Shown one piece after another: positions 1 to 53,142 of a stretch of 53,142 bases of DNA. A program made the position numbers and the translations under genes. Below the pieces are notes generated by a model, which saw only the letters and a program-made list of their open reading frames with translations, had not been told where the DNA came from and did no database searches. Origin of the DNA: Chryseosolibacter indicum (GTDB lineage Bacteria > Bacteroidota > Bacteroidia > Cytophagales > Cyclobacteriaceae); NCBI RefSeq assembly GCF_018598585.1, contig NZ_JAHESD010000041.1, positions 1-53,142 of the forward strand, written 5' to 3'. Numbering within the stretch: position 1 is the stretch's first letter; each line of letters begins with the position of its first letter.

Positions 1-30
1 TCGGCAGCGTCAGTTGTGTATTAGAGACAG
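1..30 (+). other. Residual Nextera (Tn5) sequencing adapter, not genomic
   Basis: The first 30 bases match the last 30 bases of the Illumina Nextera Read 1 transposase adapter, including the Tn5 mosaic end that finishes in AGAGACAG, at 28 of 30 positions. Both mismatches (positions 14 and 22) are A-to-T. The match to the adapter is from memory. Biological sequence begins at about base 31, and any open frame read through these bases is artificial. Confidence 0.93.
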
Positions 31-383
31 GTTCTTGTTCCTTCTTTTTCTGTTCTTCGTCCTTCTGCTGCTGATCTTTATTTTGCTGATCTTTCTGCTG
101 TTCGTCTTTCTTCTCTTTATTCTGCTGGTCTTTGTTCTGTTCGTCCTTTTTCTGTTGATCTTGTTTTTGTTGATCCTGCTTTTGCTCTTCTTTTAATTTT
201 TTCTTCAGCTCATTCAATTTCCGATCAGCCGGATATTTTTTTAAAGCTTCATCTACTGTTGAGATTGCTTGAGGAAGCCTTTTATGTATATAATGATTTG
301 AGGCAAGGTGAAAAGAAGATTCCGCAGTTTGAGAAAAACTGTACAATGGGAGCAGTGCGAAAAGGAATAAAAGTACTTTCATG
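31..383 (-). CDS. TPR protein with charged Lys/Gln/Asp tract, truncated by contig end (Bat operon)
   Basis: About 117 residues can be read from the ATG at 383. The N-terminus MKVLLFLFALLPLYSFSQ looks like a Sec signal peptide with a Bacteroidota-style cleavage region. A TPR-like helical stretch follows (about residues 20-60), then a strongly biased Lys/Gln/Asp/Glu/Asn tract until the sequence hits the adapter. The start lies 3 nt after the stop of the preceding TPR gene, so both belong to one minus-strand operon. The likely role is a periplasmic TPR protein of the Bat aerotolerance cluster, inferred from its neighbours. The C-terminal part is missing, so membership of BatC or a related subfamily cannot be fixed. 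Confidence 0.75.
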
Positions 384-386
384 TTG

Positions 387-1037
387 TTATTTATTAATCT
401 CTGCCACATCTTTTATTCTGTTAATATAATCCTGATAAGTGGATACAGTCTGGTCTTGCTTCAGACCGTTTTGCATGAGGTCGTATGCAGCCTGATACTG
501 TTTCTGCGCTACAAGCTTATCAGCCTGTGCTTTTAACCTCTTAGCAAATTCAGAAGGTTCCTGGTTTTTATTTTGATCCTTTTTATTTTGCTCATCCTGT
601 TTCTTCTTTTCATCCAACTTATGCTTAAGCATTTCGTAATTGTAGCGGGCGTCATCATTTTCCGGATGAGCTTTGACGGCCTGCTTGAAGTAATTTAATG
701 CCTCCTCTTGCTTGCCTTGCTTGTTGCTCATTACCCCAAGCTGCTGATTTGCTTTAGAGCTGACTACTTTATTTCCACTTGCAGTTAATGCCTGGTATGT
801 GCTAAAGGCATTGGCTGTATCTTTGCTGAGGTAATAGGCGTTGGCCAGATTAAGTTTGACCTCATCTTCGTTGACGCCTAGTGAATCAACAATATATCTA
901 TACTTAGCAATGGCTGTCTTATAATCACCAGAATTGAATGCTTGTTTTGCATCTCTTTTTGCCGAATTTATTTTGCTGATCTTTAAGGGATCGTTGGAGA
1001 AAAAAAGTAAGCTGATGAGAACAAAGACGATTTTCAT
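387..1037 (-). CDS. Tetratricopeptide repeat protein, BatC-like
   Basis: A 216-residue protein with an N-terminal hydrophobic export signal (MKIVFVLISLLFFSN). At least two TPR-like helix pairs occupy roughly residues 26-125, with motif pieces such as GDYKTAIAKY and GKQEEALNYFKQAVKAHPEN. A Lys/Gln/Asn/Asp-rich linker (about 140-160) and another helical pair near the C-terminus follow. Its ATG overlaps the stop of the upstream VWA gene by 4 nt (ATGA), which indicates translational coupling. In Bacteroidota such TPR genes follow batA/batB in the aerotolerance operon and probably scaffold a VWA complex at the inner membrane. The exact biochemical role is unknown. Family assignment rests on context plus TPR pattern. 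Confidence 0.8.
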   Translation of the reverse strand: MKIVFVLISLLFFSNDPLKISKINSAKRDAKQAFNSGDYKTAIAKYRYIVDSLGVNEDEVKLNLANAYYLSKDTANAFSTYQALTASGNKVVSSKANQQLGVMSNKQGKQEEALNYFKQAVKAHPENDDARYNYEMLKHKLDEKKKQDEQNKKDQNKNQEPSEFAKRLKAQADKLVAQKQYQAAYDLMQNGLKQDQTVSTYQDYINRIKDVAEINK

Positions 1038-2005
1038 ATTCTTACTGTTTTTACATTAAATAAAATATCAGCGAGAAGTAAAAGGGCTGCTACTGCTAAA
1101 AAGTAGTAATACTTGTTTGCAGTTACATCAATATATCGGGCATCCCTAAGTTCACCTTCAATTTTGCTAATAGTATTAATTAACTTAGAAACATCGTTTC
1201 TGGATTCATTAATTTCAAAATATTGTCCGTCTGTTTTGCGTGCGAGTTCTTTTAATTCAGTACTGTTTAATTTAGTAACAACAACATTACCTTCACGATC
1301 TTTCTTTAGCCCATTTGAGGCATAGATGTTTCCGCCTTGTTGTGTACCAACACCTAATGTGAAAAGCTTAATGTCTTTTTCTTCTATATCTTTTACAATA
1401 TCACTTGTTTCTTCACCAAAATCTTCGCCATCACTAATAAGGATGATAACTTTTGATTTAGTCTGACCAGTCTTACCTTCTTCGTCCGTTAGTTTTTGTA
1501 GAGCCATTCTTAGAGGAGGTGCAAAATCAGTTCCAGAAGCAGGAACCAAACCTGTATTCATGGTTTCGATAAAGAGGTTCAATGCATTTTGATCAAAGGT
1601 AAGCGGGCATTGCATAAAAGATTCTGAGCCGAATATAATAACACCGATCCTATCGGAATTAAAAGATGCAATAAGTCGCTTCATCTCAAATTTGATCTTC
1701 TCCAACCGGGTTGGTTGAATGTCAAAAGCATCCATTGACTTCGAAAGATCGACGCAGATCATGATGTCTTTTCCTACTGATTTTACTTCTTTCTTACCAC
1801 CGCCGAAAGAAGGGCCAAGCAGGGCTATGATAAAGAGCGAGAAGTAAATTGTACGAAGGGTCAGTTTGATAAAGATGGTAGTGAATGGGGTATTCAGCTG
1901 CTTAGCTATGTAGATAATTCTGGCGACGTAAAGCGCGTAGAGCACAAGAAATGCACCTATAAAAATAAACTCTGTAACGCCTAAGTCTCGATACCAATTT
2001 AACAT
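1034..2005 (-). CDS. VWA-domain membrane protein, BatA/BatB-like
   Basis: A 323-residue membrane-anchored von Willebrand factor A protein. Two N-terminal membrane segments (about 12-32 and 48-65) precede the VWA domain (about 80-280), and one C-terminal segment lies near residues 300-318. The metal-ion-dependent adhesion site is intact: DLSKS at residues 86-90, then a Thr-containing SGTDF loop and a later ISDGED. This architecture is that of BatA/BatB of the Bacteroidota aerotolerance operon. It is the first gene of the minus-strand set, followed by two TPR genes. No second VWA gene or MoxR gene lies upstream in this window, so the cluster is either split or shortened. Bases 2006-2181 upstream hold no gene that I can support. 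Confidence 0.88.
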   Translation of the reverse strand: MLNWYRDLGVTEFIFIGAFLVLYALYVARIIYIAKQLNTPFTTIFIKLTLRTIYFSLFIIALLGPSFGGGKKEVKSVGKDIMICVDLSKSMDAFDIQPTRLEKIKFEMKRLIASFNSDRIGVIIFGSESFMQCPLTFDQNALNLFIETMNTGLVPASGTDFAPPLRMALQKLTDEEGKTGQTKSKVIILISDGEDFGEETSDIVKDIEEKDIKLFTLGVGTQQGGNIYASNGLKKDREGNVVVTKLNSTELKELARKTDGQYFEINESRNDVSKLINTISKIEGELRDARYIDVTANKYYYFLAVAALLLLADILFNVKTVRI

Positions 2006-2181
2006 CTGTAAACTTTATTGCAATTAACAATTCAGGGATAGCTTCTGCAATACCACTAATAAAACAAAAGGTGGTTTTGGAACGTAACGAATTGACAGAG
2101 AGTTGAAGTACTGAGGTGCAGTACCGACGAAGTGCGTGGTTGCCCGCTTTAGTGTTGATACAACTGGCTATAAAAGAAAAA

Positions 2182-2210
2182 GCCCGCCGTCGCTAAAAGC
2201 AATGGCGGGC
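2182..2210 (-). terminator. Rho-independent terminator after tRNA-Pro
   Basis: On the minus strand a GCCCGCC/GGCGGGC stem encloses a smaller TTGC/GCGA stem and is followed by TTTTTCTTTTATA. It sits just downstream of the tRNA-Pro 3' end and probably ends the three-tRNA transcript. Confidence 0.85.
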
Positions 2211-2214
2211 AAAG

Positions 2215-2289
2215 TCGGGGTGGCAGGATTCGAACCTGCGACCCCCTGGTCCCAAACCAGGTACACTAACCGGACTGTGCTACACCCCG
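2215..2289 (-). tRNA. tRNA-Pro (anticodon TGG)
   Basis: A 75-nt cloverleaf on the minus strand. The acceptor stem is CGGGGTG/CACCCCG with discriminator A. The anticodon loop TTTGGGA lies between CCTGG/CCAGG arms, giving anticodon TGG. The T-loop contains GGTTCGAATCC. No CCA end is encoded. Confidence 0.96.
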
Positions 2290-2370
2290 AACTTGTATTT
2301 CTCTGAAAAGAGCCGCGAAGATGAAGAAAAAAAATCAAATTCTCACTTCCTGTCGCTAAATTCTTTTTTG

Positions 2371-2444
2371 TGATCCGACAGGGACTCGAACCCCGAACCT
2401 ACAGCTTAGAAGGCTGTTGCTCTATCCAGTTGAGCTATCGGACC
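2371..2444 (-). tRNA. tRNA-Arg (anticodon TCT)
   Basis: A 74-nt cloverleaf. The acceptor GGTCCGA pairs with TCGGATC (one G-U), with discriminator A. The anticodon stem ACAGC/GCTGT holds loop CTTCTAA, giving anticodon TCT. The T-arm contains GGGGTTCGAGTCCC. It is the middle gene of a minus-strand tRNA run. Confidence 0.96.
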
Positions 2445-2449
2445 TTGGA

Positions 2450-2539
<90 letters not shown>

Positions 2540-2697
2540 AATTTTCAGCATAACCATTGGTTGCCCTATTGGTTACCTAATTGCAGAATTGTGAGTTAAT
2601 TCACATTTCTTTAATCCTTTTTGCAAAAGGAAGTGCAAATATAAAGGTTCGTAGCAAACCGCCTAAAAAATCTTACTTAAATTCTAATTTTACCGCT

Positions 2698-3192
2698 ATG
2701 TATAAAATCGAAACTGCAACAAAGGCTGACATCCCGGTGATTCAGAAAATTGCAAATGCTACCTGGTGGCCAACGTACTCTTCAATATTGTCTGCTGAAC
2801 AGTTGGACTATATGCTGAAAATGATCTATTCAGAAGAAGCGCTTAAACAAGTAATGGATAGTGGTAATCAGGAATTTATTCTTTTGACTGAAAAGAATGA
2901 TCCTGAGGCATTCGCATCATTTGGAGTAAAGCTACAAGAGCCATCAATTTACAAACTTCATAAACTCTACATCCTGCCGAATAACCAGGGAAAAGGATTT
3001 GGTCGCGCTTTAATTGAAGAAGTGAAAACAAGGATCAGCAAAGCAGGGGTAAGAACACTAGACTTAAATGTTAACAGGTATAACCCGGCAAGAAATTTTT
3101 ATGAACATCTCGGATTCAAGATAATAAAAGAGGAAGACGTGCCGATTGGCCCTTATTGGATGAATGATTTTGTAATGAGACTTGAGTTCTGA
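2698..3192 (+). CDS. GNAT-family N-acetyltransferase
   Basis: A 164-residue single-domain GNAT acetyltransferase. I chose the ATG at 2698 (MYKIETATKADIPVIQ) because the family begins with exactly this strand. The longer frame back to a TTG at 2581 adds 39 residues with no resemblance to the fold and runs into the tRNA region. The acetyl-CoA loop is clear at residues 96-103 (NQGKGFGR), after the YKLHKLYILP strand, and the C-terminal NVNRYNPARNFYEHLGF segment is typical of motif B. The acceptor cannot be predicted; small molecules, peptides or ribosomal protein termini are all possible. It stands alone on the plus strand, with a 133-nt gap to the next gene. Confidence 0.9.
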   Translation: MYKIETATKADIPVIQKIANATWWPTYSSILSAEQLDYMLKMIYSEEALKQVMDSGNQEFILLTEKNDPEAFASFGVKLQEPSIYKLHKLYILPNNQGKGFGRALIEEVKTRISKAGVRTLDLNVNRYNPARNFYEHLGFKIIKEEDVPIGPYWMNDFVMRLEF

Positions 3193-3325
3193 GCAAGAGA
3201 GTTTTGTGTTAAAAAAGTATGCCTTAAAATTTTAATAATAATCAGCCACTGCAGATTGTTTAAAACTGTTTCATAGTAATTTTAATCGCATAAAGTAAAG
3301 GTGTTCTAAATCAACTGGAATTTGT

Positions 3326-3721
3326 ATGATAATCTTTTATGCTGACGATGACCCTGAAGATTGTGAGCTCTTTAATGAAGCGCTCCAGCAAATTGATCCT
3401 GCCATAAAAAGTATAATTGCAAAGGATGGGAGAGAGGCATTGGCATACCTTCAAAATTCCCGTGATCTTCCTGACTATATCTTTCTTGATATTAACATGC
3501 CTTTGGTTGATGGAAAGAAATGTCTTATTGAGATCAAGAAAGATTTCAGACTGAAACAAGTGCCTGTAATCATGTACTCCACTACCTCTGACACCAATGA
3601 GATCAGAGAATACTACAAGTTAGGAGCCCATGATTTTCTTATTAAACCGAATAACTTCAGCACATTGTGTGACTGCCTCGAATCAATATTTAATCTCTCC
3701 AAAAGCAGGAGAATAATGTAA
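3326..3721 (+). CDS. Single-domain response regulator (CheY-like receiver)
   Basis: A 131-residue stand-alone receiver domain with no output domain. The acidic pocket is at D7-D9 (DDD), the phosphoacceptor is D55 in FLDINMP, the switch Ser/Thr is near residues 85-87 (YSTTS), and the conserved Lys is K107 in IKP. All residues needed for phosphotransfer are present. Such proteins in Bacteroidota (Rcp1-like group) relay phosphate from hybrid or bacteriophytochrome-type kinases. No histidine kinase lies nearby, so its partner is unknown. The ATG at 3326 places the first strand (MIIFYADDD) exactly where the family starts. Confidence 0.93.
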   Translation: MIIFYADDDPEDCELFNEALQQIDPAIKSIIAKDGREALAYLQNSRDLPDYIFLDINMPLVDGKKCLIEIKKDFRLKQVPVIMYSTTSDTNEIREYYKLGAHDFLIKPNNFSTLCDCLESIFNLSKSRRIM

Positions 3722-3867
3722 AGCAAGAAATGGAGACTAGTCAACTGAACTGTCTCCAATCACCTACTTCATCAATTCTCTCACGACTAAAATATTTCTA
3801 TTCAATTTTTATGGAATAGCAGAAACGTTTGCATCCTAAAGCTATACAAAACCTAAATCGAAATATT

Positions 3868-4653
3868 ATGGAAACAAAAGCTTTAGTATTGCAAACCTGG
3901 GATGAGTTGGTATTTCAAAACAGGAATAAAGCCTATGGTGCTTATACCTTGCGAAAAGCCTATCATGAAAGAATTTTAATAGGACTTGGAGTAAGTGTTC
4001 TTACCGCTATAATCTTGTTGGTGCTTCCTCGATTTATATCCAGTGATAAAGAAAGTTTTGAGCTACCTGTTGATTTAGATAATGGAACAATTGTTTTTAG
4101 TCATCCTCCCATTTTAGAAGTTGAAAGACCACAAACTCAAAGGGTAGTAGGCCGAAGTTCTGCTAAAAATACACCTCCTTTAGTAACCAGAGAGCCTGTT
4201 GAAGATGTTCCTGTTGAAGATCATGCAATTATTTCAGTTACAGATACCGGTGATGGTGATGGTGTGGCAGGAGATATACCTGTTTCGGGTACCGGGGATC
4301 AATTTGTTGGGCAGGCTGAGGTAAAAGAGAAACCTGATTATGTTCTTGGAGCTGAAGTTATGCCTCAATATCAGGGTGGAATGGAAGAGATGATGAAGTT
4401 TATAAAAAAGAAGATGCGTTATCCATCAGCACCAAGAAGAATTGGTATTGATGGTACTGTATATGTGAGCTTTATTGTAAATGGAGACGGTTCTATTAGA
4501 GACGTTTACGTGATTAAAGGGGTGCATGAAGATCTGGACAAGGAAGCCATACGCGTTGTATCGATGTTGCCAGGATGGATGGGAGGTAAGCAAGGTGGTA
4601 GTCCTGTAGCAGTAAAAATGGTCCTACCTATCAAATTCTCTTTAAGCAATTAA
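3868..4653 (+). CDS. TonB-family energy transducer protein
   Basis: 261 residues from the ATG at 3868 (METKALVLQTWDELVFQNRN). The frame is open back to a TTG at 3829, but the Bacteroidota family begins at this Met. An N-terminal cytoplasmic segment of the conserved KAYGAYTLRK type is followed by one membrane helix (about 36-54), then a periplasmic Pro/Val/Glu-rich spacer. The C-terminal TonB domain (about 175-261) contains MRYPSAPRRIGIDGTVYVSF and the terminal LPIKFSL strand. It should couple proton-motive force (with ExbB/ExbD elsewhere) to outer-membrane receptors. A strong terminator follows, so it is probably a single-gene transcript. Confidence 0.9.
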   Translation: METKALVLQTWDELVFQNRNKAYGAYTLRKAYHERILIGLGVSVLTAIILLVLPRFISSDKESFELPVDLDNGTIVFSHPPILEVERPQTQRVVGRSSAKNTPPLVTREPVEDVPVEDHAIISVTDTGDGDGVAGDIPVSGTGDQFVGQAEVKEKPDYVLGAEVMPQYQGGMEEMMKFIKKKMRYPSAPRRIGIDGTVYVSFIVNGDGSIRDVYVIKGVHEDLDKEAIRVVSMLPGWMGGKQGGSPVAVKMVLPIKFSLSN

Positions 4654-4664
4654 TTCAAGTTTGT

Positions 4665-4698
4665 TTTCTGTGTCTTCTCTTGCGAGGAGGCACAGAAA
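4665..4698 (+). terminator. Rho-independent terminator after the TonB-family gene
   Basis: A 15-bp stem, TTTCTGTG plus TCTTCTC pairing with GAGGAGG plus CACAGAAA (two G-U pairs), with loop TTGC, followed by GTTTTAAAT. It lies 12 nt after the stop codon. Confidence 0.85.
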
Positions 4699-4914
4699 GT
4701 TTTAAATGGGGTAAAATCGTCTCGATATTAACCCAATGTGATATTCTGGTGAGCGATATGGCCCGTTAAGGGCATACTCTTTTCCCTTTGTCCTTCGCAA
4801 TTCCGCACCCCATAATAGCATTTTCGGCCCTATTCCCTCGATTTTAAGCAATAACCTGCCGGCAAAATCATGTCTAGGATTCATCCTTTATTCAGTAGTT
4901 TAACATACCGTAAA

Positions 4915-4973
4915 GTCGAAGCATACTCGAGGCATGCTCGAAGCATGGTCGAAGCATCCTCGAAGCATCCTCG
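4915..4973 (+). repeat. 11-nt tandem repeat array, unit STCGARGCATN
   Basis: Five consecutive 11-nt units (4915, 4926, 4937, 4948, 4959) and a partial sixth: gtcgaagcata, ctcgaggcatg, ctcgaagcatg, gtcgaagcatc, ctcgaagcatc, ctcg. Variation falls mainly at the first and last position of each unit. The period is not a multiple of three, so this is not a coding repeat. A second array with the same period and different sequence lies at 34661-34726. Confidence 0.9.
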
Positions 4974-5337
4974 GTGGAACATCGGGTTTGAGAGGAGTGA
5001 AAGAAGGGGTAAGGGTCAAGGAAGGACACTTACCAGGGCTTTAGACGATAGGAAATTCCAGGGACAATGGTCGTCTTGGTTCGGAAGAACAGTTATTAAT
5101 CAGGAATGAGACTATAGGCATGATTAGTAGCCAATACCTTTGAGGTTTACAATTTTGGCAGGGAAGGCAATGAACTGTGCCCTTAGCAGACTGCAACTGG
5201 GGGAATTTTAGGGCTCTAAAGAAGTGTCCTTGCTATTTAACACTGCGGAAATGGGCAGCATCGCAGTTAAAGCACATAAGGCTAATGAGTCAGAAATAGG
5301 ATATTGGCGCAAGCGAAAGCTATCTTTCAGGATCGCT

Positions 5338-5360
5338 TTTAAACTGAAGATCAGTTTAAA
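5338..5360 (+). repeat. Perfect 10-bp inverted repeat
   Basis: TTTAAACTGA, a 3-nt loop AGA, and TCAGTTTAAA. No U-tract of terminator type follows. It is about 130 nt beyond the terminator of the minus-strand operon, so it could be a protein-binding site or a remnant. Confidence 0.7.
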
Positions 5361-5492
5361 CCGTTGAACATTGGAACTTGCAGGTGATAGTGATAGTATA
5401 ACAGAAAGAGTGAGTTACTTTATACCGCATTCACATCCTGCTACATCCATGAGCATACTTTCCTTATTTTAATTTGACGAAGCAGTTTGTTA

Positions 5493-5523
5493 AAAAGTGT
5501 AACTTCAATAGTAGTTCACTTTT
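5493..5523 (-). terminator. Terminator overlapping the stop codon of the 5505-5858 gene
   Basis: On the minus strand AAAAGTG-AACT pairs with AGTT-CACTTTT (one bulged base), and the 3' arm runs into TTTTTAACAAAC. The stop codon lies in the loop. This should end the penicillin-acylase operon. Confidence 0.65.
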
Positions 5524-5858
5524 CTTCTTTCTTTGCGGAGAGCACCGCCAGCCATGGCAGCAAATCCGCCAACCACTGCACCTATCAGAGACGTCACGAC
5601 AAATAACAAGGGCTTGTTCAACATAAAAAGTGCAGCTATTCTGCCTGCGAGGTTTACGCTCGCAGTGATGTCAATAATTAATGAAGTAAGTAACCAGAGC
5701 AAACCCACTCCAAGAAAGCCTGCAAGAAAATTATATCTTGAGTTAAACATGAGCGCGCCGATAAAGGAAGCGAAAGCAATACTCCACCATGGTAAGAGAA
5801 GTTCAAGCACAGAAGCGAGGATCATTATAAACAGAATCTGAATTAAGAATCTTATCAT
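5505..5858 (-). CDS. Small multi-pass membrane protein of unknown function
   Basis: 117 residues with about four hydrophobic segments (roughly 4-22, 26-42, 46-66, 82-105) and a short basic C-terminus (RKERRKVNYY). I do not recognise a named family. Its ATG overlaps the stop of the upstream penicillin-acylase-family gene by 4 nt, so it is co-transcribed and translationally coupled. That makes a shared envelope role plausible, but nothing in the sequence shows what it does. The Gly/Ala-rich packing of the helices resembles small channel or scaffold membrane proteins. Confidence 0.75.
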   Translation of the reverse strand: MIRFLIQILFIMILASVLELLLPWWSIAFASFIGALMFNSRYNFLAGFLGVGLLWLLTSLIIDITASVNLAGRIAALFMLNKPLLFVVTSLIGAVVGGFAAMAGGALRKERRKVNYY

Positions 5859-8293
5859 TGCGGGTTAATGGTTGTGATAACTAGTTTATTTGTATCTTCT
5901 TTGAAATTCTGATCTTTTAGAAATTGTAAGTTATAATACTTACCCTGAGTCCATGAGTTGAGAAGGTTATTGTAGTATTTGCTTCCCGGATTTCCTGACT
6001 GACCACCCGGATATACACCCCAGGCTTTTATACTGCCAGGTTCAAGACTTACTATCATACGCCAAGAGGGACCGTGTGTTTTCGAATGTGCATTTACAAT
6101 GTCGCGGTTTCCTCCGGTTTTTACAGGTATCGATAAAGCCTTCATTGGAGGAAGTAAGTGAGCAATATATGAATCCTTATATTCGCCCCATCTCACAGTA
6201 TCAGAATGAGTTTTTTTCCATTCCGCTATATCTTCTATGGCTAAAGAAAAAGATTTTCTGATTACCTCCTTCGCTGTTTCTTTTTCGTCAGTATTCTTTA
6301 TATCGAAAAAAATAAGGTCTGGTTTTTCCTTTAATAATTTAATAGTGGTAAAAGCAGTAGGTTTTGAAAGTCCTTCCTCTGTTTTTAATTCATCCCAAAT
6401 CATTGGCATTAAGTTATTCCACCAGGCTTCATAATAGGAGGCACCAATTGAATTTCTGTTATTGGTAAAATTCCATGTTTTTAAGATGTCAAATCCTACC
6501 TTTTCGTCCTGAGATAATTTAGTAGAATCAAGATTGCCGAGCATGTATGGCAAGCTCTCAGCAGCTTTAAGGTTATAATTGTCATTCTGCAAACGCATCA
6601 TGTCTTCGACACCCAGGGGCTCTTGTTTATTCAGCACTTCATTGATGCGCCGGTTGCGATACGCTTCATAACTTGTAGCTGTAATATAATAGGGATACGT
6701 ACTGTCTACCGGGTATTGGTTAGCTGAGCTTACAAATCCCCTTGCCGGGTTTTTATACATTATGTTCTGCTCATTAGGAATGAAAGCCTGCCATCCATTA
6801 TCACTTTTACTTCCATCCAGGACGAATTTTCCTTCAAGAGGTCTTCTTACAGGAAATTTGCCCTGAATTCTCAAAGCTATATCACCTGAAACAGAAGCGA
6901 AAATAAAATTTTGCCCTGGTGATGAGTAATAGTTCAAAGCCTTCATGTAATCTGCATGACTCTTAGCGCGATTAAGTAAATAAAATGTTTTTAACTCTTC
7001 TGAAGGATCATGTGCTACCCATCTGAACGCATAATTCTTAAGTTGATCTTCAGGATGGAAGCTTTCATCATAGGTTACAGGCCCCCATTGAGTATATATA
7101 ACAGTGTCTTTGTATACACCCTTTCCTTTTATCTTAATCTCTTCAATAACCTTTTCTGTATTGATCCACTGGCTGTCTAGTAAATATTTTTCTCTTTGAT
7201 TATCCTGGTAAGTAATCTTAAACCAGTCTACAAGATCTCGTTGTGCATTTGTTACGCCCCATGCAATTGAATCGTTGAACCCAATAACAATACCGGGAGC
7301 ACCGGGAAGAGAAGCTCCCATTACATTTATACCCGGGGCGGTTAATTGTGCCACATACCAAATGGAAGGAAGATTTAATTGGAGATGAGGATCGTTACAA
7401 AGTAGAGGTGCCCCTGTCTTGGTTTTTCTTCCTGCAACAGCCCAGTTATTACTACCCATAGTAGGGTCAGTAACAGGCTTGTTGTTAACGGTATTGTAAT
7501 CCTGAGGAATAGCCAAAGGAATAGTATCCAAGGTAATAGGCTTAAAATTCCAGGCACCGGGATTATCTACGATGGGATCTCCCACATCTTCTCTGTCGGG
7601 GAAGAGAAGTGCAACATATTCTTTTCCGAAAAGCTTAAGAGTATTTGTCATCTCTATATCCTTATCGCCCATATTTAGCGTCTGCGCCATATGTTTTAGC
7701 AGAAGTGCGCACTTTAATGGAGTCCATGCCTCAGGGCTATAATTGAGCAATTTGTATTCAAGTGGCATTTGACCATAAGTAAGGGTTTCTATATAACGGT
7801 TGATGCCGTCCGTATATGCAAGTACAGCATTACGAAGAATGGAATCTTTTTCCATTTCCTCCAAAGCTCTTTTTGCACCATACACCATTCCATACCTTCG
7901 TTGTCGCCTGTCATAATCTAGCGTAGCATCACTAGCAATAATTTCAGATACGCGTCCGGCTGCGGCGTGTGTTTGAAATTCCATCTGCCAAAGCCTATGC
8001 ATAGCCGTGATATACCCTTGAGTTAAGTAAAGATCAGTATCGTTGGAAGCAGATATGTGAGGGATCATCAGGCTGTCGAACGCAACGGTGACCTTATCTT
8101 TCAGTCCTTTAATTTTAAGTTGTTGAATGGGACGGGATTCTCTCGACTCAATATTTTGCCAAAATCCATGGTAAGGGTCAAGAAACCTTCCTATTGCAGG
8201 TACGGGAATTCCTTTCAGATTCCAGCTGTTATCAAAAAGATAAACAAGAACTAGTGTTATAAGAGCAGATACTAAAAACTTGACAACTTTCAT
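5855..8293 (-). CDS. Penicillin acylase family protein (Ntn hydrolase)
   Basis: An 812-residue precursor of the penicillin/AHL acylase (peptidase S45) family. A membrane anchor or uncleaved signal lies at residues 4-20, the alpha-chain region at about 60-265, and the autocatalytic site at GSNNW. There S281 would become the N-terminal nucleophile of the beta chain after self-cleavage. The downstream motifs LLCNDPHL and the GVTNAQRD stretch also fit. Family members hydrolyse amide bonds of beta-lactams, N-acyl-homoserine lactones or other N-acyl compounds; the substrate cannot be told from sequence. The length is typical of Bacteroidota homologues. It is first in a two-gene minus-strand operon with the small membrane protein. 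Confidence 0.92.
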   Translation of the reverse strand: MKVVKFLVSALITLVLVYLFDNSWNLKGIPVPAIGRFLDPYHGFWQNIESRESRPIQQLKIKGLKDKVTVAFDSLMIPHISASNDTDLYLTQGYITAMHRLWQMEFQTHAAAGRVSEIIASDATLDYDRRQRRYGMVYGAKRALEEMEKDSILRNAVLAYTDGINRYIETLTYGQMPLEYKLLNYSPEAWTPLKCALLLKHMAQTLNMGDKDIEMTNTLKLFGKEYVALLFPDREDVGDPIVDNPGAWNFKPITLDTIPLAIPQDYNTVNNKPVTDPTMGSNNWAVAGRKTKTGAPLLCNDPHLQLNLPSIWYVAQLTAPGINVMGASLPGAPGIVIGFNDSIAWGVTNAQRDLVDWFKITYQDNQREKYLLDSQWINTEKVIEEIKIKGKGVYKDTVIYTQWGPVTYDESFHPEDQLKNYAFRWVAHDPSEELKTFYLLNRAKSHADYMKALNYYSSPGQNFIFASVSGDIALRIQGKFPVRRPLEGKFVLDGSKSDNGWQAFIPNEQNIMYKNPARGFVSSANQYPVDSTYPYYITATSYEAYRNRRINEVLNKQEPLGVEDMMRLQNDNYNLKAAESLPYMLGNLDSTKLSQDEKVGFDILKTWNFTNNRNSIGASYYEAWWNNLMPMIWDELKTEEGLSKPTAFTTIKLLKEKPDLIFFDIKNTDEKETAKEVIRKSFSLAIEDIAEWKKTHSDTVRWGEYKDSYIAHLLPPMKALSIPVKTGGNRDIVNAHSKTHGPSWRMIVSLEPGSIKAWGVYPGGQSGNPGSKYYNNLLNSWTQGKYYNLQFLKDQNFKEDTNKLVITTINPQ

Positions 8294-8357
8294 GGTTCAG
8301 GAAAGGTTGAGTTAATAAAGTAAAAACCTTTTCTTTAATTTTCGGTCGATATTACTA

Positions 8358-8365
8358 TAAATTTG
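8358..8365 (+). promoter_or_regulatory. Candidate Bacteroidota -7 element for kdsC-kdsA
   Basis: TAAATTTG matches the TAnnTTTG consensus. No convincing -33 TTG lies 19-24 nt upstream. It is 10 nt from the TTG start of kdsC, so the leader would be only a few bases. Confidence 0.5.
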
Positions 8366-8375
8366 TTCAACATTA

Positions 8376-8942
8376 TTGGAAACAACATTGCCAAGATACT
8401 CTAAAGACCAGGTAAAGAAAGCCTCATTGATCAAAGCAATATTTTTTGATGTAGATGGTGTGCTTACAGATGGAAGAATCAATTACGATGATTCAGGAAG
8501 GGAGATAAAGAGCTTTAACGTGAAGGATGGTCTCATTATCAGTTACTTAAAGAAAGCAGGGATTATAACCGGGGCCATTTCAGGCAGAGATTCACCTGCT
8601 GTTGCAAGGCGATGCGCTGAATTAAAAATTGATTTTTGTCATCAGGGAATCATTGATAAAGCTTCTACTTTTGAAAAGCTTATGAAGCACTATAAGTTAA
8701 AAACAAAAGAAGTTGTTTTTATAGGGGATGACATTAATGATTTACCAGTATTAAGGATGGCAGGCTTTAGTGTTTGCCCTGCAGATACCTATGATTACAT
8801 AAAAGAACAGGTTGATCTTGTTACTTATGCAAAGGGAGGCTCAGGTGTATTAAGGGAAGTGGGCGATCTTGTTCTGGCATCTAAGGGTATATTGGAGAAG
8901 ATTGTTAAAGGGGAAGGATATACCTTTAAAGTAACGAACTAA
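8376..8942 (+). CDS. kdsC: 3-deoxy-D-manno-octulosonate-8-phosphate phosphatase (KdsC)
   Basis: A 188-residue HAD-superfamily phosphatase that would convert KDO-8-phosphate to KDO for the lipopolysaccharide inner core. The nucleophile motif is FFDVDGVLTDG (D25, D27), motif II is the SGRDS segment (about 69-73), and the Mg-binding motif GDDIND is at 117-122. No cap domain is present, as usual for KdsC. No upstream ATG is available in frame. A TTG at 8376 (METTL...) gives the expected short N-terminal extension, so I use it. kdsA follows after 44 nt and confirms the pathway. Confidence 0.94.
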   Translation: METTLPRYSKDQVKKASLIKAIFFDVDGVLTDGRINYDDSGREIKSFNVKDGLIISYLKKAGIITGAISGRDSPAVARRCAELKIDFCHQGIIDKASTFEKLMKHYKLKTKEVVFIGDDINDLPVLRMAGFSVCPADTYDYIKEQVDLVTYAKGGSGVLREVGDLVLASKGILEKIVKGEGYTFKVTN

Positions 8943-8986
8943 TATTATTTAAGTAAAAATTACATCAGCACGTTAAACATTGATAA

Positions 8987-9817
8987 ATGGACAAATTTAA
9001 AGAGAAAGTTCAGGTCACAGAAAAGATACAGTTGGGCGGAGAAAGAATGGTATTATTCAGTGGTCCATGTGCCGCGGAAAGTTATGAAATCTGTATTGAG
9101 ACGGGAAGTAAGGTGAAGGCAATCTGTGACAAGTTGGGAATTGATTATGTATTTAAATCTTCTTTCGATAAGGCTAACCGTACTTCATCAGGATCTTACA
9201 GAGGACCATCTAAAGAAGGAGGACTTGAAATTTTATCGCGGGTAAAAAAAGAGTTAGGTGTTCCCGTTGTAACTGATGTTCATGAATCGCATCAATGTGC
9301 TGAGGTTGCTGAAGTAGCGGACGTACTTCAGATACCGGCATTTCTTTGCCGCCAAACTGATTTACTAAAAGCGGCAGCTAAAACCGGGAGAGCTGTTAAA
9401 GTTAAGAAAGGTCAGTTTATGGCTCCGGAGGACATGAAATATGCCGTTGATAAGGTAAAAGCGGAAGGGAATAATAATGTTTTTTTAACAGAGCGGGGAG
9501 CAAGTTTTGGTTATCATACGCTTGTTGTTGATATGAGATCACTGCCTATTATGCGACAGTTTACTCCCGTAATTTTTGATGTTACTCATTCTGTACAGCA
9601 ACCAGGAGGTAAAGGAGGTTCCTCAGGTGGACAACGGGAATTTGCGCCATTTTTAGCGAGAGCTGCAGCAGCAACAGGAGTTGATGGCTTTTTTATAGAA
9701 ACGCATCCATTTCCTGAGAAAGCGTTAAGTGACGGTCCTAATATGATACCGTTACACCAAATGGAGGAGTTTTTGGGGATGATTAAAAAGTATTGGGAGC
9801 TATCGAAAGCCTATTAA
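8987..9817 (+). CDS. kdsA: 3-deoxy-8-phosphooctulonate synthase (KdsA)
   Basis: A 276-residue KDO-8-phosphate synthase that condenses phosphoenolpyruvate with arabinose-5-phosphate in the cytoplasm. Recognisable segments are GPCAAES (about 26-32), [12 protein letters not shown] with the PEP/A5P-binding residues, TDVHE, the [12 protein letters not shown] loop, [10 protein letters not shown], and the [10 protein letters not shown] loop near the C-terminus. The Cys in GPCAAE is in the position of the metal-ligand Cys of class II enzymes, so a metal-dependent form is possible. It is co-directional with kdsC. Length is typical and the ATG at 8987 fits the family. Confidence 0.96.
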
Positions 9818-9862
9818 ATCCAATTGATTTAGGGTTTAAGCTTTCTATTCACAATAATTTAA

Positions 9863-9897
9863 TTGGTTTTAGGGATTAAGGATTTTAATTACATTTG
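9863..9897 (+). promoter_or_regulatory. Candidate promoter of the sulfate-assimilation operon
   Basis: A -7 element TACATTTG at 9890-9897 matches TAnnTTTG exactly, and a TTG at 9863-9865 lies 24 nt upstream, close to the usual 19-23 spacing of a Bacteroidota -33 box. Transcription would begin about 10-15 nt before the GTG start at 9918. Confidence 0.6.
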
Positions 9898-9917
9898 CCG
9901 CAATATCTAGCGGAATA

Positions 9918-11681
9918 GTGGACTTAACCTTTGCCCAGGTGTATGTGTTAGTGGTGGTCGCCTTCCTGGTAATAGCGCTTTACCGGGAGGTGTTTAATCC
10001 TGCCCTTACTTTCTTTATCTCAACAGTAGGGCTGTTGCTTGGTGGTATTATTACACCAGCGGAAACGCTAAAGGGCTTATCCAACATTCAAATTATTATC
10101 ATTTTCCTGTTGGTGTTAGTTACGGCAGGTATCCGTCTTATTTTTGGGACTGACCTCTTTATTAAGCTATTTAATCCCCGTCTTAGTGCAAAGGCATTTC
10201 TGTTGCGGATGATGGTAACGGTCTCTTCAATGTCTGCCTTTTTGAATAATACGCCGATCGTTGCATTTATGATTCCTTACGTAAAGGACTGGGCGCAGAA
10301 AACTGGCAATCCGGCCTCTAAGTTTTTAATACCCCTCTCTTTTGCAACTATTTTAGGAGGGATGATAACGGTAATAGGAACTTCGACCAACCTTGTTCTG
10401 AACGGATTGATAGGAGAGTACAAACTGCCACTGTTACAGTTCAAAGATTTTTTCTTTTTGGGGATTGTCGTAACCGTAGTCGGCTGGGTGTATCTTTATT
10501 TTATCGGCTACAAGCTGTTACCCGCTAATACCAATGAAATTGATATCCTGCGTGAAAACGTAAAGGAGTATATTGTTGAGACAGAAATAGCGGATGACTC
10601 TAAATTAATAGGAAAGTCTGTTAAAGATGCAGGTCTACGAAATCTTCAGGATGTGTTTCTTGTCGAAATCATCCGCAATGAGAGAATTATTTCACCTGTT
10701 TCTCCAGATGAGATATTGGAGGCAGGAGATAATCTGTTCTTCTCAGGAGATACACAATCCATTTATAAGCTTATCAAGGAGGATAATGGCCTTTCGTTAT
10801 CTAAAGAGCATCAAAACATAGAAGAGCAATTCAATTTTGCCGATGCAGTAGTACCCGCGAATTCTGAATTAATAGGAAGACGCATTAAAGATTCAAACTT
10901 TCGCCAGCGTTTTAATGCGTCAATTATCGCCGTACACCGTGATGGTAAACGCGTGTCAGGAAAGGTTGGAGAGACACAATTAGCAGGGGGTGATTTTCTG
11001 CTTCTTCTTTCTGGAAATCAGAAGCAGAATGGCTTCGAGAAAGACTTGTTCCTGCTCTCGGTGCCTAAGCCTATTAAAGAAGAACAGTCAGCTGTTATTA
11101 AATATCTTGGTTTGGGTTCTTTTATATTGCTTGCTCTTGGTATTGTCGAGGTCTTTCCGCTCTTTAATGTTTGCCTCGTCATTCTCAGTGCGTTCGTGTT
11201 TCTCAAAGTGATGAACCTTGCGGAGATTCGTAAAGAGCTTGATTTAAGTCTTCTGATGATTCTTGTATGTTCGCTGGCAGTAGGAGTAGCACTTGAGAAA
11301 TCAGGTACAGCAGATCTTATTGCAGACGTGCTCATCCGATCGGTAGAAAAACTTGGTGCTGTTGCAGTATTAGCCTCGTTATTCATTGTAACAATACTTC
11401 TTACTTCGCTTATTACCAATGCAGCAGCCGTATCTATTGTTTTTCCTATTGCGATGTCAATGGCGGAGCAACTGCATCTGTCATACACGCCTTTTTTTGT
11501 AGCAATTGCTTATGCTGCTTCAGGTGATTTTATGACACCCATTGGCTATCAGACCAATCTTATGATCTATGGCCCAGGGGGGTATTCTTTTAAGGACTTT
11601 ATAAGAGTAGGCACTCCGCTTACAATTCTATATATTTCAATTTGTATTGGGTTCATAGCCTATTATTATAATCTTATTTGA
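9918..11681 (+). CDS. SLC13/DASS-family permease with two RCK-C domains, probable sulfate transporter
   Basis: A 587-residue transporter starting with GTG. An N-terminal set of membrane segments with the NNTPIVAFMIP motif is followed by a cytosolic insert carrying two TrkA-C (RCK_C) domains, at about 215-280 and 310-370. The C-terminal membrane half contains the mirrored TNAAAVSIVFPIA motif. This membrane-RCK-membrane plan is typical of bacterial SLC13 permeases and of algal SLT sulfate transporters. The gene overlaps cysC by 1 nt and heads the cysC-cysD-cysN-cysQ operon, so sulfate is the most likely substrate. That inference is from context: the family also carries dicarboxylates and other anions. 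Confidence 0.9.
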   Translation: MDLTFAQVYVLVVVAFLVIALYREVFNPALTFFISTVGLLLGGIITPAETLKGLSNIQIIIIFLLVLVTAGIRLIFGTDLFIKLFNPRLSAKAFLLRMMVTVSSMSAFLNNTPIVAFMIPYVKDWAQKTGNPASKFLIPLSFATILGGMITVIGTSTNLVLNGLIGEYKLPLLQFKDFFFLGIVVTVVGWVYLYFIGYKLLPANTNEIDILRENVKEYIVETEIADDSKLIGKSVKDAGLRNLQDVFLVEIIRNERIISPVSPDEILEAGDNLFFSGDTQSIYKLIKEDNGLSLSKEHQNIEEQFNFADAVVPANSELIGRRIKDSNFRQRFNASIIAVHRDGKRVSGKVGETQLAGGDFLLLLSGNQKQNGFEKDLFLLSVPKPIKEEQSAVIKYLGLGSFILLALGIVEVFPLFNVCLVILSAFVFLKVMNLAEIRKELDLSLLMILVCSLAVGVALEKSGTADLIADVLIRSVEKLGAVAVLASLFIVTILLTSLITNAAAVSIVFPIAMSMAEQLHLSYTPFFVAIAYAASGDFMTPIGYQTNLMIYGPGGYSFKDFIRVGTPLTILYISICIGFIAYYYNLI

Positions 11682-12280
11682 TGTCTAATTACATATATCC
11701 CATACAAACCAAAGTAAGTCAGCACCAACGCGAAGTGTTGTTGAATCAAAAAGCAACACTCATCTGGTTTACAGGACTGTCAGGTTCAGGAAAGTCGACC
11801 TTAGCGGTACAGTTAGAGGCGCAGTTGCATAACTTAGGCTTTAAGACATATCTGCTTGATGGTGACAACATCCGATCAAGACTTAACAAGGACCTCAACT
11901 TTACAGAAGAAGGTCGAGTAGAAAATATTAGAAGAATAGGAGAAGTCTCCAAGCTGTTTTTAGATGCCGGAATTATTGTATTGTCTGCATTTATATCTCC
12001 TTATGAAGCAGATCGGGAGCAGGTAAGACGAATTGTAGGAGAAGAAAATTATCTTGAGGTGTTTGTTAATGCCCCTATCGAAGTTTGTGAGCAGCGTGAT
12101 GTGAAGGGCTTATATAAAAAAGCACGTTCAGGAGAAGTTAAGAATTTTACAGGAATAGATTCACCCTATGAAATACCGCAGCATCCGGATGTGGTTCTTC
12201 ATACGCATGAAAAGACGGTTGGTGAGTCAATTCAAATGTTGTTGGATATTGTTGGTCCCAGAGTTACATTAAAAAGATAA
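11681..12280 (+). CDS. cysC: Adenylylsulfate kinase (APS kinase)
   Basis: A 199-residue stand-alone APS kinase that phosphorylates APS to PAPS. The Walker A loop is GLSGSGKST (residues 32-40), followed by the DGDNIR motif and the ENIRRIGEVSKLFLDAG and LSAFISPY segments that build the APS site. The later EVCEQRDVKGLYKKARSGE region and FTGIDSPYE are also diagnostic. The start is the ATG at 11681, which shares one base with the permease stop (TGATG); a TTG one codon upstream is less likely. PAPS can feed either reduction to sulfite or sulfation of glycans. No PAPS reductase is seen in this window. Confidence 0.95.
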   Translation: MSNYIYPIQTKVSQHQREVLLNQKATLIWFTGLSGSGKSTLAVQLEAQLHNLGFKTYLLDGDNIRSRLNKDLNFTEEGRVENIRRIGEVSKLFLDAGIIVLSAFISPYEADREQVRRIVGEENYLEVFVNAPIEVCEQRDVKGLYKKARSGEVKNFTGIDSPYEIPQHPDVVLHTHEKTVGESIQMLLDIVGPRVTLKR

Positions 12281-12315
12281 ATTGATTTGTGTAGTCAAGT
12301 ACTGAAAAAAGTATT

Positions 12316-13221
12316 ATGAGCCAGTATTATTTAAGTCATCTAAAAGAACTAGAAGCAGAAGCAGTTTTTGTTATTCGTGAAGTTGTAGCACAATTTGAGA
12401 ATCCTGCGCTTCTTTTTTCAGGAGGGAAGGATTCGATTGTACTTGCGTACTTATCCCGTAAGGCGTTCCATCCCGCTAAAATCCCCTTCCCATTGGTACA
12501 TATTGATACGGGACATAATTTCCCTGAAACCATTGAGTACAGAGACTGGCTTGTTAATGAATTGGGCGTTAAGCTCATTGTAGGATCGGTTCAGGAAAGC
12601 ATTGATACCGGGCGGGCAAAGGAAGAAACAGGGTGGAATGCGAGTAGAAATGCACTGCAGACCGTGACCCTTCTCGATACAATAGAAAAATACAAGTTTG
12701 ATGCTGCTATGGGAGGAGCGAGAAGAGACGAAGAAAAAGCGAGGGCTAAAGAACGCTTCTTCTCTCACCGTGATGAATTTGGGCAATGGGACCCAAAGAA
12801 TCAGCGCCCTGAATTATGGAATCTTTTTAATGGACGTAAACATATAGGAGAGCATTTCCGTGTGTTTCCAATTTCTAACTGGACTGAGATGGACGTGTGG
12901 CAGTACATCTATTCGGAGAACATACCTATTCCCAAACTATACTTTGCGCACGAGCGGGAAGTGATTATCAGAGATGGCGCGATACTTTCAACCTCTCCAT
13001 GGTTAAAACTAAAGCCAGGAGAAGTGCCTGCAAGAAAGGTTGTAAGATTTAGAACGTGCGGCGATATGCCGATTACGGGAGCTGTAGAATCAGATGCTGA
13101 CTCGCTTGAGAAGATCATTGCTGAAGTAGCTTCTTCAAGAAAGACAGAACGAGGTACACGGGCGGATGATAAAAGGTCTGAAACATCTATGGAAGACCGG
13201 AAAAAGGCAGGGTATTTTTAG
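12316..13221 (+). CDS. cysD: Sulfate adenylyltransferase subunit 2 (CysD)
   Basis: A 301-residue ATP sulfurylase small subunit of the N-type ATP pyrophosphatase (PAPS reductase-like) fold. The PP-loop is SGGKDS at residues 35-40, followed by VHIDTGHNFPET, GGARRDEEKARAKER and the RVFPISNWTEMDVWQYI segment. It makes APS from ATP and sulfate together with the GTPase CysN. The usual neighbour cysN follows, but 505 nt away because a four-helix-bundle gene and heptad repeats are inserted between them. Length is standard and the C-terminus ends with the expected KKAGYF. Confidence 0.97.
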   Translation: MSQYYLSHLKELEAEAVFVIREVVAQFENPALLFSGGKDSIVLAYLSRKAFHPAKIPFPLVHIDTGHNFPETIEYRDWLVNELGVKLIVGSVQESIDTGRAKEETGWNASRNALQTVTLLDTIEKYKFDAAMGGARRDEEKARAKERFFSHRDEFGQWDPKNQRPELWNLFNGRKHIGEHFRVFPISNWTEMDVWQYIYSENIPIPKLYFAHEREVIIRDGAILSTSPWLKLKPGEVPARKVVRFRTCGDMPITGAVESDADSLEKIIAEVASSRKTERGTRADDKRSETSMEDRKKAGYF

Positions 13222-13265
13222 TTTAAGTTGCCAGGTGCCAAGTTAGCTAGTTGCCTGTAAGGTGT
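13221..13265 (+). repeat. GTT-phased repeat array on the left side of the four-helix-bundle gene
   Basis: After the cysD stop the sequence parses into gtttaa, gttgccag, gtgccaa, gttagcta, gttgcct, gtaag, gtgtcaa: units of about 7 nt beginning with GTT or GTN. It is less regular than the other arrays (units of 5-8). On the far side of the four-helix-bundle gene the same GTTGCC-type units occur on the opposite strand. Confidence 0.6.
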
Positions 13266-13284
13266 CAAAGTATAGATTTCAGTA

Positions 13285-13730
13285 ATGAAAAGTTATAGGG
13301 ATCTTGATATTTATAAAGAATCGAAAAGGCTTGCTGTTGAAGTTCATACCTTATCGTTAAAACTTTCCAAATTTGAATTATACGAAGAAGGAAGTCAGGT
13401 ACGTAGGTCTTCGAAAGCTGTCACTGCAATGGTTGTTGAAGGTTATGCAAGAAAAAGATACAAGGCCGATTTTATCCGGTATCTTACTTACGCGCAAGCT
13501 GAGTGTGATGAAACTATTGTTCATCTTGATTTTTGATTGCAACAGGATCTTCAACAGATTCAGCCAACACAGAGCAAGTAAGACTTGAATACGATAATCT
13601 TAGCAGGAAGATTAATAAGTTTTGTCAATGGGTTGAGACTAATTTTGAAGTAAATAGAAAGAAAAAACCGGCAACAGGGAACTGGCAACAGGTAACTGAA
13701 GATGATGATATTAAAGACTACACGGTATGA
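13285..13730 (+). pseudogene. Four-helix-bundle protein (23S rRNA IVS/S23 family), frameshifted
   Basis: The first 83 codons ([20 protein letters not shown] onward) match the small four-helix-bundle family first found in 23S rRNA intervening sequences. The frame stops in DETIVHLDF. One extra T in the run of five Ts at 13531-13535 would restore it and give LIATGSSTD and onward to a TGA at 13730, for 148 residues. The family is usually about 120. The excess tail (PATGNWQQV...) is translation of a heptad repeat array, and its stop overlaps the cysN start as ATGA. It sits between cysD and cysN, which are normally adjacent. Function is unknown. The indel may be real or a homopolymer sequencing error. 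Confidence 0.8.
13669..13696 (-). repeat. Four exact GTT heptads on the minus strand, right side of the four-helix-bundle gene
   Basis: Read on the minus strand, 13696 to 13669 is GTTACCT, GTTGCCA, GTTCCCT, GTTGCCG, all exactly 7 nt. This is the reverse orientation of the array at 13221-13265 and of all other GTT arrays in the window. Confidence 0.85.
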
Positions 13731-14983
13731 ATTATTTAAATAACCAGTTACTACGTTTTACTACTGCAGGAAGTGTAGATGATGGAAAAAGTACATTGAT
13801 TGGCAGATTATTATACGACAGTAAATCAATATTTGAAGATCAGCTGGAGGCAGTAGAGGCTTCGAGTGCAAAGAAGGGTTTTGATTATGTTGACTTGTCT
13901 TTGTTAACAGACGGACTAAAGTCAGAACGTGAACAAGGCATTACAATTGACGTGGCCTATCGTTACTTTGCTACTCCAAAAAGAAAATTCATCATTGCAG
14001 ATACACCGGGACATATTCAGTACACCAGGAATATGGTTACGGGAGCTTCCACGGCTAATCTTGCATTGATTTTAATTGATGCACGCAAAGGACTTGTAGA
14101 GCAAACTTTCAGGCATTCGTTCATTGCATCGCTCCTGAAGATTCCTCATATTATAGTTTGTGTTAACAAGATGGATCTGGTTAACTATGATGAAGCTGTA
14201 TTTGACAAGATCGTTGAAGATTATAAGGCATTTTCATCCAAGCTTGAAATATCCGATATTCAATTTGTACCTATCAGTGCATTAGCAGGGGATAATGTTG
14301 TTAACCGTTCTGAAAATATGAATTGGTACCAGGGAGCCACCCTCATGCATATGCTTGAGACGGTTCATATCGAAAGCGATTACAATCATATTGACAGCAG
14401 GTTCCCTGTTCAATATGTTATCAGACCACACTCTAAAGAGTACCATGATTTTCGTGGATATGCAGGTAGGATTGCAGGGGGGATTTTCAGACCCGGTGAT
14501 GATGTTCTAGTGCTTCCTTCAGGGTTTAATTCAAAAATTAAAAATATACGATTTGGCGATGAACAAATAGAAGAGGCGTTTGCACCGATGTCCGTTACAA
14601 TTACCCTCGAAGATGAGATCGACATTAGCAGAGGTGATATCATTGCTAAGCCTAACAATCACCCCCAAACAGAGCAGGATGTAGACATTATGTTGTGCTG
14701 GATGAATCAGCGACCAGTAAACCTTAATACAAAACTGTTTGTGAGACATACCACCCGGGAGGTAAAGTGCGTGTTGAAGGAAATTCAATATAAGCTGGAT
14801 ATTAACACATTGCATCGTGTTGAGGAGGTACAGCAATTGGTGATGAATGATATTGCACGGGTAAAGATAAGAACGGCACAACCGCTATTTATAGATAGTT
14901 ATAGAAAGAACAGAATAACTGGTAGTGTTATTCTTGTAGATGAAGGAACAAATGAGACTGTTGCAGCAGGGATGATCGTGTAA
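13727..14983 (+). CDS. cysN: Sulfate adenylyltransferase subunit 1, GTPase (CysN)
   Basis: A 418-residue EF-Tu-like GTPase subunit of ATP sulfurylase. G1 is GSVDDGKST (15-23), the G2 region is around GITIDVAYRYF, G3 is DTPGH (92-96) and G4 is NKMD (147-150), followed by two beta-barrel domains. There is no fused APS-kinase domain; that activity is the separate cysC gene upstream. GTP hydrolysis drives APS formation by CysD. The ATG at 13727 overlaps the stop of the (frame-corrected) four-helix-bundle gene by 4 nt. If that gene is truly frameshifted, translational coupling into cysN would be altered. Confidence 0.97.
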   Translation: MNYLNNQLLRFTTAGSVDDGKSTLIGRLLYDSKSIFEDQLEAVEASSAKKGFDYVDLSLLTDGLKSEREQGITIDVAYRYFATPKRKFIIADTPGHIQYTRNMVTGASTANLALILIDARKGLVEQTFRHSFIASLLKIPHIIVCVNKMDLVNYDEAVFDKIVEDYKAFSSKLEISDIQFVPISALAGDNVVNRSENMNWYQGATLMHMLETVHIESDYNHIDSRFPVQYVIRPHSKEYHDFRGYAGRIAGGIFRPGDDVLVLPSGFNSKIKNIRFGDEQIEEAFAPMSVTITLEDEIDISRGDIIAKPNNHPQTEQDVDIMLCWMNQRPVNLNTKLFVRHTTREVKCVLKEIQYKLDINTLHRVEEVQQLVMNDIARVKIRTAQPLFIDSYRKNRITGSVILVDEGTNETVAAGMIV

Positions 14984-14985
14984 TG

Positions 14986-15034
14986 GTTACATGTTTAAGG
15001 TTACAGTTTAAAGTTTTAAAGTTTAAGGTTGGAT
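14986..15034 (+). repeat. GTT heptad array containing the start codon of cysQ
   Basis: Units gttacat, gtttaag, gttaca, gtttaaa, gttttaaa, gtttaag, gttggat: five of exactly 7 nt, one of 6 and one of 8. The apparent TTG start of cysQ (15029) lies inside the last unit. Confidence 0.8.
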
Positions 15035-15790
15035 TTAAAAAGGTTACTTGATATCGCCATTGATGCGGCAGAAGCTGCATGTGTCGAAATTCTTGATGTT
15101 TATCATTCTGCTGATTTTGGAGCGGAAGCAAAGCAAGACAACTCTCCGCTTACCCTTGCTGATAAGCGGGCACATCTTAAAATCACTTCGATTCTTGCTA
15201 AGCGGGGTTTGCCAATTCTAAGTGAAGAAGGAAAAAATATACAGTATGAAGAACGCAAGAACTGGGAGTACTTCTGGATGGTAGATCCGCTTGACGGAAC
15301 CAAGGAGTTTATAAAAAGGAATGGCGAGTTTACAGTTAACATTGCGCTTATACACAGGACTAAAGCTGTGCTCGGTGTAGTAGCTATCCCTGTTACAGGG
15401 GCAGTTTATAGTGCTTTTGCCGGAGGAGGGGCATGGATAAAGAGAAAAGGAGCAATAAGTAAATTGCCAGTTCGAAGCACGGTTGACTTTAACAAGCCCG
15501 GAATAAGGGTAGTTGCATCTCGCTCACATATGAATACAGAAACGGAAGCATTTATCGGTAAATTGAGGGAGCCAATTCTTGTTTCGAAGGGAAGTAGCTT
15601 GAAGTTTATGATGTTGGCAGAGGGCGAAGCTGATGTTTATCCCAGATATGCACCTACTATGGAATGGGACACAGCGGCACCACACGTCATTATAAATGAA
15701 ATCGGACTTCAAGTGCTACATATTGATCAAGGTTCAGAGCTAATCTATAATAAGCCAGATCTTCTTAATCCATATTTTCTAGTTCAGTAA
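15029..15790 (+). CDS. cysQ: 3'(2'),5'-bisphosphate nucleotidase (CysQ)
   Basis: A 253-residue inositol-monophosphatase-fold enzyme that removes the 3'-phosphate from PAP (and PAPS), recycling the by-product of sulfotransfer or PAPS reduction. Metal-binding motifs are LSEE (64-67), DPLDGTKEF (86-94) and a C-terminal WDTAAPH. The product and context (after cysC, cysD, cysN) support CysQ rather than a general inositol phosphatase. No ATG fits; the TTG at 15029 gives the expected MDLKRLLDIAIDAA start. That TTG sits inside a GTT heptad array, so the ribosome-binding region is repeat-derived. Confidence 0.93.
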   Translation: MDLKRLLDIAIDAAEAACVEILDVYHSADFGAEAKQDNSPLTLADKRAHLKITSILAKRGLPILSEEGKNIQYEERKNWEYFWMVDPLDGTKEFIKRNGEFTVNIALIHRTKAVLGVVAIPVTGAVYSAFAGGGAWIKRKGAISKLPVRSTVDFNKPGIRVVASRSHMNTETEAFIGKLREPILVSKGSSLKFMMLAEGEADVYPRYAPTMEWDTAAPHVIINEIGLQVLHIDQGSELIYNKPDLLNPYFLVQ

Positions 15791-15825
15791 TTTCTTTCTG
15801 AGTTTCCATAACCAGGTGCAATCAT

Positions 15826-15833
15826 TAGATTTG
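15826..15833 (+). promoter_or_regulatory. Candidate -7 element for the WbpP-like epimerase gene
   Basis: TAGATTTG matches TAnnTTTG, 15 nt before the ATG at 15848. No clear -33 box is seen at the usual distance. Confidence 0.5.
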
Positions 15834-15847
15834 TAGTTTATACAAGT

Positions 15848-16810
15848 ATGGAAGGAAAACGAGTTATTATAACCGGGGGCGCTGGATTCATCGGTTCCAA
15901 TCTTACAGCGGCATTATTAGCAGATCCACGTGTAGAAAAAGTTCGGGTAATTGATGATTTCTCAAATGGATACAGATCAAACGTAGAAGAGTTTCTATCA
16001 CGTCCTAAATTTGATTTTGTAGAAGCAGACATCTGCGATTATGATGCGATGCTTAAGCACACTGAAGGCTTTCATTTAATATCTCATCAAGCAGCCCTGG
16101 GTTCAGTTCCGCGTTCTATTAAAGATCCCATGAGAAGTACTAAAGTTAACATTGATGGAACGGTCAATGTCATGCATGCTGCTGTTCAAAATAAGATAGA
16201 AAGGATAGTTCTTGCATGTTCTTCAAGTACTTACGGAGACAGCAAAGAATTACCTAAAGTTGAAGATAGAATCGGACGTCCATTAAGTCCATATGCCATT
16301 ACCAAATATGCCATGGAGCTTTATGCAGATGTCTTTAAAAAGACCTATGGATTGAACTATGTAGGGTTAAGGTACTTTAATGTGTTTGGACCAAAGCAGA
16401 GCCCGGATAACCCCTATGCAGCAGTGATACCATTGTTTTGTAAGGCGTTTCTGGAAGGAGAGCAGCCAACCATTAACGGAGATGGAATGCATAGTCGTGA
16501 TTTCACTTATGTGGACAATGCGGTGCATGCTAATATGCTGGCTTTATTTACAGATAATAGTGGAGCGTTAAATCAGGTTTACAACGTTGCCTGTGGCGAA
16601 CAAACAACTTTAAACGAAATGGTTAATATTCTCCAGCACGTATCAGGAAAGAATATCAACGCTATTTATGGGCCAGAACGAGCAGGGGATGTGAAGCATT
16701 CTAAAGCGGACATCACTAAAATAAAAAAACATTTAGGGTATGAACCAAAAGTCTTTTTTGAAGAAGGGTTAAGAAGCGTTTATGCCTGGTATAAGAAAAT
16801 CAACCTATAG
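15848..16810 (+). CDS. NAD-dependent sugar-nucleotide epimerase, WbpP/TviC-like (UDP-GlcNAc 4-epimerase)
   Basis: A 320-residue extended SDR. The Rossmann motif GGAGFIG is at 10-16 and the catalytic set is S125-S127 with Y149/K153 (YAITK). The HQAALGSVPRSI segment at about 80-91 is characteristic of the WbpP/TviC group, which interconverts UDP-GlcNAc and UDP-GalNAc (or their uronic acids), rather than of GalE. It would supply a HexNAc precursor for surface polysaccharide. The next gene converges on the minus strand and encodes a WlbA-like oxidoreductase, another UDP-HexNAc-type enzyme. Substrate is inferred from family motifs. Confidence 0.85.
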   Translation: MEGKRVIITGGAGFIGSNLTAALLADPRVEKVRVIDDFSNGYRSNVEEFLSRPKFDFVEADICDYDAMLKHTEGFHLISHQAALGSVPRSIKDPMRSTKVNIDGTVNVMHAAVQNKIERIVLACSSSTYGDSKELPKVEDRIGRPLSPYAITKYAMELYADVFKKTYGLNYVGLRYFNVFGPKQSPDNPYAAVIPLFCKAFLEGEQPTINGDGMHSRDFTYVDNAVHANMLALFTDNSGALNQVYNVACGEQTTLNEMVNILQHVSGKNINAIYGPERAGDVKHSKADITKIKKHLGYEPKVFFEEGLRSVYAWYKKINL

Positions 16811-16859
16811 AATTAGCCATACTTATTCGGTTTGTGCGGCAATATCAGTAATGGGAGAT

Positions 16860-16905
16860 GCACCTTTTATATTGTTAGCTTAGTAGGCGAACAATATACA
16901 GGTGC
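16860..16905. terminator. Bidirectional terminator-like hairpin between convergent genes
   Basis: GCACCT pairs with AGGTGC, and after a small internal loop TATATTGTT pairs with AACAATATA, with a 13-nt loop. It occupies the gap between the plus-strand epimerase gene and the minus-strand oxidoreductase gene. U-tracts are weak. Confidence 0.65.
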
Positions 16906-16913
16906 GCGCTTTA

Positions 16914-17822
16914 CTAAACGTTTCCCTTTGCGAGTTTTCTAATCTTGTAGACTATGTCAATAGAAGGCTTAGCGTCTACGAGACCAAAACCATTTCCTTT
17001 CAGGATTTCTTCATAACTTTTCGTATGCAGGTCTGTAAATCCTTCGCTAAATTCTATTTCTTCACCTTCAAGCTTCAGTGTCCTGTAAGTTCGTTTCCCC
17101 TTGTCTCTTACTTCTTGCGGGATATGATCATAATTGATACTGAGGAACCAAGTTACTTTAGCATGTTCGAGATGAAGAATACCTGATGCATGCTCCGACG
17201 AGATGGAGGAAAGCGTAACGTCTTGCACTTTACCAAAGATCCACATGAGCATGTCGAAGAAGTGTATACCTATGTTGGTAGCTATGCCGCCTGATTTAGA
17301 CAAATCACCTTTCCAGCTAATGTGATACCAGTTACCTCTTGACGTCATGTATTGAAGGTCGACGTCATAGATTTTATCTTTAGGTCCGTTTTTAATTTTC
17401 TCTCTCAGGGCAATAATCGAAGGGTGAAGTCTAAGCTGCAGGATTGTATTAATCTTTTTTCCTGTCTCAGATTCCAACTCCTGTAAAGCATCGATATTCC
17501 ATGGATTCAGAACCAGTGGTTTTTCACAAATGGCGTCAGCACCATAGCGAAGTGCATAACGAATGTGGGAGTCGTGCAGATAGTTAGGCGAACAGATAGA
17601 GATATAATCTACGTTGGCTCCTTTGCGTTTTATCTTATCCAAATGCCGGTCAAACCTCTCGAATTCAATAAAGAAGTCTGCATTGGGAAAATAGGAATCG
17701 AGTATTCCGACGTTATCATGTTTGTCTATAGCAGCTACAAGGTTGTTGCCTGTTTCTTTGATGGCCTTCAGGTGACGTGGAGCGATGAAGCCTGCAGCCC
17801 CTATTAAAGCAAAATTCTTCAT
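16914..17822 (-). CDS. Gfo/Idh/MocA oxidoreductase, WlbA/WbpB-like
   Basis: A 302-residue Gfo/Idh/MocA protein. It has an N-terminal Rossmann domain (FALIGAAGFIAPRHLKAI), EKP at 100-102, and the NWYHISWKGDLSKSGG and NIGIHFFDML segments. These mark the WlbA/WbpB subgroup, which oxidises C3 of UDP-GlcNAc-uronic acid on the way to UDP-2,3-diacetamido-2,3-dideoxy-mannuronic acid. The partner enzymes (6-dehydrogenase, aminotransferase, acetyltransferase, 2-epimerase) are not in this window. The gene is on its own on the minus strand, divergent from fcl, within a run of plus-strand nucleotide-sugar genes. Confidence 0.85.
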   Translation of the reverse strand: MKNFALIGAAGFIAPRHLKAIKETGNNLVAAIDKHDNVGILDSYFPNADFFIEFERFDRHLDKIKRKGANVDYISICSPNYLHDSHIRYALRYGADAICEKPLVLNPWNIDALQELESETGKKINTILQLRLHPSIIALREKIKNGPKDKIYDVDLQYMTSRGNWYHISWKGDLSKSGGIATNIGIHFFDMLMWIFGKVQDVTLSSISSEHASGILHLEHAKVTWFLSINYDHIPQEVRDKGKRTYRTLKLEGEEIEFSEGFTDLHTKSYEEILKGNGFGLVDAKPSIDIVYKIRKLAKGNV

Positions 17823-17977
17823 TTAATTAAAGTTGCGGATGGTTAAAACGGCGGGTGAAATTACAATTATCTCATCGTTTTTTACAAGTTTTGAATTTTT
17901 AAAGTAGTAAGAATAATCATTGAGACCGCAGGTAAGGTTAACCCAGGGGATTACCTTATTCTAGTATAGAAATAGTT

Positions 17978-17985
17978 TATATTTG
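17978..17985 (+). promoter_or_regulatory. Candidate -7 element for fcl-gmd
   Basis: TATATTTG, an exact TAnnTTTG match followed by GC, lies 32 nt before the fcl ATG in the divergent gap. No clear -33 TTG is present at 19-24 nt upstream. Confidence 0.55.
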
Positions 17986-18017
17986 CACTTTATCCAACCT
18001 TGATTGGACTAATTTGA

Positions 18018-18965
18018 ATGGACAAATCATCAAAAATCTATGTAGCCGGCCATCGTGGTATGGTTGGTTCTGCAATTCTGAGACATCTTCAAAAAGAAGG
18101 TTTTAATAATTGTGTATACGCGACCAGTAGTGAGTTGGATTTACGGAATAGCCAAGCTGTTAGCTATTTTTTTGAAACCGAAAAACCCGAATATGTATTT
18201 CTGGCGGCGGCTAAAGTAGGGGGTATACATGCAAATAATACGTACCCAGCGGATTTTCTTTATGAAAATCTTATGATTGAAGCCAATATTATACACGCGG
18301 CTTATGTTCATAAAGTTAAGAAACTTCTTTTTTTGGGGTCGTCTTGCATTTATCCCAAGCTTGCAGCCCAACCCATTCGAGAGGACAGTTTATTGTCCGG
18401 TTATCTTGAGCCTACAAATGAAGCTTACGCAATAGCAAAGATTGCAGGTATTAAACTATGCCAGGCTTATTACAAACAATATGGATGTCGGTTTATATCG
18501 GCTATGCCCACCAACATGTATGGTTATGGCGATAATTATCACCCGGAAAACTCTCATGTTCTCCCTGCTTTGTTAAGGCGGTTCCATGAAGCTAAAGAAC
18601 AAGGTAAATCAGAAGTTCAAATTTGGGGATCGGGGACGCCCCTTCGTGAATTCATGTTTTCAGATGATCTCGCTGAAGCCTGCTTTTTCCTTATGCAACA
18701 ATATGAAGATCCTCAGTTAATCAATGTTGGTACAGGCGAAGAAGTTTCAATACTTGAACTTGCCAGGCTTATTAAAGACACAACGGGATTTGAAGGAAAA
18801 ATAACTTTTGACAGTACCAAACCTGATGGGACGCCTCGTAAGTTAATGGACTCTTCCAGATTACATTCATTAGGATTCAACCATAAAACAAGTCTTCATG
18901 AAGGGCTCAAAAAAACATATGCGGATTTTTTGAATAAAGAAAATGTATATACAGCAATACGTTAA
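18018..18965 (+). CDS. fcl: GDP-L-fucose synthase
   Basis: A 315-residue extended SDR, the bifunctional 3,5-epimerase/4-reductase that turns GDP-4-keto-6-deoxymannose into GDP-L-fucose. The NADPH-binding motif GHRGMVGS is at 11-18. The catalytic region SSCIYPK (108-114) contains the Cys used in epimerisation, and Y137/K141 lie in NEAYAIAK. The [12 protein letters not shown] segment and the C-terminal [13 protein letters not shown] are typical. gmd follows after 38 nt, so both steps of the pathway are together. Confidence 0.95.
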
Positions 18966-19003
18966 TTAATATTATATAAGCAGTACCACTAGAAAAATTA
19001 GAC

Positions 19004-20122
19004 ATGAAAAAGGCGTTTATTACCGGTATAACGGGTCAGGACGGAGCATACCTGGCTGAGTTTCTTCTGGCGAAAGGTTATGAAGTACATGGCCTGAAGA
19101 GACGTTCCTCTCTTTTTAATACCGACCGTATCGATCATATCTACCAAGATCCACATGAGAAAGGTGCAAGAATGAAATTGCACTATGGTGATTTAACTGA
19201 CTCGACTAACCTGATTCGTCTGATTCAGGAAATTCAACCGGATGAAATTTATAACCTCGGGGCAATGAGCCATGTGCGTGTAAGTTTCGATATGCCCGAA
19301 TACGTTGCAAATACAGATGCTATTGGTACACTTCGTATTTTGGAAGCAGTAAGACTGTTAGGGTTAAGCAATAAGACAAGAATATACCAGGCGTCTACGT
19401 CTGAATTGTATGGTAAAGTTCAGGAGATCCCGCAAAAGGAAACTACTCCTTTCTATCCAAGATCGCCATATGCAGTAGCAAAGCTTTATGGATACTGGAT
19501 CACCGTAAACTATCGGGAAGCATATGATATGTATGCATGCAATGGAATTCTTTTTAATCACGAGTCGCCATTGCGTGGTGAAACATTTGTTTCGCGTAAG
19601 ATAACGCGCGCAGTAGCTCGCCTTGTTTTAGGATTACAACAGAAGCTTTTTATGGGTAATCTTGATGCAAAACGCGATTGGGGGCATGCCCGTGATTACA
19701 TTGAGGCTATGTACCTAATACTTCAACAACCCAAGGCAGATGATTATGTGATTGCTACAGGAGAAACAACTGCTGTTAGAGATTTTATGGTCCGTGCTTT
19801 TGAACATGTAGGCATTACTTTAACGTTTAAGGGAAAAGGTGTGGACGAAGTTGGGATTGTTGACTCTGTAAAACCAGTGATTGAGGAATGTACGTTAAAG
19901 CCCGGAGATGAGATAGTTGCAATTGACCCACGTTATTTCCGACCTACTGAAGTTGATCTTCTCCTTGGAGATCCTACCAAGTCGAACAAAATATTAGGAT
20001 GGAAACCGAAGTATGATGTTAATGCCCTTCTACGTGAGATGGTGGATTCAGATGTTGAGTTAATGAGAAGAGAGACACACTTAAAGCAGGGTGGATTCAG
20101 GGTGTTGAACTATCATGAATAA
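19004..20122 (+). CDS. gmd: GDP-mannose 4,6-dehydratase
   Basis: A 372-residue enzyme forming GDP-4-keto-6-deoxy-D-mannose. The N-terminal [15 protein letters not shown] motif, the LKRRSS NADP-binding loop, the STSELYG catalytic segment (T132, E134), Y156/K160 in SPYAVAK and [20 protein letters not shown] are all hallmarks of Gmd. It pairs with fcl immediately upstream to make GDP-L-fucose. A GTT heptad run and a strong terminator follow, which suggests that the fcl-gmd unit ends here. Confidence 0.97.
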
Positions 20123-20145
20123 TTTAAATTCTAAGTTCTGGATTT

Positions 20146-20173
20146 GTTTAATGTTTAAAGTTGCATGTTTTAG
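20146..20173 (+). repeat. Four exact GTT heptads downstream of gmd
   Basis: GTTTAAT, GTTTAAA, GTTGCAT, GTTTTAG are contiguous and exactly 7 nt each, preceded by an 11-nt GTTCTGGATTT at 20135. The array lies between the gmd stop and its terminator, so it is probably transcribed. Confidence 0.8.
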
Positions 20174-20182
20174 AATAAGTGA

Positions 20183-20216
20183 AGTAGAAATGCCATCGTG
20201 AGATGGCATTTCTACT
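20183..20216 (+). terminator. Strong hairpin terminator after gmd
   Basis: A perfect 15-bp stem (AGTAGAAATGCCATC with GATGGCATTTCTACT) with loop GTGA, followed by TTTAAATTAGTTTT. The loop-proximal 12-mer GTGAGATGGCAT recurs in the terminator at 33462-33489. Confidence 0.85.
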
Positions 20217-20488
20217 TTAAATTAGTTTTAGGAAAGGCACATAGTAATGGATAACAGCCTCCTAAAAAAAGAGAGGACCGTCACCGATCCCCTCTGCTTT
20301 TAAGTTGGATCCAGATTCTTATATTTTTAACTACTTGAATAACAGGGGGAGATTTTTTGACGTAGTTTTGTATTGATTTTTTTTTGCTTTTTAAACCCCT
20401 GAAATATGTTCGTGAGCGGCACGATCAGGATTGCTGTCTTCTATGATATAGAAGGGGCAATCAGAATAGCGGAATTAATAAATTTAAT
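20217..20488 (+). other. Gap between gmd and rfbF with a second hairpin and T-rich leader
   Basis: No gene. A weaker stem AGAGG/CCTCT at about 20270-20296 is followed by GCTTTT. A T-rich stretch runs at 20351-20395. This is probably the promoter and leader of the CDP-sugar operon. Confidence 0.5.
20363..20370 (+). promoter_or_regulatory. Candidate -7 element for the CDP-sugar operon
   Basis: TAGTTTTG matches TAnnTTTG, with a TTG at 20335-20337 about 25 nt upstream. It would give a leader of roughly 110 nt before the rfbF ATG, which is long, so a nearer promoter without the consensus is possible. Confidence 0.4.
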
Positions 20489-21259
20489 ATGAAAGTAGTG
20501 ATTCTTGCGGGTGGGTTTGGCACACGTTTAAGTGAAGAGACGGAGATCAAACCTAAGCCAATGATTGAAATCGGGGGTAAGCCCATTTTATGGCATATCA
20601 TGAAAATTTATTCTAGTTATGGATACAATGAGTTCATCGTTTGTCTTGGCTATAAGGGATACATTATCAAGGAATACTTTGCGAACTACTATCGACACCT
20701 TTCTGATATAACTATTGACCTCGCTACCAATACTAAAGAGATTCATAATTCACAGGCTGAGCCATGGAAAGTTACACTTATTGAGACTGGTCTGGAGACA
20801 ATGACAGGAGGCCGTGTAAAAAGAATACAAAAGTATACAGAAGGGAAGCCGTTTATGTTAACATACGGAGATGGGGTAGGCGCTGTTGACATTCCAGCTC
20901 TTGTCAGTTTTCATCGACAACATAAGAAACTTATTACTGTTACTGCTGTGCAACCCTCGGGCAGATTTGGCGCATTAAATATATCAGATGACAGTGAGGT
21001 TAAGTCCTTTATGGAAAAGCCGAAAGGGGATGGTTCATGGATTAACGGAGGCTTTTTTGTTTGTCAGCCAGAGATTTTTGATTACATAGCCGGAGACTCT
21101 ACCATCTTTGAGCATGAACCTTTAGAACGTTTAGCAAAAGAGGGACAGATGATGGCTTATAAGCACTCAGGATTTTGGCGGCCTATGGACACCCTGCGGG
21201 ATAAAAATGAGTTGAACCTGTTGTGGGATAAGGGAGATGCCAAATGGAAGGTATGGTAA
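20489..21259 (+). CDS. rfbF: Glucose-1-phosphate cytidylyltransferase
   Basis: A 256-residue nucleotidyltransferase making CDP-glucose from CTP and glucose-1-phosphate. The nucleotide-binding start AGGFGTRLSEETEIKPKPM and the following EIGGKPILWHIMKIY are diagnostic of the RfbF/DdhA group rather than RmlA or GalU. TYGDGVG carries the metal-binding Asp, and GFWRPMDTLRDKNEL is the usual C-terminal signature. It is followed after 15 nt by CDP-glucose 4,6-dehydratase, so CDP-4-keto-6-deoxyglucose is produced by this pair. Confidence 0.96.
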   Translation: MKVVILAGGFGTRLSEETEIKPKPMIEIGGKPILWHIMKIYSSYGYNEFIVCLGYKGYIIKEYFANYYRHLSDITIDLATNTKEIHNSQAEPWKVTLIETGLETMTGGRVKRIQKYTEGKPFMLTYGDGVGAVDIPALVSFHRQHKKLITVTAVQPSGRFGALNISDDSEVKSFMEKPKGDGSWINGGFFVCQPEIFDYIAGDSTIFEHEPLERLAKEGQMMAYKHSGFWRPMDTLRDKNELNLLWDKGDAKWKVW

Positions 21260-21274
21260 TCACATTTGATCTTT

Positions 21275-22369
21275 ATGTTTAATAATATATACAAGGGGAA
21301 GCGTGTACTGGTTACAGGTAATACAGGTTTCAAAGGCTCGTGGATAAGTTTGTGGCTTAAGGAATTAGGGGCGCAAGTGTTTGGTATTTCAAATGCTGTA
21401 CCTACCGAACCTGCAATGTTCAATGTTCTGGCATTAGGCGATTTGATAGAGCATCACTTTATTGATGTCAGGGATGCAAAGCCCCTTTCAGATTGTATAC
21501 TTCAAATACAGCCCGATTTTATCTTTCACCTGGCGGCACAACCTATCGTAGGCACATCCTATTCTGACCCTGTTGGAACAATTGCTACTAATACAATGGG
21601 CACGGTGCATGTGTTGGATGCTGCCAGAAACTTATCAAAGAATTGTGTTCTGGTGATGATTACCAGTGACAAATGTTATGAGAATGTTGAATGGCTTTAT
21701 GGATACCGCGAGGTTGACAGACTAGGAGGAAAAGATATTTACAGTGCTTCCAAGGCCGCCGCAGAGGTCTTGATCTATTCATACTTCCATTCTTTTATCA
21801 AGCATAAATCGAACTTGAGAATGGTATCCGTGCGCGCAGGGAATGTAATAGGAGGAGGGGACTGGGCAGAGAAAAGACTTGTTCCTGATTGTATACGTGC
21901 ATGGACCAAAGAAGAGCCCGTGGTGATCCGGCATCCGGCATCTACAAGACCATGGCAGCATGTACTGGAACCCATTAGTGGCTATCTTTCAGTAGGACAA
22001 CACCTAGCAGAGTCTGAAAAGCTTAACGGAGAAGCATTTAATTTTGGACCGCCTTCCGACCAGGTTTTTTCAGTAAAAGAAGTACTGGATGCGATTGCGT
22101 TGAACTGGAAACTATCTACAAGTAAGGAATGGGTGAAGGTTGAGACGGGTACTTTTCATGAAGCGGGATTACTGAAACTTTCATGTGAAAAGGCTAATTT
22201 TCATCTTCAGTGGCGGCCCGTATTGGACTTTGATCAGATGATGTCCTTCACTTCATCCTGGTACTGGGAATATTACCATGGTAACCAGGACATGACAGGG
22301 TACACGCAAAGACAAATTGCTACATATATTTCATTAGCTGAAAAAAGGAACCTGGCATGGATACAATAA
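21275..22369 (+). CDS. rfbG: CDP-glucose 4,6-dehydratase
   Basis: A 364-residue extended SDR. I start at the ATG at 21275 (MFNNIYKGKRVLVTG); an in-frame TTG at 21266 is only three codons earlier and less likely. The motif TGNTGFKGSW (14-23) with its Lys is typical of RfbG/DdhB. The catalytic TSDKCYEN and Y156/K160 in YSASK follow, then RAGNVIGGGDW and STRPWQHVLEP. The product is CDP-4-keto-6-deoxy-D-glucose. The 3' end overlaps the next gene by 13 nt if that gene uses its first ATG. Confidence 0.96.
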   Translation: MFNNIYKGKRVLVTGNTGFKGSWISLWLKELGAQVFGISNAVPTEPAMFNVLALGDLIEHHFIDVRDAKPLSDCILQIQPDFIFHLAAQPIVGTSYSDPVGTIATNTMGTVHVLDAARNLSKNCVLVMITSDKCYENVEWLYGYREVDRLGGKDIYSASKAAAEVLIYSYFHSFIKHKSNLRMVSVRAGNVIGGGDWAEKRLVPDCIRAWTKEEPVVIRHPASTRPWQHVLEPISGYLSVGQHLAESEKLNGEAFNFGPPSDQVFSVKEVLDAIALNWKLSTSKEWVKVETGTFHEAGLLKLSCEKANFHLQWRPVLDFDQMMSFTSSWYWEYYHGNQDMTGYTQRQIATYISLAEKRNLAWIQ

Positions 22370-22812
22370 CATCACGAATGGATGGTGTTTTGATATCACC
22401 AATTAAGATAATACCGAATGAAAACGGGGACGTATTGCATGGCTTAAAAGCTTCTGAGGATGCTTTTGTTTCCTTTGGGGAAGCTTATTTCTCGATCGTG
22501 CACAAGGATAAGCGAAAAGGATGGAAGAAGCACACAAGGATGACTCTTAACCTTGTGGTACCAGTAGGAGAAATTGGGTTCATTTTATTTGATGACAGAG
22601 AAGGAAGCGGTACGTATGCGAAATTCTTTGAAATTAGTTTGTCAAGGAAAAATTACTGCAGACTAACCGTTCCGCCTGGAATATGGATGGCTTTTTATGG
22701 TAAAGGCGCAGACGAAAATATTCTGCTTAACATTGCCAGTATTCCCCATGACCCTGAAGAATCTATTAATCTGCCATTGATTAATGATCATATTAAATAT
22801 CAATGGCAATGA
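22357..22812 (+). CDS. Cupin-fold sugar-nucleotide epimerase, RmlC-like
   Basis: A 151-residue jelly-roll protein of the RmlC/WxcM-type cupin group. The region GWKKHTRMTLNLVVPVGE (about 55-72), with H59, corresponds to the strand carrying the catalytic His. VPPGIWMAFYG (105-115) is the conserved turn of RmlC-type enzymes. It is shorter than true RmlC (about 180). It sits exactly after rfbF and rfbG and overlaps a downstream SDR, so the likely substrate is CDP-4-keto-6-deoxyglucose, epimerised at C3 and/or C5. An internal ATG at 22378 would avoid overlap with rfbG. The reaction is inferred; no 3-dehydratase accompanies it. Confidence 0.78.
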   Translation: MDTITSRMDGVLISPIKIIPNENGDVLHGLKASEDAFVSFGEAYFSIVHKDKRKGWKKHTRMTLNLVVPVGEIGFILFDDREGSGTYAKFFEISLSRKNYCRLTVPPGIWMAFYGKGADENILLNIASIPHDPEESINLPLINDHIKYQWQ

Positions 22813-23747
22813 AGATAGTTATATCAGGTGGCCTTGGGTATGTAGGGGGAAGGTTAGCGCAGTACTTCGCTGGAAAAGGCCATGAAGTTTTAGCGCTATC
22901 ACGCAAAGCAAGTACGTTAGAAGGCGTTAATTTTCCTCCGCAAATTACAGTTTTACATCCGGATGAGGTTCTTCATTCATCCTCTGGTCTCGCAGGTGCC
23001 GATATTTTTATTCACCTGGCGGCACTCAATGAAATAGATTGTGTTAAGCAGCCTTATCACGCTATTGAAGTGAACATAAGCCACACATTACAATGGCTTG
23101 ATGCAGCTTATCTCCAAGGGGTAAAAAGATTTATTTATTTCTCAACAGCCCATGTTTACGGTAAACCGTTGCAAGGTTTTTACAATGAAGAATCTTTGGC
23201 GGTTCCGGTACATCCGTACGCTATAACACACCGTTGTGCTGAGGATTATGTCGTTGCTTATGCAAGGGAGAAGGAAATGGAGAACATCATCATTCGCCTT
23301 ACAAATTCTTTTGGTGGGCCTGCTTTTCCTACGGCAGATCGCTGGACATTACTTGTTAATGATCTTTGTCGTTCTGCTGCGAATAATGGGAAGATGATTT
23401 TGTTGAGTGATGGTTTACAGCTTCGCGATTTTGTATGCCTTCACGATGTATGTACTGGCGTGGACCATCTCATAAACATCACGCATGAACCCACTAAGAG
23501 TATTATATATAATCTTGGTGCCGGATATTCAATCAGTGTTTGCGATATGGCATTAAAGGTAAAAGCTGTAGCTGAAAAGGTTCTTCAAAAGGAGGTTCTG
23601 CTTGAGCGCAAAGAATTGCCTGCAACCACCACTAAGGATTCGCTGACTATTAGTATTGATAAATTGTTACAAACTGGTTTTCAACTCAGGAATAATATTG
23701 AAGAGGAGATTACTTCTACGTTATCTTATTTTAACAACTTTTCTTAG
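22809..23747 (+). CDS. SDR-family reductase/epimerase with YxxxH in place of YxxxK
   Basis: About 312 residues. The ATG at 22809 overlaps the previous stop as ATGA; another ATG two codons earlier (22803) is possible. The Rossmann motif is ISGGLGYVGG, the active-site Thr is in FSTAHVYG, and the active-site stretch is HPYAITHRCAEDYV. The position normally held by the catalytic Lys is therefore His (H141 counted from the 22809 start). RLTNSFGGP and DGLQLRDFVCLHDV are typical of extended SDRs. By position it should be the 4-keto reductase completing a CDP-6-deoxyhexose after the cupin epimerase. It is the last gene of the operon. Confidence 0.82.
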   Translation: MKIVISGGLGYVGGRLAQYFAGKGHEVLALSRKASTLEGVNFPPQITVLHPDEVLHSSSGLAGADIFIHLAALNEIDCVKQPYHAIEVNISHTLQWLDAAYLQGVKRFIYFSTAHVYGKPLQGFYNEESLAVPVHPYAITHRCAEDYVVAYAREKEMENIIIRLTNSFGGPAFPTADRWTLLVNDLCRSAANNGKMILLSDGLQLRDFVCLHDVCTGVDHLINITHEPTKSIIYNLGAGYSISVCDMALKVKAVAEKVLQKEVLLERKELPATTTKDSLTISIDKLLQTGFQLRNNIEEEITSTLSYFNNFS

Positions 23748-23849
23748 TATTAGAATTTACGAGAAGGTCAAATAAGTATTGTTCAAGACTTGCTATCTGA
23801 TGAAGGTCAATACAACTTAATATTACTTTTTCTATTAGATAAAAAATTA

Positions 23850-23883
23850 AGGCGCAACTATACTTTGAACTATAGCTGCGCCT
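23850..23883 (-). terminator. Terminator of the giant surface-protein gene
   Basis: On the minus strand AGGCGCA-CTATA pairs imperfectly with TATAG-TGCGCCT (one mismatch), loop of 8 nt, followed by TAATTTTTTATC. It lies about 120 nt beyond the stop at 24000. The same hairpin may also stop readthrough from the plus-strand CDP-sugar operon. Confidence 0.8.
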
Positions 23884-23999
23884 GAGAGCGCTCAAATGGC
23901 GATTGTTGATCTGCTGTGTGTTTCTTTTCGTAGATACCAACTCGACCTATTCCTTCTGTATTACTCTCTTTAAAACTCTTTCACTCATGTTTCTTTTAC

Positions 24000-26900
24000 C
24001 TATTGAATACATATTTTAACGATATCTTTTCTATTGCCTTCTGCTATAATCAATATATATATACCCGCGGGGAGCTTTTCTCTTACTGCTTCCATCTCTT
24101 TATTGACTTTCTCAATAGTCCCAACCGCAGTATGGATTGTAGTTTGATTCACTGAAATAATTGACACCTCAATTTTATCGAGAAATTTATCTTCGGTAGG
24201 CATTAAGGTAAATACAGTATTAATGCTTACAGGATTGGGATAAACACGCCAGCTATTTTTTGTTTGAATATTTAAGCTGTTGATGACTATAACTTCACTG
24301 TACGTACTCTTGCCGTCAAAATCTAATTGTTTTAACCTGTAATAGTAGCGTTGATTAGGGAATGTATGCGAATCATCAAAGGAGTATGATGACGCAGTGC
24401 GGCTAAAGCCTGCCGCAGATTTTTCACCTACTTTCATGAATGCGGTACCATCAGAAGAACGTTCTATTTCAAACTTTTCGCTATTGGTTTCCTGTGATGT
24501 TTGCCACTTCAACTCGATGGAATAATCGTTCCTTTTCCCTGTAAATGATAACCATGTAACAGGTAGGGGAGATGGCATTGTTGTTGACGCCAGCGTAAAA
24601 GGACTGAAGTTAGTTACATTCGTAATTGATACTGTCCCTGTGATGTTGGTGCCTGATTGGGATGACACTCCTCCTCCTGGAGGAAGATCCCACCTGGTAC
24701 CATCCCATCTAGCAACGCGAAGATCAGAGACCACTCCAACGCTTGGAGCTTTATAACTACCCGTGTTGTATGTTAATGTAACTCCTCCAGTAGTGGTACC
24801 TATTCTTTCAATGATCCAGTATTCATAGTCACTCACCGTAAGAATGTTACTTGTATTCATGCTCAGGTTGTCATACCCCCCAGATTTTGGAGTGACAGGA
24901 AAGTACTCCAATGTCCATGTGTCTGGTGCAGAGGTGTTGCTGATTGACGCCGGGCGATAATAATTGGCTGTAACACTACCCAGCGGATATGTTTGTGAAG
25001 TAAGGGCGTTCATACCTTTGGTTACAGGCCCTGAAATAAAACTTGTTGCGGAGCCTCCCGTAATTGTTGAAGAACTCCCCAGGGTAATCTTATTATTTGC
25101 AGAAGATATGACGTGACCTTTCGTTAACGTAAGGTTATTGGCTACAGAAGTTGAACCTACTCCATCAAGCACGACATTTCCTGAGGGCTTGTTCACAGAT
25201 AAATTATATAAGCCTGTAGCACCTGACATTGATTGATCAACAGTACCAGCGAATGTAACTGTACCCGTACCTGCTATGTACGTTCCGTTATTTGTCCAGT
25301 TACGAGAAATTGTGATGTTCCTGTTGTTTGTATTAGAAACTGTAACGCCGGAAGCAATATTAAGTGAACCATTTAAAGTAAGATCGGTATTGGTCATGGC
25401 AACAGCACCAGTTCCAATGAAACTTACGTTATTATAAGTACTACGGTTATTCATGGTTACAGGAGCTACGTATTCAATTGTGCCACCGGAAGCTGCAACA
25501 AAATCAGTATAGTCTCCGGCTGGAAAAGTATTTGTACTTGCTCTTAAAGTTCCCGTTCCTGTAATTTTACCTAAATTATGCTGCGATGTTGTCCCTAACA
25601 CGAGAAGTCCATCAATTTTGGAAGTAATTGCTGATCTAGCATTAACATTCATATTAATTCTTGAATTCGGCAATATTACTACAGGAATTCCTAACGGAGG
25701 GACTCCAGATAGCGAAGCGCCGTGGCCATTAGAAGCGGTAGTCCAGCTTGAAGCATTGTTCCAGTTTCCTCCAACGTTGGTATCTGCAACACTGCTATTA
25801 TCGAGACGGCTAAAAATAGGCAATATAGGATTCGGAAGGGTATTTACAGTTCCAATGGTATAGTGGTATACGTTATCAGGTATTGGCAAATTGGTATCAA
25901 GCAGGTTAGTGTAAACCATAGCTGCGGTTGTTGAGGATGTAGTTGCAATGCCACCATGAGAAGAAGTTATCCATCCGCTTGGATCGCTTAGATCAAGATA
26001 ACCTGCTATCAACGTGCCTCCAAGACCTGTTATTAAGCCGCTCGGACATCTATATGAATGGTTTCCTGTATTTGAATATGTTAGATTGCTTCCTCTGGAT
26101 ACGATCCAGTAATAATTCAGAATTTGCTCATTGCTACCTAAATTTGATGTAGGATGTCTTTGATTAACCGGAATGACAGTTAAGGTCCCAGCAGACGAAA
26201 CATTTAATGTTAAGCTTACGGGAGTATAAAAGATAGAGGTACCACTACCAACGCCCAAGTGATAAGTAAATGTACCAGGACCTAGGCTCCAATATTTTTG
26301 AACACCCAAATCGCTTGCTGCTCCATTTGTTCTGATGAGTCTTAGTGCACTTGCACTTGAAACCGAACCATTAACACCAAATGATAGCAAATTTGAGCCA
26401 ATTGTCAGATACCGATTGTCTGTTGAAAAAGTTAATTCTCCTTCAATGGTTAAGTTTCCTGATAACCGTACATCTTTTAAAGATGCGTTTCCAGCGATAG
26501 TGAGATTTGTAAACGAGCCGTTATTACTAGTAATGTCTTGAACAGTAGTACTTCCTGACATTACTATTGCGCCAACCCCAATTTGATAACTATTATTCGT
26601 TATGTTTCCCTGTACTGTTAAACCTAAGTTGGCAACATCTAGAGTCCCACTAAGAATATTTAGATTATTGATTACAGGAGACACGCCTGATAAGGTCACT
26701 ATATTTGAAGGCTTGTTGATAGTGATATTTTGAAAAGTACTAGTTGCTGAAAGCTTTGCCAATTGTAACGAAGATCCATTGAAAGTTGTTGTATTCCCGG
26801 ATCCATTGTAAGTGCCGTCGATTGTTAAGTCTCCACCAATGGTCACATCTAAGGAATTAGTAAGTAATGTAGTCTTTGCATTAATTGACAAAGTACCTGT

Positions 26901-29900
26901 GGTATAAAGGTTACTTGATCGCATATCTACCCGCTGATCGGCAGTGTTTCCTACTATGGTAAAGTTACCAATGGGCGGAACGATATTGATACTTAAAGGT
27001 GAAGTTACTAAACCTGTGGCCAAGCCAATAGCAATTGTACCAGTTGGAGAAACAGAACTGGTTTCCGGATTAATATAAATGTCTGCATATGCCGATGGGA
27101 CGGTTGGCGTTGCTGCAGAACGATTAATTGTTAAAACACCGCTTCCTGTAAGTGAGAAGCTACTTCCTGCATTGTTTTCTATTTCAAATACGCCGCGTGA
27201 ATTTTGTGCTGAAGCGTTTCGCCCGCCGACTGTTACTTGTCCTCCTGATTGATTATATACCAATGACCCGGAGAGCGTTGTTAAAGGTCTACGAATCGTT
27301 CCATTTACGTAAAGGGATCCACCAGTTACAAGTATGGTAGGAGTACCTGCAGAGGCATATTCTATGTCATTGTGAAAGTTGTTTGCACTTCCTCCTATGA
27401 TTACATCACCTCCAAGCACTTCCAGGGTACCTGCTAACAATAGATCTCCTGCATTTCCTACTGCAGGACCTATGATCTGAAGTGTTCCACTGTTAACTGT
27501 TAGCTTTGCGGTTGAAGGAATGGAGTAAGTTGCTGCTGCGGTCTGAAGAGTAAAAACAGGAGATGCTTTATCAAATATAAAATTTCCGTCCAGCAAGGTT
27601 AACCAACCCGTGGCTAAGGAAGCAACAGCACCCGCTACATTGAAAGTAAGTTTAGGAGTTTGTGATGTTCCTTTGTCCAAGGTAATCAAATTTAACGTAG
27701 TACTTGCCAATACATTTGTTCCTGTAAAGGCCGCGTCTGCGGTTCCGGTGAAAATCAGGTTGCTGACATGCGTACCGTTTCTTAATGTCAATGTGCCGTT
27801 ATTGATTATACTACCCTCTGTGGTAATGGTATGTGTAGTTGCAGTATTGTTAGAAGGCGCAAAGGTAGCACCATTGTCAATCGTTGTATTACCTGCTATG
27901 GTGAAGTTAGTTGAATTTCCGGAAGCGGTGGTAAATGACCCAGCCTTAATTGTAAAATCTTTCTGTATCGTAATTTTCCGTGCGGCTCCATTATTGGTTG
28001 TTACTGTACCTGTGCCGCTTTTAACCAAGTTATTATAAATTGTTAAATCAGTAGGAGGAAGTGTGATGGTTTGCCCTGCATTGGGATTTATGATCAAATT
28101 ATAATATGTATTTAAGCTTATGCTTTGTGGGGCAGCACCTGTTGTAACGATTGTACGGGTTGCTCCATACCATTCGACGGTTCCCCCTGCGCTTCCGATA
28201 AAGTTAGAGAAGTCGCCAGCTGGAAATATATTAGAAGCAATTCGAAGCGTTCCACGTCCTGCAACAGCCTCTCCGTTGTTTACTCCAAAATTTAATCCGG
28301 TAAACGTACTACAATCTAAAGTTGAATTCATGTGGATCATTAAACTGCCACTGCTCCTGTTATTTGCTTCTATTGTCACAATGTGACTGTTATTGTCATC
28401 GCCAATTACTACAGGACACGTAGGACAAGGAAAAGACCCTGCAGGCACTGCAGTACCACAAGTACCAGAAGCAGTACAAGGTGCAAAGCTCCAGGTAGTA
28501 TTGCTGTTCCAATTACCAGATTGGCGTGAATAATATACAGAGATTAGGCCAGGTGTTATGTTACCAGCAGTATACTCACCATCAATTGTTGCTCCAAAGC
28601 TAAAATTAGGAATAGCGGTAGTTCCGGTTGCATTATAGGTAGAACCAACATACCAAGTAAAATTTGATTGATTATACCTAGCTGGTTTATATGCAGTAAG
28701 CGTACCCGCCAACAGCGCCGTATTTCCAAACGTATAGTTATTATGAGAAACAGCGGTAATGCCAGCATACCCTGTACTTGTTACGCGCCAGTAATATTTA
28801 AGTTCCTGGCCAACAGGGTTGGCATTTGGATGCGCAATTTCTACCGGACGAACTGTAATATTACCATGCGTTGATGCGGTTACATTGATTGTAATGGGAG
28901 AGTAAGGTGCAGTGGCGGTTCCAACAGGGAAAAGTAAGTTTCCAGCGGATCCCTTTCTTGTAAGTCCGCCATCATTTCTAAAGCCATTCGTTAAAATTCT
29001 CTTCGTGGCAGAGAAAGCAACACCGGTAGTTGCATCCGAATAGATATTGCCCAATACGGTAAACGTGTTTGATCCTATGTCTAAAGATGAATTAGTATTA
29101 AGTAATCTGAGCACACCCGTTACTGTTTGATTACCTGATACTGTTACCGTGCTATTTGTTGAGATATTTAAATTACCAAAAGTACCATTGACACCTGAAA
29201 TAGTGGTCGGCCCCGTTGCTGTAATTGATCCAGTTCCTGTATGAATGGCACTATTACTTAAAGTCGATGTAACGTTCAAAGCTTTACCTCCGTCATCTAA
29301 CGTGCCTTGTGTTAAGGTTAAACCTGCAATGTTAGGAAAGGCGCTTGAACCTGATAACTGAAGGATGTCCGTTTTATTTACAACCACATTGTTCAAGGCA
29401 TTTGTAGTTCCATTGTTAATCCAGTTTTGAGGACCAGTTCCGTTGAACGTAAGCGTATTTGTTCCTGATGTATGTGTTGTTCCCGTTTGAACATCAAAGT
29501 TTCCTCCTACGGTGAGGTTATTATTATTACAGTTTAGAGTAGGGTTATTGCCCGTTAAAAGTGTAAGATTATTTAAGATAACCAATGGCTGAGCGGCTCT
29601 TGTATACGTTGTATTATCATTGAAAGTTATTGCATCTAATCTAAGTGCAGAACCTCCTGCAGCTCCTGCTTTACTTATATTGAAGTTATAGAAAGGTGCG
29701 GTAGTACACACATTAAAATTAATGTTAGATGCTGGCAATATAGCATTGACTGTACCGCCTGAGACGCTAATATTGGAACTGGCTGCAAATATTAAAATCC
29801 CGTCATTCACAGAAGTTCCAGTTGCTGTTGGATTTGCAACGTTGATTGTACCACCAGACATTTCAAAAGTACATTCATTATATGGTAAGGCAAATCTTGG

Positions 29901-32438
29901 GTAGGTGTCAACTGTAGGGCCTGCAGTACCTGCAGTACCAATATTTACCACACCTCCACGCTGAATGTATGCGAAACGGTTGTTATTTCCGAGGTATGTT
30001 GTACGGAGCTGCCATGCGTTTAACAGACCTCCTTCCATCACAAAAAGGCCCGCGCCTCCACCCAAAAGACCTCTTGAATATCCCAAGTTAAAGGTACCAT
30101 TGGTGATCCTCAACAAGCCGAAAACATATATCTGTCTTCCGTTGTCTCCTGTATCGGTTGTGTTTGTTGCCTGAATCGTTACATCGGGGCTATTTAACCA
30201 TAGTGCTCCTGTTTGAGGGATGGGCCATCCACCACCTATTCCACCACCGCCATTTATAACCAAGGACGGGATATTAATAAATCCTGTTAATTCTAATGTT
30301 CCATTTTTTATTGACAAAGCATTATCAGAAATGTAATTAGGAGCGGCACCTGACAAGTCTTGGTTATTAGGGCCAAAGAGTCTAAAGTTGGCGATACTTG
30401 TTGAATTGACTGTAATCTTTGCTTGTTGTCCCGAACCTTTGTCTACAATGAAGCGATAGAAGTCAGTCTGACCATTGCATTCGATCGATTGATTATTGAT
30501 GCCACTAAATGTTACGTTGACAGCATTTCCTCTAAGCGCCGCGTTAAACACGGCCCCAGATGTATAATTCCCCTCAGAGAGATTTACATCAGTATCATCA
30601 AAGAATTTGATGGAGCCATTATTGATAATGTTTCCATAGATGGTCAGGTTATGAGCGTTTGTTGGTTTCCCTATTCCAGCTCTGATTCTTCCAGCAGAAG
30701 ACACAGTAAGGTTGCCATTTAAATTGATTGTTCGCTGCGTGGCCGTATTGTTGTTTATTAGCCACGTTACTGTTCCTGTTCCAGACACCTGTGAAATACT
30801 AAGACTACCATTTATAGTAGGACTGTTTGCTGTTGTAAAGATTACTGGGTCATTTGTACTATTTGTAAGTAAGAGATTGTTATAAGCTAATTGTGTCGTT
30901 GGGAGTATACCTGATGTATTGTAATATTCGACAGTACCACCTACGAGAGGAGCTACGAAATTTGTGTAAACACCTGTAGGCAAAGAAATTCCATTAATAC
31001 GTAAAAGCCCGGCGCCGTCCACTGTTCCCAAATTGTGGCCAGTCGTTGTACTTGCATCCAGTGTTCCCCCTCCTTGAATAGTAAGAGTAGAAAGCGTAAT
31101 GCCATTAATGTCTGACGTTACAGTGAAACCATTTAGAATTATTACCTGATCTCCTGGCAAAGGGATCTGTGTTAATGGATTCTGAAGTGTTGTGCCCGAC
31201 GGATCCTGGGTCCATACCTCCCAGTTGCTCCAGAGGCCATTCTGGTAAGTATACCACACGGCTGAAGAACCAATAGAGAAATAAGTAGTTCCGTTAGATA
31301 AGGGTTTAGCAGCAGCAGCATTACCAGGCGCAATAAAAGAACCAACGCCAGGTGCGGTTCCTGGTACTATGCTTGTTGCGTTTGAATTGTTTGTATAACG
31401 AACCAACGAGTACGATGATAAGACATCTCCTATGGATACATCTGTTGCAGCATTATAAGAAAACGTTCCACCATAAAATGTAGTTAATGATGAATTGTTT
31501 GTAACCTTTAACCGGAACTGCCTCCTTAGCTGCCCAGGAACACTTTGATTATACAAGATTTTTATTGCTAACGCTGCATTATTCGAAGGGTTTGTCGTGA
31601 TGGTTGCAGAGGATAAATCCAAGGGGGTATACCCTCCATGTTCTGTGCCTATGGGATATAATATTCTCCACGGAGTTGTACTTGCAGTGGTAAGCCTTAT
31701 TAATTGACCTTCATCGGAAGACGACTCATCAACTTGAATGTAGCGGTTTGCTGATCCACCTGTAAAGGTTGCAGTAGCGCTGACGGTGATATTACTATTA
31801 GCATCGAGAACAACTCTTCCGTCGGATAAAAAGGTAATACTTTCAGATACGGTTATGCTACTGTTAACGAACACATCAACCGAAGAGCCGGCGCCTGGAT
31901 TCATCACAACCCTTTCAAAGGAAAACGTACCGTTTCCACTGATGACCTGATCCTGTTCAAAAACACTTCCTGTAAAATTCAAATAGTGTGTTGAGGCACC
32001 ATTGGTTAGGTTAACAATATTATCATTTGTAAGGTGACCTGTAAGGTTTAGGTTGTGATTCCCAGCAGTTCCCCCCGATCGTAAGGTTCCTCCGGGCTTA
32101 ATAATGATATCGCCATTGATTGTAAGAGCTGTGGCAGTCGTACCATTACCGTACGTAAATATTCCTCCCAATGAATTTTCATTTATTACCAAACCTGCAT
32201 AAGTGGCTGTAGTGCCACTGGGAAATGTAACATTGTGACCATTACCAATATTTAAAATAGTAGTAGAACCAGGTGTCGCCGTGGCTCCTGTTCTGGTAGG
32301 AGAGGTATACCAGGTAATAGCTCCGACATTACCCGTACCTCCACTATAGAGGTTAGTTTGACTAAAAATTGAGAATGAAATCGAATAAAAAACCAAAAAA
32401 AATAGAAGTACTCTTCCACCAAAAGCAGATCGCGCCAT
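24000..32438 (-). CDS. Giant (2812-residue) T9SS-secreted surface protein with superrepeats
   Basis: It starts with a signal peptide (about 1-27). It ends with a type IX sorting domain (about 2728-2812) opening SWRVYPNPVS and closing with the LPAGIYILII strand. A fibronectin-like segment (about 2620-2725, LPVTWLSFTGKRNDYSIELKW) precedes it. The bulk is Thr/Asn/Gly/Ser-rich with short hydrophobic strands of beta-helix type. A head module (W-N-W, then GTL, PAGDYT/F and GGTVEY) recurs near residues 392, 1299 and 2213. A P-hydrophobic-G...YYW-type module recurs near 261, 1169, 2061 and 2483, giving a superrepeat of about 900 residues. The likely role is adhesion or gliding/biofilm at the cell surface (inference). 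It is monocistronic, with its own promoter and terminator. Confidence 0.93.
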   Translation of the reverse strand: MARSAFGGRVLLFFLVFYSISFSIFSQTNLYSGGTGNVGAITWYTSPTRTGATATPGSTTILNIGNGHNVTFPSGTTATYAGLVINENSLGGIFTYGNGTTATALTINGDIIIKPGGTLRSGGTAGNHNLNLTGHLTNDNIVNLTNGASTHYLNFTGSVFEQDQVISGNGTFSFERVVMNPGAGSSVDVFVNSSITVSESITFLSDGRVVLDANSNITVSATATFTGGSANRYIQVDESSSDEGQLIRLTTASTTPWRILYPIGTEHGGYTPLDLSSATITTNPSNNAALAIKILYNQSVPGQLRRQFRLKVTNNSSLTTFYGGTFSYNAATDVSIGDVLSSYSLVRYTNNSNATSIVPGTAPGVGSFIAPGNAAAAKPLSNGTTYFSIGSSAVWYTYQNGLWSNWEVWTQDPSGTTLQNPLTQIPLPGDQVIILNGFTVTSDINGITLSTLTIQGGGTLDASTTTGHNLGTVDGAGLLRINGISLPTGVYTNFVAPLVGGTVEYYNTSGILPTTQLAYNNLLLTNSTNDPVIFTTANSPTINGSLSISQVSGTGTVTWLINNNTATQRTINLNGNLTVSSAGRIRAGIGKPTNAHNLTIYGNIINNGSIKFFDDTDVNLSEGNYTSGAVFNAALRGNAVNVTFSGINNQSIECNGQTDFYRFIVDKGSGQQAKITVNSTSIANFRLFGPNNQDLSGAAPNYISDNALSIKNGTLELTGFINIPSLVINGGGGIGGGWPIPQTGALWLNSPDVTIQATNTTDTGDNGRQIYVFGLLRITNGTFNLGYSRGLLGGGAGLFVMEGGLLNAWQLRTTYLGNNNRFAYIQRGGVVNIGTAGTAGPTVDTYPRFALPYNECTFEMSGGTINVANPTATGTSVNDGILIFAASSNISVSGGTVNAILPASNINFNVCTTAPFYNFNISKAGAAGGSALRLDAITFNDNTTYTRAAQPLVILNNLTLLTGNNPTLNCNNNNLTVGGNFDVQTGTTHTSGTNTLTFNGTGPQNWINNGTTNALNNVVVNKTDILQLSGSSAFPNIAGLTLTQGTLDDGGKALNVTSTLSNSAIHTGTGSITATGPTTISGVNGTFGNLNISTNSTVTVSGNQTVTGVLRLLNTNSSLDIGSNTFTVLGNIYSDATTGVAFSATKRILTNGFRNDGGLTRKGSAGNLLFPVGTATAPYSPITINVTASTHGNITVRPVEIAHPNANPVGQELKYYWRVTSTGYAGITAVSHNNYTFGNTALLAGTLTAYKPARYNQSNFTWYVGSTYNATGTTAIPNFSFGATIDGEYTAGNITPGLISVYYSRQSGNWNSNTTWSFAPCTASGTCGTAVPAGSFPCPTCPVVIGDDNNSHIVTIEANNRSSGSLMIHMNSTLDCSTFTGLNFGVNNGEAVAGRGTLRIASNIFPAGDFSNFIGSAGGTVEWYGATRTIVTTGAAPQSISLNTYYNLIINPNAGQTITLPPTDLTIYNNLVKSGTGTVTTNNGAARKITIQKDFTIKAGSFTTASGNSTNFTIAGNTTIDNGATFAPSNNTATTHTITTEGSIINNGTLTLRNGTHVSNLIFTGTADAAFTGTNVLASTTLNLITLDKGTSQTPKLTFNVAGAVASLATGWLTLLDGNFIFDKASPVFTLQTAAATYSIPSTAKLTVNSGTLQIIGPAVGNAGDLLLAGTLEVLGGDVIIGGSANNFHNDIEYASAGTPTILVTGGSLYVNGTIRRPLTTLSGSLVYNQSGGQVTVGGRNASAQNSRGVFEIENNAGSSFSLTGSGVLTINRSAATPTVPSAYADIYINPETSSVSPTGTIAIGLATGLVTSPLSINIVPPIGNFTIVGNTADQRVDMRSSNLYTTGTLSINAKTTLLTNSLDVTIGGDLTIDGTYNGSGNTTTFNGSSLQLAKLSATSTFQNITINKPSNIVTLSGVSPVINNLNILSGTLDVANLGLTVQGNITNNSYQIGVGAIVMSGSTTVQDITSNNGSFTNLTIAGNASLKDVRLSGNLTIEGELTFSTDNRYLTIGSNLLSFGVNGSVSSASALRLIRTNGAASDLGVQKYWSLGPGTFTYHLGVGSGTSIFYTPVSLTLNVSSAGTLTVIPVNQRHPTSNLGSNEQILNYYWIVSRGSNLTYSNTGNHSYRCPSGLITGLGGTLIAGYLDLSDPSGWITSSHGGIATTSSTTAAMVYTNLLDTNLPIPDNVYHYTIGTVNTLPNPILPIFSRLDNSSVADTNVGGNWNNASSWTTASNGHGASLSGVPPLGIPVVILPNSRINMNVNARSAITSKIDGLLVLGTTSQHNLGKITGTGTLRASTNTFPAGDYTDFVAASGGTIEYVAPVTMNNRSTYNNVSFIGTGAVAMTNTDLTLNGSLNIASGVTVSNTNNRNITISRNWTNNGTYIAGTGTVTFAGTVDQSMSGATGLYNLSVNKPSGNVVLDGVGSTSVANNLTLTKGHVISSANNKITLGSSSTITGGSATSFISGPVTKGMNALTSQTYPLGSVTANYYRPASISNTSAPDTWTLEYFPVTPKSGGYDNLSMNTSNILTVSDYEYWIIERIGTTTGGVTLTYNTGSYKAPSVGVVSDLRVARWDGTRWDLPPGGGVSSQSGTNITGTVSITNVTNFSPFTLASTTMPSPLPVTWLSFTGKRNDYSIELKWQTSQETNSEKFEIERSSDGTAFMKVGEKSAAGFSRTASSYSFDDSHTFPNQRYYYRLKQLDFDGKSTYSEVIVINSLNIQTKNSWRVYPNPVSINTVFTLMPTEDKFLDKIEVSIISVNQTTIHTAVGTIEKVNKEMEAVREKLPAGIYILIIAEGNRKDIVKICIQ

Positions 32439-32457
32439 AACAAGTGAGGTATTTGAA

Positions 32458-32465
32458 CAAAAGTA
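32458..32465 (-). promoter_or_regulatory. Candidate -7 element for the giant surface-protein gene
   Basis: On the minus strand TACTTTTG matches TAnnTTTG, 19 nt before the ATG at 32438. No clear -33 TTG is found at 19-24 nt further upstream. Confidence 0.5.
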
Positions 32466-32934
32466 CCAAGTACTCTCTTTAATGGCCGCTTCAGGTAATA
32501 AAACTAAGTACTTTTAAGTAAGCGATGCTTTGTACGTAATTGGCCAAAAGTATTCCAGAATTATTAACTAGCTTAAATAGTAAGTAATACGTAAGGCAAT
32601 AATTGAGCATTTTCGAACAAGACTAAAAGCCTACTTTTTCAAGCAATTGTCTATGAAAGAACAACCATCTTAACTGTAATTGCCATAAAAAACCAAACAA
32701 AGTATAGCGACAGTTATTAATTAAATTTGTTAAAAAGTAAAAGGTAGCACCAAAAGCTATTCCCTTATTGAAACAAAAAATATCATTATGAGAATGTATT
32801 ATTTAGGGTGGAATTTGAAGAATTAAGTGTTGTTCTCTTAGTCGTGTAGATAAGAACGCCCAAGATTCGCGGTTTACGGTTTTGTTGCCAAAGTTATACG
32901 AAGATCATTTTCTTAATGTTGCTTTTTCCTTAAG

Positions 32935-32961
32935 TGGTAGTTCGTGATTCTCGGACTCGTT
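32935..32961 (+). repeat. 27-nt direct repeat, copy 1
   Basis: Begins TGGTAGTTCGTGATTCTCGG and continues to ACTCGTT. It is identical to 33210-33236, 275 nt downstream. Confidence 0.92.
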
Positions 32962-33131
32962 CTAACAACATTATTATGGAGTATATACACAAGAACCGGG
33001 TAGCCGCAGGGTTCGTAGATCAGCCAGAAGCCTGATTGTATAGCAGTGCCAGGGACTATGCTAATACTGCAAAGGAATTAATTGATTTGGTGTTTATTGG
33101 ATGATTGGTGTTTGGATTTCTCGGGATATCG

Positions 33132-33190
33132 CTCGTTCTACGTCAGCGTGACGCTGACATACTATACGTCCAAGCGGACGCTTGAACGAG
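33132..33190. repeat. Nested inverted repeats (branched hairpin element)
   Basis: An outer pair CTCGTTC (33132-33138) and GAACGAG (33184-33190) encloses two internal hairpins. One is GTCAGCGT-G-ACGCTGAC (33142-33158), a perfect 8-bp pair around one base. The other is CAAGCG-GA-CGCTTG (33171-33184), or alternatively CGTCC-AAGC-GGACG; it abuts or shares one base with the outer arm. The design resembles REP/BIME-type elements or a small cruciform. Confidence 0.75.
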
Positions 33191-33209
33191 ACGCTTGCGC
33201 CAAATTGTA

Positions 33210-33236
33210 TGGTAGTTCGTGATTCTCGGACTCGTT
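33210..33236 (+). repeat. 27-nt direct repeat, copy 2
   Basis: Identical to 32935-32961. It begins 20 nt after the nested hairpin element ends. Confidence 0.92.
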
Positions 33237-33461
33237 AATCAGAGTGCGAAATTCAAGGTCATTAAGTTGAAGGTTTTGAATAAGTATTATTAAGCTCATT
33301 CGGCGGTCTTCGTCTTCTATTACTTTTTGCTTGGTGAAAAAGTAAATAAAAATCAAGACACAAAAATGCTTCAGCTGCACAAGTCGTATTGACAAGGAAA
33401 GAAGGACGGATTTTGAGTTGTTGATGTTGAATTTTAAAATCAGGGACAAACATAGAAAGAG

Positions 33462-33489
33462 GGATGCCATCTCACTAGGGATGACATCC
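33462..33489 (-). terminator. Terminator of the 265-residue hypothetical gene
   Basis: On the minus strand GGATGTCATC pairs with GATGGCATCC (10 bp with one U-G), loop CCTAGTGA, followed by CTCTTTC. It begins 13 nt after the stop. It contains GTGAGATGGCAT, also found in the terminator at 20183. Confidence 0.7.
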
Positions 33490-33502
33490 TTTAAGTTACT
33501 TA

Positions 33503-34300
33503 TTAAACAACTGAGACAATTTTAAAGGCATTGCCTTGCTTTAAAGGATATAAAGCATCATCATCTTCTTGTTTATAGAACATAATTCCTACGCCATGCA
33601 TAACACTGACTTTATCGGTAAGCACCGGATTGTTTGCGAGCGAGGCTTCAAGCGTTACTGACACGTTTTCTATTGTGTTGATGTCAAAGTATTCGCTGTA
33701 AGAAACTGCATATAAACCATTAAGTTTAGGTGCAACGGGATTAAATTTGGTAGTCGCCTTATCGAATGCGAAATCCGAAATGGTGCCCATGGCGTACATA
33801 AACCTCAAATGTGTTGCATCTTTAGGTGGTTTAAAGCCTTCTGATAAGGAGAACTCGGGAATGGAAAGCTTCCCGCTTATTCTATCAGGAGCCGCCTCTA
33901 TTTCCGGCTTGTGCTTGAAAATGGAAGTGAATTTAATTGTTTCATTAAACTCAAAGTTTTCCAGTAAGCCTTTGTTTAAGGAAATTTCAATTGGACGTTC
34001 GCCACGGACTCCTTTGCTTTTACTATGCACTGACCGAATTAGCTTCAATGTTCTTGAAGTAAGACGGTGATCTGCAACTTTTAGCGCAGGCATGAGTGCC
34101 TCTCTGCACGCTTTCGCAGCTATTGCACTTCCTGAAAATTCACGGTTATTCTCCCGTGTACGTTTAAATGCGGGATCGTTCATGATCCTGTTTTTATCCG
34201 GACCCTTGGCCATACGTACAAAGTTTTCGCCATTTGACTGATAGAAGGATACGCCATCCAGGTTGCCCTTCACTTTAATTAAACCAATTTGTCTACTCAT
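33503..34300 (-). CDS. Conserved hypothetical protein of Bacteroidota type
   Basis: 265 residues, no signal peptide or membrane segment. The N-terminus (RQIGLIKVKGNLDGVSFYQS, then GPDKNRIMNDPAFKRTRENN) resembles a family of unnamed proteins common in Bacteroidota, remembered only as hypothetical. The first part (1-125) is basic and helical. The second part (about 130-265) alternates hydrophobic strands and looks beta-rich. No catalytic motif is visible. It stands alone on the minus strand between repeat-bearing gaps, with its own candidate promoter (34392) and terminator. Function is unknown. Confidence 0.8.
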   Translation of the reverse strand: MSRQIGLIKVKGNLDGVSFYQSNGENFVRMAKGPDKNRIMNDPAFKRTRENNREFSGSAIAAKACREALMPALKVADHRLTSRTLKLIRSVHSKSKGVRGERPIEISLNKGLLENFEFNETIKFTSIFKHKPEIEAAPDRISGKLSIPEFSLSEGFKPPKDATHLRFMYAMGTISDFAFDKATTKFNPVAPKLNGLYAVSYSEYFDINTIENVSVTLEASLANNPVLTDKVSVMHGVGIMFYKQEDDDALYPLKQGNAFKIVSVV

Positions 34301-34316
34301 AAAATAAAATTTTAAA

Positions 34317-34338
34317 GTTTAAATGTTACATGTTTTAA
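34317..34338 (+). repeat. Short GTT repeat run in the leader of the hypothetical gene
   Basis: GTTTAAAT, GTTACAT, GTTTTAA: units of 8, 7 and 7 nt on the plus strand, antisense to the 33503-34300 gene and just before its start. GTTTAAA and GTTACAT also occur in the array at 14986-15034. Confidence 0.55.
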
Positions 34339-34391
34339 AATCAACATTGCTCAGTTCGCAGCGCGCTTGCTATTAATCAATGTTCATGTTT

Positions 34392-34399
34392 CAAAAGTA
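34392..34399 (-). promoter_or_regulatory. Candidate -7 element for the 265-residue hypothetical gene
   Basis: On the minus strand TACTTTTG matches TAnnTTTG and would give a leader of about 85 nt. Within that leader AACATTG...CAATGTT (34344-34385) could form a hairpin with a GC-rich inner part. Confidence 0.45.
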
Positions 34400-34834
34400 G
34401 ATTGGTGGTGTGCAACCAGACTGCCCACCTCAAATGAGTAATGAATTTTTTTTAAACTTTTTTATAAGTGCTTGATATTCAATTGTACTAATTTTTAGCT
34501 CGTTAATGCTTCAGTCACACGGATCTGGATCAGCCCGTTTCAATAGCTGGCTATCAGGATGCCGGTCGATGCATCGGTTTGTTATTAAAGATTTTCAGTC
34601 CTCTTGATTATGTGAAGCGGATCATCATGGGGTCAGGCTGAGAATTAGGTCATGGCTTCCCATGGCTCATCCATGACTCGTCTATGACTCATCCATGGCT
34701 TATCTATGGCTTATCTATGACTTTGGAGCAGTAAAACTTTCTGTTTTCAAAATTCTATAAAAAAAGGTCTTCGATTGTTTTTGACACAATTTGACAATTG
34801 CTCAAGATACTTTTGCTTAAAAACCTAATATTTT
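34400..34834 (+). other. Gap upstream of the WYL regulator, containing an 11-nt array
   Basis: No gene is visible. The main feature is the tandem array at 34661-34726. The left part has T/A runs (34441-34470), and the right part (34727-34834) should hold the WYL gene promoter, though no TAnnTTTG stands out. Confidence 0.5.
34661..34726 (+). repeat. 11-nt tandem repeat array, unit YATGRCTYRTC
   Basis: Six consecutive 11-nt units: catggctcatc, catgactcgtc, tatgactcatc, catggcttatc, tatggcttatc, tatgactttgg, preceded by a 10-nt relative at 34651. Substitutions are mostly C/T or A/G transitions at fixed positions. It has the same period as the array at 4915 with a different sequence, and ends 108 nt before the WYL regulator ATG. 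Confidence 0.9.
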
Positions 34835-35839
34835 ATGGCATCATCTAAGATACCGTATCCCCGTTTCAGAATCATTAATGATTGTTTACGGAGTCGTGTT
34901 AAGCGCTACTGGACTATTAAAGAATTTATTCAAAAACTGGAGGAAGAAGACATTTTTGTTAAAGAAAGGACTGTAAAGAGTGATCTCGCACTTATGCGAA
35001 ATGACGAGATTATAGGTTATAAAGCTCCTATTGTTTACTGTCCCAGAAATAGAGGTTATTATTATGCTGATCCGGAATACTCCATTGATGTGATTCCTCT
35101 TAATGATGAAGAGATACGCTCTTTAACGTTTGCTGTTAATATGGTCAACAGATATCGAGGAGCGCAGGTGGTAAAACAATTTGAGGGAACGCTTCATAAA
35201 GTATCAAAAATTGTTCAGCAACTTAAGAATGCAAGTGGTCCCACACGTTCTTTTATTGGCTTTGAGAACGTGCCCTATTACAAGGGGATGGACTTTTTCG
35301 ATATTATACTAGAAGCTGTAGACGAAAAACGTGCTTTGGTGATACATTATAAAAGATTTCAAAAGGAGCGCGGTGATGTTCATATCTTTCATCCTTATCT
35401 TATGAAGGAGTATATGAACCGATGGTATGTACTGGGTTATAGTGAGCGAAGAAAATGGGTTATAACACTAGGACTTGACAGAATTGAAAAAATAGAACCA
35501 TCGACATCGGATTTCATAGTAAATACTTTCCTTGATGCGGAAACATATTTTAATAATACACTCGGCATAACACACACACCTGGAAAAGCAGAAGATATTG
35601 TACTACGGTTTTCTTCCACACAGGCAAATTATATTAAGACACAATATCTACATCATAGTCAGGAGACACTTGAAGAGGATGAAGATGGGTTGAAGATTGT
35701 GCTGAAGCTGAAGATAAATTTTGAACTCATATCAAAGTTGATGGCTTTTGGTCCGGATGTTGAAGTTTTGAAACCCATTAAGCTTAGAAATAAAATAACC
35801 GAATTGCTTGACAGGGCAAGGGGTGTGTATGGTCAGTAA
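34835..35839 (+). CDS. WYL-domain transcriptional regulator (YafY-like)
   Basis: 334 residues. An N-terminal helix-turn-helix region (about 8-75, with TIKEFIQKLEEE and ERTVKSDLALMRN) is followed by a linker and the WYL domain (about 145-215). The WYL domain contains ALVIHYKRF, HPYLMKEYMNRWYVLGYS and LGLDRIEKIE, where RWYVLGY is the WYL strand. The C-terminal WCX-like part extends to 330. Such proteins are ligand-sensing regulators; in several bacteria they control DNA-damage, CRISPR or phage-defence genes. No defence genes are adjacent. The 11-nt phased array upstream could be a binding platform, but that is inference. Confidence 0.9.
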   Translation: MASSKIPYPRFRIINDCLRSRVKRYWTIKEFIQKLEEEDIFVKERTVKSDLALMRNDEIIGYKAPIVYCPRNRGYYYADPEYSIDVIPLNDEEIRSLTFAVNMVNRYRGAQVVKQFEGTLHKVSKIVQQLKNASGPTRSFIGFENVPYYKGMDFFDIILEAVDEKRALVIHYKRFQKERGDVHIFHPYLMKEYMNRWYVLGYSERRKWVITLGLDRIEKIEPSTSDFIVNTFLDAETYFNNTLGITHTPGKAEDIVLRFSSTQANYIKTQYLHHSQETLEEDEDGLKIVLKLKINFELISKLMAFGPDVEVLKPIKLRNKITELLDRARGVYGQ

Positions 35840-35851
35840 TTGTTCAGGAAT

Positions 35852-35925
35852 GTTTAAGGTTCGAGGTTAGATGTACTGGGCTGTGTTTAAAGTTTCAGGT
35901 TACAGGTTGTAATGTTTTTGTTTTT
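35852..35925 (+). repeat. GTT heptad array between the WYL and UpxY genes
   Basis: GTTTAAG, GTTCGAG, GTTAGAT, GTACTGG (four contiguous heptads), a 5-nt GCTGT, then GTTTAAA (starting 35885), GTTTCAG and GTTACAG, with an extra base before GTTTCAG absorbed by the preceding run, then GTTGTAAT and GTTTTT. Most units are 7 nt. The array fills the gap upstream of the UpxY promoter region. Confidence 0.75.
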
Positions 35926-35959
35926 GGTTTTTTAGGGCATCTTTGCTTGTGGGAACATT

Positions 35960-36469
35960 ATGCGAAATATAAGTAAGCATTGGTATGTATTCTATACGAA
36001 GAGCCGGCATGAGAAAAAGGTTTATGACCTTTTAATGAAGGCTGGTTATGATGTCTTTCTTCCGATGCAAAAGGTGATGCGGCAATGGAGTGACCGGAAG
36101 AAAAAAGTAGAAGTACCTCTTTTTAATTCTTACATCTTCGTTAAGACTTTTGAACACGATCTTATCTCTGTGTTAAAGATTCCGGGTGTTGCATGGACGA
36201 TTTTGTATAACAGCAGACCTGCCATTCTCCGTGAGGAGGAGTATGAGGTGGTTCAACGTTTTATTACTTCCGGACTTTTTATTGAAACGACAGCGTTGAC
36301 AGAAGATTTTACTCCCGGTGATAAGGCACAAGTATTGGATGGACCGCTGGCGGGAACAACGGGAATCCTGTCAGGAAGTGCCAATCAACAAAAGTTAAGT
36401 GTAGTACTGGAAGGGATAAATCAGGTTGTAAGAGTTGAGATAAAAGGTGCATTACTAAAAAAAATCTGA
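35960..36469 (+). CDS. UpxY-type transcription antiterminator (NusG paralogue)
   Basis: 169 residues. The NusG N-terminal (NGN) domain (about 7-100) contains HWYVFYTKSRHEKKVYDLL, VFLPMQKVMRQWSDRKKKV and PLFNSYIFVK. The C-terminal KOW domain (about 116-165) contains FTPGDKAQVLDGPLAGTTGI. In Bacteroides, UpxY proteins bind the leader of one capsule locus and prevent early termination across it. Here the gene opens the polysaccharide locus: a winged-helix gene and then wza, wzc and 12 kb of transferases follow. No UpxZ-like repressor is seen. A near-consensus -7 (CATCTTTG, 35938-35945) precedes it. Confidence 0.92.
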   Translation: MRNISKHWYVFYTKSRHEKKVYDLLMKAGYDVFLPMQKVMRQWSDRKKKVEVPLFNSYIFVKTFEHDLISVLKIPGVAWTILYNSRPAILREEEYEVVQRFITSGLFIETTALTEDFTPGDKAQVLDGPLAGTTGILSGSANQQKLSVVLEGINQVVRVEIKGALLKKI

Positions 36470-36594
36470 ATAAAACAAGGTCACTTGTCACATCCTGCTT
36501 TGAGACCTTAACATTCTATTTCCACGCCTTATACGCATGTACGGCTGTTTGGGTTTCGATAGTTTTTCCTGATTTTTTCACAATTTTTACTTGT

Positions 36595-36602
36595 TACCTT
36601 TG
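36595..36602 (+). promoter_or_regulatory. Candidate -7 element, distal promoter of the winged-helix gene
   Basis: TACCTTTG matches TAnnTTTG, 60 nt before the GTG at 36662. Transcription from it would run through the whole symmetric element at 36618-36658. Confidence 0.5.
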
Positions 36603-36617
36603 TGTAATTTTTAGGAT

Positions 36618-36658
36618 ACAAAAGTGAGTAAATAAACTACTCGCTTTCATACTTTTGT
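36618..36658. promoter_or_regulatory. Symmetric operator-like element overlapping a second -7 box
   Basis: ACAAAAGT-GAGTA, spacer AATAAAC, TACTC, 8 nt, then ACTTTTGT: two nested inverted repeats (8 bp and 5 bp). The right arm overlaps TACTTTTG (36650-36657), an exact TAnnTTTG match only 4 nt before the GTG start. A protein bound here would block that promoter and the start codon. The gene behind it encodes a winged-helix protein, so autoregulation is a reasonable guess. Confidence 0.65.
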
Positions 36659-36661
36659 GGT

Positions 36662-37207
36662 GTGATAGAAAACCTTATAACCTCACGAACCCGCGTTAAG
36701 ATGCTATTCCGCTTCTTTCTGAATAGTCATTCCAAGGCCCACCTGCGCGGGCTTGCTGATGAGTTTGGTGAGTCTACCAATTCTGTTCGTCTTGAATTAA
36801 ATAATCTCTGTAAAGCTGGCTATCTCATCTCAACAGGTGAAGGCAATATCATTCGCTATAGTGCGAATGTTGATCATCCGCTTTATCCGGAACTTCAAAA
36901 GATAGCTCACAAGTGTTTGGGTCTTGATAAGATCGTTGACAACGTTATCAATCGTTTAATAACGAGGATTGGTGAACTTGATTCAGCTTTTATCACAGGT
37001 GATTATGCGGATGGAAAGGACACGGGGATTATAGACCTTGTGCTGGTGGGTAAACTGAGTATGCAGCAGGTGAGGGGTTATGTGCAAAAGGCGGAGAAGA
37101 TGATCGATCGGAAGATCAGGTTACTTGTGCTCAGCGCAGAGGAGTTTGAAAAGAACAAGAAGAATCTTGCTTCTGAGACTGCGCTTTATTTGTGGCAGAA
37201 GGATTAA
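36662..37207 (+). CDS. Winged-helix regulator with nucleotidyltransferase-like C-terminal domain
   Basis: 181 residues from a GTG start. An ArsR-like winged-helix domain (about 1-72) contains TRVKMLFRFFLNSHSKAHLR, EFGESTNSVRLELNNLCKAG and a wing. The C-terminal part (about 85-181) has the GDYADGKDTGIIDLVLVG pattern, which recalls the minimal nucleotidyltransferase (MNT-like) core, with Asp residues present but no clear GSxxxG loop. Similar genes sit near UpxY and wza in Bacteroidota polysaccharide loci. I know no tested function. Its promoter carries a symmetric element. A heptad array of 120 nt separates it from wza. Confidence 0.8.
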   Translation: MIENLITSRTRVKMLFRFFLNSHSKAHLRGLADEFGESTNSVRLELNNLCKAGYLISTGEGNIIRYSANVDHPLYPELQKIAHKCLGLDKIVDNVINRLITRIGELDSAFITGDYADGKDTGIIDLVLVGKLSMQQVRGYVQKAEKMIDRKIRLLVLSAEEFEKNKKNLASETALYLWQKD

Positions 37208-37276
37208 GGTTCTTCTCCATATGTTTTTATTGCCTGCTCTTTCCGCGATGGGACTGAGGAGGCGGAGCTCCGCTTC

Positions 37277-37396
37277 GTTCAAGGTTCTAGGTTGTTAAAA
37301 GTTCTGTGTTCTGGGTTCAAGGTTCTGAGTTCAAAGTTCTGGGTTCTGAGTTTGAGGTTTTGGGTTCTTTGTTGGGTTTAAAGTTTGAGGTTAAAA
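37277..37396 (+). repeat. Large GTT heptad array upstream of wza
   Basis: About 16 units over 120 nt, nearly all exactly 7 nt: GTTCAAG, GTTCTAG, a 10-nt unit, GTTCTGT, GTTCTGG, GTTCAAG, GTTCTGA, GTTCAAA, GTTCTGG, GTTCTGA, GTTTGAG, GTTTTGG, GTTCTTT, a 5-nt GTTGG, GTTTAAA, GTTTGAG, GTTAAAA. It ends 2 nt before the -7 box of wza, so the -33 region lies inside the array. A 12-bp palindrome GCGGAGCTCCGC (37262-37273) borders its left side. Confidence 0.9.
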
Positions 37397-37398
37397 TG

Positions 37399-37406
37399 TA
37401 TATTTG
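37399..37406 (+). promoter_or_regulatory. Candidate -7 element of the polysaccharide export operon
   Basis: TATATTTG matches TAnnTTTG exactly and is followed by CGG. A TTG at 37372-37374 lies 24 nt upstream, inside the heptad array. The leader to the wza ATG (37434) would be about 20 nt. Confidence 0.65.
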
Positions 37407-37433
37407 CGGTTTCAATAAAAAAATAATAACCCT

Positions 37434-38216
37434 ATGCGCCTGTACCTGCTCTTTGTTGGGTTGATCTTTTTTGCCTCTTGTGTTTCTAATAAGAAGGTGA
37501 CATTGCTTCAGAAGAATGATGTGAATGCAACGAATTTGCCGAAAGACAGTGTTATTCGTACCTATGCTATTGATACATTTCAATATAAGGTTCAGCCTAA
37601 TGATATTTTATCGGTTCGATTTGAAAGTTTGAGTCCTAAAGAACTTGATATTTTCTCTACTTCCCAAAACCAGTTAAATGTACAGCTTCAAGGCACTAAT
37701 GGATTGGTGATGGGCGAACTAGTAGATGAAAAGGGTGAAATCAGCATTCCCTTTGTCGGGAAATTTAAAGTATCAGGATTAACAGTGTTTGAAGTGCAAG
37801 ATACGCTAGAACATTTGGCAAATCAGTATGTAGAAGCACCTACTGTAAAAGTTCGCTTAATAAACTACAGAATAACTATTTTAGGGGAAGTAAAGAATGA
37901 GGGATCGATTACTTTAAGTAATAACAGAGTAAGTATGTTGGAAGCAATAGGTATATCTGGGGGATTTAATGATCTTGCTGACCGAGCGAATGTAAAACTA
38001 ATAAGGCAAAGGGGGGGGCAAACAGAAGTTCAGTACATTAATCTTCTCGATGAAAATTTTATTAGGTCTCCTTACTACTATGTATATCAAGGAGATGTAC
38101 TTATTGTTCCTCCTCTAAAGCAACGACCTTTCAGAAATTATTTTGGACAGAATTTGGCCCTTTTTGTTTCCTCTCTTTCTGTTTTATTACTAGCCTTTAA
38201 TCTTTTACAAAATTGA
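37434..38216 (+). CDS. Polysaccharide export outer-membrane lipoprotein (Wza-like)
   Basis: 260 residues. It carries a lipoprotein signal with lipobox FASC, Cys at residue 16. The Poly_export (PES) domain (about 45-135) contains YKVQPNDILSVRF. A SLBB-like region (about 140-225) contains ITILGEVKNEGSITLSNN and GDVLIVPP. A hydrophobic C-terminal segment (about 238-256) is typical of the Bacteroidota form. It would form the outer-membrane exit channel for the glycan, working with the Wzc-like protein whose gene overlaps its 3' end by 4 nt. First gene of the long operon. Confidence 0.94.
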   Translation: MRLYLLFVGLIFFASCVSNKKVTLLQKNDVNATNLPKDSVIRTYAIDTFQYKVQPNDILSVRFESLSPKELDIFSTSQNQLNVQLQGTNGLVMGELVDEKGEISIPFVGKFKVSGLTVFEVQDTLEHLANQYVEAPTVKVRLINYRITILGEVKNEGSITLSNNRVSMLEAIGISGGFNDLADRANVKLIRQRGGQTEVQYINLLDENFIRSPYYYVYQGDVLIVPPLKQRPFRNYFGQNLALFVSSLSVLLLAFNLLQN

Positions 38217-40582
38217 ATCCCATTAGTTCGCCAGTCAGCATTCAAGATCAACAGCCTCCGCAGCAGGGTTTTAGTATCGACTTTAAACGCATAGTGGCCC
38301 GTGCAATTCAGTTTTGGTATGTTATTGTAATATCATTATTAACAGCACTGGGAATAGCATTCTTTAAAAATCGTTACGCTGTTCGTATTTACCCGGTTAC
38401 AGCTTCAATTTTAATAAAAGAAAAGGAGGAAACAGCTGAAGGAAGGTTGTTATATAATAACCCCCTGGTTAGTGGTTTTAGGAACTACCTCAATGAAATT
38501 TATTTGATTCGTTCTTATCCGATGATAGAAAGAACTCTCACTAAATTAAATTTTGGAGTTGCTTTCTATAAAGAGGGTAATGTGCTTACTACTGAAAGTT
38601 ATGAATTGCCATTCAAAGCATATGTGTTGAATAAAAGTAAAAATGCAAATGATGCTTTCTATTTTAAGTGGATTAGTAAAGACAAATACGAACTAGGTGT
38701 TCATTCAAATGAAGGAATTGGTGTAGGACGGAAAGTTTTTTTGTTTAATGATACTATCGATTATCAAGGATTAAAAATGGTTTTTTTGCTTAATGAACCT
38801 TTAACAGAGGCTCCAAGTGAACACCAAGATCAGCTAGTATTTACATACACTGAACCTTCGACACTTGCCGGATCGTATATATCAAGATTAGGAGTTAACT
38901 GGGCTGAGGAAGGTGCCGGGGTAATGAACCTTGCTATAAGCGGATCAAACCCATCAAAGGAAATCGATTTTATTAATGGTTTGATCGAACAATATCAATT
39001 GTTTGACCTTGAAAAGAAGAACAGAGTTGCGTCACGAACAATTGATTTTATATCTGAGCAACTGGAAGGAATAACTGATTCTCTGCGTCACGTTGAACAA
39101 CAGTTAGAGCGGTTTAAGAATCGGAACATGTTAACCGACATGAGTGTTGAGGCACAACGACTCTATTCTAAACTTGAAGGAATTGAATCTCAACGGGCAG
39201 AGTTAATAGTACGCAATAATTATTTCAAATACCTCTCTGATTATCTTAAACAAAGTAAAAACCTTGACCAAATAATCCTTCCAAGCTCTGTTGGTATCAA
39301 TGATGGTATACTGTCATCCCTGATACAAAATATGGTTGGTTTTCAGTTACAATTGAAGCTTAATAATCGTACTGAAAATCCGCTTGCAAACGAGTTGAAA
39401 AGAAAGATTGATGAAATAAGAAAGGATATAGTTGAATCTGTAAAGAATCAACAATCAACAGATAATATCAGGAGAGATTATCTTAATAAACAGATAAATG
39501 ATATCGAAAGACAATTAAGCTATCTTCCTGTTGCAGAACGACAACGTATTTCGATCCAAAGAAATTATTCTCTGCTCGAGAATCTTTATATTTTCCTACT
39601 ACAGAAACGGGCTGAAGCTGGGATATCGAAAGCTTCCACTACAACAGATATCGAAATAGTTAATCCTCCTATGATTGCAGGAGGACCAATATCGCCGCAA
39701 CCGAGCAGGAATTATATGATGGCATTTGTACTTGGATTAGCTATACCTCTTGGTGCTTTTGTATTGATAGAACTGTTAAATACAAAAGTTCAATCAAAAG
39801 AAGACATAGAAAAGGTAATCAGCATACCATTTATTGGAGGAGTTGGTCATAAGAGTACCGAAAACAATCTGGAGGTGTTGAGTCATCCCAAGACTGCCAT
39901 TGCGGAATCTTTCAGGGCATTAAGATCAAACCTTAATTATTTTCTTGGTAAGCAGAATAAATCGGTGATCATGATCACCAGCTCTATCAGTGGCGAGGGT
40001 AAAACTTTCACTTCTATTAATTTAGCATCAGTTATTAGTCTTTCAGGTAAAAAGACATTGATTGTAGGTGCCGATATGCGCAGGCCTAAGTTGTTTGGTG
40101 ATTTTAACCTTAAAAACGACAAAGGTTTAAGTTCTTTTCTATCAGGAATGGCTTCTTTTGAAGAAGTTATACAGAAGACTTCATTTCCTAATCTTGACCT
40201 TGTCAGTGGTGGTCCTGTACCTCCTAACCCAGCTGAGTTGTTATTAACAAGTAAAATGACACAATTTGTTACTGATGCAAAATTGCAATATGATTTTGTT
40301 ATAATTGACACGCCCCCCCTCGCAATTGTAACTGACGCATTTGTTATATCCCAACTTGCTGATCATACATTATTCCTTGTTCGACAGAATTATACACCTA
40401 AAGATCTGTTAAGGACAGCCGAGGATTTTTATCGGTCCGGAAAGCTTAAAAATATCAGTTTAGTGTTGAATGATATCTATAAAAGTGGGCCAGGCTATGG
40501 TTATGGATATGGCTATAGTTATAGCTATGGATATAGCTACGGGGTTGGAAACTCTAAACGTGGGAGTGAATATTATTCATAA
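38213..40582 (+). CDS. Wzc-like polysaccharide co-polymerase and BY-kinase
   Basis: 789 residues, probably starting with TTG at 38213, which overlaps the wza stop (TTGA). Wzz domain with membrane segments near 33-50 and 500-522 and a long periplasmic coiled-coil part (about 270-450). A C-terminal bacterial tyrosine kinase follows: Walker A SISGEGKT (about 590-597), Walker A' VGADMRRPK (about 618-626), Walker B VIIDTPP (about 696-702). The tail is a run of alternating Gly/Ser-Tyr residues with eight Tyr plus a terminal YY, the autophosphorylation cluster. It controls chain length and export together with Wza. Confidence 0.95.
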   Translation: MNPISSPVSIQDQQPPQQGFSIDFKRIVARAIQFWYVIVISLLTALGIAFFKNRYAVRIYPVTASILIKEKEETAEGRLLYNNPLVSGFRNYLNEIYLIRSYPMIERTLTKLNFGVAFYKEGNVLTTESYELPFKAYVLNKSKNANDAFYFKWISKDKYELGVHSNEGIGVGRKVFLFNDTIDYQGLKMVFLLNEPLTEAPSEHQDQLVFTYTEPSTLAGSYISRLGVNWAEEGAGVMNLAISGSNPSKEIDFINGLIEQYQLFDLEKKNRVASRTIDFISEQLEGITDSLRHVEQQLERFKNRNMLTDMSVEAQRLYSKLEGIESQRAELIVRNNYFKYLSDYLKQSKNLDQIILPSSVGINDGILSSLIQNMVGFQLQLKLNNRTENPLANELKRKIDEIRKDIVESVKNQQSTDNIRRDYLNKQINDIERQLSYLPVAERQRISIQRNYSLLENLYIFLLQKRAEAGISKASTTTDIEIVNPPMIAGGPISPQPSRNYMMAFVLGLAIPLGAFVLIELLNTKVQSKEDIEKVISIPFIGGVGHKSTENNLEVLSHPKTAIAESFRALRSNLNYFLGKQNKSVIMITSSISGEGKTFTSINLASVISLSGKKTLIVGADMRRPKLFGDFNLKNDKGLSSFLSGMASFEEVIQKTSFPNLDLVSGGPVPPNPAELLLTSKMTQFVTDAKLQYDFVIIDTPPLAIVTDAFVISQLADHTLFLVRQNYTPKDLLRTAEDFYRSGKLKNISLVLNDIYKSGPGYGYGYGYSYSYGYSYGVGNSKRGSEYYS

Positions 40583-40597
40583 TATTTATATATTGAT

Positions 40598-41428
40598 ATG
40601 ACACATAAGGAATTTGATATCCTCATCGAACCAGGTCGTTCGGAAAAGAATTACTGGCGGGACCTTTGGCGATATAAGGAGTTATTTTATATACTCAGTT
40701 GGAGGGATATAAAAATAAGGTATAAACAAACTGTAATAGGTGCGGCGTGGTCTGTAATACGTCCATTGCTAACCATGATCGTGTTTACTATTATATTTAG
40801 CCGGGTTGCGAAGCTTCCAACTGAAGGGACCGCCCCCTATGCAATTATGGTTTTCGCCGGGTTGTTGCCGTGGCAGTTTTTTTCAACGAGTTTATCAGAA
40901 GCAAGTAATAGTTTAATCGGGAATACGAATCTTATAACTAAGGTTTATTTTCCAAGACTAATAATTCCAGCAAGTTCAGTTATTACAAGTTTTGTAGACT
41001 TTGCTATTTCTTTTGGGTTATTGTTAGTTATGATGGTTGGATATCAGTTTGCTCCTTCGTTACAAATTATATTTCTTCCCTTATTTATTATTATAGCTTT
41101 TGCATCATCTTTTGGTATAAGCTTGTTTCTTACAGCATTGAATGTGAAGTACAGAGATTTTAAATACATAATACCGTTTATAGTTCAATTCGGCTTGTAT
41201 ATCTCTCCTGTAGGTTTTAGTAGTAATGTTGTTCCTGAAAAATGGAAGTTACTGTATGCCGTTAATCCAATGGTTGGTATAATAGATGGGTTTCGATGGA
41301 GTATTATTGGAGAAACAAGCTTCCCTGCTTTAACTTTAAGCATCTCTATTATTGTAACGAGCTTATTCCTTTTCCTTGGGGTTGGATATTTCCGGAAGAC
41401 TGAAAAATCATTTGCCGATAATATTTAA
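40598..41428 (+). CDS. ABC transporter permease for polysaccharide export (Wzm-like)
   Basis: 276 residues with six membrane segments and the ABC-2 signature. The segment SWRDIKIRYKQTVIGAAWSVIRP (residues about 30-52; first part SWRDIKIRYKQ) is the conserved N-terminal element of O-antigen exporters. The VFAGLLPWQFFSTSL and LTALNVKYRDFKYIIPF segments are also diagnostic. With the adjacent Wzt-like ATPase it moves a lipid-linked glycan across the inner membrane. It begins 15 nt after the Wzc-like gene. Confidence 0.95.
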   Translation: MTHKEFDILIEPGRSEKNYWRDLWRYKELFYILSWRDIKIRYKQTVIGAAWSVIRPLLTMIVFTIIFSRVAKLPTEGTAPYAIMVFAGLLPWQFFSTSLSEASNSLIGNTNLITKVYFPRLIIPASSVITSFVDFAISFGLLLVMMVGYQFAPSLQIIFLPLFIIIAFASSFGISLFLTALNVKYRDFKYIIPFIVQFGLYISPVGFSSNVVPEKWKLLYAVNPMVGIIDGFRWSIIGETSFPALTLSISIIVTSLFLFLGVGYFRKTEKSFADNI

Positions 41429-41449
41429 ATTTTACGAAAGAAGTAATCT

Positions 41450-42697
41450 ATGTCAGGATCGATCATTGAGGTTAAGAACCTTTCAAAGAAATTTGTAATC
41501 AGTCATGAGGCTGAAAACGGTAAGTATACAGCTCTTCGCGATGTGATGGTAAATAAGATGAAGGGCTTATATAAAACTTCTTCTTCAATTAAGGAAGACT
41601 TTTGGGCTTTAAAGGACTTAACATTTAATATAAACCAGGGGGATAGGGTTGGAGTAGTAGGACGGAATGGAGCAGGTAAGAGTACTTTATTGAAAATACT
41701 TAGCAGGATAACTGAGCCGACTGCAGGAAGTATCAGGATAAGGGGGAGGGTTGCCTCGTTGCTCGAAGTTGGAACCGGATTTCATCCTGAGCTTACCGGA
41801 AGAGAAAATATTTTCTTAAACGGTTCTATTCTTGGAATGAAACGGTCAGAAATTAGAAAAAAGTTTGATGAAATTGTATCATTTGCAGAAGTAGAAAAAT
41901 TTCTGGATACACCGGTGAAGCGTTATAGCAGCGGTATGTATGTTAGACTTGCTTTTTCTGTTGCGGCGCATTTGGAACCGGAGATATTGGTTATTGACGA
42001 AGTATTGGCAGTTGGAGATGCGCAGTTTCAAAAGAAGTGTCTGGGAAAAATGGAGGATGTAAGTAAGGGTGAAGGCCGGACAGTTTTATTTGTAAGTCAT
42101 AATATCGGGCTTATTCAAAATCTATGTAACAGGGGTATTTTACTGGAACGAGGAGTGTTAGTAAAGGCTGGAGAAATATCTGAAATATTAACTCTATATA
42201 ATTCAAATAACTCCAGGAGCTTGCACTGGGAGGGTCTTGAAGAGTATGAGAACATCCAACTTACCAGCACATCAGTTGAAACATTAGAAGGGACAAGCGG
42301 AGACGTATATAATGATGAAGACATTTTTATTAATATCAGAGTTAAGATTAATCAACCTACACGAGAACTTCTTATCGGCTTTAATTTATTGGGGTTAGGA
42401 GAAAAAGAATTAGCTAGAGCAAACTACAATGACTTTAACGGTTATAATACTCTTGATCCAGGTTCTTATCTGTTAATTTTTTGTATTCCAAAGCACACGC
42501 TTGCTACGGGTACATACGCTATAAATTTTGATATAGCCATTCCGTATGTAAAAAAAATTAATTCTAATAAACCTAATCTCTATTTTGAAGTACTATCAAG
42601 AGGCGAAAAAGGTAATAAGTACTTTGTTACAAATTCTTCAAGCTATAACTCAATTATAAGACCTGATTGGTTAAAGTCTATAGAAAAAATTGGTTAA
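41450..42697 (+). CDS. ABC transporter ATP-binding protein with C-terminal glycan-binding domain (Wzt-like)
   Basis: 415 residues. The N-terminal ATPase has Walker A GRNGAGKST (71-79), signature YSSGM (159-163), Walker B ILVIDE (179-184) and the switch His in VSHN. A C-terminal beta-sandwich (about 270-410) resembles the Wzt-C domain, which in other bacteria binds the modified non-reducing end of the finished O-antigen. That makes export depend on a terminal group, plausibly one added by a neighbouring acyltransferase (inference). It pairs with the Wzm-like permease 21 nt upstream. Confidence 0.95.
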   Translation: MSGSIIEVKNLSKKFVISHEAENGKYTALRDVMVNKMKGLYKTSSSIKEDFWALKDLTFNINQGDRVGVVGRNGAGKSTLLKILSRITEPTAGSIRIRGRVASLLEVGTGFHPELTGRENIFLNGSILGMKRSEIRKKFDEIVSFAEVEKFLDTPVKRYSSGMYVRLAFSVAAHLEPEILVIDEVLAVGDAQFQKKCLGKMEDVSKGEGRTVLFVSHNIGLIQNLCNRGILLERGVLVKAGEISEILTLYNSNNSRSLHWEGLEEYENIQLTSTSVETLEGTSGDVYNDEDIFINIRVKINQPTRELLIGFNLLGLGEKELARANYNDFNGYNTLDPGSYLLIFCIPKHTLATGTYAINFDIAIPYVKKINSNKPNLYFEVLSRGEKGNKYFVTNSSSYNSIIRPDWLKSIEKIG

Positions 42698-42706
42698 TTA
42701 GGTACA

Positions 42707-43333
42707 GTGATTATTTTAAAAACAATTTTAAGGAAAGTTATCTTCCTTATTTACAGCTTCATTGAACCTGTAAACCGAAAATTAAAAAATGCTGTAATAA
42801 AAGAGGGAGGAGATCGATATAAAAAGGCATTTAAATACATTGGTTCAAACTATAATTTTGGTGATTATCCGATAATTGTAAACCCACAGTTTATTTCTAT
42901 TGGTGATAATTTTATTAGTTTATATCACTTACGTTTAGAAGCAATATCTAAATATAATGATCAAGTATTTTCGCCTGAAATTGTTATAGGCAACAATGTT
43001 ATCATTAACCCGTATTGCCATATAGGATGTACGAATAGGGTGGTCATAGGTAATGATGTGTTATTAGCGAGTAAAGTATTTATTTCGGACCACTTTCATG
43101 GGACGATTGATGGTAGTGAAAGTGATATCGCGCCTGCTAAAAGAAAATTAAATTCCAAAGGGCCGGTAATTATAGAGGATAAGGTATGGCTCGGAGAAAA
43201 CGTAGTAGTGATGTCTGGTGTTACGATAGGCAAAGGCTCTATAATTGGAGCAAATGCAGTTGTTACGAGAAGTGTTCCTCCATATGCTGTTGCCGTAGGA
43301 GTTCCGGCCAAGGTTACAAAATTTTTGAAGTGA
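42707..43333 (+). CDS. Left-handed beta-helix (hexapeptide) acyltransferase
   Basis: 208 residues from a GTG start at 42707, 9 nt after the wzt stop. Hexapeptide coils run from about residue 85 to 195 (PEIVIGNNVIINPYCHIG, KVWLGENVVVMSGVTIGKGS, VVTRSVPPYAVAVGVPAK). The catalytic-type His is in FISDHFHG. The pattern is that of WbbJ/MaeA-type O-acetyltransferases acting on sugars. The N-terminal 35 residues contain one hydrophobic stretch. The acceptor is unknown; a sugar of the exported glycan is likely. Confidence 0.88.
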   Translation: MIILKTILRKVIFLIYSFIEPVNRKLKNAVIKEGGDRYKKAFKYIGSNYNFGDYPIIVNPQFISIGDNFISLYHLRLEAISKYNDQVFSPEIVIGNNVIINPYCHIGCTNRVVIGNDVLLASKVFISDHFHGTIDGSESDIAPAKRKLNSKGPVIIEDKVWLGENVVVMSGVTIGKGSIIGANAVVTRSVPPYAVAVGVPAKVTKFLK

Positions 43334-43343
43334 CTTTATAATT

Positions 43344-44024
43344 ATGCGTAACGTTTTTAGAAAAGTCGGAACATTTTTTAGAGTAGTTAATTTTAAGACA
43401 TTATATTTTAACTTCAAATATCTTCCTTTTAATAAGGCTAGGCATCTGCCCATTCTGATTTCAAGTCATGTAAGGTTGCATACTGTGAAAGGTAGTGTTG
43501 AACTAAATTGCCAAGTACATTTTGGTATAATTAAAATTGGATTTGGTGATTTGGGTATCTTTGATCCGAAAAGATCGAGAACAATATGGCAAGTATCAGG
43601 AAAAGTTATATTTAATGGCGGAGCGAACGTTGGACATGGGTCAAAAATTTCCGTAGGAAGGGATGGCGTGCTTGTATTAGGTGATGAATTTAGAATTACA
43701 GCCGAATCCTCAATAATTTGTCACAAGTCAATTTCATTCGGATCAAATTGTTTGCTCTCGTGGAATATTTATGTTCTCGATACTGATTTCCATTTCTTAA
43801 AAGATGTAAATACGGGTATAATAGTTAATGAGAATAAGGCAGTCTTAATCGGCGACAATGTATGGATCGGTGCCAACTGTTGTATACTTAAAGGTAGTGC
43901 GATTCCTTCTAATACAGTTATTGCTGCATTTTCTCTAGTTAATAAAAACCTTTTTGGACACTATAAAGTATTTGGAGGGAATCCAATTCAGATATTACGA
44001 GAGGACGTAAGTTGGTCTCATTGA
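43344..44024 (+). CDS. Hexapeptide-repeat acyltransferase
   Basis: 226 residues. The N-terminal half is basic, with little repeat character. Hexapeptide coils run from about 85 to 215 (KVIFNGGANVGHGSKISVG, SISFGSNCLLSWNIYVLD, NKAVLIGDNVWIGANCCILKG), and the catalytic-type His lies in the TDFHFL segment. It ends with a GGNPIQILR-type loop typical of sugar O-acetyltransferases of polysaccharide loci. It follows the first acyltransferase by 10 nt and is only distantly similar to it, so the two may modify different sugars or positions. Confidence 0.86.
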   Translation: MRNVFRKVGTFFRVVNFKTLYFNFKYLPFNKARHLPILISSHVRLHTVKGSVELNCQVHFGIIKIGFGDLGIFDPKRSRTIWQVSGKVIFNGGANVGHGSKISVGRDGVLVLGDEFRITAESSIICHKSISFGSNCLLSWNIYVLDTDFHFLKDVNTGIIVNENKAVLIGDNVWIGANCCILKGSAIPSNTVIAAFSLVNKNLFGHYKVFGGNPIQILREDVSWSH

Positions 44025-44039
44025 TTTAAACTTGCTAAT

Positions 44040-44894
44040 ATGGGAAGCCAGGTGATTACAAAAAAGGCAGCGATTGTAATTCATATTTATAAAGATAATT
44101 TATCTGAATATGAAAAGATTTCATTGCTGCAACTAAAGTATGTATTAGGTTCTTACCCTATTTACTTGACCAAGCCCCTTAAACTAGATATAAGGCAATA
44201 TAAAGAAGTACTAGGTACTCAATTAGAAGGTACAATCTCTTATAATCAGAAATATTTTAACGGGTTGAAAGGTTATAACTATCTATTATTAAGTAAGGAG
44301 TATTATAAATCTTTTTTGGAATTTGATTACATTTTATTGTACCATACGGATGCTTTTGTTTTTAAAGATGAGTTAAATTATTGGATCGAAAAAGGCTACG
44401 ATAACATAGGTGCGCCGATTTATCATTATGATGGTACTTTAAACCCTAAAGACTATATATGTAGTGGTAACGGTGGATTTTGCCTTAGGAAAGTAGAAAC
44501 CTTCTATGAATACGCAGATAGTTATAAGTGGTATTACAGGTATGAGGATACCATTGAAGACTTTTTAAAATACAACTGGAGAGGAAAGATAGCCAGATCT
44601 TTTTATTATTTAGGGTTACTTAGTACGATAACTGCTCGCCTCCACAGCAATGTCAATACCGTTAGACTTAATGAAGATGTTATCTGGGGACATTATATAC
44701 CAAAATATTACCCCGCGTTTAAGAATGCGCCTTTCGAAGACGGGATGCGATTTAGTATGGAGTATAATTGTGATAAGCTGCTTCTTCAAAATAATAATGA
44801 GTTACCTTTTGGTTGCCATGGATGGTTTAAGGAAAAATTTATCGATTTTTGGAAGCCTTACGTGGAAAATTTTGGGTATCAATATGACATCTGA
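44040..44894 (+). CDS. DUF5672-family putative glycosyltransferase
   Basis: 284 residues matching the DUF5672 pattern. A Rossmann-like N-terminus is followed by FDYILLYHTDAFVFKDELNYW (first part FDYILLYHTDAFVF, about residues 98-111) and KGYDNIGAPIY. The GNGGFCLRKVETF and NEDVIWGHY segments follow, and the C-terminus is PFGCHGWFK. The HTDAF segment is placed like a metal-binding DxD of a GT-A fold, and NEDVIW like the catalytic acidic site (inference). These proteins occur in surface-polysaccharide clusters and are presumed glycosyltransferases. The gene is in line with the operon and has no signal peptide. Confidence 0.82.
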   Translation: MGSQVITKKAAIVIHIYKDNLSEYEKISLLQLKYVLGSYPIYLTKPLKLDIRQYKEVLGTQLEGTISYNQKYFNGLKGYNYLLLSKEYYKSFLEFDYILLYHTDAFVFKDELNYWIEKGYDNIGAPIYHYDGTLNPKDYICSGNGGFCLRKVETFYEYADSYKWYYRYEDTIEDFLKYNWRGKIARSFYYLGLLSTITARLHSNVNTVRLNEDVIWGHYIPKYYPAFKNAPFEDGMRFSMEYNCDKLLLQNNNELPFGCHGWFKEKFIDFWKPYVENFGYQYDI

Positions 44895-44944
44895 TATTAT
44901 TTGCCTTTTTATATAATGTGTCTAATAAATTTCTATTAATTTAA

Positions 44945-45867
44945 ATGAGAGTTCCTTCCTTAGATGGGCTAAGAGCGGTTTCAGTTGGTATAGTTATCTG
45001 GGGGCATTCAATAGGTTATTCAAAGCAGGTTCCACCCTTTTTAACTCATATTGGACATAATTTTTTTCTGGAGAAGTAGGTGTGTGGATTTTTTTTGTTA
45101 TTAAGTGGTTTCATTATAACCTATCTTCTAAGAACGGAGTATGAAAAAAAGGAAGAGATTTAGCGACGTGATTGGTCCCATTACTTTTACGGCAAAATAT
45201 CCCTATTTGGATACAAGATGGGAATTTTTCTCACCTGTGGAGTCTTGCAGTTGAAGAGCAGTTCTATCTATTCTGGCCTTTAGTTTTTACAAAAAACCTA
45301 AAACAACCTTCGGTGTTGAAGAGATACCTTTTATTCTCGTTATGTATTTCGTTAATTATAAGAATCGTCTCTGAAGAGTATAAAATATTAAAAGAGCTAC
45401 ATCTTATAACAAACTCAGATTTTTTAATAGTTGGATGTTATCTAGGAATAGTTTATAATGGAGAATCTGAAAGATTAAAATATGCGACGTTTCAAAGAAT
45501 CTTATTTTGGATAGCCTTATATATTATTTGGTTTATTCTTAGGTATAAGATCCCATTTCTTAATTCTTTTTTGATTACGGCAGCAGCTATAATAATAGGT
45601 TTTCTCATCAACACATATATCAGATACAGAAGTGGATTGGACTATAGATTATTAAATAACAAGTATGTAGTGTTTGTCGGGGCGTCTTCTTTTAGTATTT
45701 ATCTATGGCAGCAAATTTTTCTTTCACCAAGTGTATCCAGTAGAAGCGAGCTGGTTAGGACACTGTTCCCTTATAATATTATAATATCAATGGTGACCGG
45801 AATTATATCTTACCTTAGCTTGGAGAAGTTTCTTCTTTATCTAAAAAATAAGTTCAGTTCAATTTGA
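44945..45867 (+). pseudogene. Broken acyltransferase-3 (OafA/YrhL-like) gene
   Basis: It starts MRVPSLDGLRAVSVGIVIWG, the typical N-terminus with catalytic His in WGHS, but stops at 45076-45080 after HNFFLEK. One extra T in the 7-T run at 45061-45067 restores GEVGVW. Then an 8-T run (45089-45096) needs one T fewer to reach LLLSGFIITYLLRTEYEK. A stop follows, and the frame resumes near 45172 directly at LVPLLLRQ...HLWSLAVEEQFYLFWPLVF. About 90-120 residues normally found between these parts are absent. The remaining C-terminal half has six to seven membrane helices. Two homopolymer shifts plus a deletion argue for real decay, though indel errors could contribute. Confidence 0.85.
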
Positions 45868-47192
45868 AAATACCAACTATTTTGAGAGTACTTCATTTGC
45901 CTGTATCAAGTTATCCCTGGAGCGTGGGGGGTAAGGAAATTTTTGCTCTTAACCTCGCGCTTAGCCTTCAGGATTTAGGTATTGAAAATTTTATTTGTAT
46001 TCATCAAAACAAAGACAAAAATGAGCCGTTGGGACATCATGATTTTGAAATACCCACGACTGTTTTGCCTCCGATTAAAGATGTTAATGTTAGGCTTAAT
46101 TACTTCTCGAAATCGTATAGCGATATCAACTCCTTTAGAACATACTTGGAGGAGCTAAACCCAGACATTGTCCATTTTCACGATCAATCTGGTGGTGCAA
46201 GTCTCTCACATCTTCGTATGGTAAAAGAGCTTGGAAAAAAAACAGTGTTAACGTATCACACGCCTGGACAATCGTGTATACAACGCCAATTACTTTACGA
46301 AGGAAAAGAGGTATGTGATGGTAAAGTAAATGTTAGAAGATGTACATTCTGTATGTTGCAGAACCAAGGGTTGCCGCGAGCCGTATCAAGTGTTCTTTCA
46401 AGCTTTGATTTTGACTTTATTCCTTTCAACTCATCCAACAAGCTATCAAAAGCGATGACGATGAGAAAAGCTGTTAAACTGTATAAAAATTCTTTAGAGG
46501 AACAGTTGAATCTGTTTGATAAAATCCAAATACATGCTCATTGGGTGGAAGAATTGTTGTTATCCAATAACGTTCCTGCTCAAAAGATTTTTTATAGTAA
46601 AATAGCCAAGAATTCGAATCAGGATAAGCCAACAGCCATTGAAAGTAATAATAATAAATTAAAACTTGCTTTTATAGGAAGATGTGACTATGTAAAGGGC
46701 ATACATATTATCGTTGAGGCGATACAATTACTTCCAAAAGATTTGGATATAGAGCTTCATATTTACGGCCCCTACTGGGAGAGCGCATATGGTAAGAAAT
46801 TATTAAAACAAATTGAGGGTGATGATCGGTTTCTTTCTCCCAGGATTATACCTAATGATCGCATCACATCTTATCTAAAAAATATGGATGCTTTAGTTGT
46901 TCCTTCTATATGGCTGGAGACAGGTCCGTTGACTGTTTTGGATGCTTTTGAAGCAGGGATTCCTGTTATAGGTAGTAACTTAGGTGGCATTTCTGAGCTT
47001 GTTAAACATGGTGAGAATGGGTTTTTATTTACAGTGGGAAATGTGTTGGAATTATCTGAGATTCTGGGGCGACTATGTTTGGATAAAACTGTGCTGGCAA
47101 GTATAAAGTCATCGATTCAAAAGCCTCGTCCTGTTGGCGACATGGCAAAGGATATTCTTCTTCTGTATAAGGAGCTAGTGCAGACCGCATAA
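45864..47192 (+). CDS. GT4-family glycosyltransferase with Cys cluster
   Basis: 442 residues from a TTG at 45864, which overlaps the stop of the preceding broken gene (TTGA). The GT-B N-terminal domain includes GGKEIFALNLALSLQDLG and DIVHFHDQSGGASLSH. A four-Cys segment (SCIQRQLLYEGKEVCDG, then RRCTFCML, about residues 137-170) recalls a known subgroup of GT4 enzymes, possibly a metal site. The C-terminal domain contains FIGRCDYVKGIHIIVEA and PSIWLETGPLTVLDAFEAG, where the usual E-x7-E is E-x7-D. It probably adds one sugar to the repeat unit; donor and acceptor are unknown. Confidence 0.9.
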   Translation: MKIPTILRVLHLPVSSYPWSVGGKEIFALNLALSLQDLGIENFICIHQNKDKNEPLGHHDFEIPTTVLPPIKDVNVRLNYFSKSYSDINSFRTYLEELNPDIVHFHDQSGGASLSHLRMVKELGKKTVLTYHTPGQSCIQRQLLYEGKEVCDGKVNVRRCTFCMLQNQGLPRAVSSVLSSFDFDFIPFNSSNKLSKAMTMRKAVKLYKNSLEEQLNLFDKIQIHAHWVEELLLSNNVPAQKIFYSKIAKNSNQDKPTAIESNNNKLKLAFIGRCDYVKGIHIIVEAIQLLPKDLDIELHIYGPYWESAYGKKLLKQIEGDDRFLSPRIIPNDRITSYLKNMDALVVPSIWLETGPLTVLDAFEAGIPVIGSNLGGISELVKHGENGFLFTVGNVLELSEILGRLCLDKTVLASIKSSIQKPRPVGDMAKDILLLYKELVQTA

Positions 47193-47200
47193 ATTCATTT

Positions 47201-48274
47201 ATGAAGATACTCCACATACTTGCTTATGCTCATCGCGGAGGATGCGAAAAGAATTGTTTCTATTTCATAGAAAGCAAGAAAGAAGCGACACATGATGTTT
47301 TAGTTTTAGATCAACATGGTCCAATGATTACAGAATGGGAGTTATTAGGAGTACAAGTTAAAGTACTAAATATACTTTGCTTGAATTTGTTGAGCTTTTA
47401 CAATTCCTTAAAAAAATCACTGCCTGCGGTCGAGTATGAAACAATTATTGTATGGACTAATATCAGAATGCCTATTATCCTAAATGTATTGAATAAGTAT
47501 GAAACCAACATATTCGTGCATGTTGGTAATCCTGTAATAAATAGAATCTCGGAGAGGCTTAAGAATCAATTCCTCTCTGTATTCTTTCCTATTGGTAATT
47601 GTGTTTACTTAAGACCTGTGTCAGGATACGTAAAGGAAAGTATTTTAAAACATCCTTATTACAGGAGATTTAGAAACCAAGTTTCTCTAAAACCCATAAA
47701 AACGACACATGTACGGGTTAACAAACCAACAAGGATAGATAGAAATTCAGTGTTACAGCTTGGTATGGTAGCAAGACTTGATGGTATTAAAGATCATGAG
47801 ACGGTAATAAGAGCCTTTTCAATAATAAGGATGGAATATCCCTTTGCAATTCTTAACCTTGTAGGTGGTGGTGTTTTAAGGGATGAGCTGGAAGCATTAG
47901 CATTGTCACTAAACTTAAAAGGTGCGGTAGTTTTCCATGGAGATGTAGGAAATGTGTATGAAGTTATCAGGGAGTGGCATTTATTTGTTTATGCTACGAC
48001 TCTCGCAGAAGGTCTGGGAGGTACGATTCCTGAAGCGTTATCAATAGGGTTGCCAATTGTTTCAGTGGATTTGCCTATGATAAGAGAATGGGATAAGGAA
48101 GGAAGGTTTATTGTTTTTTGTAATGCCTCAGATCATTCTCATATGGCTTCTTGTGTTATCTCTGAACTTGATGATGAATTTCATAGAAATTTTGTTTATG
48201 AGCAAGGGCCTATATATGTGGCTGAGCATTTTTCTCCTACCATCTTTTCCTCTAATTACATCTCAATAAATTAG
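47201..48274 (+). CDS. GT4-like glycosyltransferase
   Basis: 357 residues. N-terminal GT-B domain starts KILHILAYAHRGGCEKN, an acceptor-side Gly-rich loop. The C-terminal nucleotide-sugar domain contains LGMVARLDGIKDHETVIRAF, LNLVGGGVLRDELE and ATTLAEGLGGTIPEALSIG, with an intact E-x7-E. Retaining mechanism is expected for GT4. It follows the previous transferase after 8 nt. Donor sugar cannot be assigned. Confidence 0.9.
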   Translation: MKILHILAYAHRGGCEKNCFYFIESKKEATHDVLVLDQHGPMITEWELLGVQVKVLNILCLNLLSFYNSLKKSLPAVEYETIIVWTNIRMPIILNVLNKYETNIFVHVGNPVINRISERLKNQFLSVFFPIGNCVYLRPVSGYVKESILKHPYYRRFRNQVSLKPIKTTHVRVNKPTRIDRNSVLQLGMVARLDGIKDHETVIRAFSIIRMEYPFAILNLVGGGVLRDELEALALSLNLKGAVVFHGDVGNVYEVIREWHLFVYATTLAEGLGGTIPEALSIGLPIVSVDLPMIREWDKEGRFIVFCNASDHSHMASCVISELDDEFHRNFVYEQGPIYVAEHFSPTIFSSNYISIN

Positions 48275-48277
48275 TTA

Positions 48278-49429
48278 ATGAGTAGCAAATATTCTGTTAC
48301 AGCCATTGGTGATGCCAGCAAGAAATCTACCTTTAGTGGCATTCCATATCATTTTTGGCATACAGCTCAGGAATCAGGTTTATCAATCACGCCATGGAAA
48401 ATGGATATGGAGCGTGTAACCCTGAAGCGGAAGATATGGAATGTATTCAAGATTCTACAATTGCAGTCTCCTGGTGGATTTCAATACTCGCAAGAGTTTA
48501 ATAAATCTATACTAAAGCAGATACCTGACGAGTTATTAAGTACACAAGTTATTTCTTTTAATCAACATTTTCCTCCTGTACAGCTGATATATGCAAAGGG
48601 TGGCAAGGTTTACCATTACATTGATGCGACCTTCAAACAGTTACTAGATCGTTATGGTTTTGCTGGAAAGATTGGTTATAAAACAAAAAGAGAAATTCTG
48701 GCAAAAGAAATTGATCAATTTACCGGAGCGGAAATGATCTTTACTTTTCAGCAATGGGCAAAGGATTCTGTCGTAAATGATTATAAGATACCTTCAAACA
48801 AAGTAAAGGTTGTGATGCCAGGAGCTAACATCGTATTTGACACCGATTACGTTGCTAAAGCTTCTCCGGATGAGAAAATTGGTACAAAGAAAACTCCACT
48901 TGTGCTTGGTTTCGTAGGAAAGGACTGGAAACGTAAAGGTCTTTTGCGCTTGGTAAACATAAGAGACATACTGGAGAGGAGGGGTTGGGAAGTAATAGTA
49001 CGATGTGCAGGTTATGCTCCTGGAGAATTCAAGACAAGACCAGGGGTAGAGTTTGTAGGATTTATAGATAAAACTTCTGAAACAGAACGGTTCATTAAAT
49101 TCCTTGAGTCTTGTCATATCGGATGCCTTTTTTCAGAGGCCGAATTTTCCAGTATTTCGGTGTTAGAGTTTATCTCCGTCGGTCGGCCTGTGGCAGGATT
49201 TGTAGTAGATGGAATGGGAGATCTATTCATGCCGGAGTGCTCAATAAGACATGTTGTAGAAGATTCTGACGAAAGAATTGCAGATAGTTTTGAACGGTAC
49301 CTCCTTGATTCAACATACAATAGAAACTTAAAAAAAGGAGCTGAGCTTAAAAGTAATTACGTACGCTGGGGAAGAGCTGTGAAGGAAGTTGTCAATCATA
49401 TTGCCACTAAAGATTTAGATAATGACTAA
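48278..49429 (+). CDS. GT4-like glycosyltransferase
   Basis: 383 residues, more divergent than its neighbours. The C-terminal GT-B domain shows LGFVGKDWKRKGLLRLVNI and FSEAEFSSISVLEFISVGRPV, with E-x7-E in EFSSISVLE. The N-terminal half has DASKKSTFSGIPYHF, where the Gly loop is expected. It is separated by 3 nt from the gene before and overlaps the gene after by 8 nt. Donor and acceptor are unknown. Confidence 0.86.
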   Translation: MSSKYSVTAIGDASKKSTFSGIPYHFWHTAQESGLSITPWKMDMERVTLKRKIWNVFKILQLQSPGGFQYSQEFNKSILKQIPDELLSTQVISFNQHFPPVQLIYAKGGKVYHYIDATFKQLLDRYGFAGKIGYKTKREILAKEIDQFTGAEMIFTFQQWAKDSVVNDYKIPSNKVKVVMPGANIVFDTDYVAKASPDEKIGTKKTPLVLGFVGKDWKRKGLLRLVNIRDILERRGWEVIVRCAGYAPGEFKTRPGVEFVGFIDKTSETERFIKFLESCHIGCLFSEAEFSSISVLEFISVGRPVAGFVVDGMGDLFMPECSIRHVVEDSDERIADSFERYLLDSTYNRNLKKGAELKSNYVRWGRAVKEVVNHIATKDLDND

Positions 49430-50591
49430 GTGGATTTGTTCTCAGTTTGGGGCGAGAGAGAAGTATGCTATTCCAAGGGCATTGCAATTAAGAGGTCTAT
49501 TAAAGGATTTATATACTGATATTTGGCTTAAAGAAACGTCGCCATTACAGGCCATTAATAAGAGGGCGAAGGGCAGGTATAATACGGAGTTAAAGAATGC
49601 TACTGTTCATCATTATACCAATTATTTTTTATTTTTAAAAATTAAGGAAAGGTTGTTAAGAAGGCAAGTTGAATATGACGTTGTTTTTGATGATCTCCTT
49701 TCAAGAGATTTGAAGAAATGTAAAGATGAGAGAATCAATTTTTTTGGTTATAGCTACTCATCACGCAAGAGCTTTAAGATAGCCAAGCAAAAGGGATATA
49801 ATACTTTTTTGGGACAGATTAATCCAGGACCTAAAGAAGCCGAGATTGTAATCGAGGAATATAAAAAGTTCAGAGGTGGAGTATTTAAACCCTTTGTACC
49901 AAGCAAAAGGTACTGGGATTTGTGGCGTGAAGAGATAAGCCTAAGTGATAAGCTGATTGTCAATTCTGAGTGGTCAAAAAAATTATTGTTAGAGGAAGGT
50001 ATATCTCCTGATAAATTAGTAGTAATTCCTCTTGCCTATGAACCTACTGCTGTTAAAGTAGAAAGGACATTTAAGAATGTTTTTAGTAAAAAGGAGCCTT
50101 TGGAATTGCTTTACCTGGGGGGGATAGGAATTCGTAAAGGTTTTCATATTCTCGTTGATGCTTTACGAGATCTTTTACCTCTTCCCGTTCACTTAAATGT
50201 TGTAGGTGAACTTAAAGGACCGAAAGAGTTGCTAACTAACTTACCTGCAAACATTACCTATCACGGTTCTGTGGCGCAGCAAGAAGTGTCTAATTTTTAT
50301 AGAACGAGTGATTTATTTATGTTTCCAACTCTTTCGGATGGATTTGGATTGACACAACTAGAGGCTCAAGCATATAAATTACCAATTGTAACATCCATGT
50401 TTTGTGCTCCTGTTATTTCTGATAGAAGAAATGGAATCGTCTTGCAAAAGGTGGATAAAACAAGTTTAAAAGAAGTAATTCAAGAAGTATTGGATACACC
50501 AAAAATTCTGGAGGATTTTTCAAATCACTCTCTGTCATTAAAGGATTTCAGCATAAACAGGTTGGCTGACAGCCTTTCTAGTCTAAAATAA
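49422..50591 (+). CDS. GT4-like glycosyltransferase
   Basis: 389 residues. The C-terminal domain has LYLGGIGIRKGFHILVDAL and FPTLSDGFGLTQLEAQAYKLP, where the first acidic residue of the E-x7-E motif is Asp. The N-terminal half starts KWICSQFGAREKYAIPRALQ and keeps the Gly-Ala-Arg-Glu loop seen in several polysaccharide-locus GT4 enzymes. The start ATG lies 8 nt inside the previous gene, so they are coupled. Specificity is unknown. Confidence 0.88.
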   Translation: MTKWICSQFGAREKYAIPRALQLRGLLKDLYTDIWLKETSPLQAINKRAKGRYNTELKNATVHHYTNYFLFLKIKERLLRRQVEYDVVFDDLLSRDLKKCKDERINFFGYSYSSRKSFKIAKQKGYNTFLGQINPGPKEAEIVIEEYKKFRGGVFKPFVPSKRYWDLWREEISLSDKLIVNSEWSKKLLLEEGISPDKLVVIPLAYEPTAVKVERTFKNVFSKKEPLELLYLGGIGIRKGFHILVDALRDLLPLPVHLNVVGELKGPKELLTNLPANITYHGSVAQQEVSNFYRTSDLFMFPTLSDGFGLTQLEAQAYKLPIVTSMFCAPVISDRRNGIVLQKVDKTSLKEVIQEVLDTPKILEDFSNHSLSLKDFSINRLADSLSSLK

Positions 50592-50593
50592 TA

Positions 50594-51673
50594 ATGAAAA
50601 TTCTACATGTATTAACTTCGCCACGTGCTGAGGGTACACCACGTCTTGTATTAGATTGGCTATCAGTTAAAGATTATGAACAAGAAGTCCTTTTCTTAAC
50701 TGCAAAAGGTGAATTAAAAGAAAACTTTCAAAAGCATTGTGTCTGGCAATACTACAATGAATCATTTCCTCTGCGAGTAAAGAATTTTGCAAAGGTGATT
50801 AGACTTGTTAAAAATACCTGTAAGGCCCGAAAGCCTGATATTGTTATTGCATGGCCATTAGGGTTTTCTCATTTTATAGCTATTGGTGCGTGGTTAGCGG
50901 GAGTAAAAAAGAATATTGCACATGCTGGGAATCCAGCTGGAGAAAGTTTTGTGGGTCGATATATTCATTCATGGCTAAGTTTTAACATTGGAAATCTTTT
51001 TGGTAACAAGGTTATAGCATGTTCTGATTATGTAATGGAAAGCTTTAAGAAGATCCCATTTGTTCCCTCGGCAAATATCTTTTCGGTCTATAATTGCGCT
51101 AATATAAACCGCTTCATCCTCAAAGAAAGTATTGAACGGAGCGCAAATTTTATTATGGTCGCCACGCTGGAAAAGCATAAGGACCACCGCACGCTTTTAC
51201 ATGCATGGAAGGTCATTGAAAATGCAGGTGTTGAATCAAAACTATTGATTGTAGGTGATGGATCTTTAAGGGATCAATTATGTAATCTTGCTTCAAATCT
51301 AGGCCTTAAGTCAGTATCTTTCATGGGAAGCAGGGATGATGTTCCGAGCTTATTGCATCGTAATGCCTTTTTCATTCTTTCTACTACCTCTCAAGAAGGC
51401 TTTGGTACTGTATTAATTGAGGCGCTTGCAGCTGGATGTTTAGTAATAGCAAGTGATGTGCCAGCCTGTCGCGAAGTGCTGCAGAATGGTAAATATGGTA
51501 TTTTAACTCCTGTAGCAAATGCAGTTCAACTAGCTACTGTATTATTGCAATGTCTGCAAAATGGGTATAAAAAATTAAGTGATAAAAAACTAAAAGAACA
51601 AATTGAGTACGCATCGTTATATACACCCGAAAAAATGATTGAACGTTATTTGAAGATTGCAGAAGGGTCTTAA
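50594..51673 (+). CDS. GT4-like glycosyltransferase
   Basis: 359 residues. N-terminal MKILHVLTSPRAEGTPRLVLD and DIVIAWPLGFSHFIAIGAWL match the GT-B acceptor domain. C-terminal MVATLEKHKDHRTLLHAWK, LIVGDGSLRDQL and STTSQEGFGTVLIEALAAGC give an intact E-x7-E. It is among the better-conserved members of the run. It begins 2 nt after the previous stop. Specificity is unknown. Confidence 0.9.
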   Translation: MKILHVLTSPRAEGTPRLVLDWLSVKDYEQEVLFLTAKGELKENFQKHCVWQYYNESFPLRVKNFAKVIRLVKNTCKARKPDIVIAWPLGFSHFIAIGAWLAGVKKNIAHAGNPAGESFVGRYIHSWLSFNIGNLFGNKVIACSDYVMESFKKIPFVPSANIFSVYNCANINRFILKESIERSANFIMVATLEKHKDHRTLLHAWKVIENAGVESKLLIVGDGSLRDQLCNLASNLGLKSVSFMGSRDDVPSLLHRNAFFILSTTSQEGFGTVLIEALAAGCLVIASDVPACREVLQNGKYGILTPVANAVQLATVLLQCLQNGYKKLSDKKLKEQIEYASLYTPEKMIERYLKIAEGS

Positions 51674-51739
51674 AGTATAAAAATGATTCAAATCTATCTC
51701 CAATCATCCTATAAGTTTAATTGAAGATTTTCGTTTACT

Positions 51740-52891
51740 ATGCTAAATAAGTACGAAGTAAAAAAAATGACGATACTCTTTTTCCTTCACCGTATAGGTC
51801 CCTACCATGATGCAAGGTTCCGGGCTTTAGGGGAAAGAATAAATCTTATTGCTGTAGAGACTCGTCCACTATCTAATGAATATCCGTGGGACTTTGAAGC
51901 AAAAGAAAAGAACTACCTCGCCGAAAAGGTTCTGGGTGGGAGTAAAGACAAATTAAGGGAAGTTGTGATTGAATTAATAAAAAGATACCAGCCTTGTTCG
52001 GTAATAACAACAGGTTGGGCAGATCCCGAATATCATACGGTAATATTAGTTGCTTCAAAATTTCGCTTGCCTAGGATAATTGTCAGCGACAGCAGGTATG
52101 AGGATGAACCCAGAGTTTTTTATAAGGAATGGATAAAAAGACTAATACTGAAGAGTTATTCTGCAGCTCTTGTAGCAGGTACGATGAGCAGAAATTATTT
52201 GATACAGTTAGGTTTTGATTCCGCTTCCATATTTGCACCATGGGATGTTGTAGATAATCAATATTTTTTAAGTCATAACGTAGAAGAATGTAGCTTTGAG
52301 AAGAGGGATTTTTTATGCGTAAGCAGATTTATTGCGAAGAAGAATTTGAGCTCTTTAATAGAAGCGTTTTATTACTACCGTAGGGAGGGAGGAAAAAGAA
52401 AGCTTCTACTTTTAGGAAGTGGTGAACTAGAAAATGAGTTACGGCACCAGGTGGAAAAGTTGGAGATAACGCATTACGTAACATTTAAAGGTTTTGTCCA
52501 ATACGATGTGCTGCCAAAATTCTTGTCAAAATCATTTTGTCTTATTTTACCTAGTATTACTGACCAATGGGGTCTGGTTGTTAATGAAGCGATGGCAAGT
52601 CATATTCCGGTGTTGGTCTCCAATAGGTGCGGGTGTGCCATAGATATTGTGAGACACGGAATTAATGGATACGTATTTGATCCGTTTAAAGTTGAAACAA
52701 TAACAAAGTCAATGATGGATATGGATAATATCGGTGAAAGTACATGGAATGAAATGGGAAGAGCATCAGCCGACATTATAAAACAATGGGATTTAGATAA
52801 TTTTGCCACTGGCGTTATAGGTGCTGTTGAGAGAGCTATTGAAAGAGGACCTCTCGGACCAATTAAGCTGGTTCATAATCTTTTAAGTTGA
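51740..52891 (+). CDS. GT4-like glycosyltransferase
   Basis: 383 residues from the ATG at 51740. A second ATG at 51767 (MTILFFLHRIGPYHDARF) fits the start of the GT-B fold better, so the first nine residues are uncertain. The C-terminal domain has CVSRFIAKKNLSSLIEAFYYY, LLLGSGELENELR and LPSITDQWGLVVNEAMASHIP, with Asp in the first position of the E-x7-E motif. It is the sixth transferase in a row. A 66-nt gap separates it from the previous one, the largest gap within this run. Its TGA shares one base with the next ATG. Confidence 0.88.
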   Translation: MLNKYEVKKMTILFFLHRIGPYHDARFRALGERINLIAVETRPLSNEYPWDFEAKEKNYLAEKVLGGSKDKLREVVIELIKRYQPCSVITTGWADPEYHTVILVASKFRLPRIIVSDSRYEDEPRVFYKEWIKRLILKSYSAALVAGTMSRNYLIQLGFDSASIFAPWDVVDNQYFLSHNVEECSFEKRDFLCVSRFIAKKNLSSLIEAFYYYRREGGKRKLLLLGSGELENELRHQVEKLEITHYVTFKGFVQYDVLPKFLSKSFCLILPSITDQWGLVVNEAMASHIPVLVSNRCGCAIDIVRHGINGYVFDPFKVETITKSMMDMDNIGESTWNEMGRASADIIKQWDLDNFATGVIGAVERAIERGPLGPIKLVHNLLS

Positions 52892-53142
52892 TGAATACCA
52901 GTTTTACTTTTTCTGAAGCTGTACCTTACTTTTCATTATTAATTATCTCAGGATGGATACTTATCAGTAATTTTAGAAAGGGGTATATATCGCTTTGGTC
53001 TCCAATGACAATTGTTGTTTTAGTTATAGGCTATTATTGTCTTCTCGGTCCATATCAAACAATAATAATTGGAAATACACATGACCGTATGTTGAACATG
53101 AGGCCTTTTTATGCTGTTTCTTTTTGGGGTGCTTTGATATCG
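52891..53142 (+). CDS. Multi-pass membrane protein, 5' part only (possible glycan polymerase)
   Basis: 84 codons from the ATG at 52891 (MNTSFTFSEAVPYFSLLIIS) to the window edge, with no stop. Two hydrophobic segments are visible at about 11-25 and 37-52, and a third may begin near residue 76. It is co-directional and overlaps the last transferase by 1 nt. Position and hydrophobicity suit an O-antigen polymerase or flippase-type protein, but too little is present to recognise a family. Confidence 0.6.
   Translation, partial: MNTSFTFSEAVPYFSLLIISGWILISNFRKGYISLWSPMTIVVLVIGYYCLLGPYQTIIIGNTHDRMLNMRPFYAVSFWGALIS

Follow-up and report, generated by a model that had tools for sequence, protein, structure and literature searches.

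Several gaps between protein genes in Chryseosolibacter indicum hold short words that begin with GTT and recur every 7 nt, and the question that this locus raises is what such arrays are and to what they belong. In the stretch analysed (53,142 nt of contig NZ_JAHESD010000041.1, hereafter the window) we counted nine GTT chains of at least three units at exact 7-nt spacing, against a mean of 0.52 and a maximum of 3 in 100 dinucleotide-preserving shuffles; chains of at least four units numbered 4 versus 0.01, and those of at least five units 2 versus 0. Plus-strand GTT pairs in 26 gaps hand-picked with the help of the ORF list (4,971 bases) peaked at lags 7 (30 pairs) and 14 (22 pairs), with 3-5 pairs at each of the lags 4-6 and 8-13. 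Counted with its complement AAC, GTT ranked highest of 60 non-homopolymer triplets (nine chains of at least three units, the next triplet reaching four), and over the whole genome the pattern GTT(N4GTT)x4 gave 26+14 matches, its backwards version 1+1. The phased intergenic arrays described in the initial annotation, and their excess over composition-matched controls, are therefore real; they are neither coding repeats nor simple microsatellites, as had been argued. The features of the window are:

13223..13258, plus strand, left arm of an IVP element, degenerate heptads of the GTTGCCA type
13285..13536, plus strand, portion still open in a decayed 23S_rRNA_IVP gene (PF05635, E 1.7e-18)
13667..13700, minus strand, right arm of the IVP element, read on that strand as GTTACCT GTTGCCA GTTCCCT GTTGCCG
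14986..15030, plus strand, solo heptad array in the cysN-cysQ gap, with a 3-unit GTT chain and a period-7 stretch at 14998-15030
16615, minus strand, GTT chain of 3 units at exactly 7 nt inside a gene, which looks like a chance occurrence
20146..20173, plus strand, solo heptad array following a GDP-mannose dehydratase gene, with a 4-unit GTT chain
34307..34334, plus strand, weak solo array, a period-7 stretch of score 11
35852..35912, plus strand, solo heptad array flanked by genes for a WYL-domain and a NusG-like protein, with GTT chains starting at 35852 (3 units) and 35885 (4 units)
37277..37396, plus strand, largest of the solo arrays, situated upstream of a polysaccharide export gene, with GTT chains starting at 37277 (3 units), 37294 (12 units) and 37376 (3 units)

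Two sites of the original list are weak when viewed on their own: at 13221 the steps of a degenerate arm include some that are not 7 nt long, and at 34317 two GTT units lie 8 nt apart, although the stretch around them scores as period 7. The TTG at 15029, within a heptad, is a plausible start for cysQ.

The first two arrays, listed at 13221 and 13669 as separate, are indeed arrays, but their relation had been overlooked: they form the inverted arms of an element whose 23S_rRNA_IVP gene has decayed. This gene belongs to family PF05635 (67.3 bits, Pfam cut-off 33.8); a match spans 13297-13572 with one internal stop, and similarity, with the three frames read separately, runs on out of frame. The right arm carries a 5-unit GTT chain at 13696 on the minus strand, and the left arm aligned with the reverse complement of the right one scores 23, the 95th percentile of mismatched flanks. 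The element does not lie within a 23S rRNA gene; it sits between cysD and cysN, and Rfam matches in the window are confined to tRNAs. Over all arrays and IVP loci scanned, Rfam covered none, matching only three tRNAs and one group II intron, and 17 named IVP loci gave no rRNA match. Among 30 cysD loci, from which two without a CysN motif were dropped, the same junction holds differing IVP genes, 76% identical between G000 and G026 and about 25% identical between G000 and either G001 or G002. As for the solo arrays, no inverted partner occurs within 350 nt of 14986..15030, and none was found when sought for those at 20146, 34307, 35852 and 37277. In our view the arrays of the window probably represent either the arms of small elements that carry an IVP gene when complete, or what is left of such arms.

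This association extends far beyond the window, and heptad arrays flank IVP genes in several phyla. Other IVP genes likewise exceed the Pfam cut-off for PF05635; from a set of 178, seven without a flank and four duplicates were removed before counting. Both flanks of 171 genes showed a lag-7 peak of 0.39, other short lags giving 0.27-0.30. An inverted match between a gene's own flanks with a score above 23 was present in 121 of 167 IVP genes (46 fell below this cut) and in 1 of 163 other ORFs; Geobacter and plasmids of Nostoc showed it as well. Of the 163 control ORFs, 24 also have a flank with a period-7 array. Where arrays stand on both sides, a heptamer is common to the left arm and the inverted right arm in 58 of 76 genes, compared with 14 of 76 in direct orientation and 2.1% of 5,700 pairs from different elements. 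IVP genes occupy gaps of fad and cys operons; one IVP query found no match among INPHARED phages, and of the 26 plasmid records that matched IVP, 7 were inspected initially.

The abundance of arrays likewise tracks IVP presence. Across 291 genomes, GTT-pattern matches averaged 49 in IVP carriers versus 0.9 in non-carriers, occurring in 173 of 211 carriers (38 lacked them) and 13 of 80 non-carriers, and the link persists within genera (within-genus permutation, p=0.0002). Four IVP-less genomes yielded zero period-7 arrays in 400 kb; G276 is an exception, with 25 GTT-pattern matches and no IVP match. In two well-sampled genomes the arrays that lack an IVP gene are mostly convergent pairs, an arrangement that the initial annotation had missed: an inverted partner within 350 nt accompanies 59 of 90 arrays in G002 (control 4) and 25 of 30 in G149 (control 1), with the G-rich arm on the left in ratios of 48:6 and 25:0, and in G002 these bare pairs greatly exceed IVP genes in number. 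In G235 and G099, which have one IVP gene each, solo arrays carry the words of that gene. Long arrays were also located at contig ends, where they probably break assemblies.

The 7-nt period is general, but GTT, by which the initial annotation described the arrays, is not their essence and represents only one of many classes of word. Of 314 arrays, 51 have GTT as their best-conserved triplet; conservation of a contiguous core barely exceeds chance (2.873 versus 2.860, p=0.023), and the case for GTT as an obligatory core is weak. The words of the arms differ from element to element, GTTATCA arrays being present in G056, G073, G115 and other relatives, and the word follows the IVP sequence only above 70% identity: a heptamer was shared by 15 of 18 IVP pairs more than 70% identical and by 8.3% of 805 pairs at 50-70%. 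Had one arm been copied from the other, a mirrored unit order would be expected; it was not found in 54 pairs (p=0.21), in a test whose power is low since the units are alike. The expectation that near relatives gain or lose whole heptads held in one of five pairs, the alignment gaps in the others being 1-6 nt long.

Taken together, these data suggest that the arrays belong to one family of small elements, most of them lying between genes and made up of arrays of 7-nt words. In a full element a 23S_rRNA_IVP gene would be enclosed by two facing arrays, the left one showing the G-rich strand and the right one the complement; the many more copies without the gene would be bare inverted pairs, and solo arrays, including most of those in the window, IVP-less copies or remnants. 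We further infer that such elements are mobile or arise anew in other gaps, and that the IVP protein, both solved structures of which contain five chains, recognises arrays at 7-nt intervals and serves IVP-less copies in trans. One Nostoc plasmid junction, that at traM, exists in three states: unoccupied, holding bare arms, and holding an IVP gene between its arms (of eight plasmid records, L304 and L306 were left out for their different neighbours), and an IVP element lies antisense inside nrdAB, where the corresponding form is a 40-nt gap. Visual inspection of the junctions at traM and nrd, whose flanks are diverged or partly replaced, showed no target-site duplication, and in duplicate Calothrix plasmids the common region exceeds the element, so that its boundary is not readable there.

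Replication slippage could favour the accumulation of 7-nt units in gaps with no dedicated protein, the IVP gene being incidental. In many genomes no longer simple repeat is as common as the heptamer (Mrazek 2007, as given in PMC4679880), the difference within one pair of near relatives is exactly 7 nt, and unit order is unmirrored between arms; nevertheless, slippage should be independent of any particular gene, whereas arrays depend on IVP within genera, one word stands inverted on both sides of IVP genes, and pairing is convergent with fixed polarity, so that we regard this explanation as rather unlikely. We judge it unlikely, too, that the arms form RNA processing hairpins like those of the 23S rRNA IVS, cut by RNase III between genes and kept for regulation rather than spread. 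The protein family is that of the rRNA IVS ORFs, which sit in RNase III-cut stems (available part of PMC4990558), IVP genes lie in operon gaps, and the arms of three cyanobacterial elements gave strong predicted stems when joined through an artificial loop. Against this, the unmirrored unit order indicates that exact arm pairing is seemingly not kept, the nrdAB element is antisense, no sense bias was found among solo arrays (in G002, 3 sense and 12 antisense, few cases), and the same Nostoc plasmid and nrd junctions also occur empty.

The IVP gene might instead be cargo, settled in the loops of heptad pairs made by another factor, in keeping with the excess of bare pairs in G002 and with the occupation of one junction by different IVP subfamilies; the near absence of GTT arrays from IVP-less genomes, also within genera, makes this improbable. 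We give least credence to a Y1 (RAYT-type) transposase that moves the arrays as REP-like repeats, or to a reverse transcriptase that produces them as copies. They do have a REP-like look in that paired intergenic arrays avoid divergent genes (29 in G002 lie between convergent and 4 between divergent neighbours), and the DGR protein Avd is a relative of IVP (available part of PMC10053308), but PF01797 occurs in 13 of 15 IVP-less genomes just as in 16 of 16 array-rich ones, and of the latter 16, six gave no match to PF00078 (RVT_1) and a seventh gave one below cut-off only; both enzymes were thus rejected as drivers.

Returning to elements with an IVP gene, a bolder and more doubtful proposal is that they form a class of mobile elements, spread over several phyla, that has no known recombinase, transposase or reverse transcriptase of its own. 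In this view a small protein with the IVP/Avd fold, able to form rings, would, with host enzymes, write or copy arrays of 7-nt words at both ends, renewing the word on both together and allowing IVP-less copies to be made in trans, and such elements would have left as traces the scattered heptamer repeats known from Cyanobacteria, Xanthomonas and Beggiatoaceae. Any movement of the elements would take place independently of Y1 transposase and RVT_1, the two enzyme families tested; the elements also change gaps inside core operons (cys, fad, nrd). We know of no copying enzyme for heptad elements. IVP proteins (four-helix bundle, S23) are common and structurally solved, and no function outside rRNA is known to us; a literature search returned no paper tying heptamer repeats to IVP. 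The association joins two orphans, heptamer repeats without an owner and IVP proteins, and scattered repeats would gain a common owner through a pairing found in several bacterial groups.

No single named element that we met fits the arrays as a whole, as had been anticipated. The 23S rRNA IVS with its S23p/IVP ORF shares an IVP gene between complementary arms, but heptad elements sit between protein genes and their arms are 7-nt arrays. REP/RAYT systems and MITEs resemble them in having many gene-less inverted copies in gaps and few gene-bearing ones; the ends of heptad elements, however, are arrays of words that vary per element, in place of the fixed terminal inverted repeats of MITEs, and do not track a Y1 transposase. 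The DGR accessory protein Avd is a related small four-helix protein, with the bAvd model exceeding its cut-off in one of six IVPs scanned, yet the lack of RVT_1 in six of the 16 array-rich genomes sets DGRs apart. Cyanobacterial STRR are 7-nt tandem units, mostly intergenic, described as single words and without an IVP gene. Heptamer repeats as such are already in print and have been reported repeatedly, in work of 2007 and 2015, without an owner (PMC4679880, PMC4692102). The available parts of these two papers describe TAACTGA (TCAGTTA on the other strand) and GGGAATC/GGGGATT as mostly intergenic 7-nt tandem units, in which they resemble heptad elements, and as single words with no IVP gene, in which they differ. 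There, TAACTGA sets are almost all direct (PMC4679880), the GGGGATT repeats of Nostoc (Anabaena) are rarely paired, and the Xanthomonas repeats are not linked to mobile elements (PMC4692102); the GGGAATC repeats form convergent pairs, and those of Xanthomonas are arranged in this way just as heptad elements are (PMC4692102).

The initial annotation had described units that begin with GTT and recur every 7 nt in gaps of the window. A search of both strands of the whole window returned nine chains of at least three GTT at exact 7-nt steps, as follows.

14986, plus strand: GTT chain, exact 7-nt spacing, at least three units
20146, plus strand: GTT chain, exact 7-nt spacing, at least three units
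35852, plus strand: GTT chain, exact 7-nt spacing, at least three units
35885, plus strand: GTT chain, exact 7-nt spacing, at least three units
37277, plus strand: GTT chain, exact 7-nt spacing, at least three units
37294, plus strand: GTT chain, exact 7-nt spacing, 12 units
37376, plus strand: GTT chain, exact 7-nt spacing, at least three units
13696, minus strand: GTT chain, exact 7-nt spacing, at least three units
16615, minus strand: intragenic GTT chain, at least three units

The intragenic chain looks like a product of chance. In 100 dinucleotide-preserving shuffles of the window, chains of at least three averaged 0.52 with a maximum of 3, and chains of at least four numbered 4 in the window versus 0.01 in the shuffles; the described phasing thus stands far above that of composition-matched sequence. 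Across 26 gaps chosen by hand (4,971 bases, plus strand), GTT pairs amounted to 30 at lag 7 versus 3-5 at lags 4-6 and 8-13. The scan of the 5.8-Mb genome holding the window (G000, which its relatives place in Bacteroidota by inference) bears this out, with 26+14 matches to GTT(N4GTT)x4 versus 1+1 for the pattern read backward; the forward pattern was matched in 41 of 59 genomes, G000 included. The backward pattern, which is not a clean control in every genome, was also common in two relatives (G001 and G003), where we interpret its matches as heptad arrays with different words. Two of the sites originally proposed are weak by themselves, 13221 being degenerate and 34317 having a spacing of 8 nt between its two GTT units. 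The window also carries 11-nt tandem repeats, with a period unlike that of the heptads, at 4916-4973 and 34662-34722 (5.3 and 5.5 copies), six period-11 stretches lie in other pieces of its genome, and a 2812-aa open frame occupies 24000-32438 on the minus strand.

Between cysD and cysN the window holds a 23S_rRNA_IVP gene (PF05635, a four-helix bundle; E 1.7e-18), hereafter IVP, which is decayed, its frame being open over 13285-13536 and the similarity continuing out of frame. The arrays at 13221 and 13669 flank it on the left and right in opposite orientations, with a modest inverted match (score 23); the other five window arrays are solo, i.e. unpaired. This junction was measurable up to a fixed CysN motif in 28 of 30 loci: five relatives have a span of 46-59 nt, G029 has 233 nt with bare arms (an inverted array pair without IVP), and G000, G026, G001 and G002 have 541-812 nt with an IVP. 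The IVP of G000 is 76% identical to that of G026 and 24-26% to those of G001 or G002; the junction of G016 contains an apparent further IVP remnant, as judged by eye.

It is virtually certain that heptad arrays are associated with IVP genes. Our sample, drawn from relatives, the best 80 named genome contigs among the matches listed and 22 viral contigs, comprised 178 genes at 162 loci; 171 of the genes had sufficient flanking sequence, and 167 remained once duplicates were removed. Over 105 nt per side of the 171 genes, self-match at lag 7 reached 0.394 before and 0.385 after the gene, with echoes at lags 14, 21 and 28; it was 0.27-0.30 at lags 2-6 and 8-13, and at lag 7 it was 0.25 and 0.27 in stretches about 800-900 nt away. 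At least one flank bore a period-7 array in 106/171 IVP genes versus 24/163 control ORFs, the latter taken from the same loci and hence from array-rich genomes. Compared with the reverse complement of the gene's own right flank, left flanks gave a median score of 32, and 16 between different elements (167 genes); 121 exceeded 23 and 68 exceeded 34, the 95th and 99th percentiles of mismatched pairs, 19 passed the 99th percentile in direct orientation, and among control ORFs 1/163 exceeded 23 and none 34. Inverted scores above 23 were found in 39/60 order relatives, 13/18 viral contigs, 54/69 named loci outside our non-Bacteroidota list and, within that list of 17, in 13 of the 15 loci that could be used (L199 and L216 fail), scored there by the best IVP per locus and grouped by record titles, most being metagenome bins. 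Misbinning is probable for a Limnohabitans locus (L173), whose flanks match Flavobacterium fluvii (L174) throughout. The record title of Geobacter sp. AOG1 (L185), on the list, does not label it as a MAG. IVP matches occurred in 26 plasmid records, and among the seven cyanobacterial ones read four have inverted arms (scores 63, 60, 56 and 32) and three have arrays on both sides below the cut-off, one of them long and direct. In a Pseudanabaena plasmid (L274) an IVP gene flanked on either side by long direct heptad arrays is located between cas6 and cas4. Five genomes (L279, L280, L281, L282, L284) have a fadB-fadA-acyl-CoA dehydrogenase operon with IVP genes in its two gaps, recalling the cys and nrd junctions.

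The heptad word differs from element to element (e.g. AGTAGGG, AACAGGG, GTTGCCA, GCTGCAA, TCGGAAC, TATTGAG). Among the 76 IVP genes with arrays on both sides, the left and inverted right arms have a common heptamer in 58; in direct orientation this holds for 14, and when the left and right arms come from different elements, for 2.1% of 5,700 combinations. Where elements are not orthologous and their IVPs are 30-50% identical, about 2.5% of pairs have a common heptamer, and where the flanks of the sites are similar and the IVPs 50-70% identical, 28% of 155 pairs do; that words differ even there, yet match between arms, argues for fast change of both arms together. Mirrored unit order between arms was not found in 54 pairs (p=0.21), which makes it less likely that what is conserved is exact stem pairing or simple copying. 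Median arm length is 4.6-4.7 units (75 left, 89 right), short arms going undetected, and the arms have the polarity of IVP-less arrays (left arm G 27%, C 13%).

Filled and empty versions of one junction occur downstream of traM in Nostoc plasmids: it measures 50-52 nt in C057 p057_A, C057 p057_K and UHCC 0302, 260 nt with bare arms in ATCC 53789, 340 nt of other palindromic material in C057 p057_H, and 489-496 nt with arms and IVP in N. edaphicum and C052, the latter being identical to p057_A in the matched flanks. N. edaphicum also carries an antisense IVP element between nrdA and nrdB; the corresponding gap of Calothrix NIES-4105 is 40 nt long. Inspection by eye of the traM and nrd junctions, whose flanks are diverged or partly replaced, showed no target-site duplication. 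The expectation that arrays of near relatives differ by whole heptads is borne out in one pair, the two filled traM junctions being separated by a single gap of exactly 7 nt, and fails in four others (gaps of 1-6 nt or none).

Arrays also abound away from IVP genes. In 377 kb of G002 we counted 75 of period 7, and each of the other periods in the 4-13 range occurred 0-3 times; 400 kb of G149 yielded 23 with period 7, 17 with period 8 and five with period 4; period 8 also occurs beyond G149 (L404-L423), in 17/171 IVP flanks elsewhere. With a slightly lower array threshold, an inverted partner lay within 350 nt for 59/90 arrays in G002, 25/30 in G149 and 3/10 in G099 (random stretches: 4, 1 and 0), the G-rich arm being left versus right in 48:6, 25:0 and 3:0, each array being counted separately. 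Paired arrays of G002 lie between convergent (29), divergent (4) and co-directional (36) genes. Two contigs of G235 (C21 and C77; L357, L439) start inside long heptad arrays; arrays are therefore a probable cause of assembly breaks, and the numbers counted are minimum values.

In a survey of 291 genomes of the order, with counts transcribed by eye and a long array giving several matches, the GTT pattern was present in 173/211 IVP carriers versus 13/80 non-carriers (Fisher 1.8e-25), with means of 49.2 versus 0.94 matches (Spearman 0.66); label shuffling within families or genera never reached the observed value (5,000 trials, p=0.0002). In one genus (g77) six IVP-less genomes had 0, 0, 0, 0, 0 and 2 matches and three carriers 55, 5 and 12. 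Exceptions run both ways, G276 having 25 matches without an IVP match and 38/211 carriers having none. No period-7 array was found in 400 kb of four IVP-less genomes. The solo arrays observed in G235 and G099, with one IVP gene each, use that gene's words; agreement is partial in G145 and lacking in G053.

As drivers of the arrays, Y1 transposase was rejected, being present in 16/16 array-rich but also 13/15 IVP-less genomes, as was RVT_1, with no match in 6/16 array-rich genomes. We favour, with some reserve, a reading in which arrays and IVP form an element family where IVP acts on the arrays. An IVP ring would recognise the 7-nt units and would act on arrays in trans. TRAP, a ring binding evenly spaced triplets, provides an analogue. 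The IVP structures 2gsc (XCC0516) and 2rld have five chains each, and XCC0516 is five four-helix bundles according to the title of Lin 2006 as cited in PMC10053308. That these elements move by a new route is conceivable, if rather doubtful.

Heptamer repeats and IVP are each already known as parts. TAACTGA repeats are described as nearly all direct and frequently before start codons (PMC4679880). For Xanthomonas GGGAATC, 70 and 75 convergent pairs are given in two genomes, and for Nostoc just a few pairs, the authors seeing generally no link to mobile elements in the sections available (PMC4692102). The available part of a Flavobacterium columnare paper (PMC5524665) lists four helix bundle genes and does not mention heptamers. 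Among the open-licence papers listed by our searches, none linked heptamer repeats to IVP, S23 or four-helix proteins; such a link may be in print elsewhere. A likeness between IVP and Avd, the accessory protein of diversity-generating retroelements (DGRs), has been noted (PMC10053308), and one of six IVPs passed the bAvd cut-off. The heptad-IVP elements fail a tested defining feature of each of the following: 23S rRNA intervening sequences (described in PMC4990558), REP sequences with their Y1 transposases (REP/RAYT), MITEs, DGRs and plain slippage repeats; on these grounds we regard them as a new kind of element.
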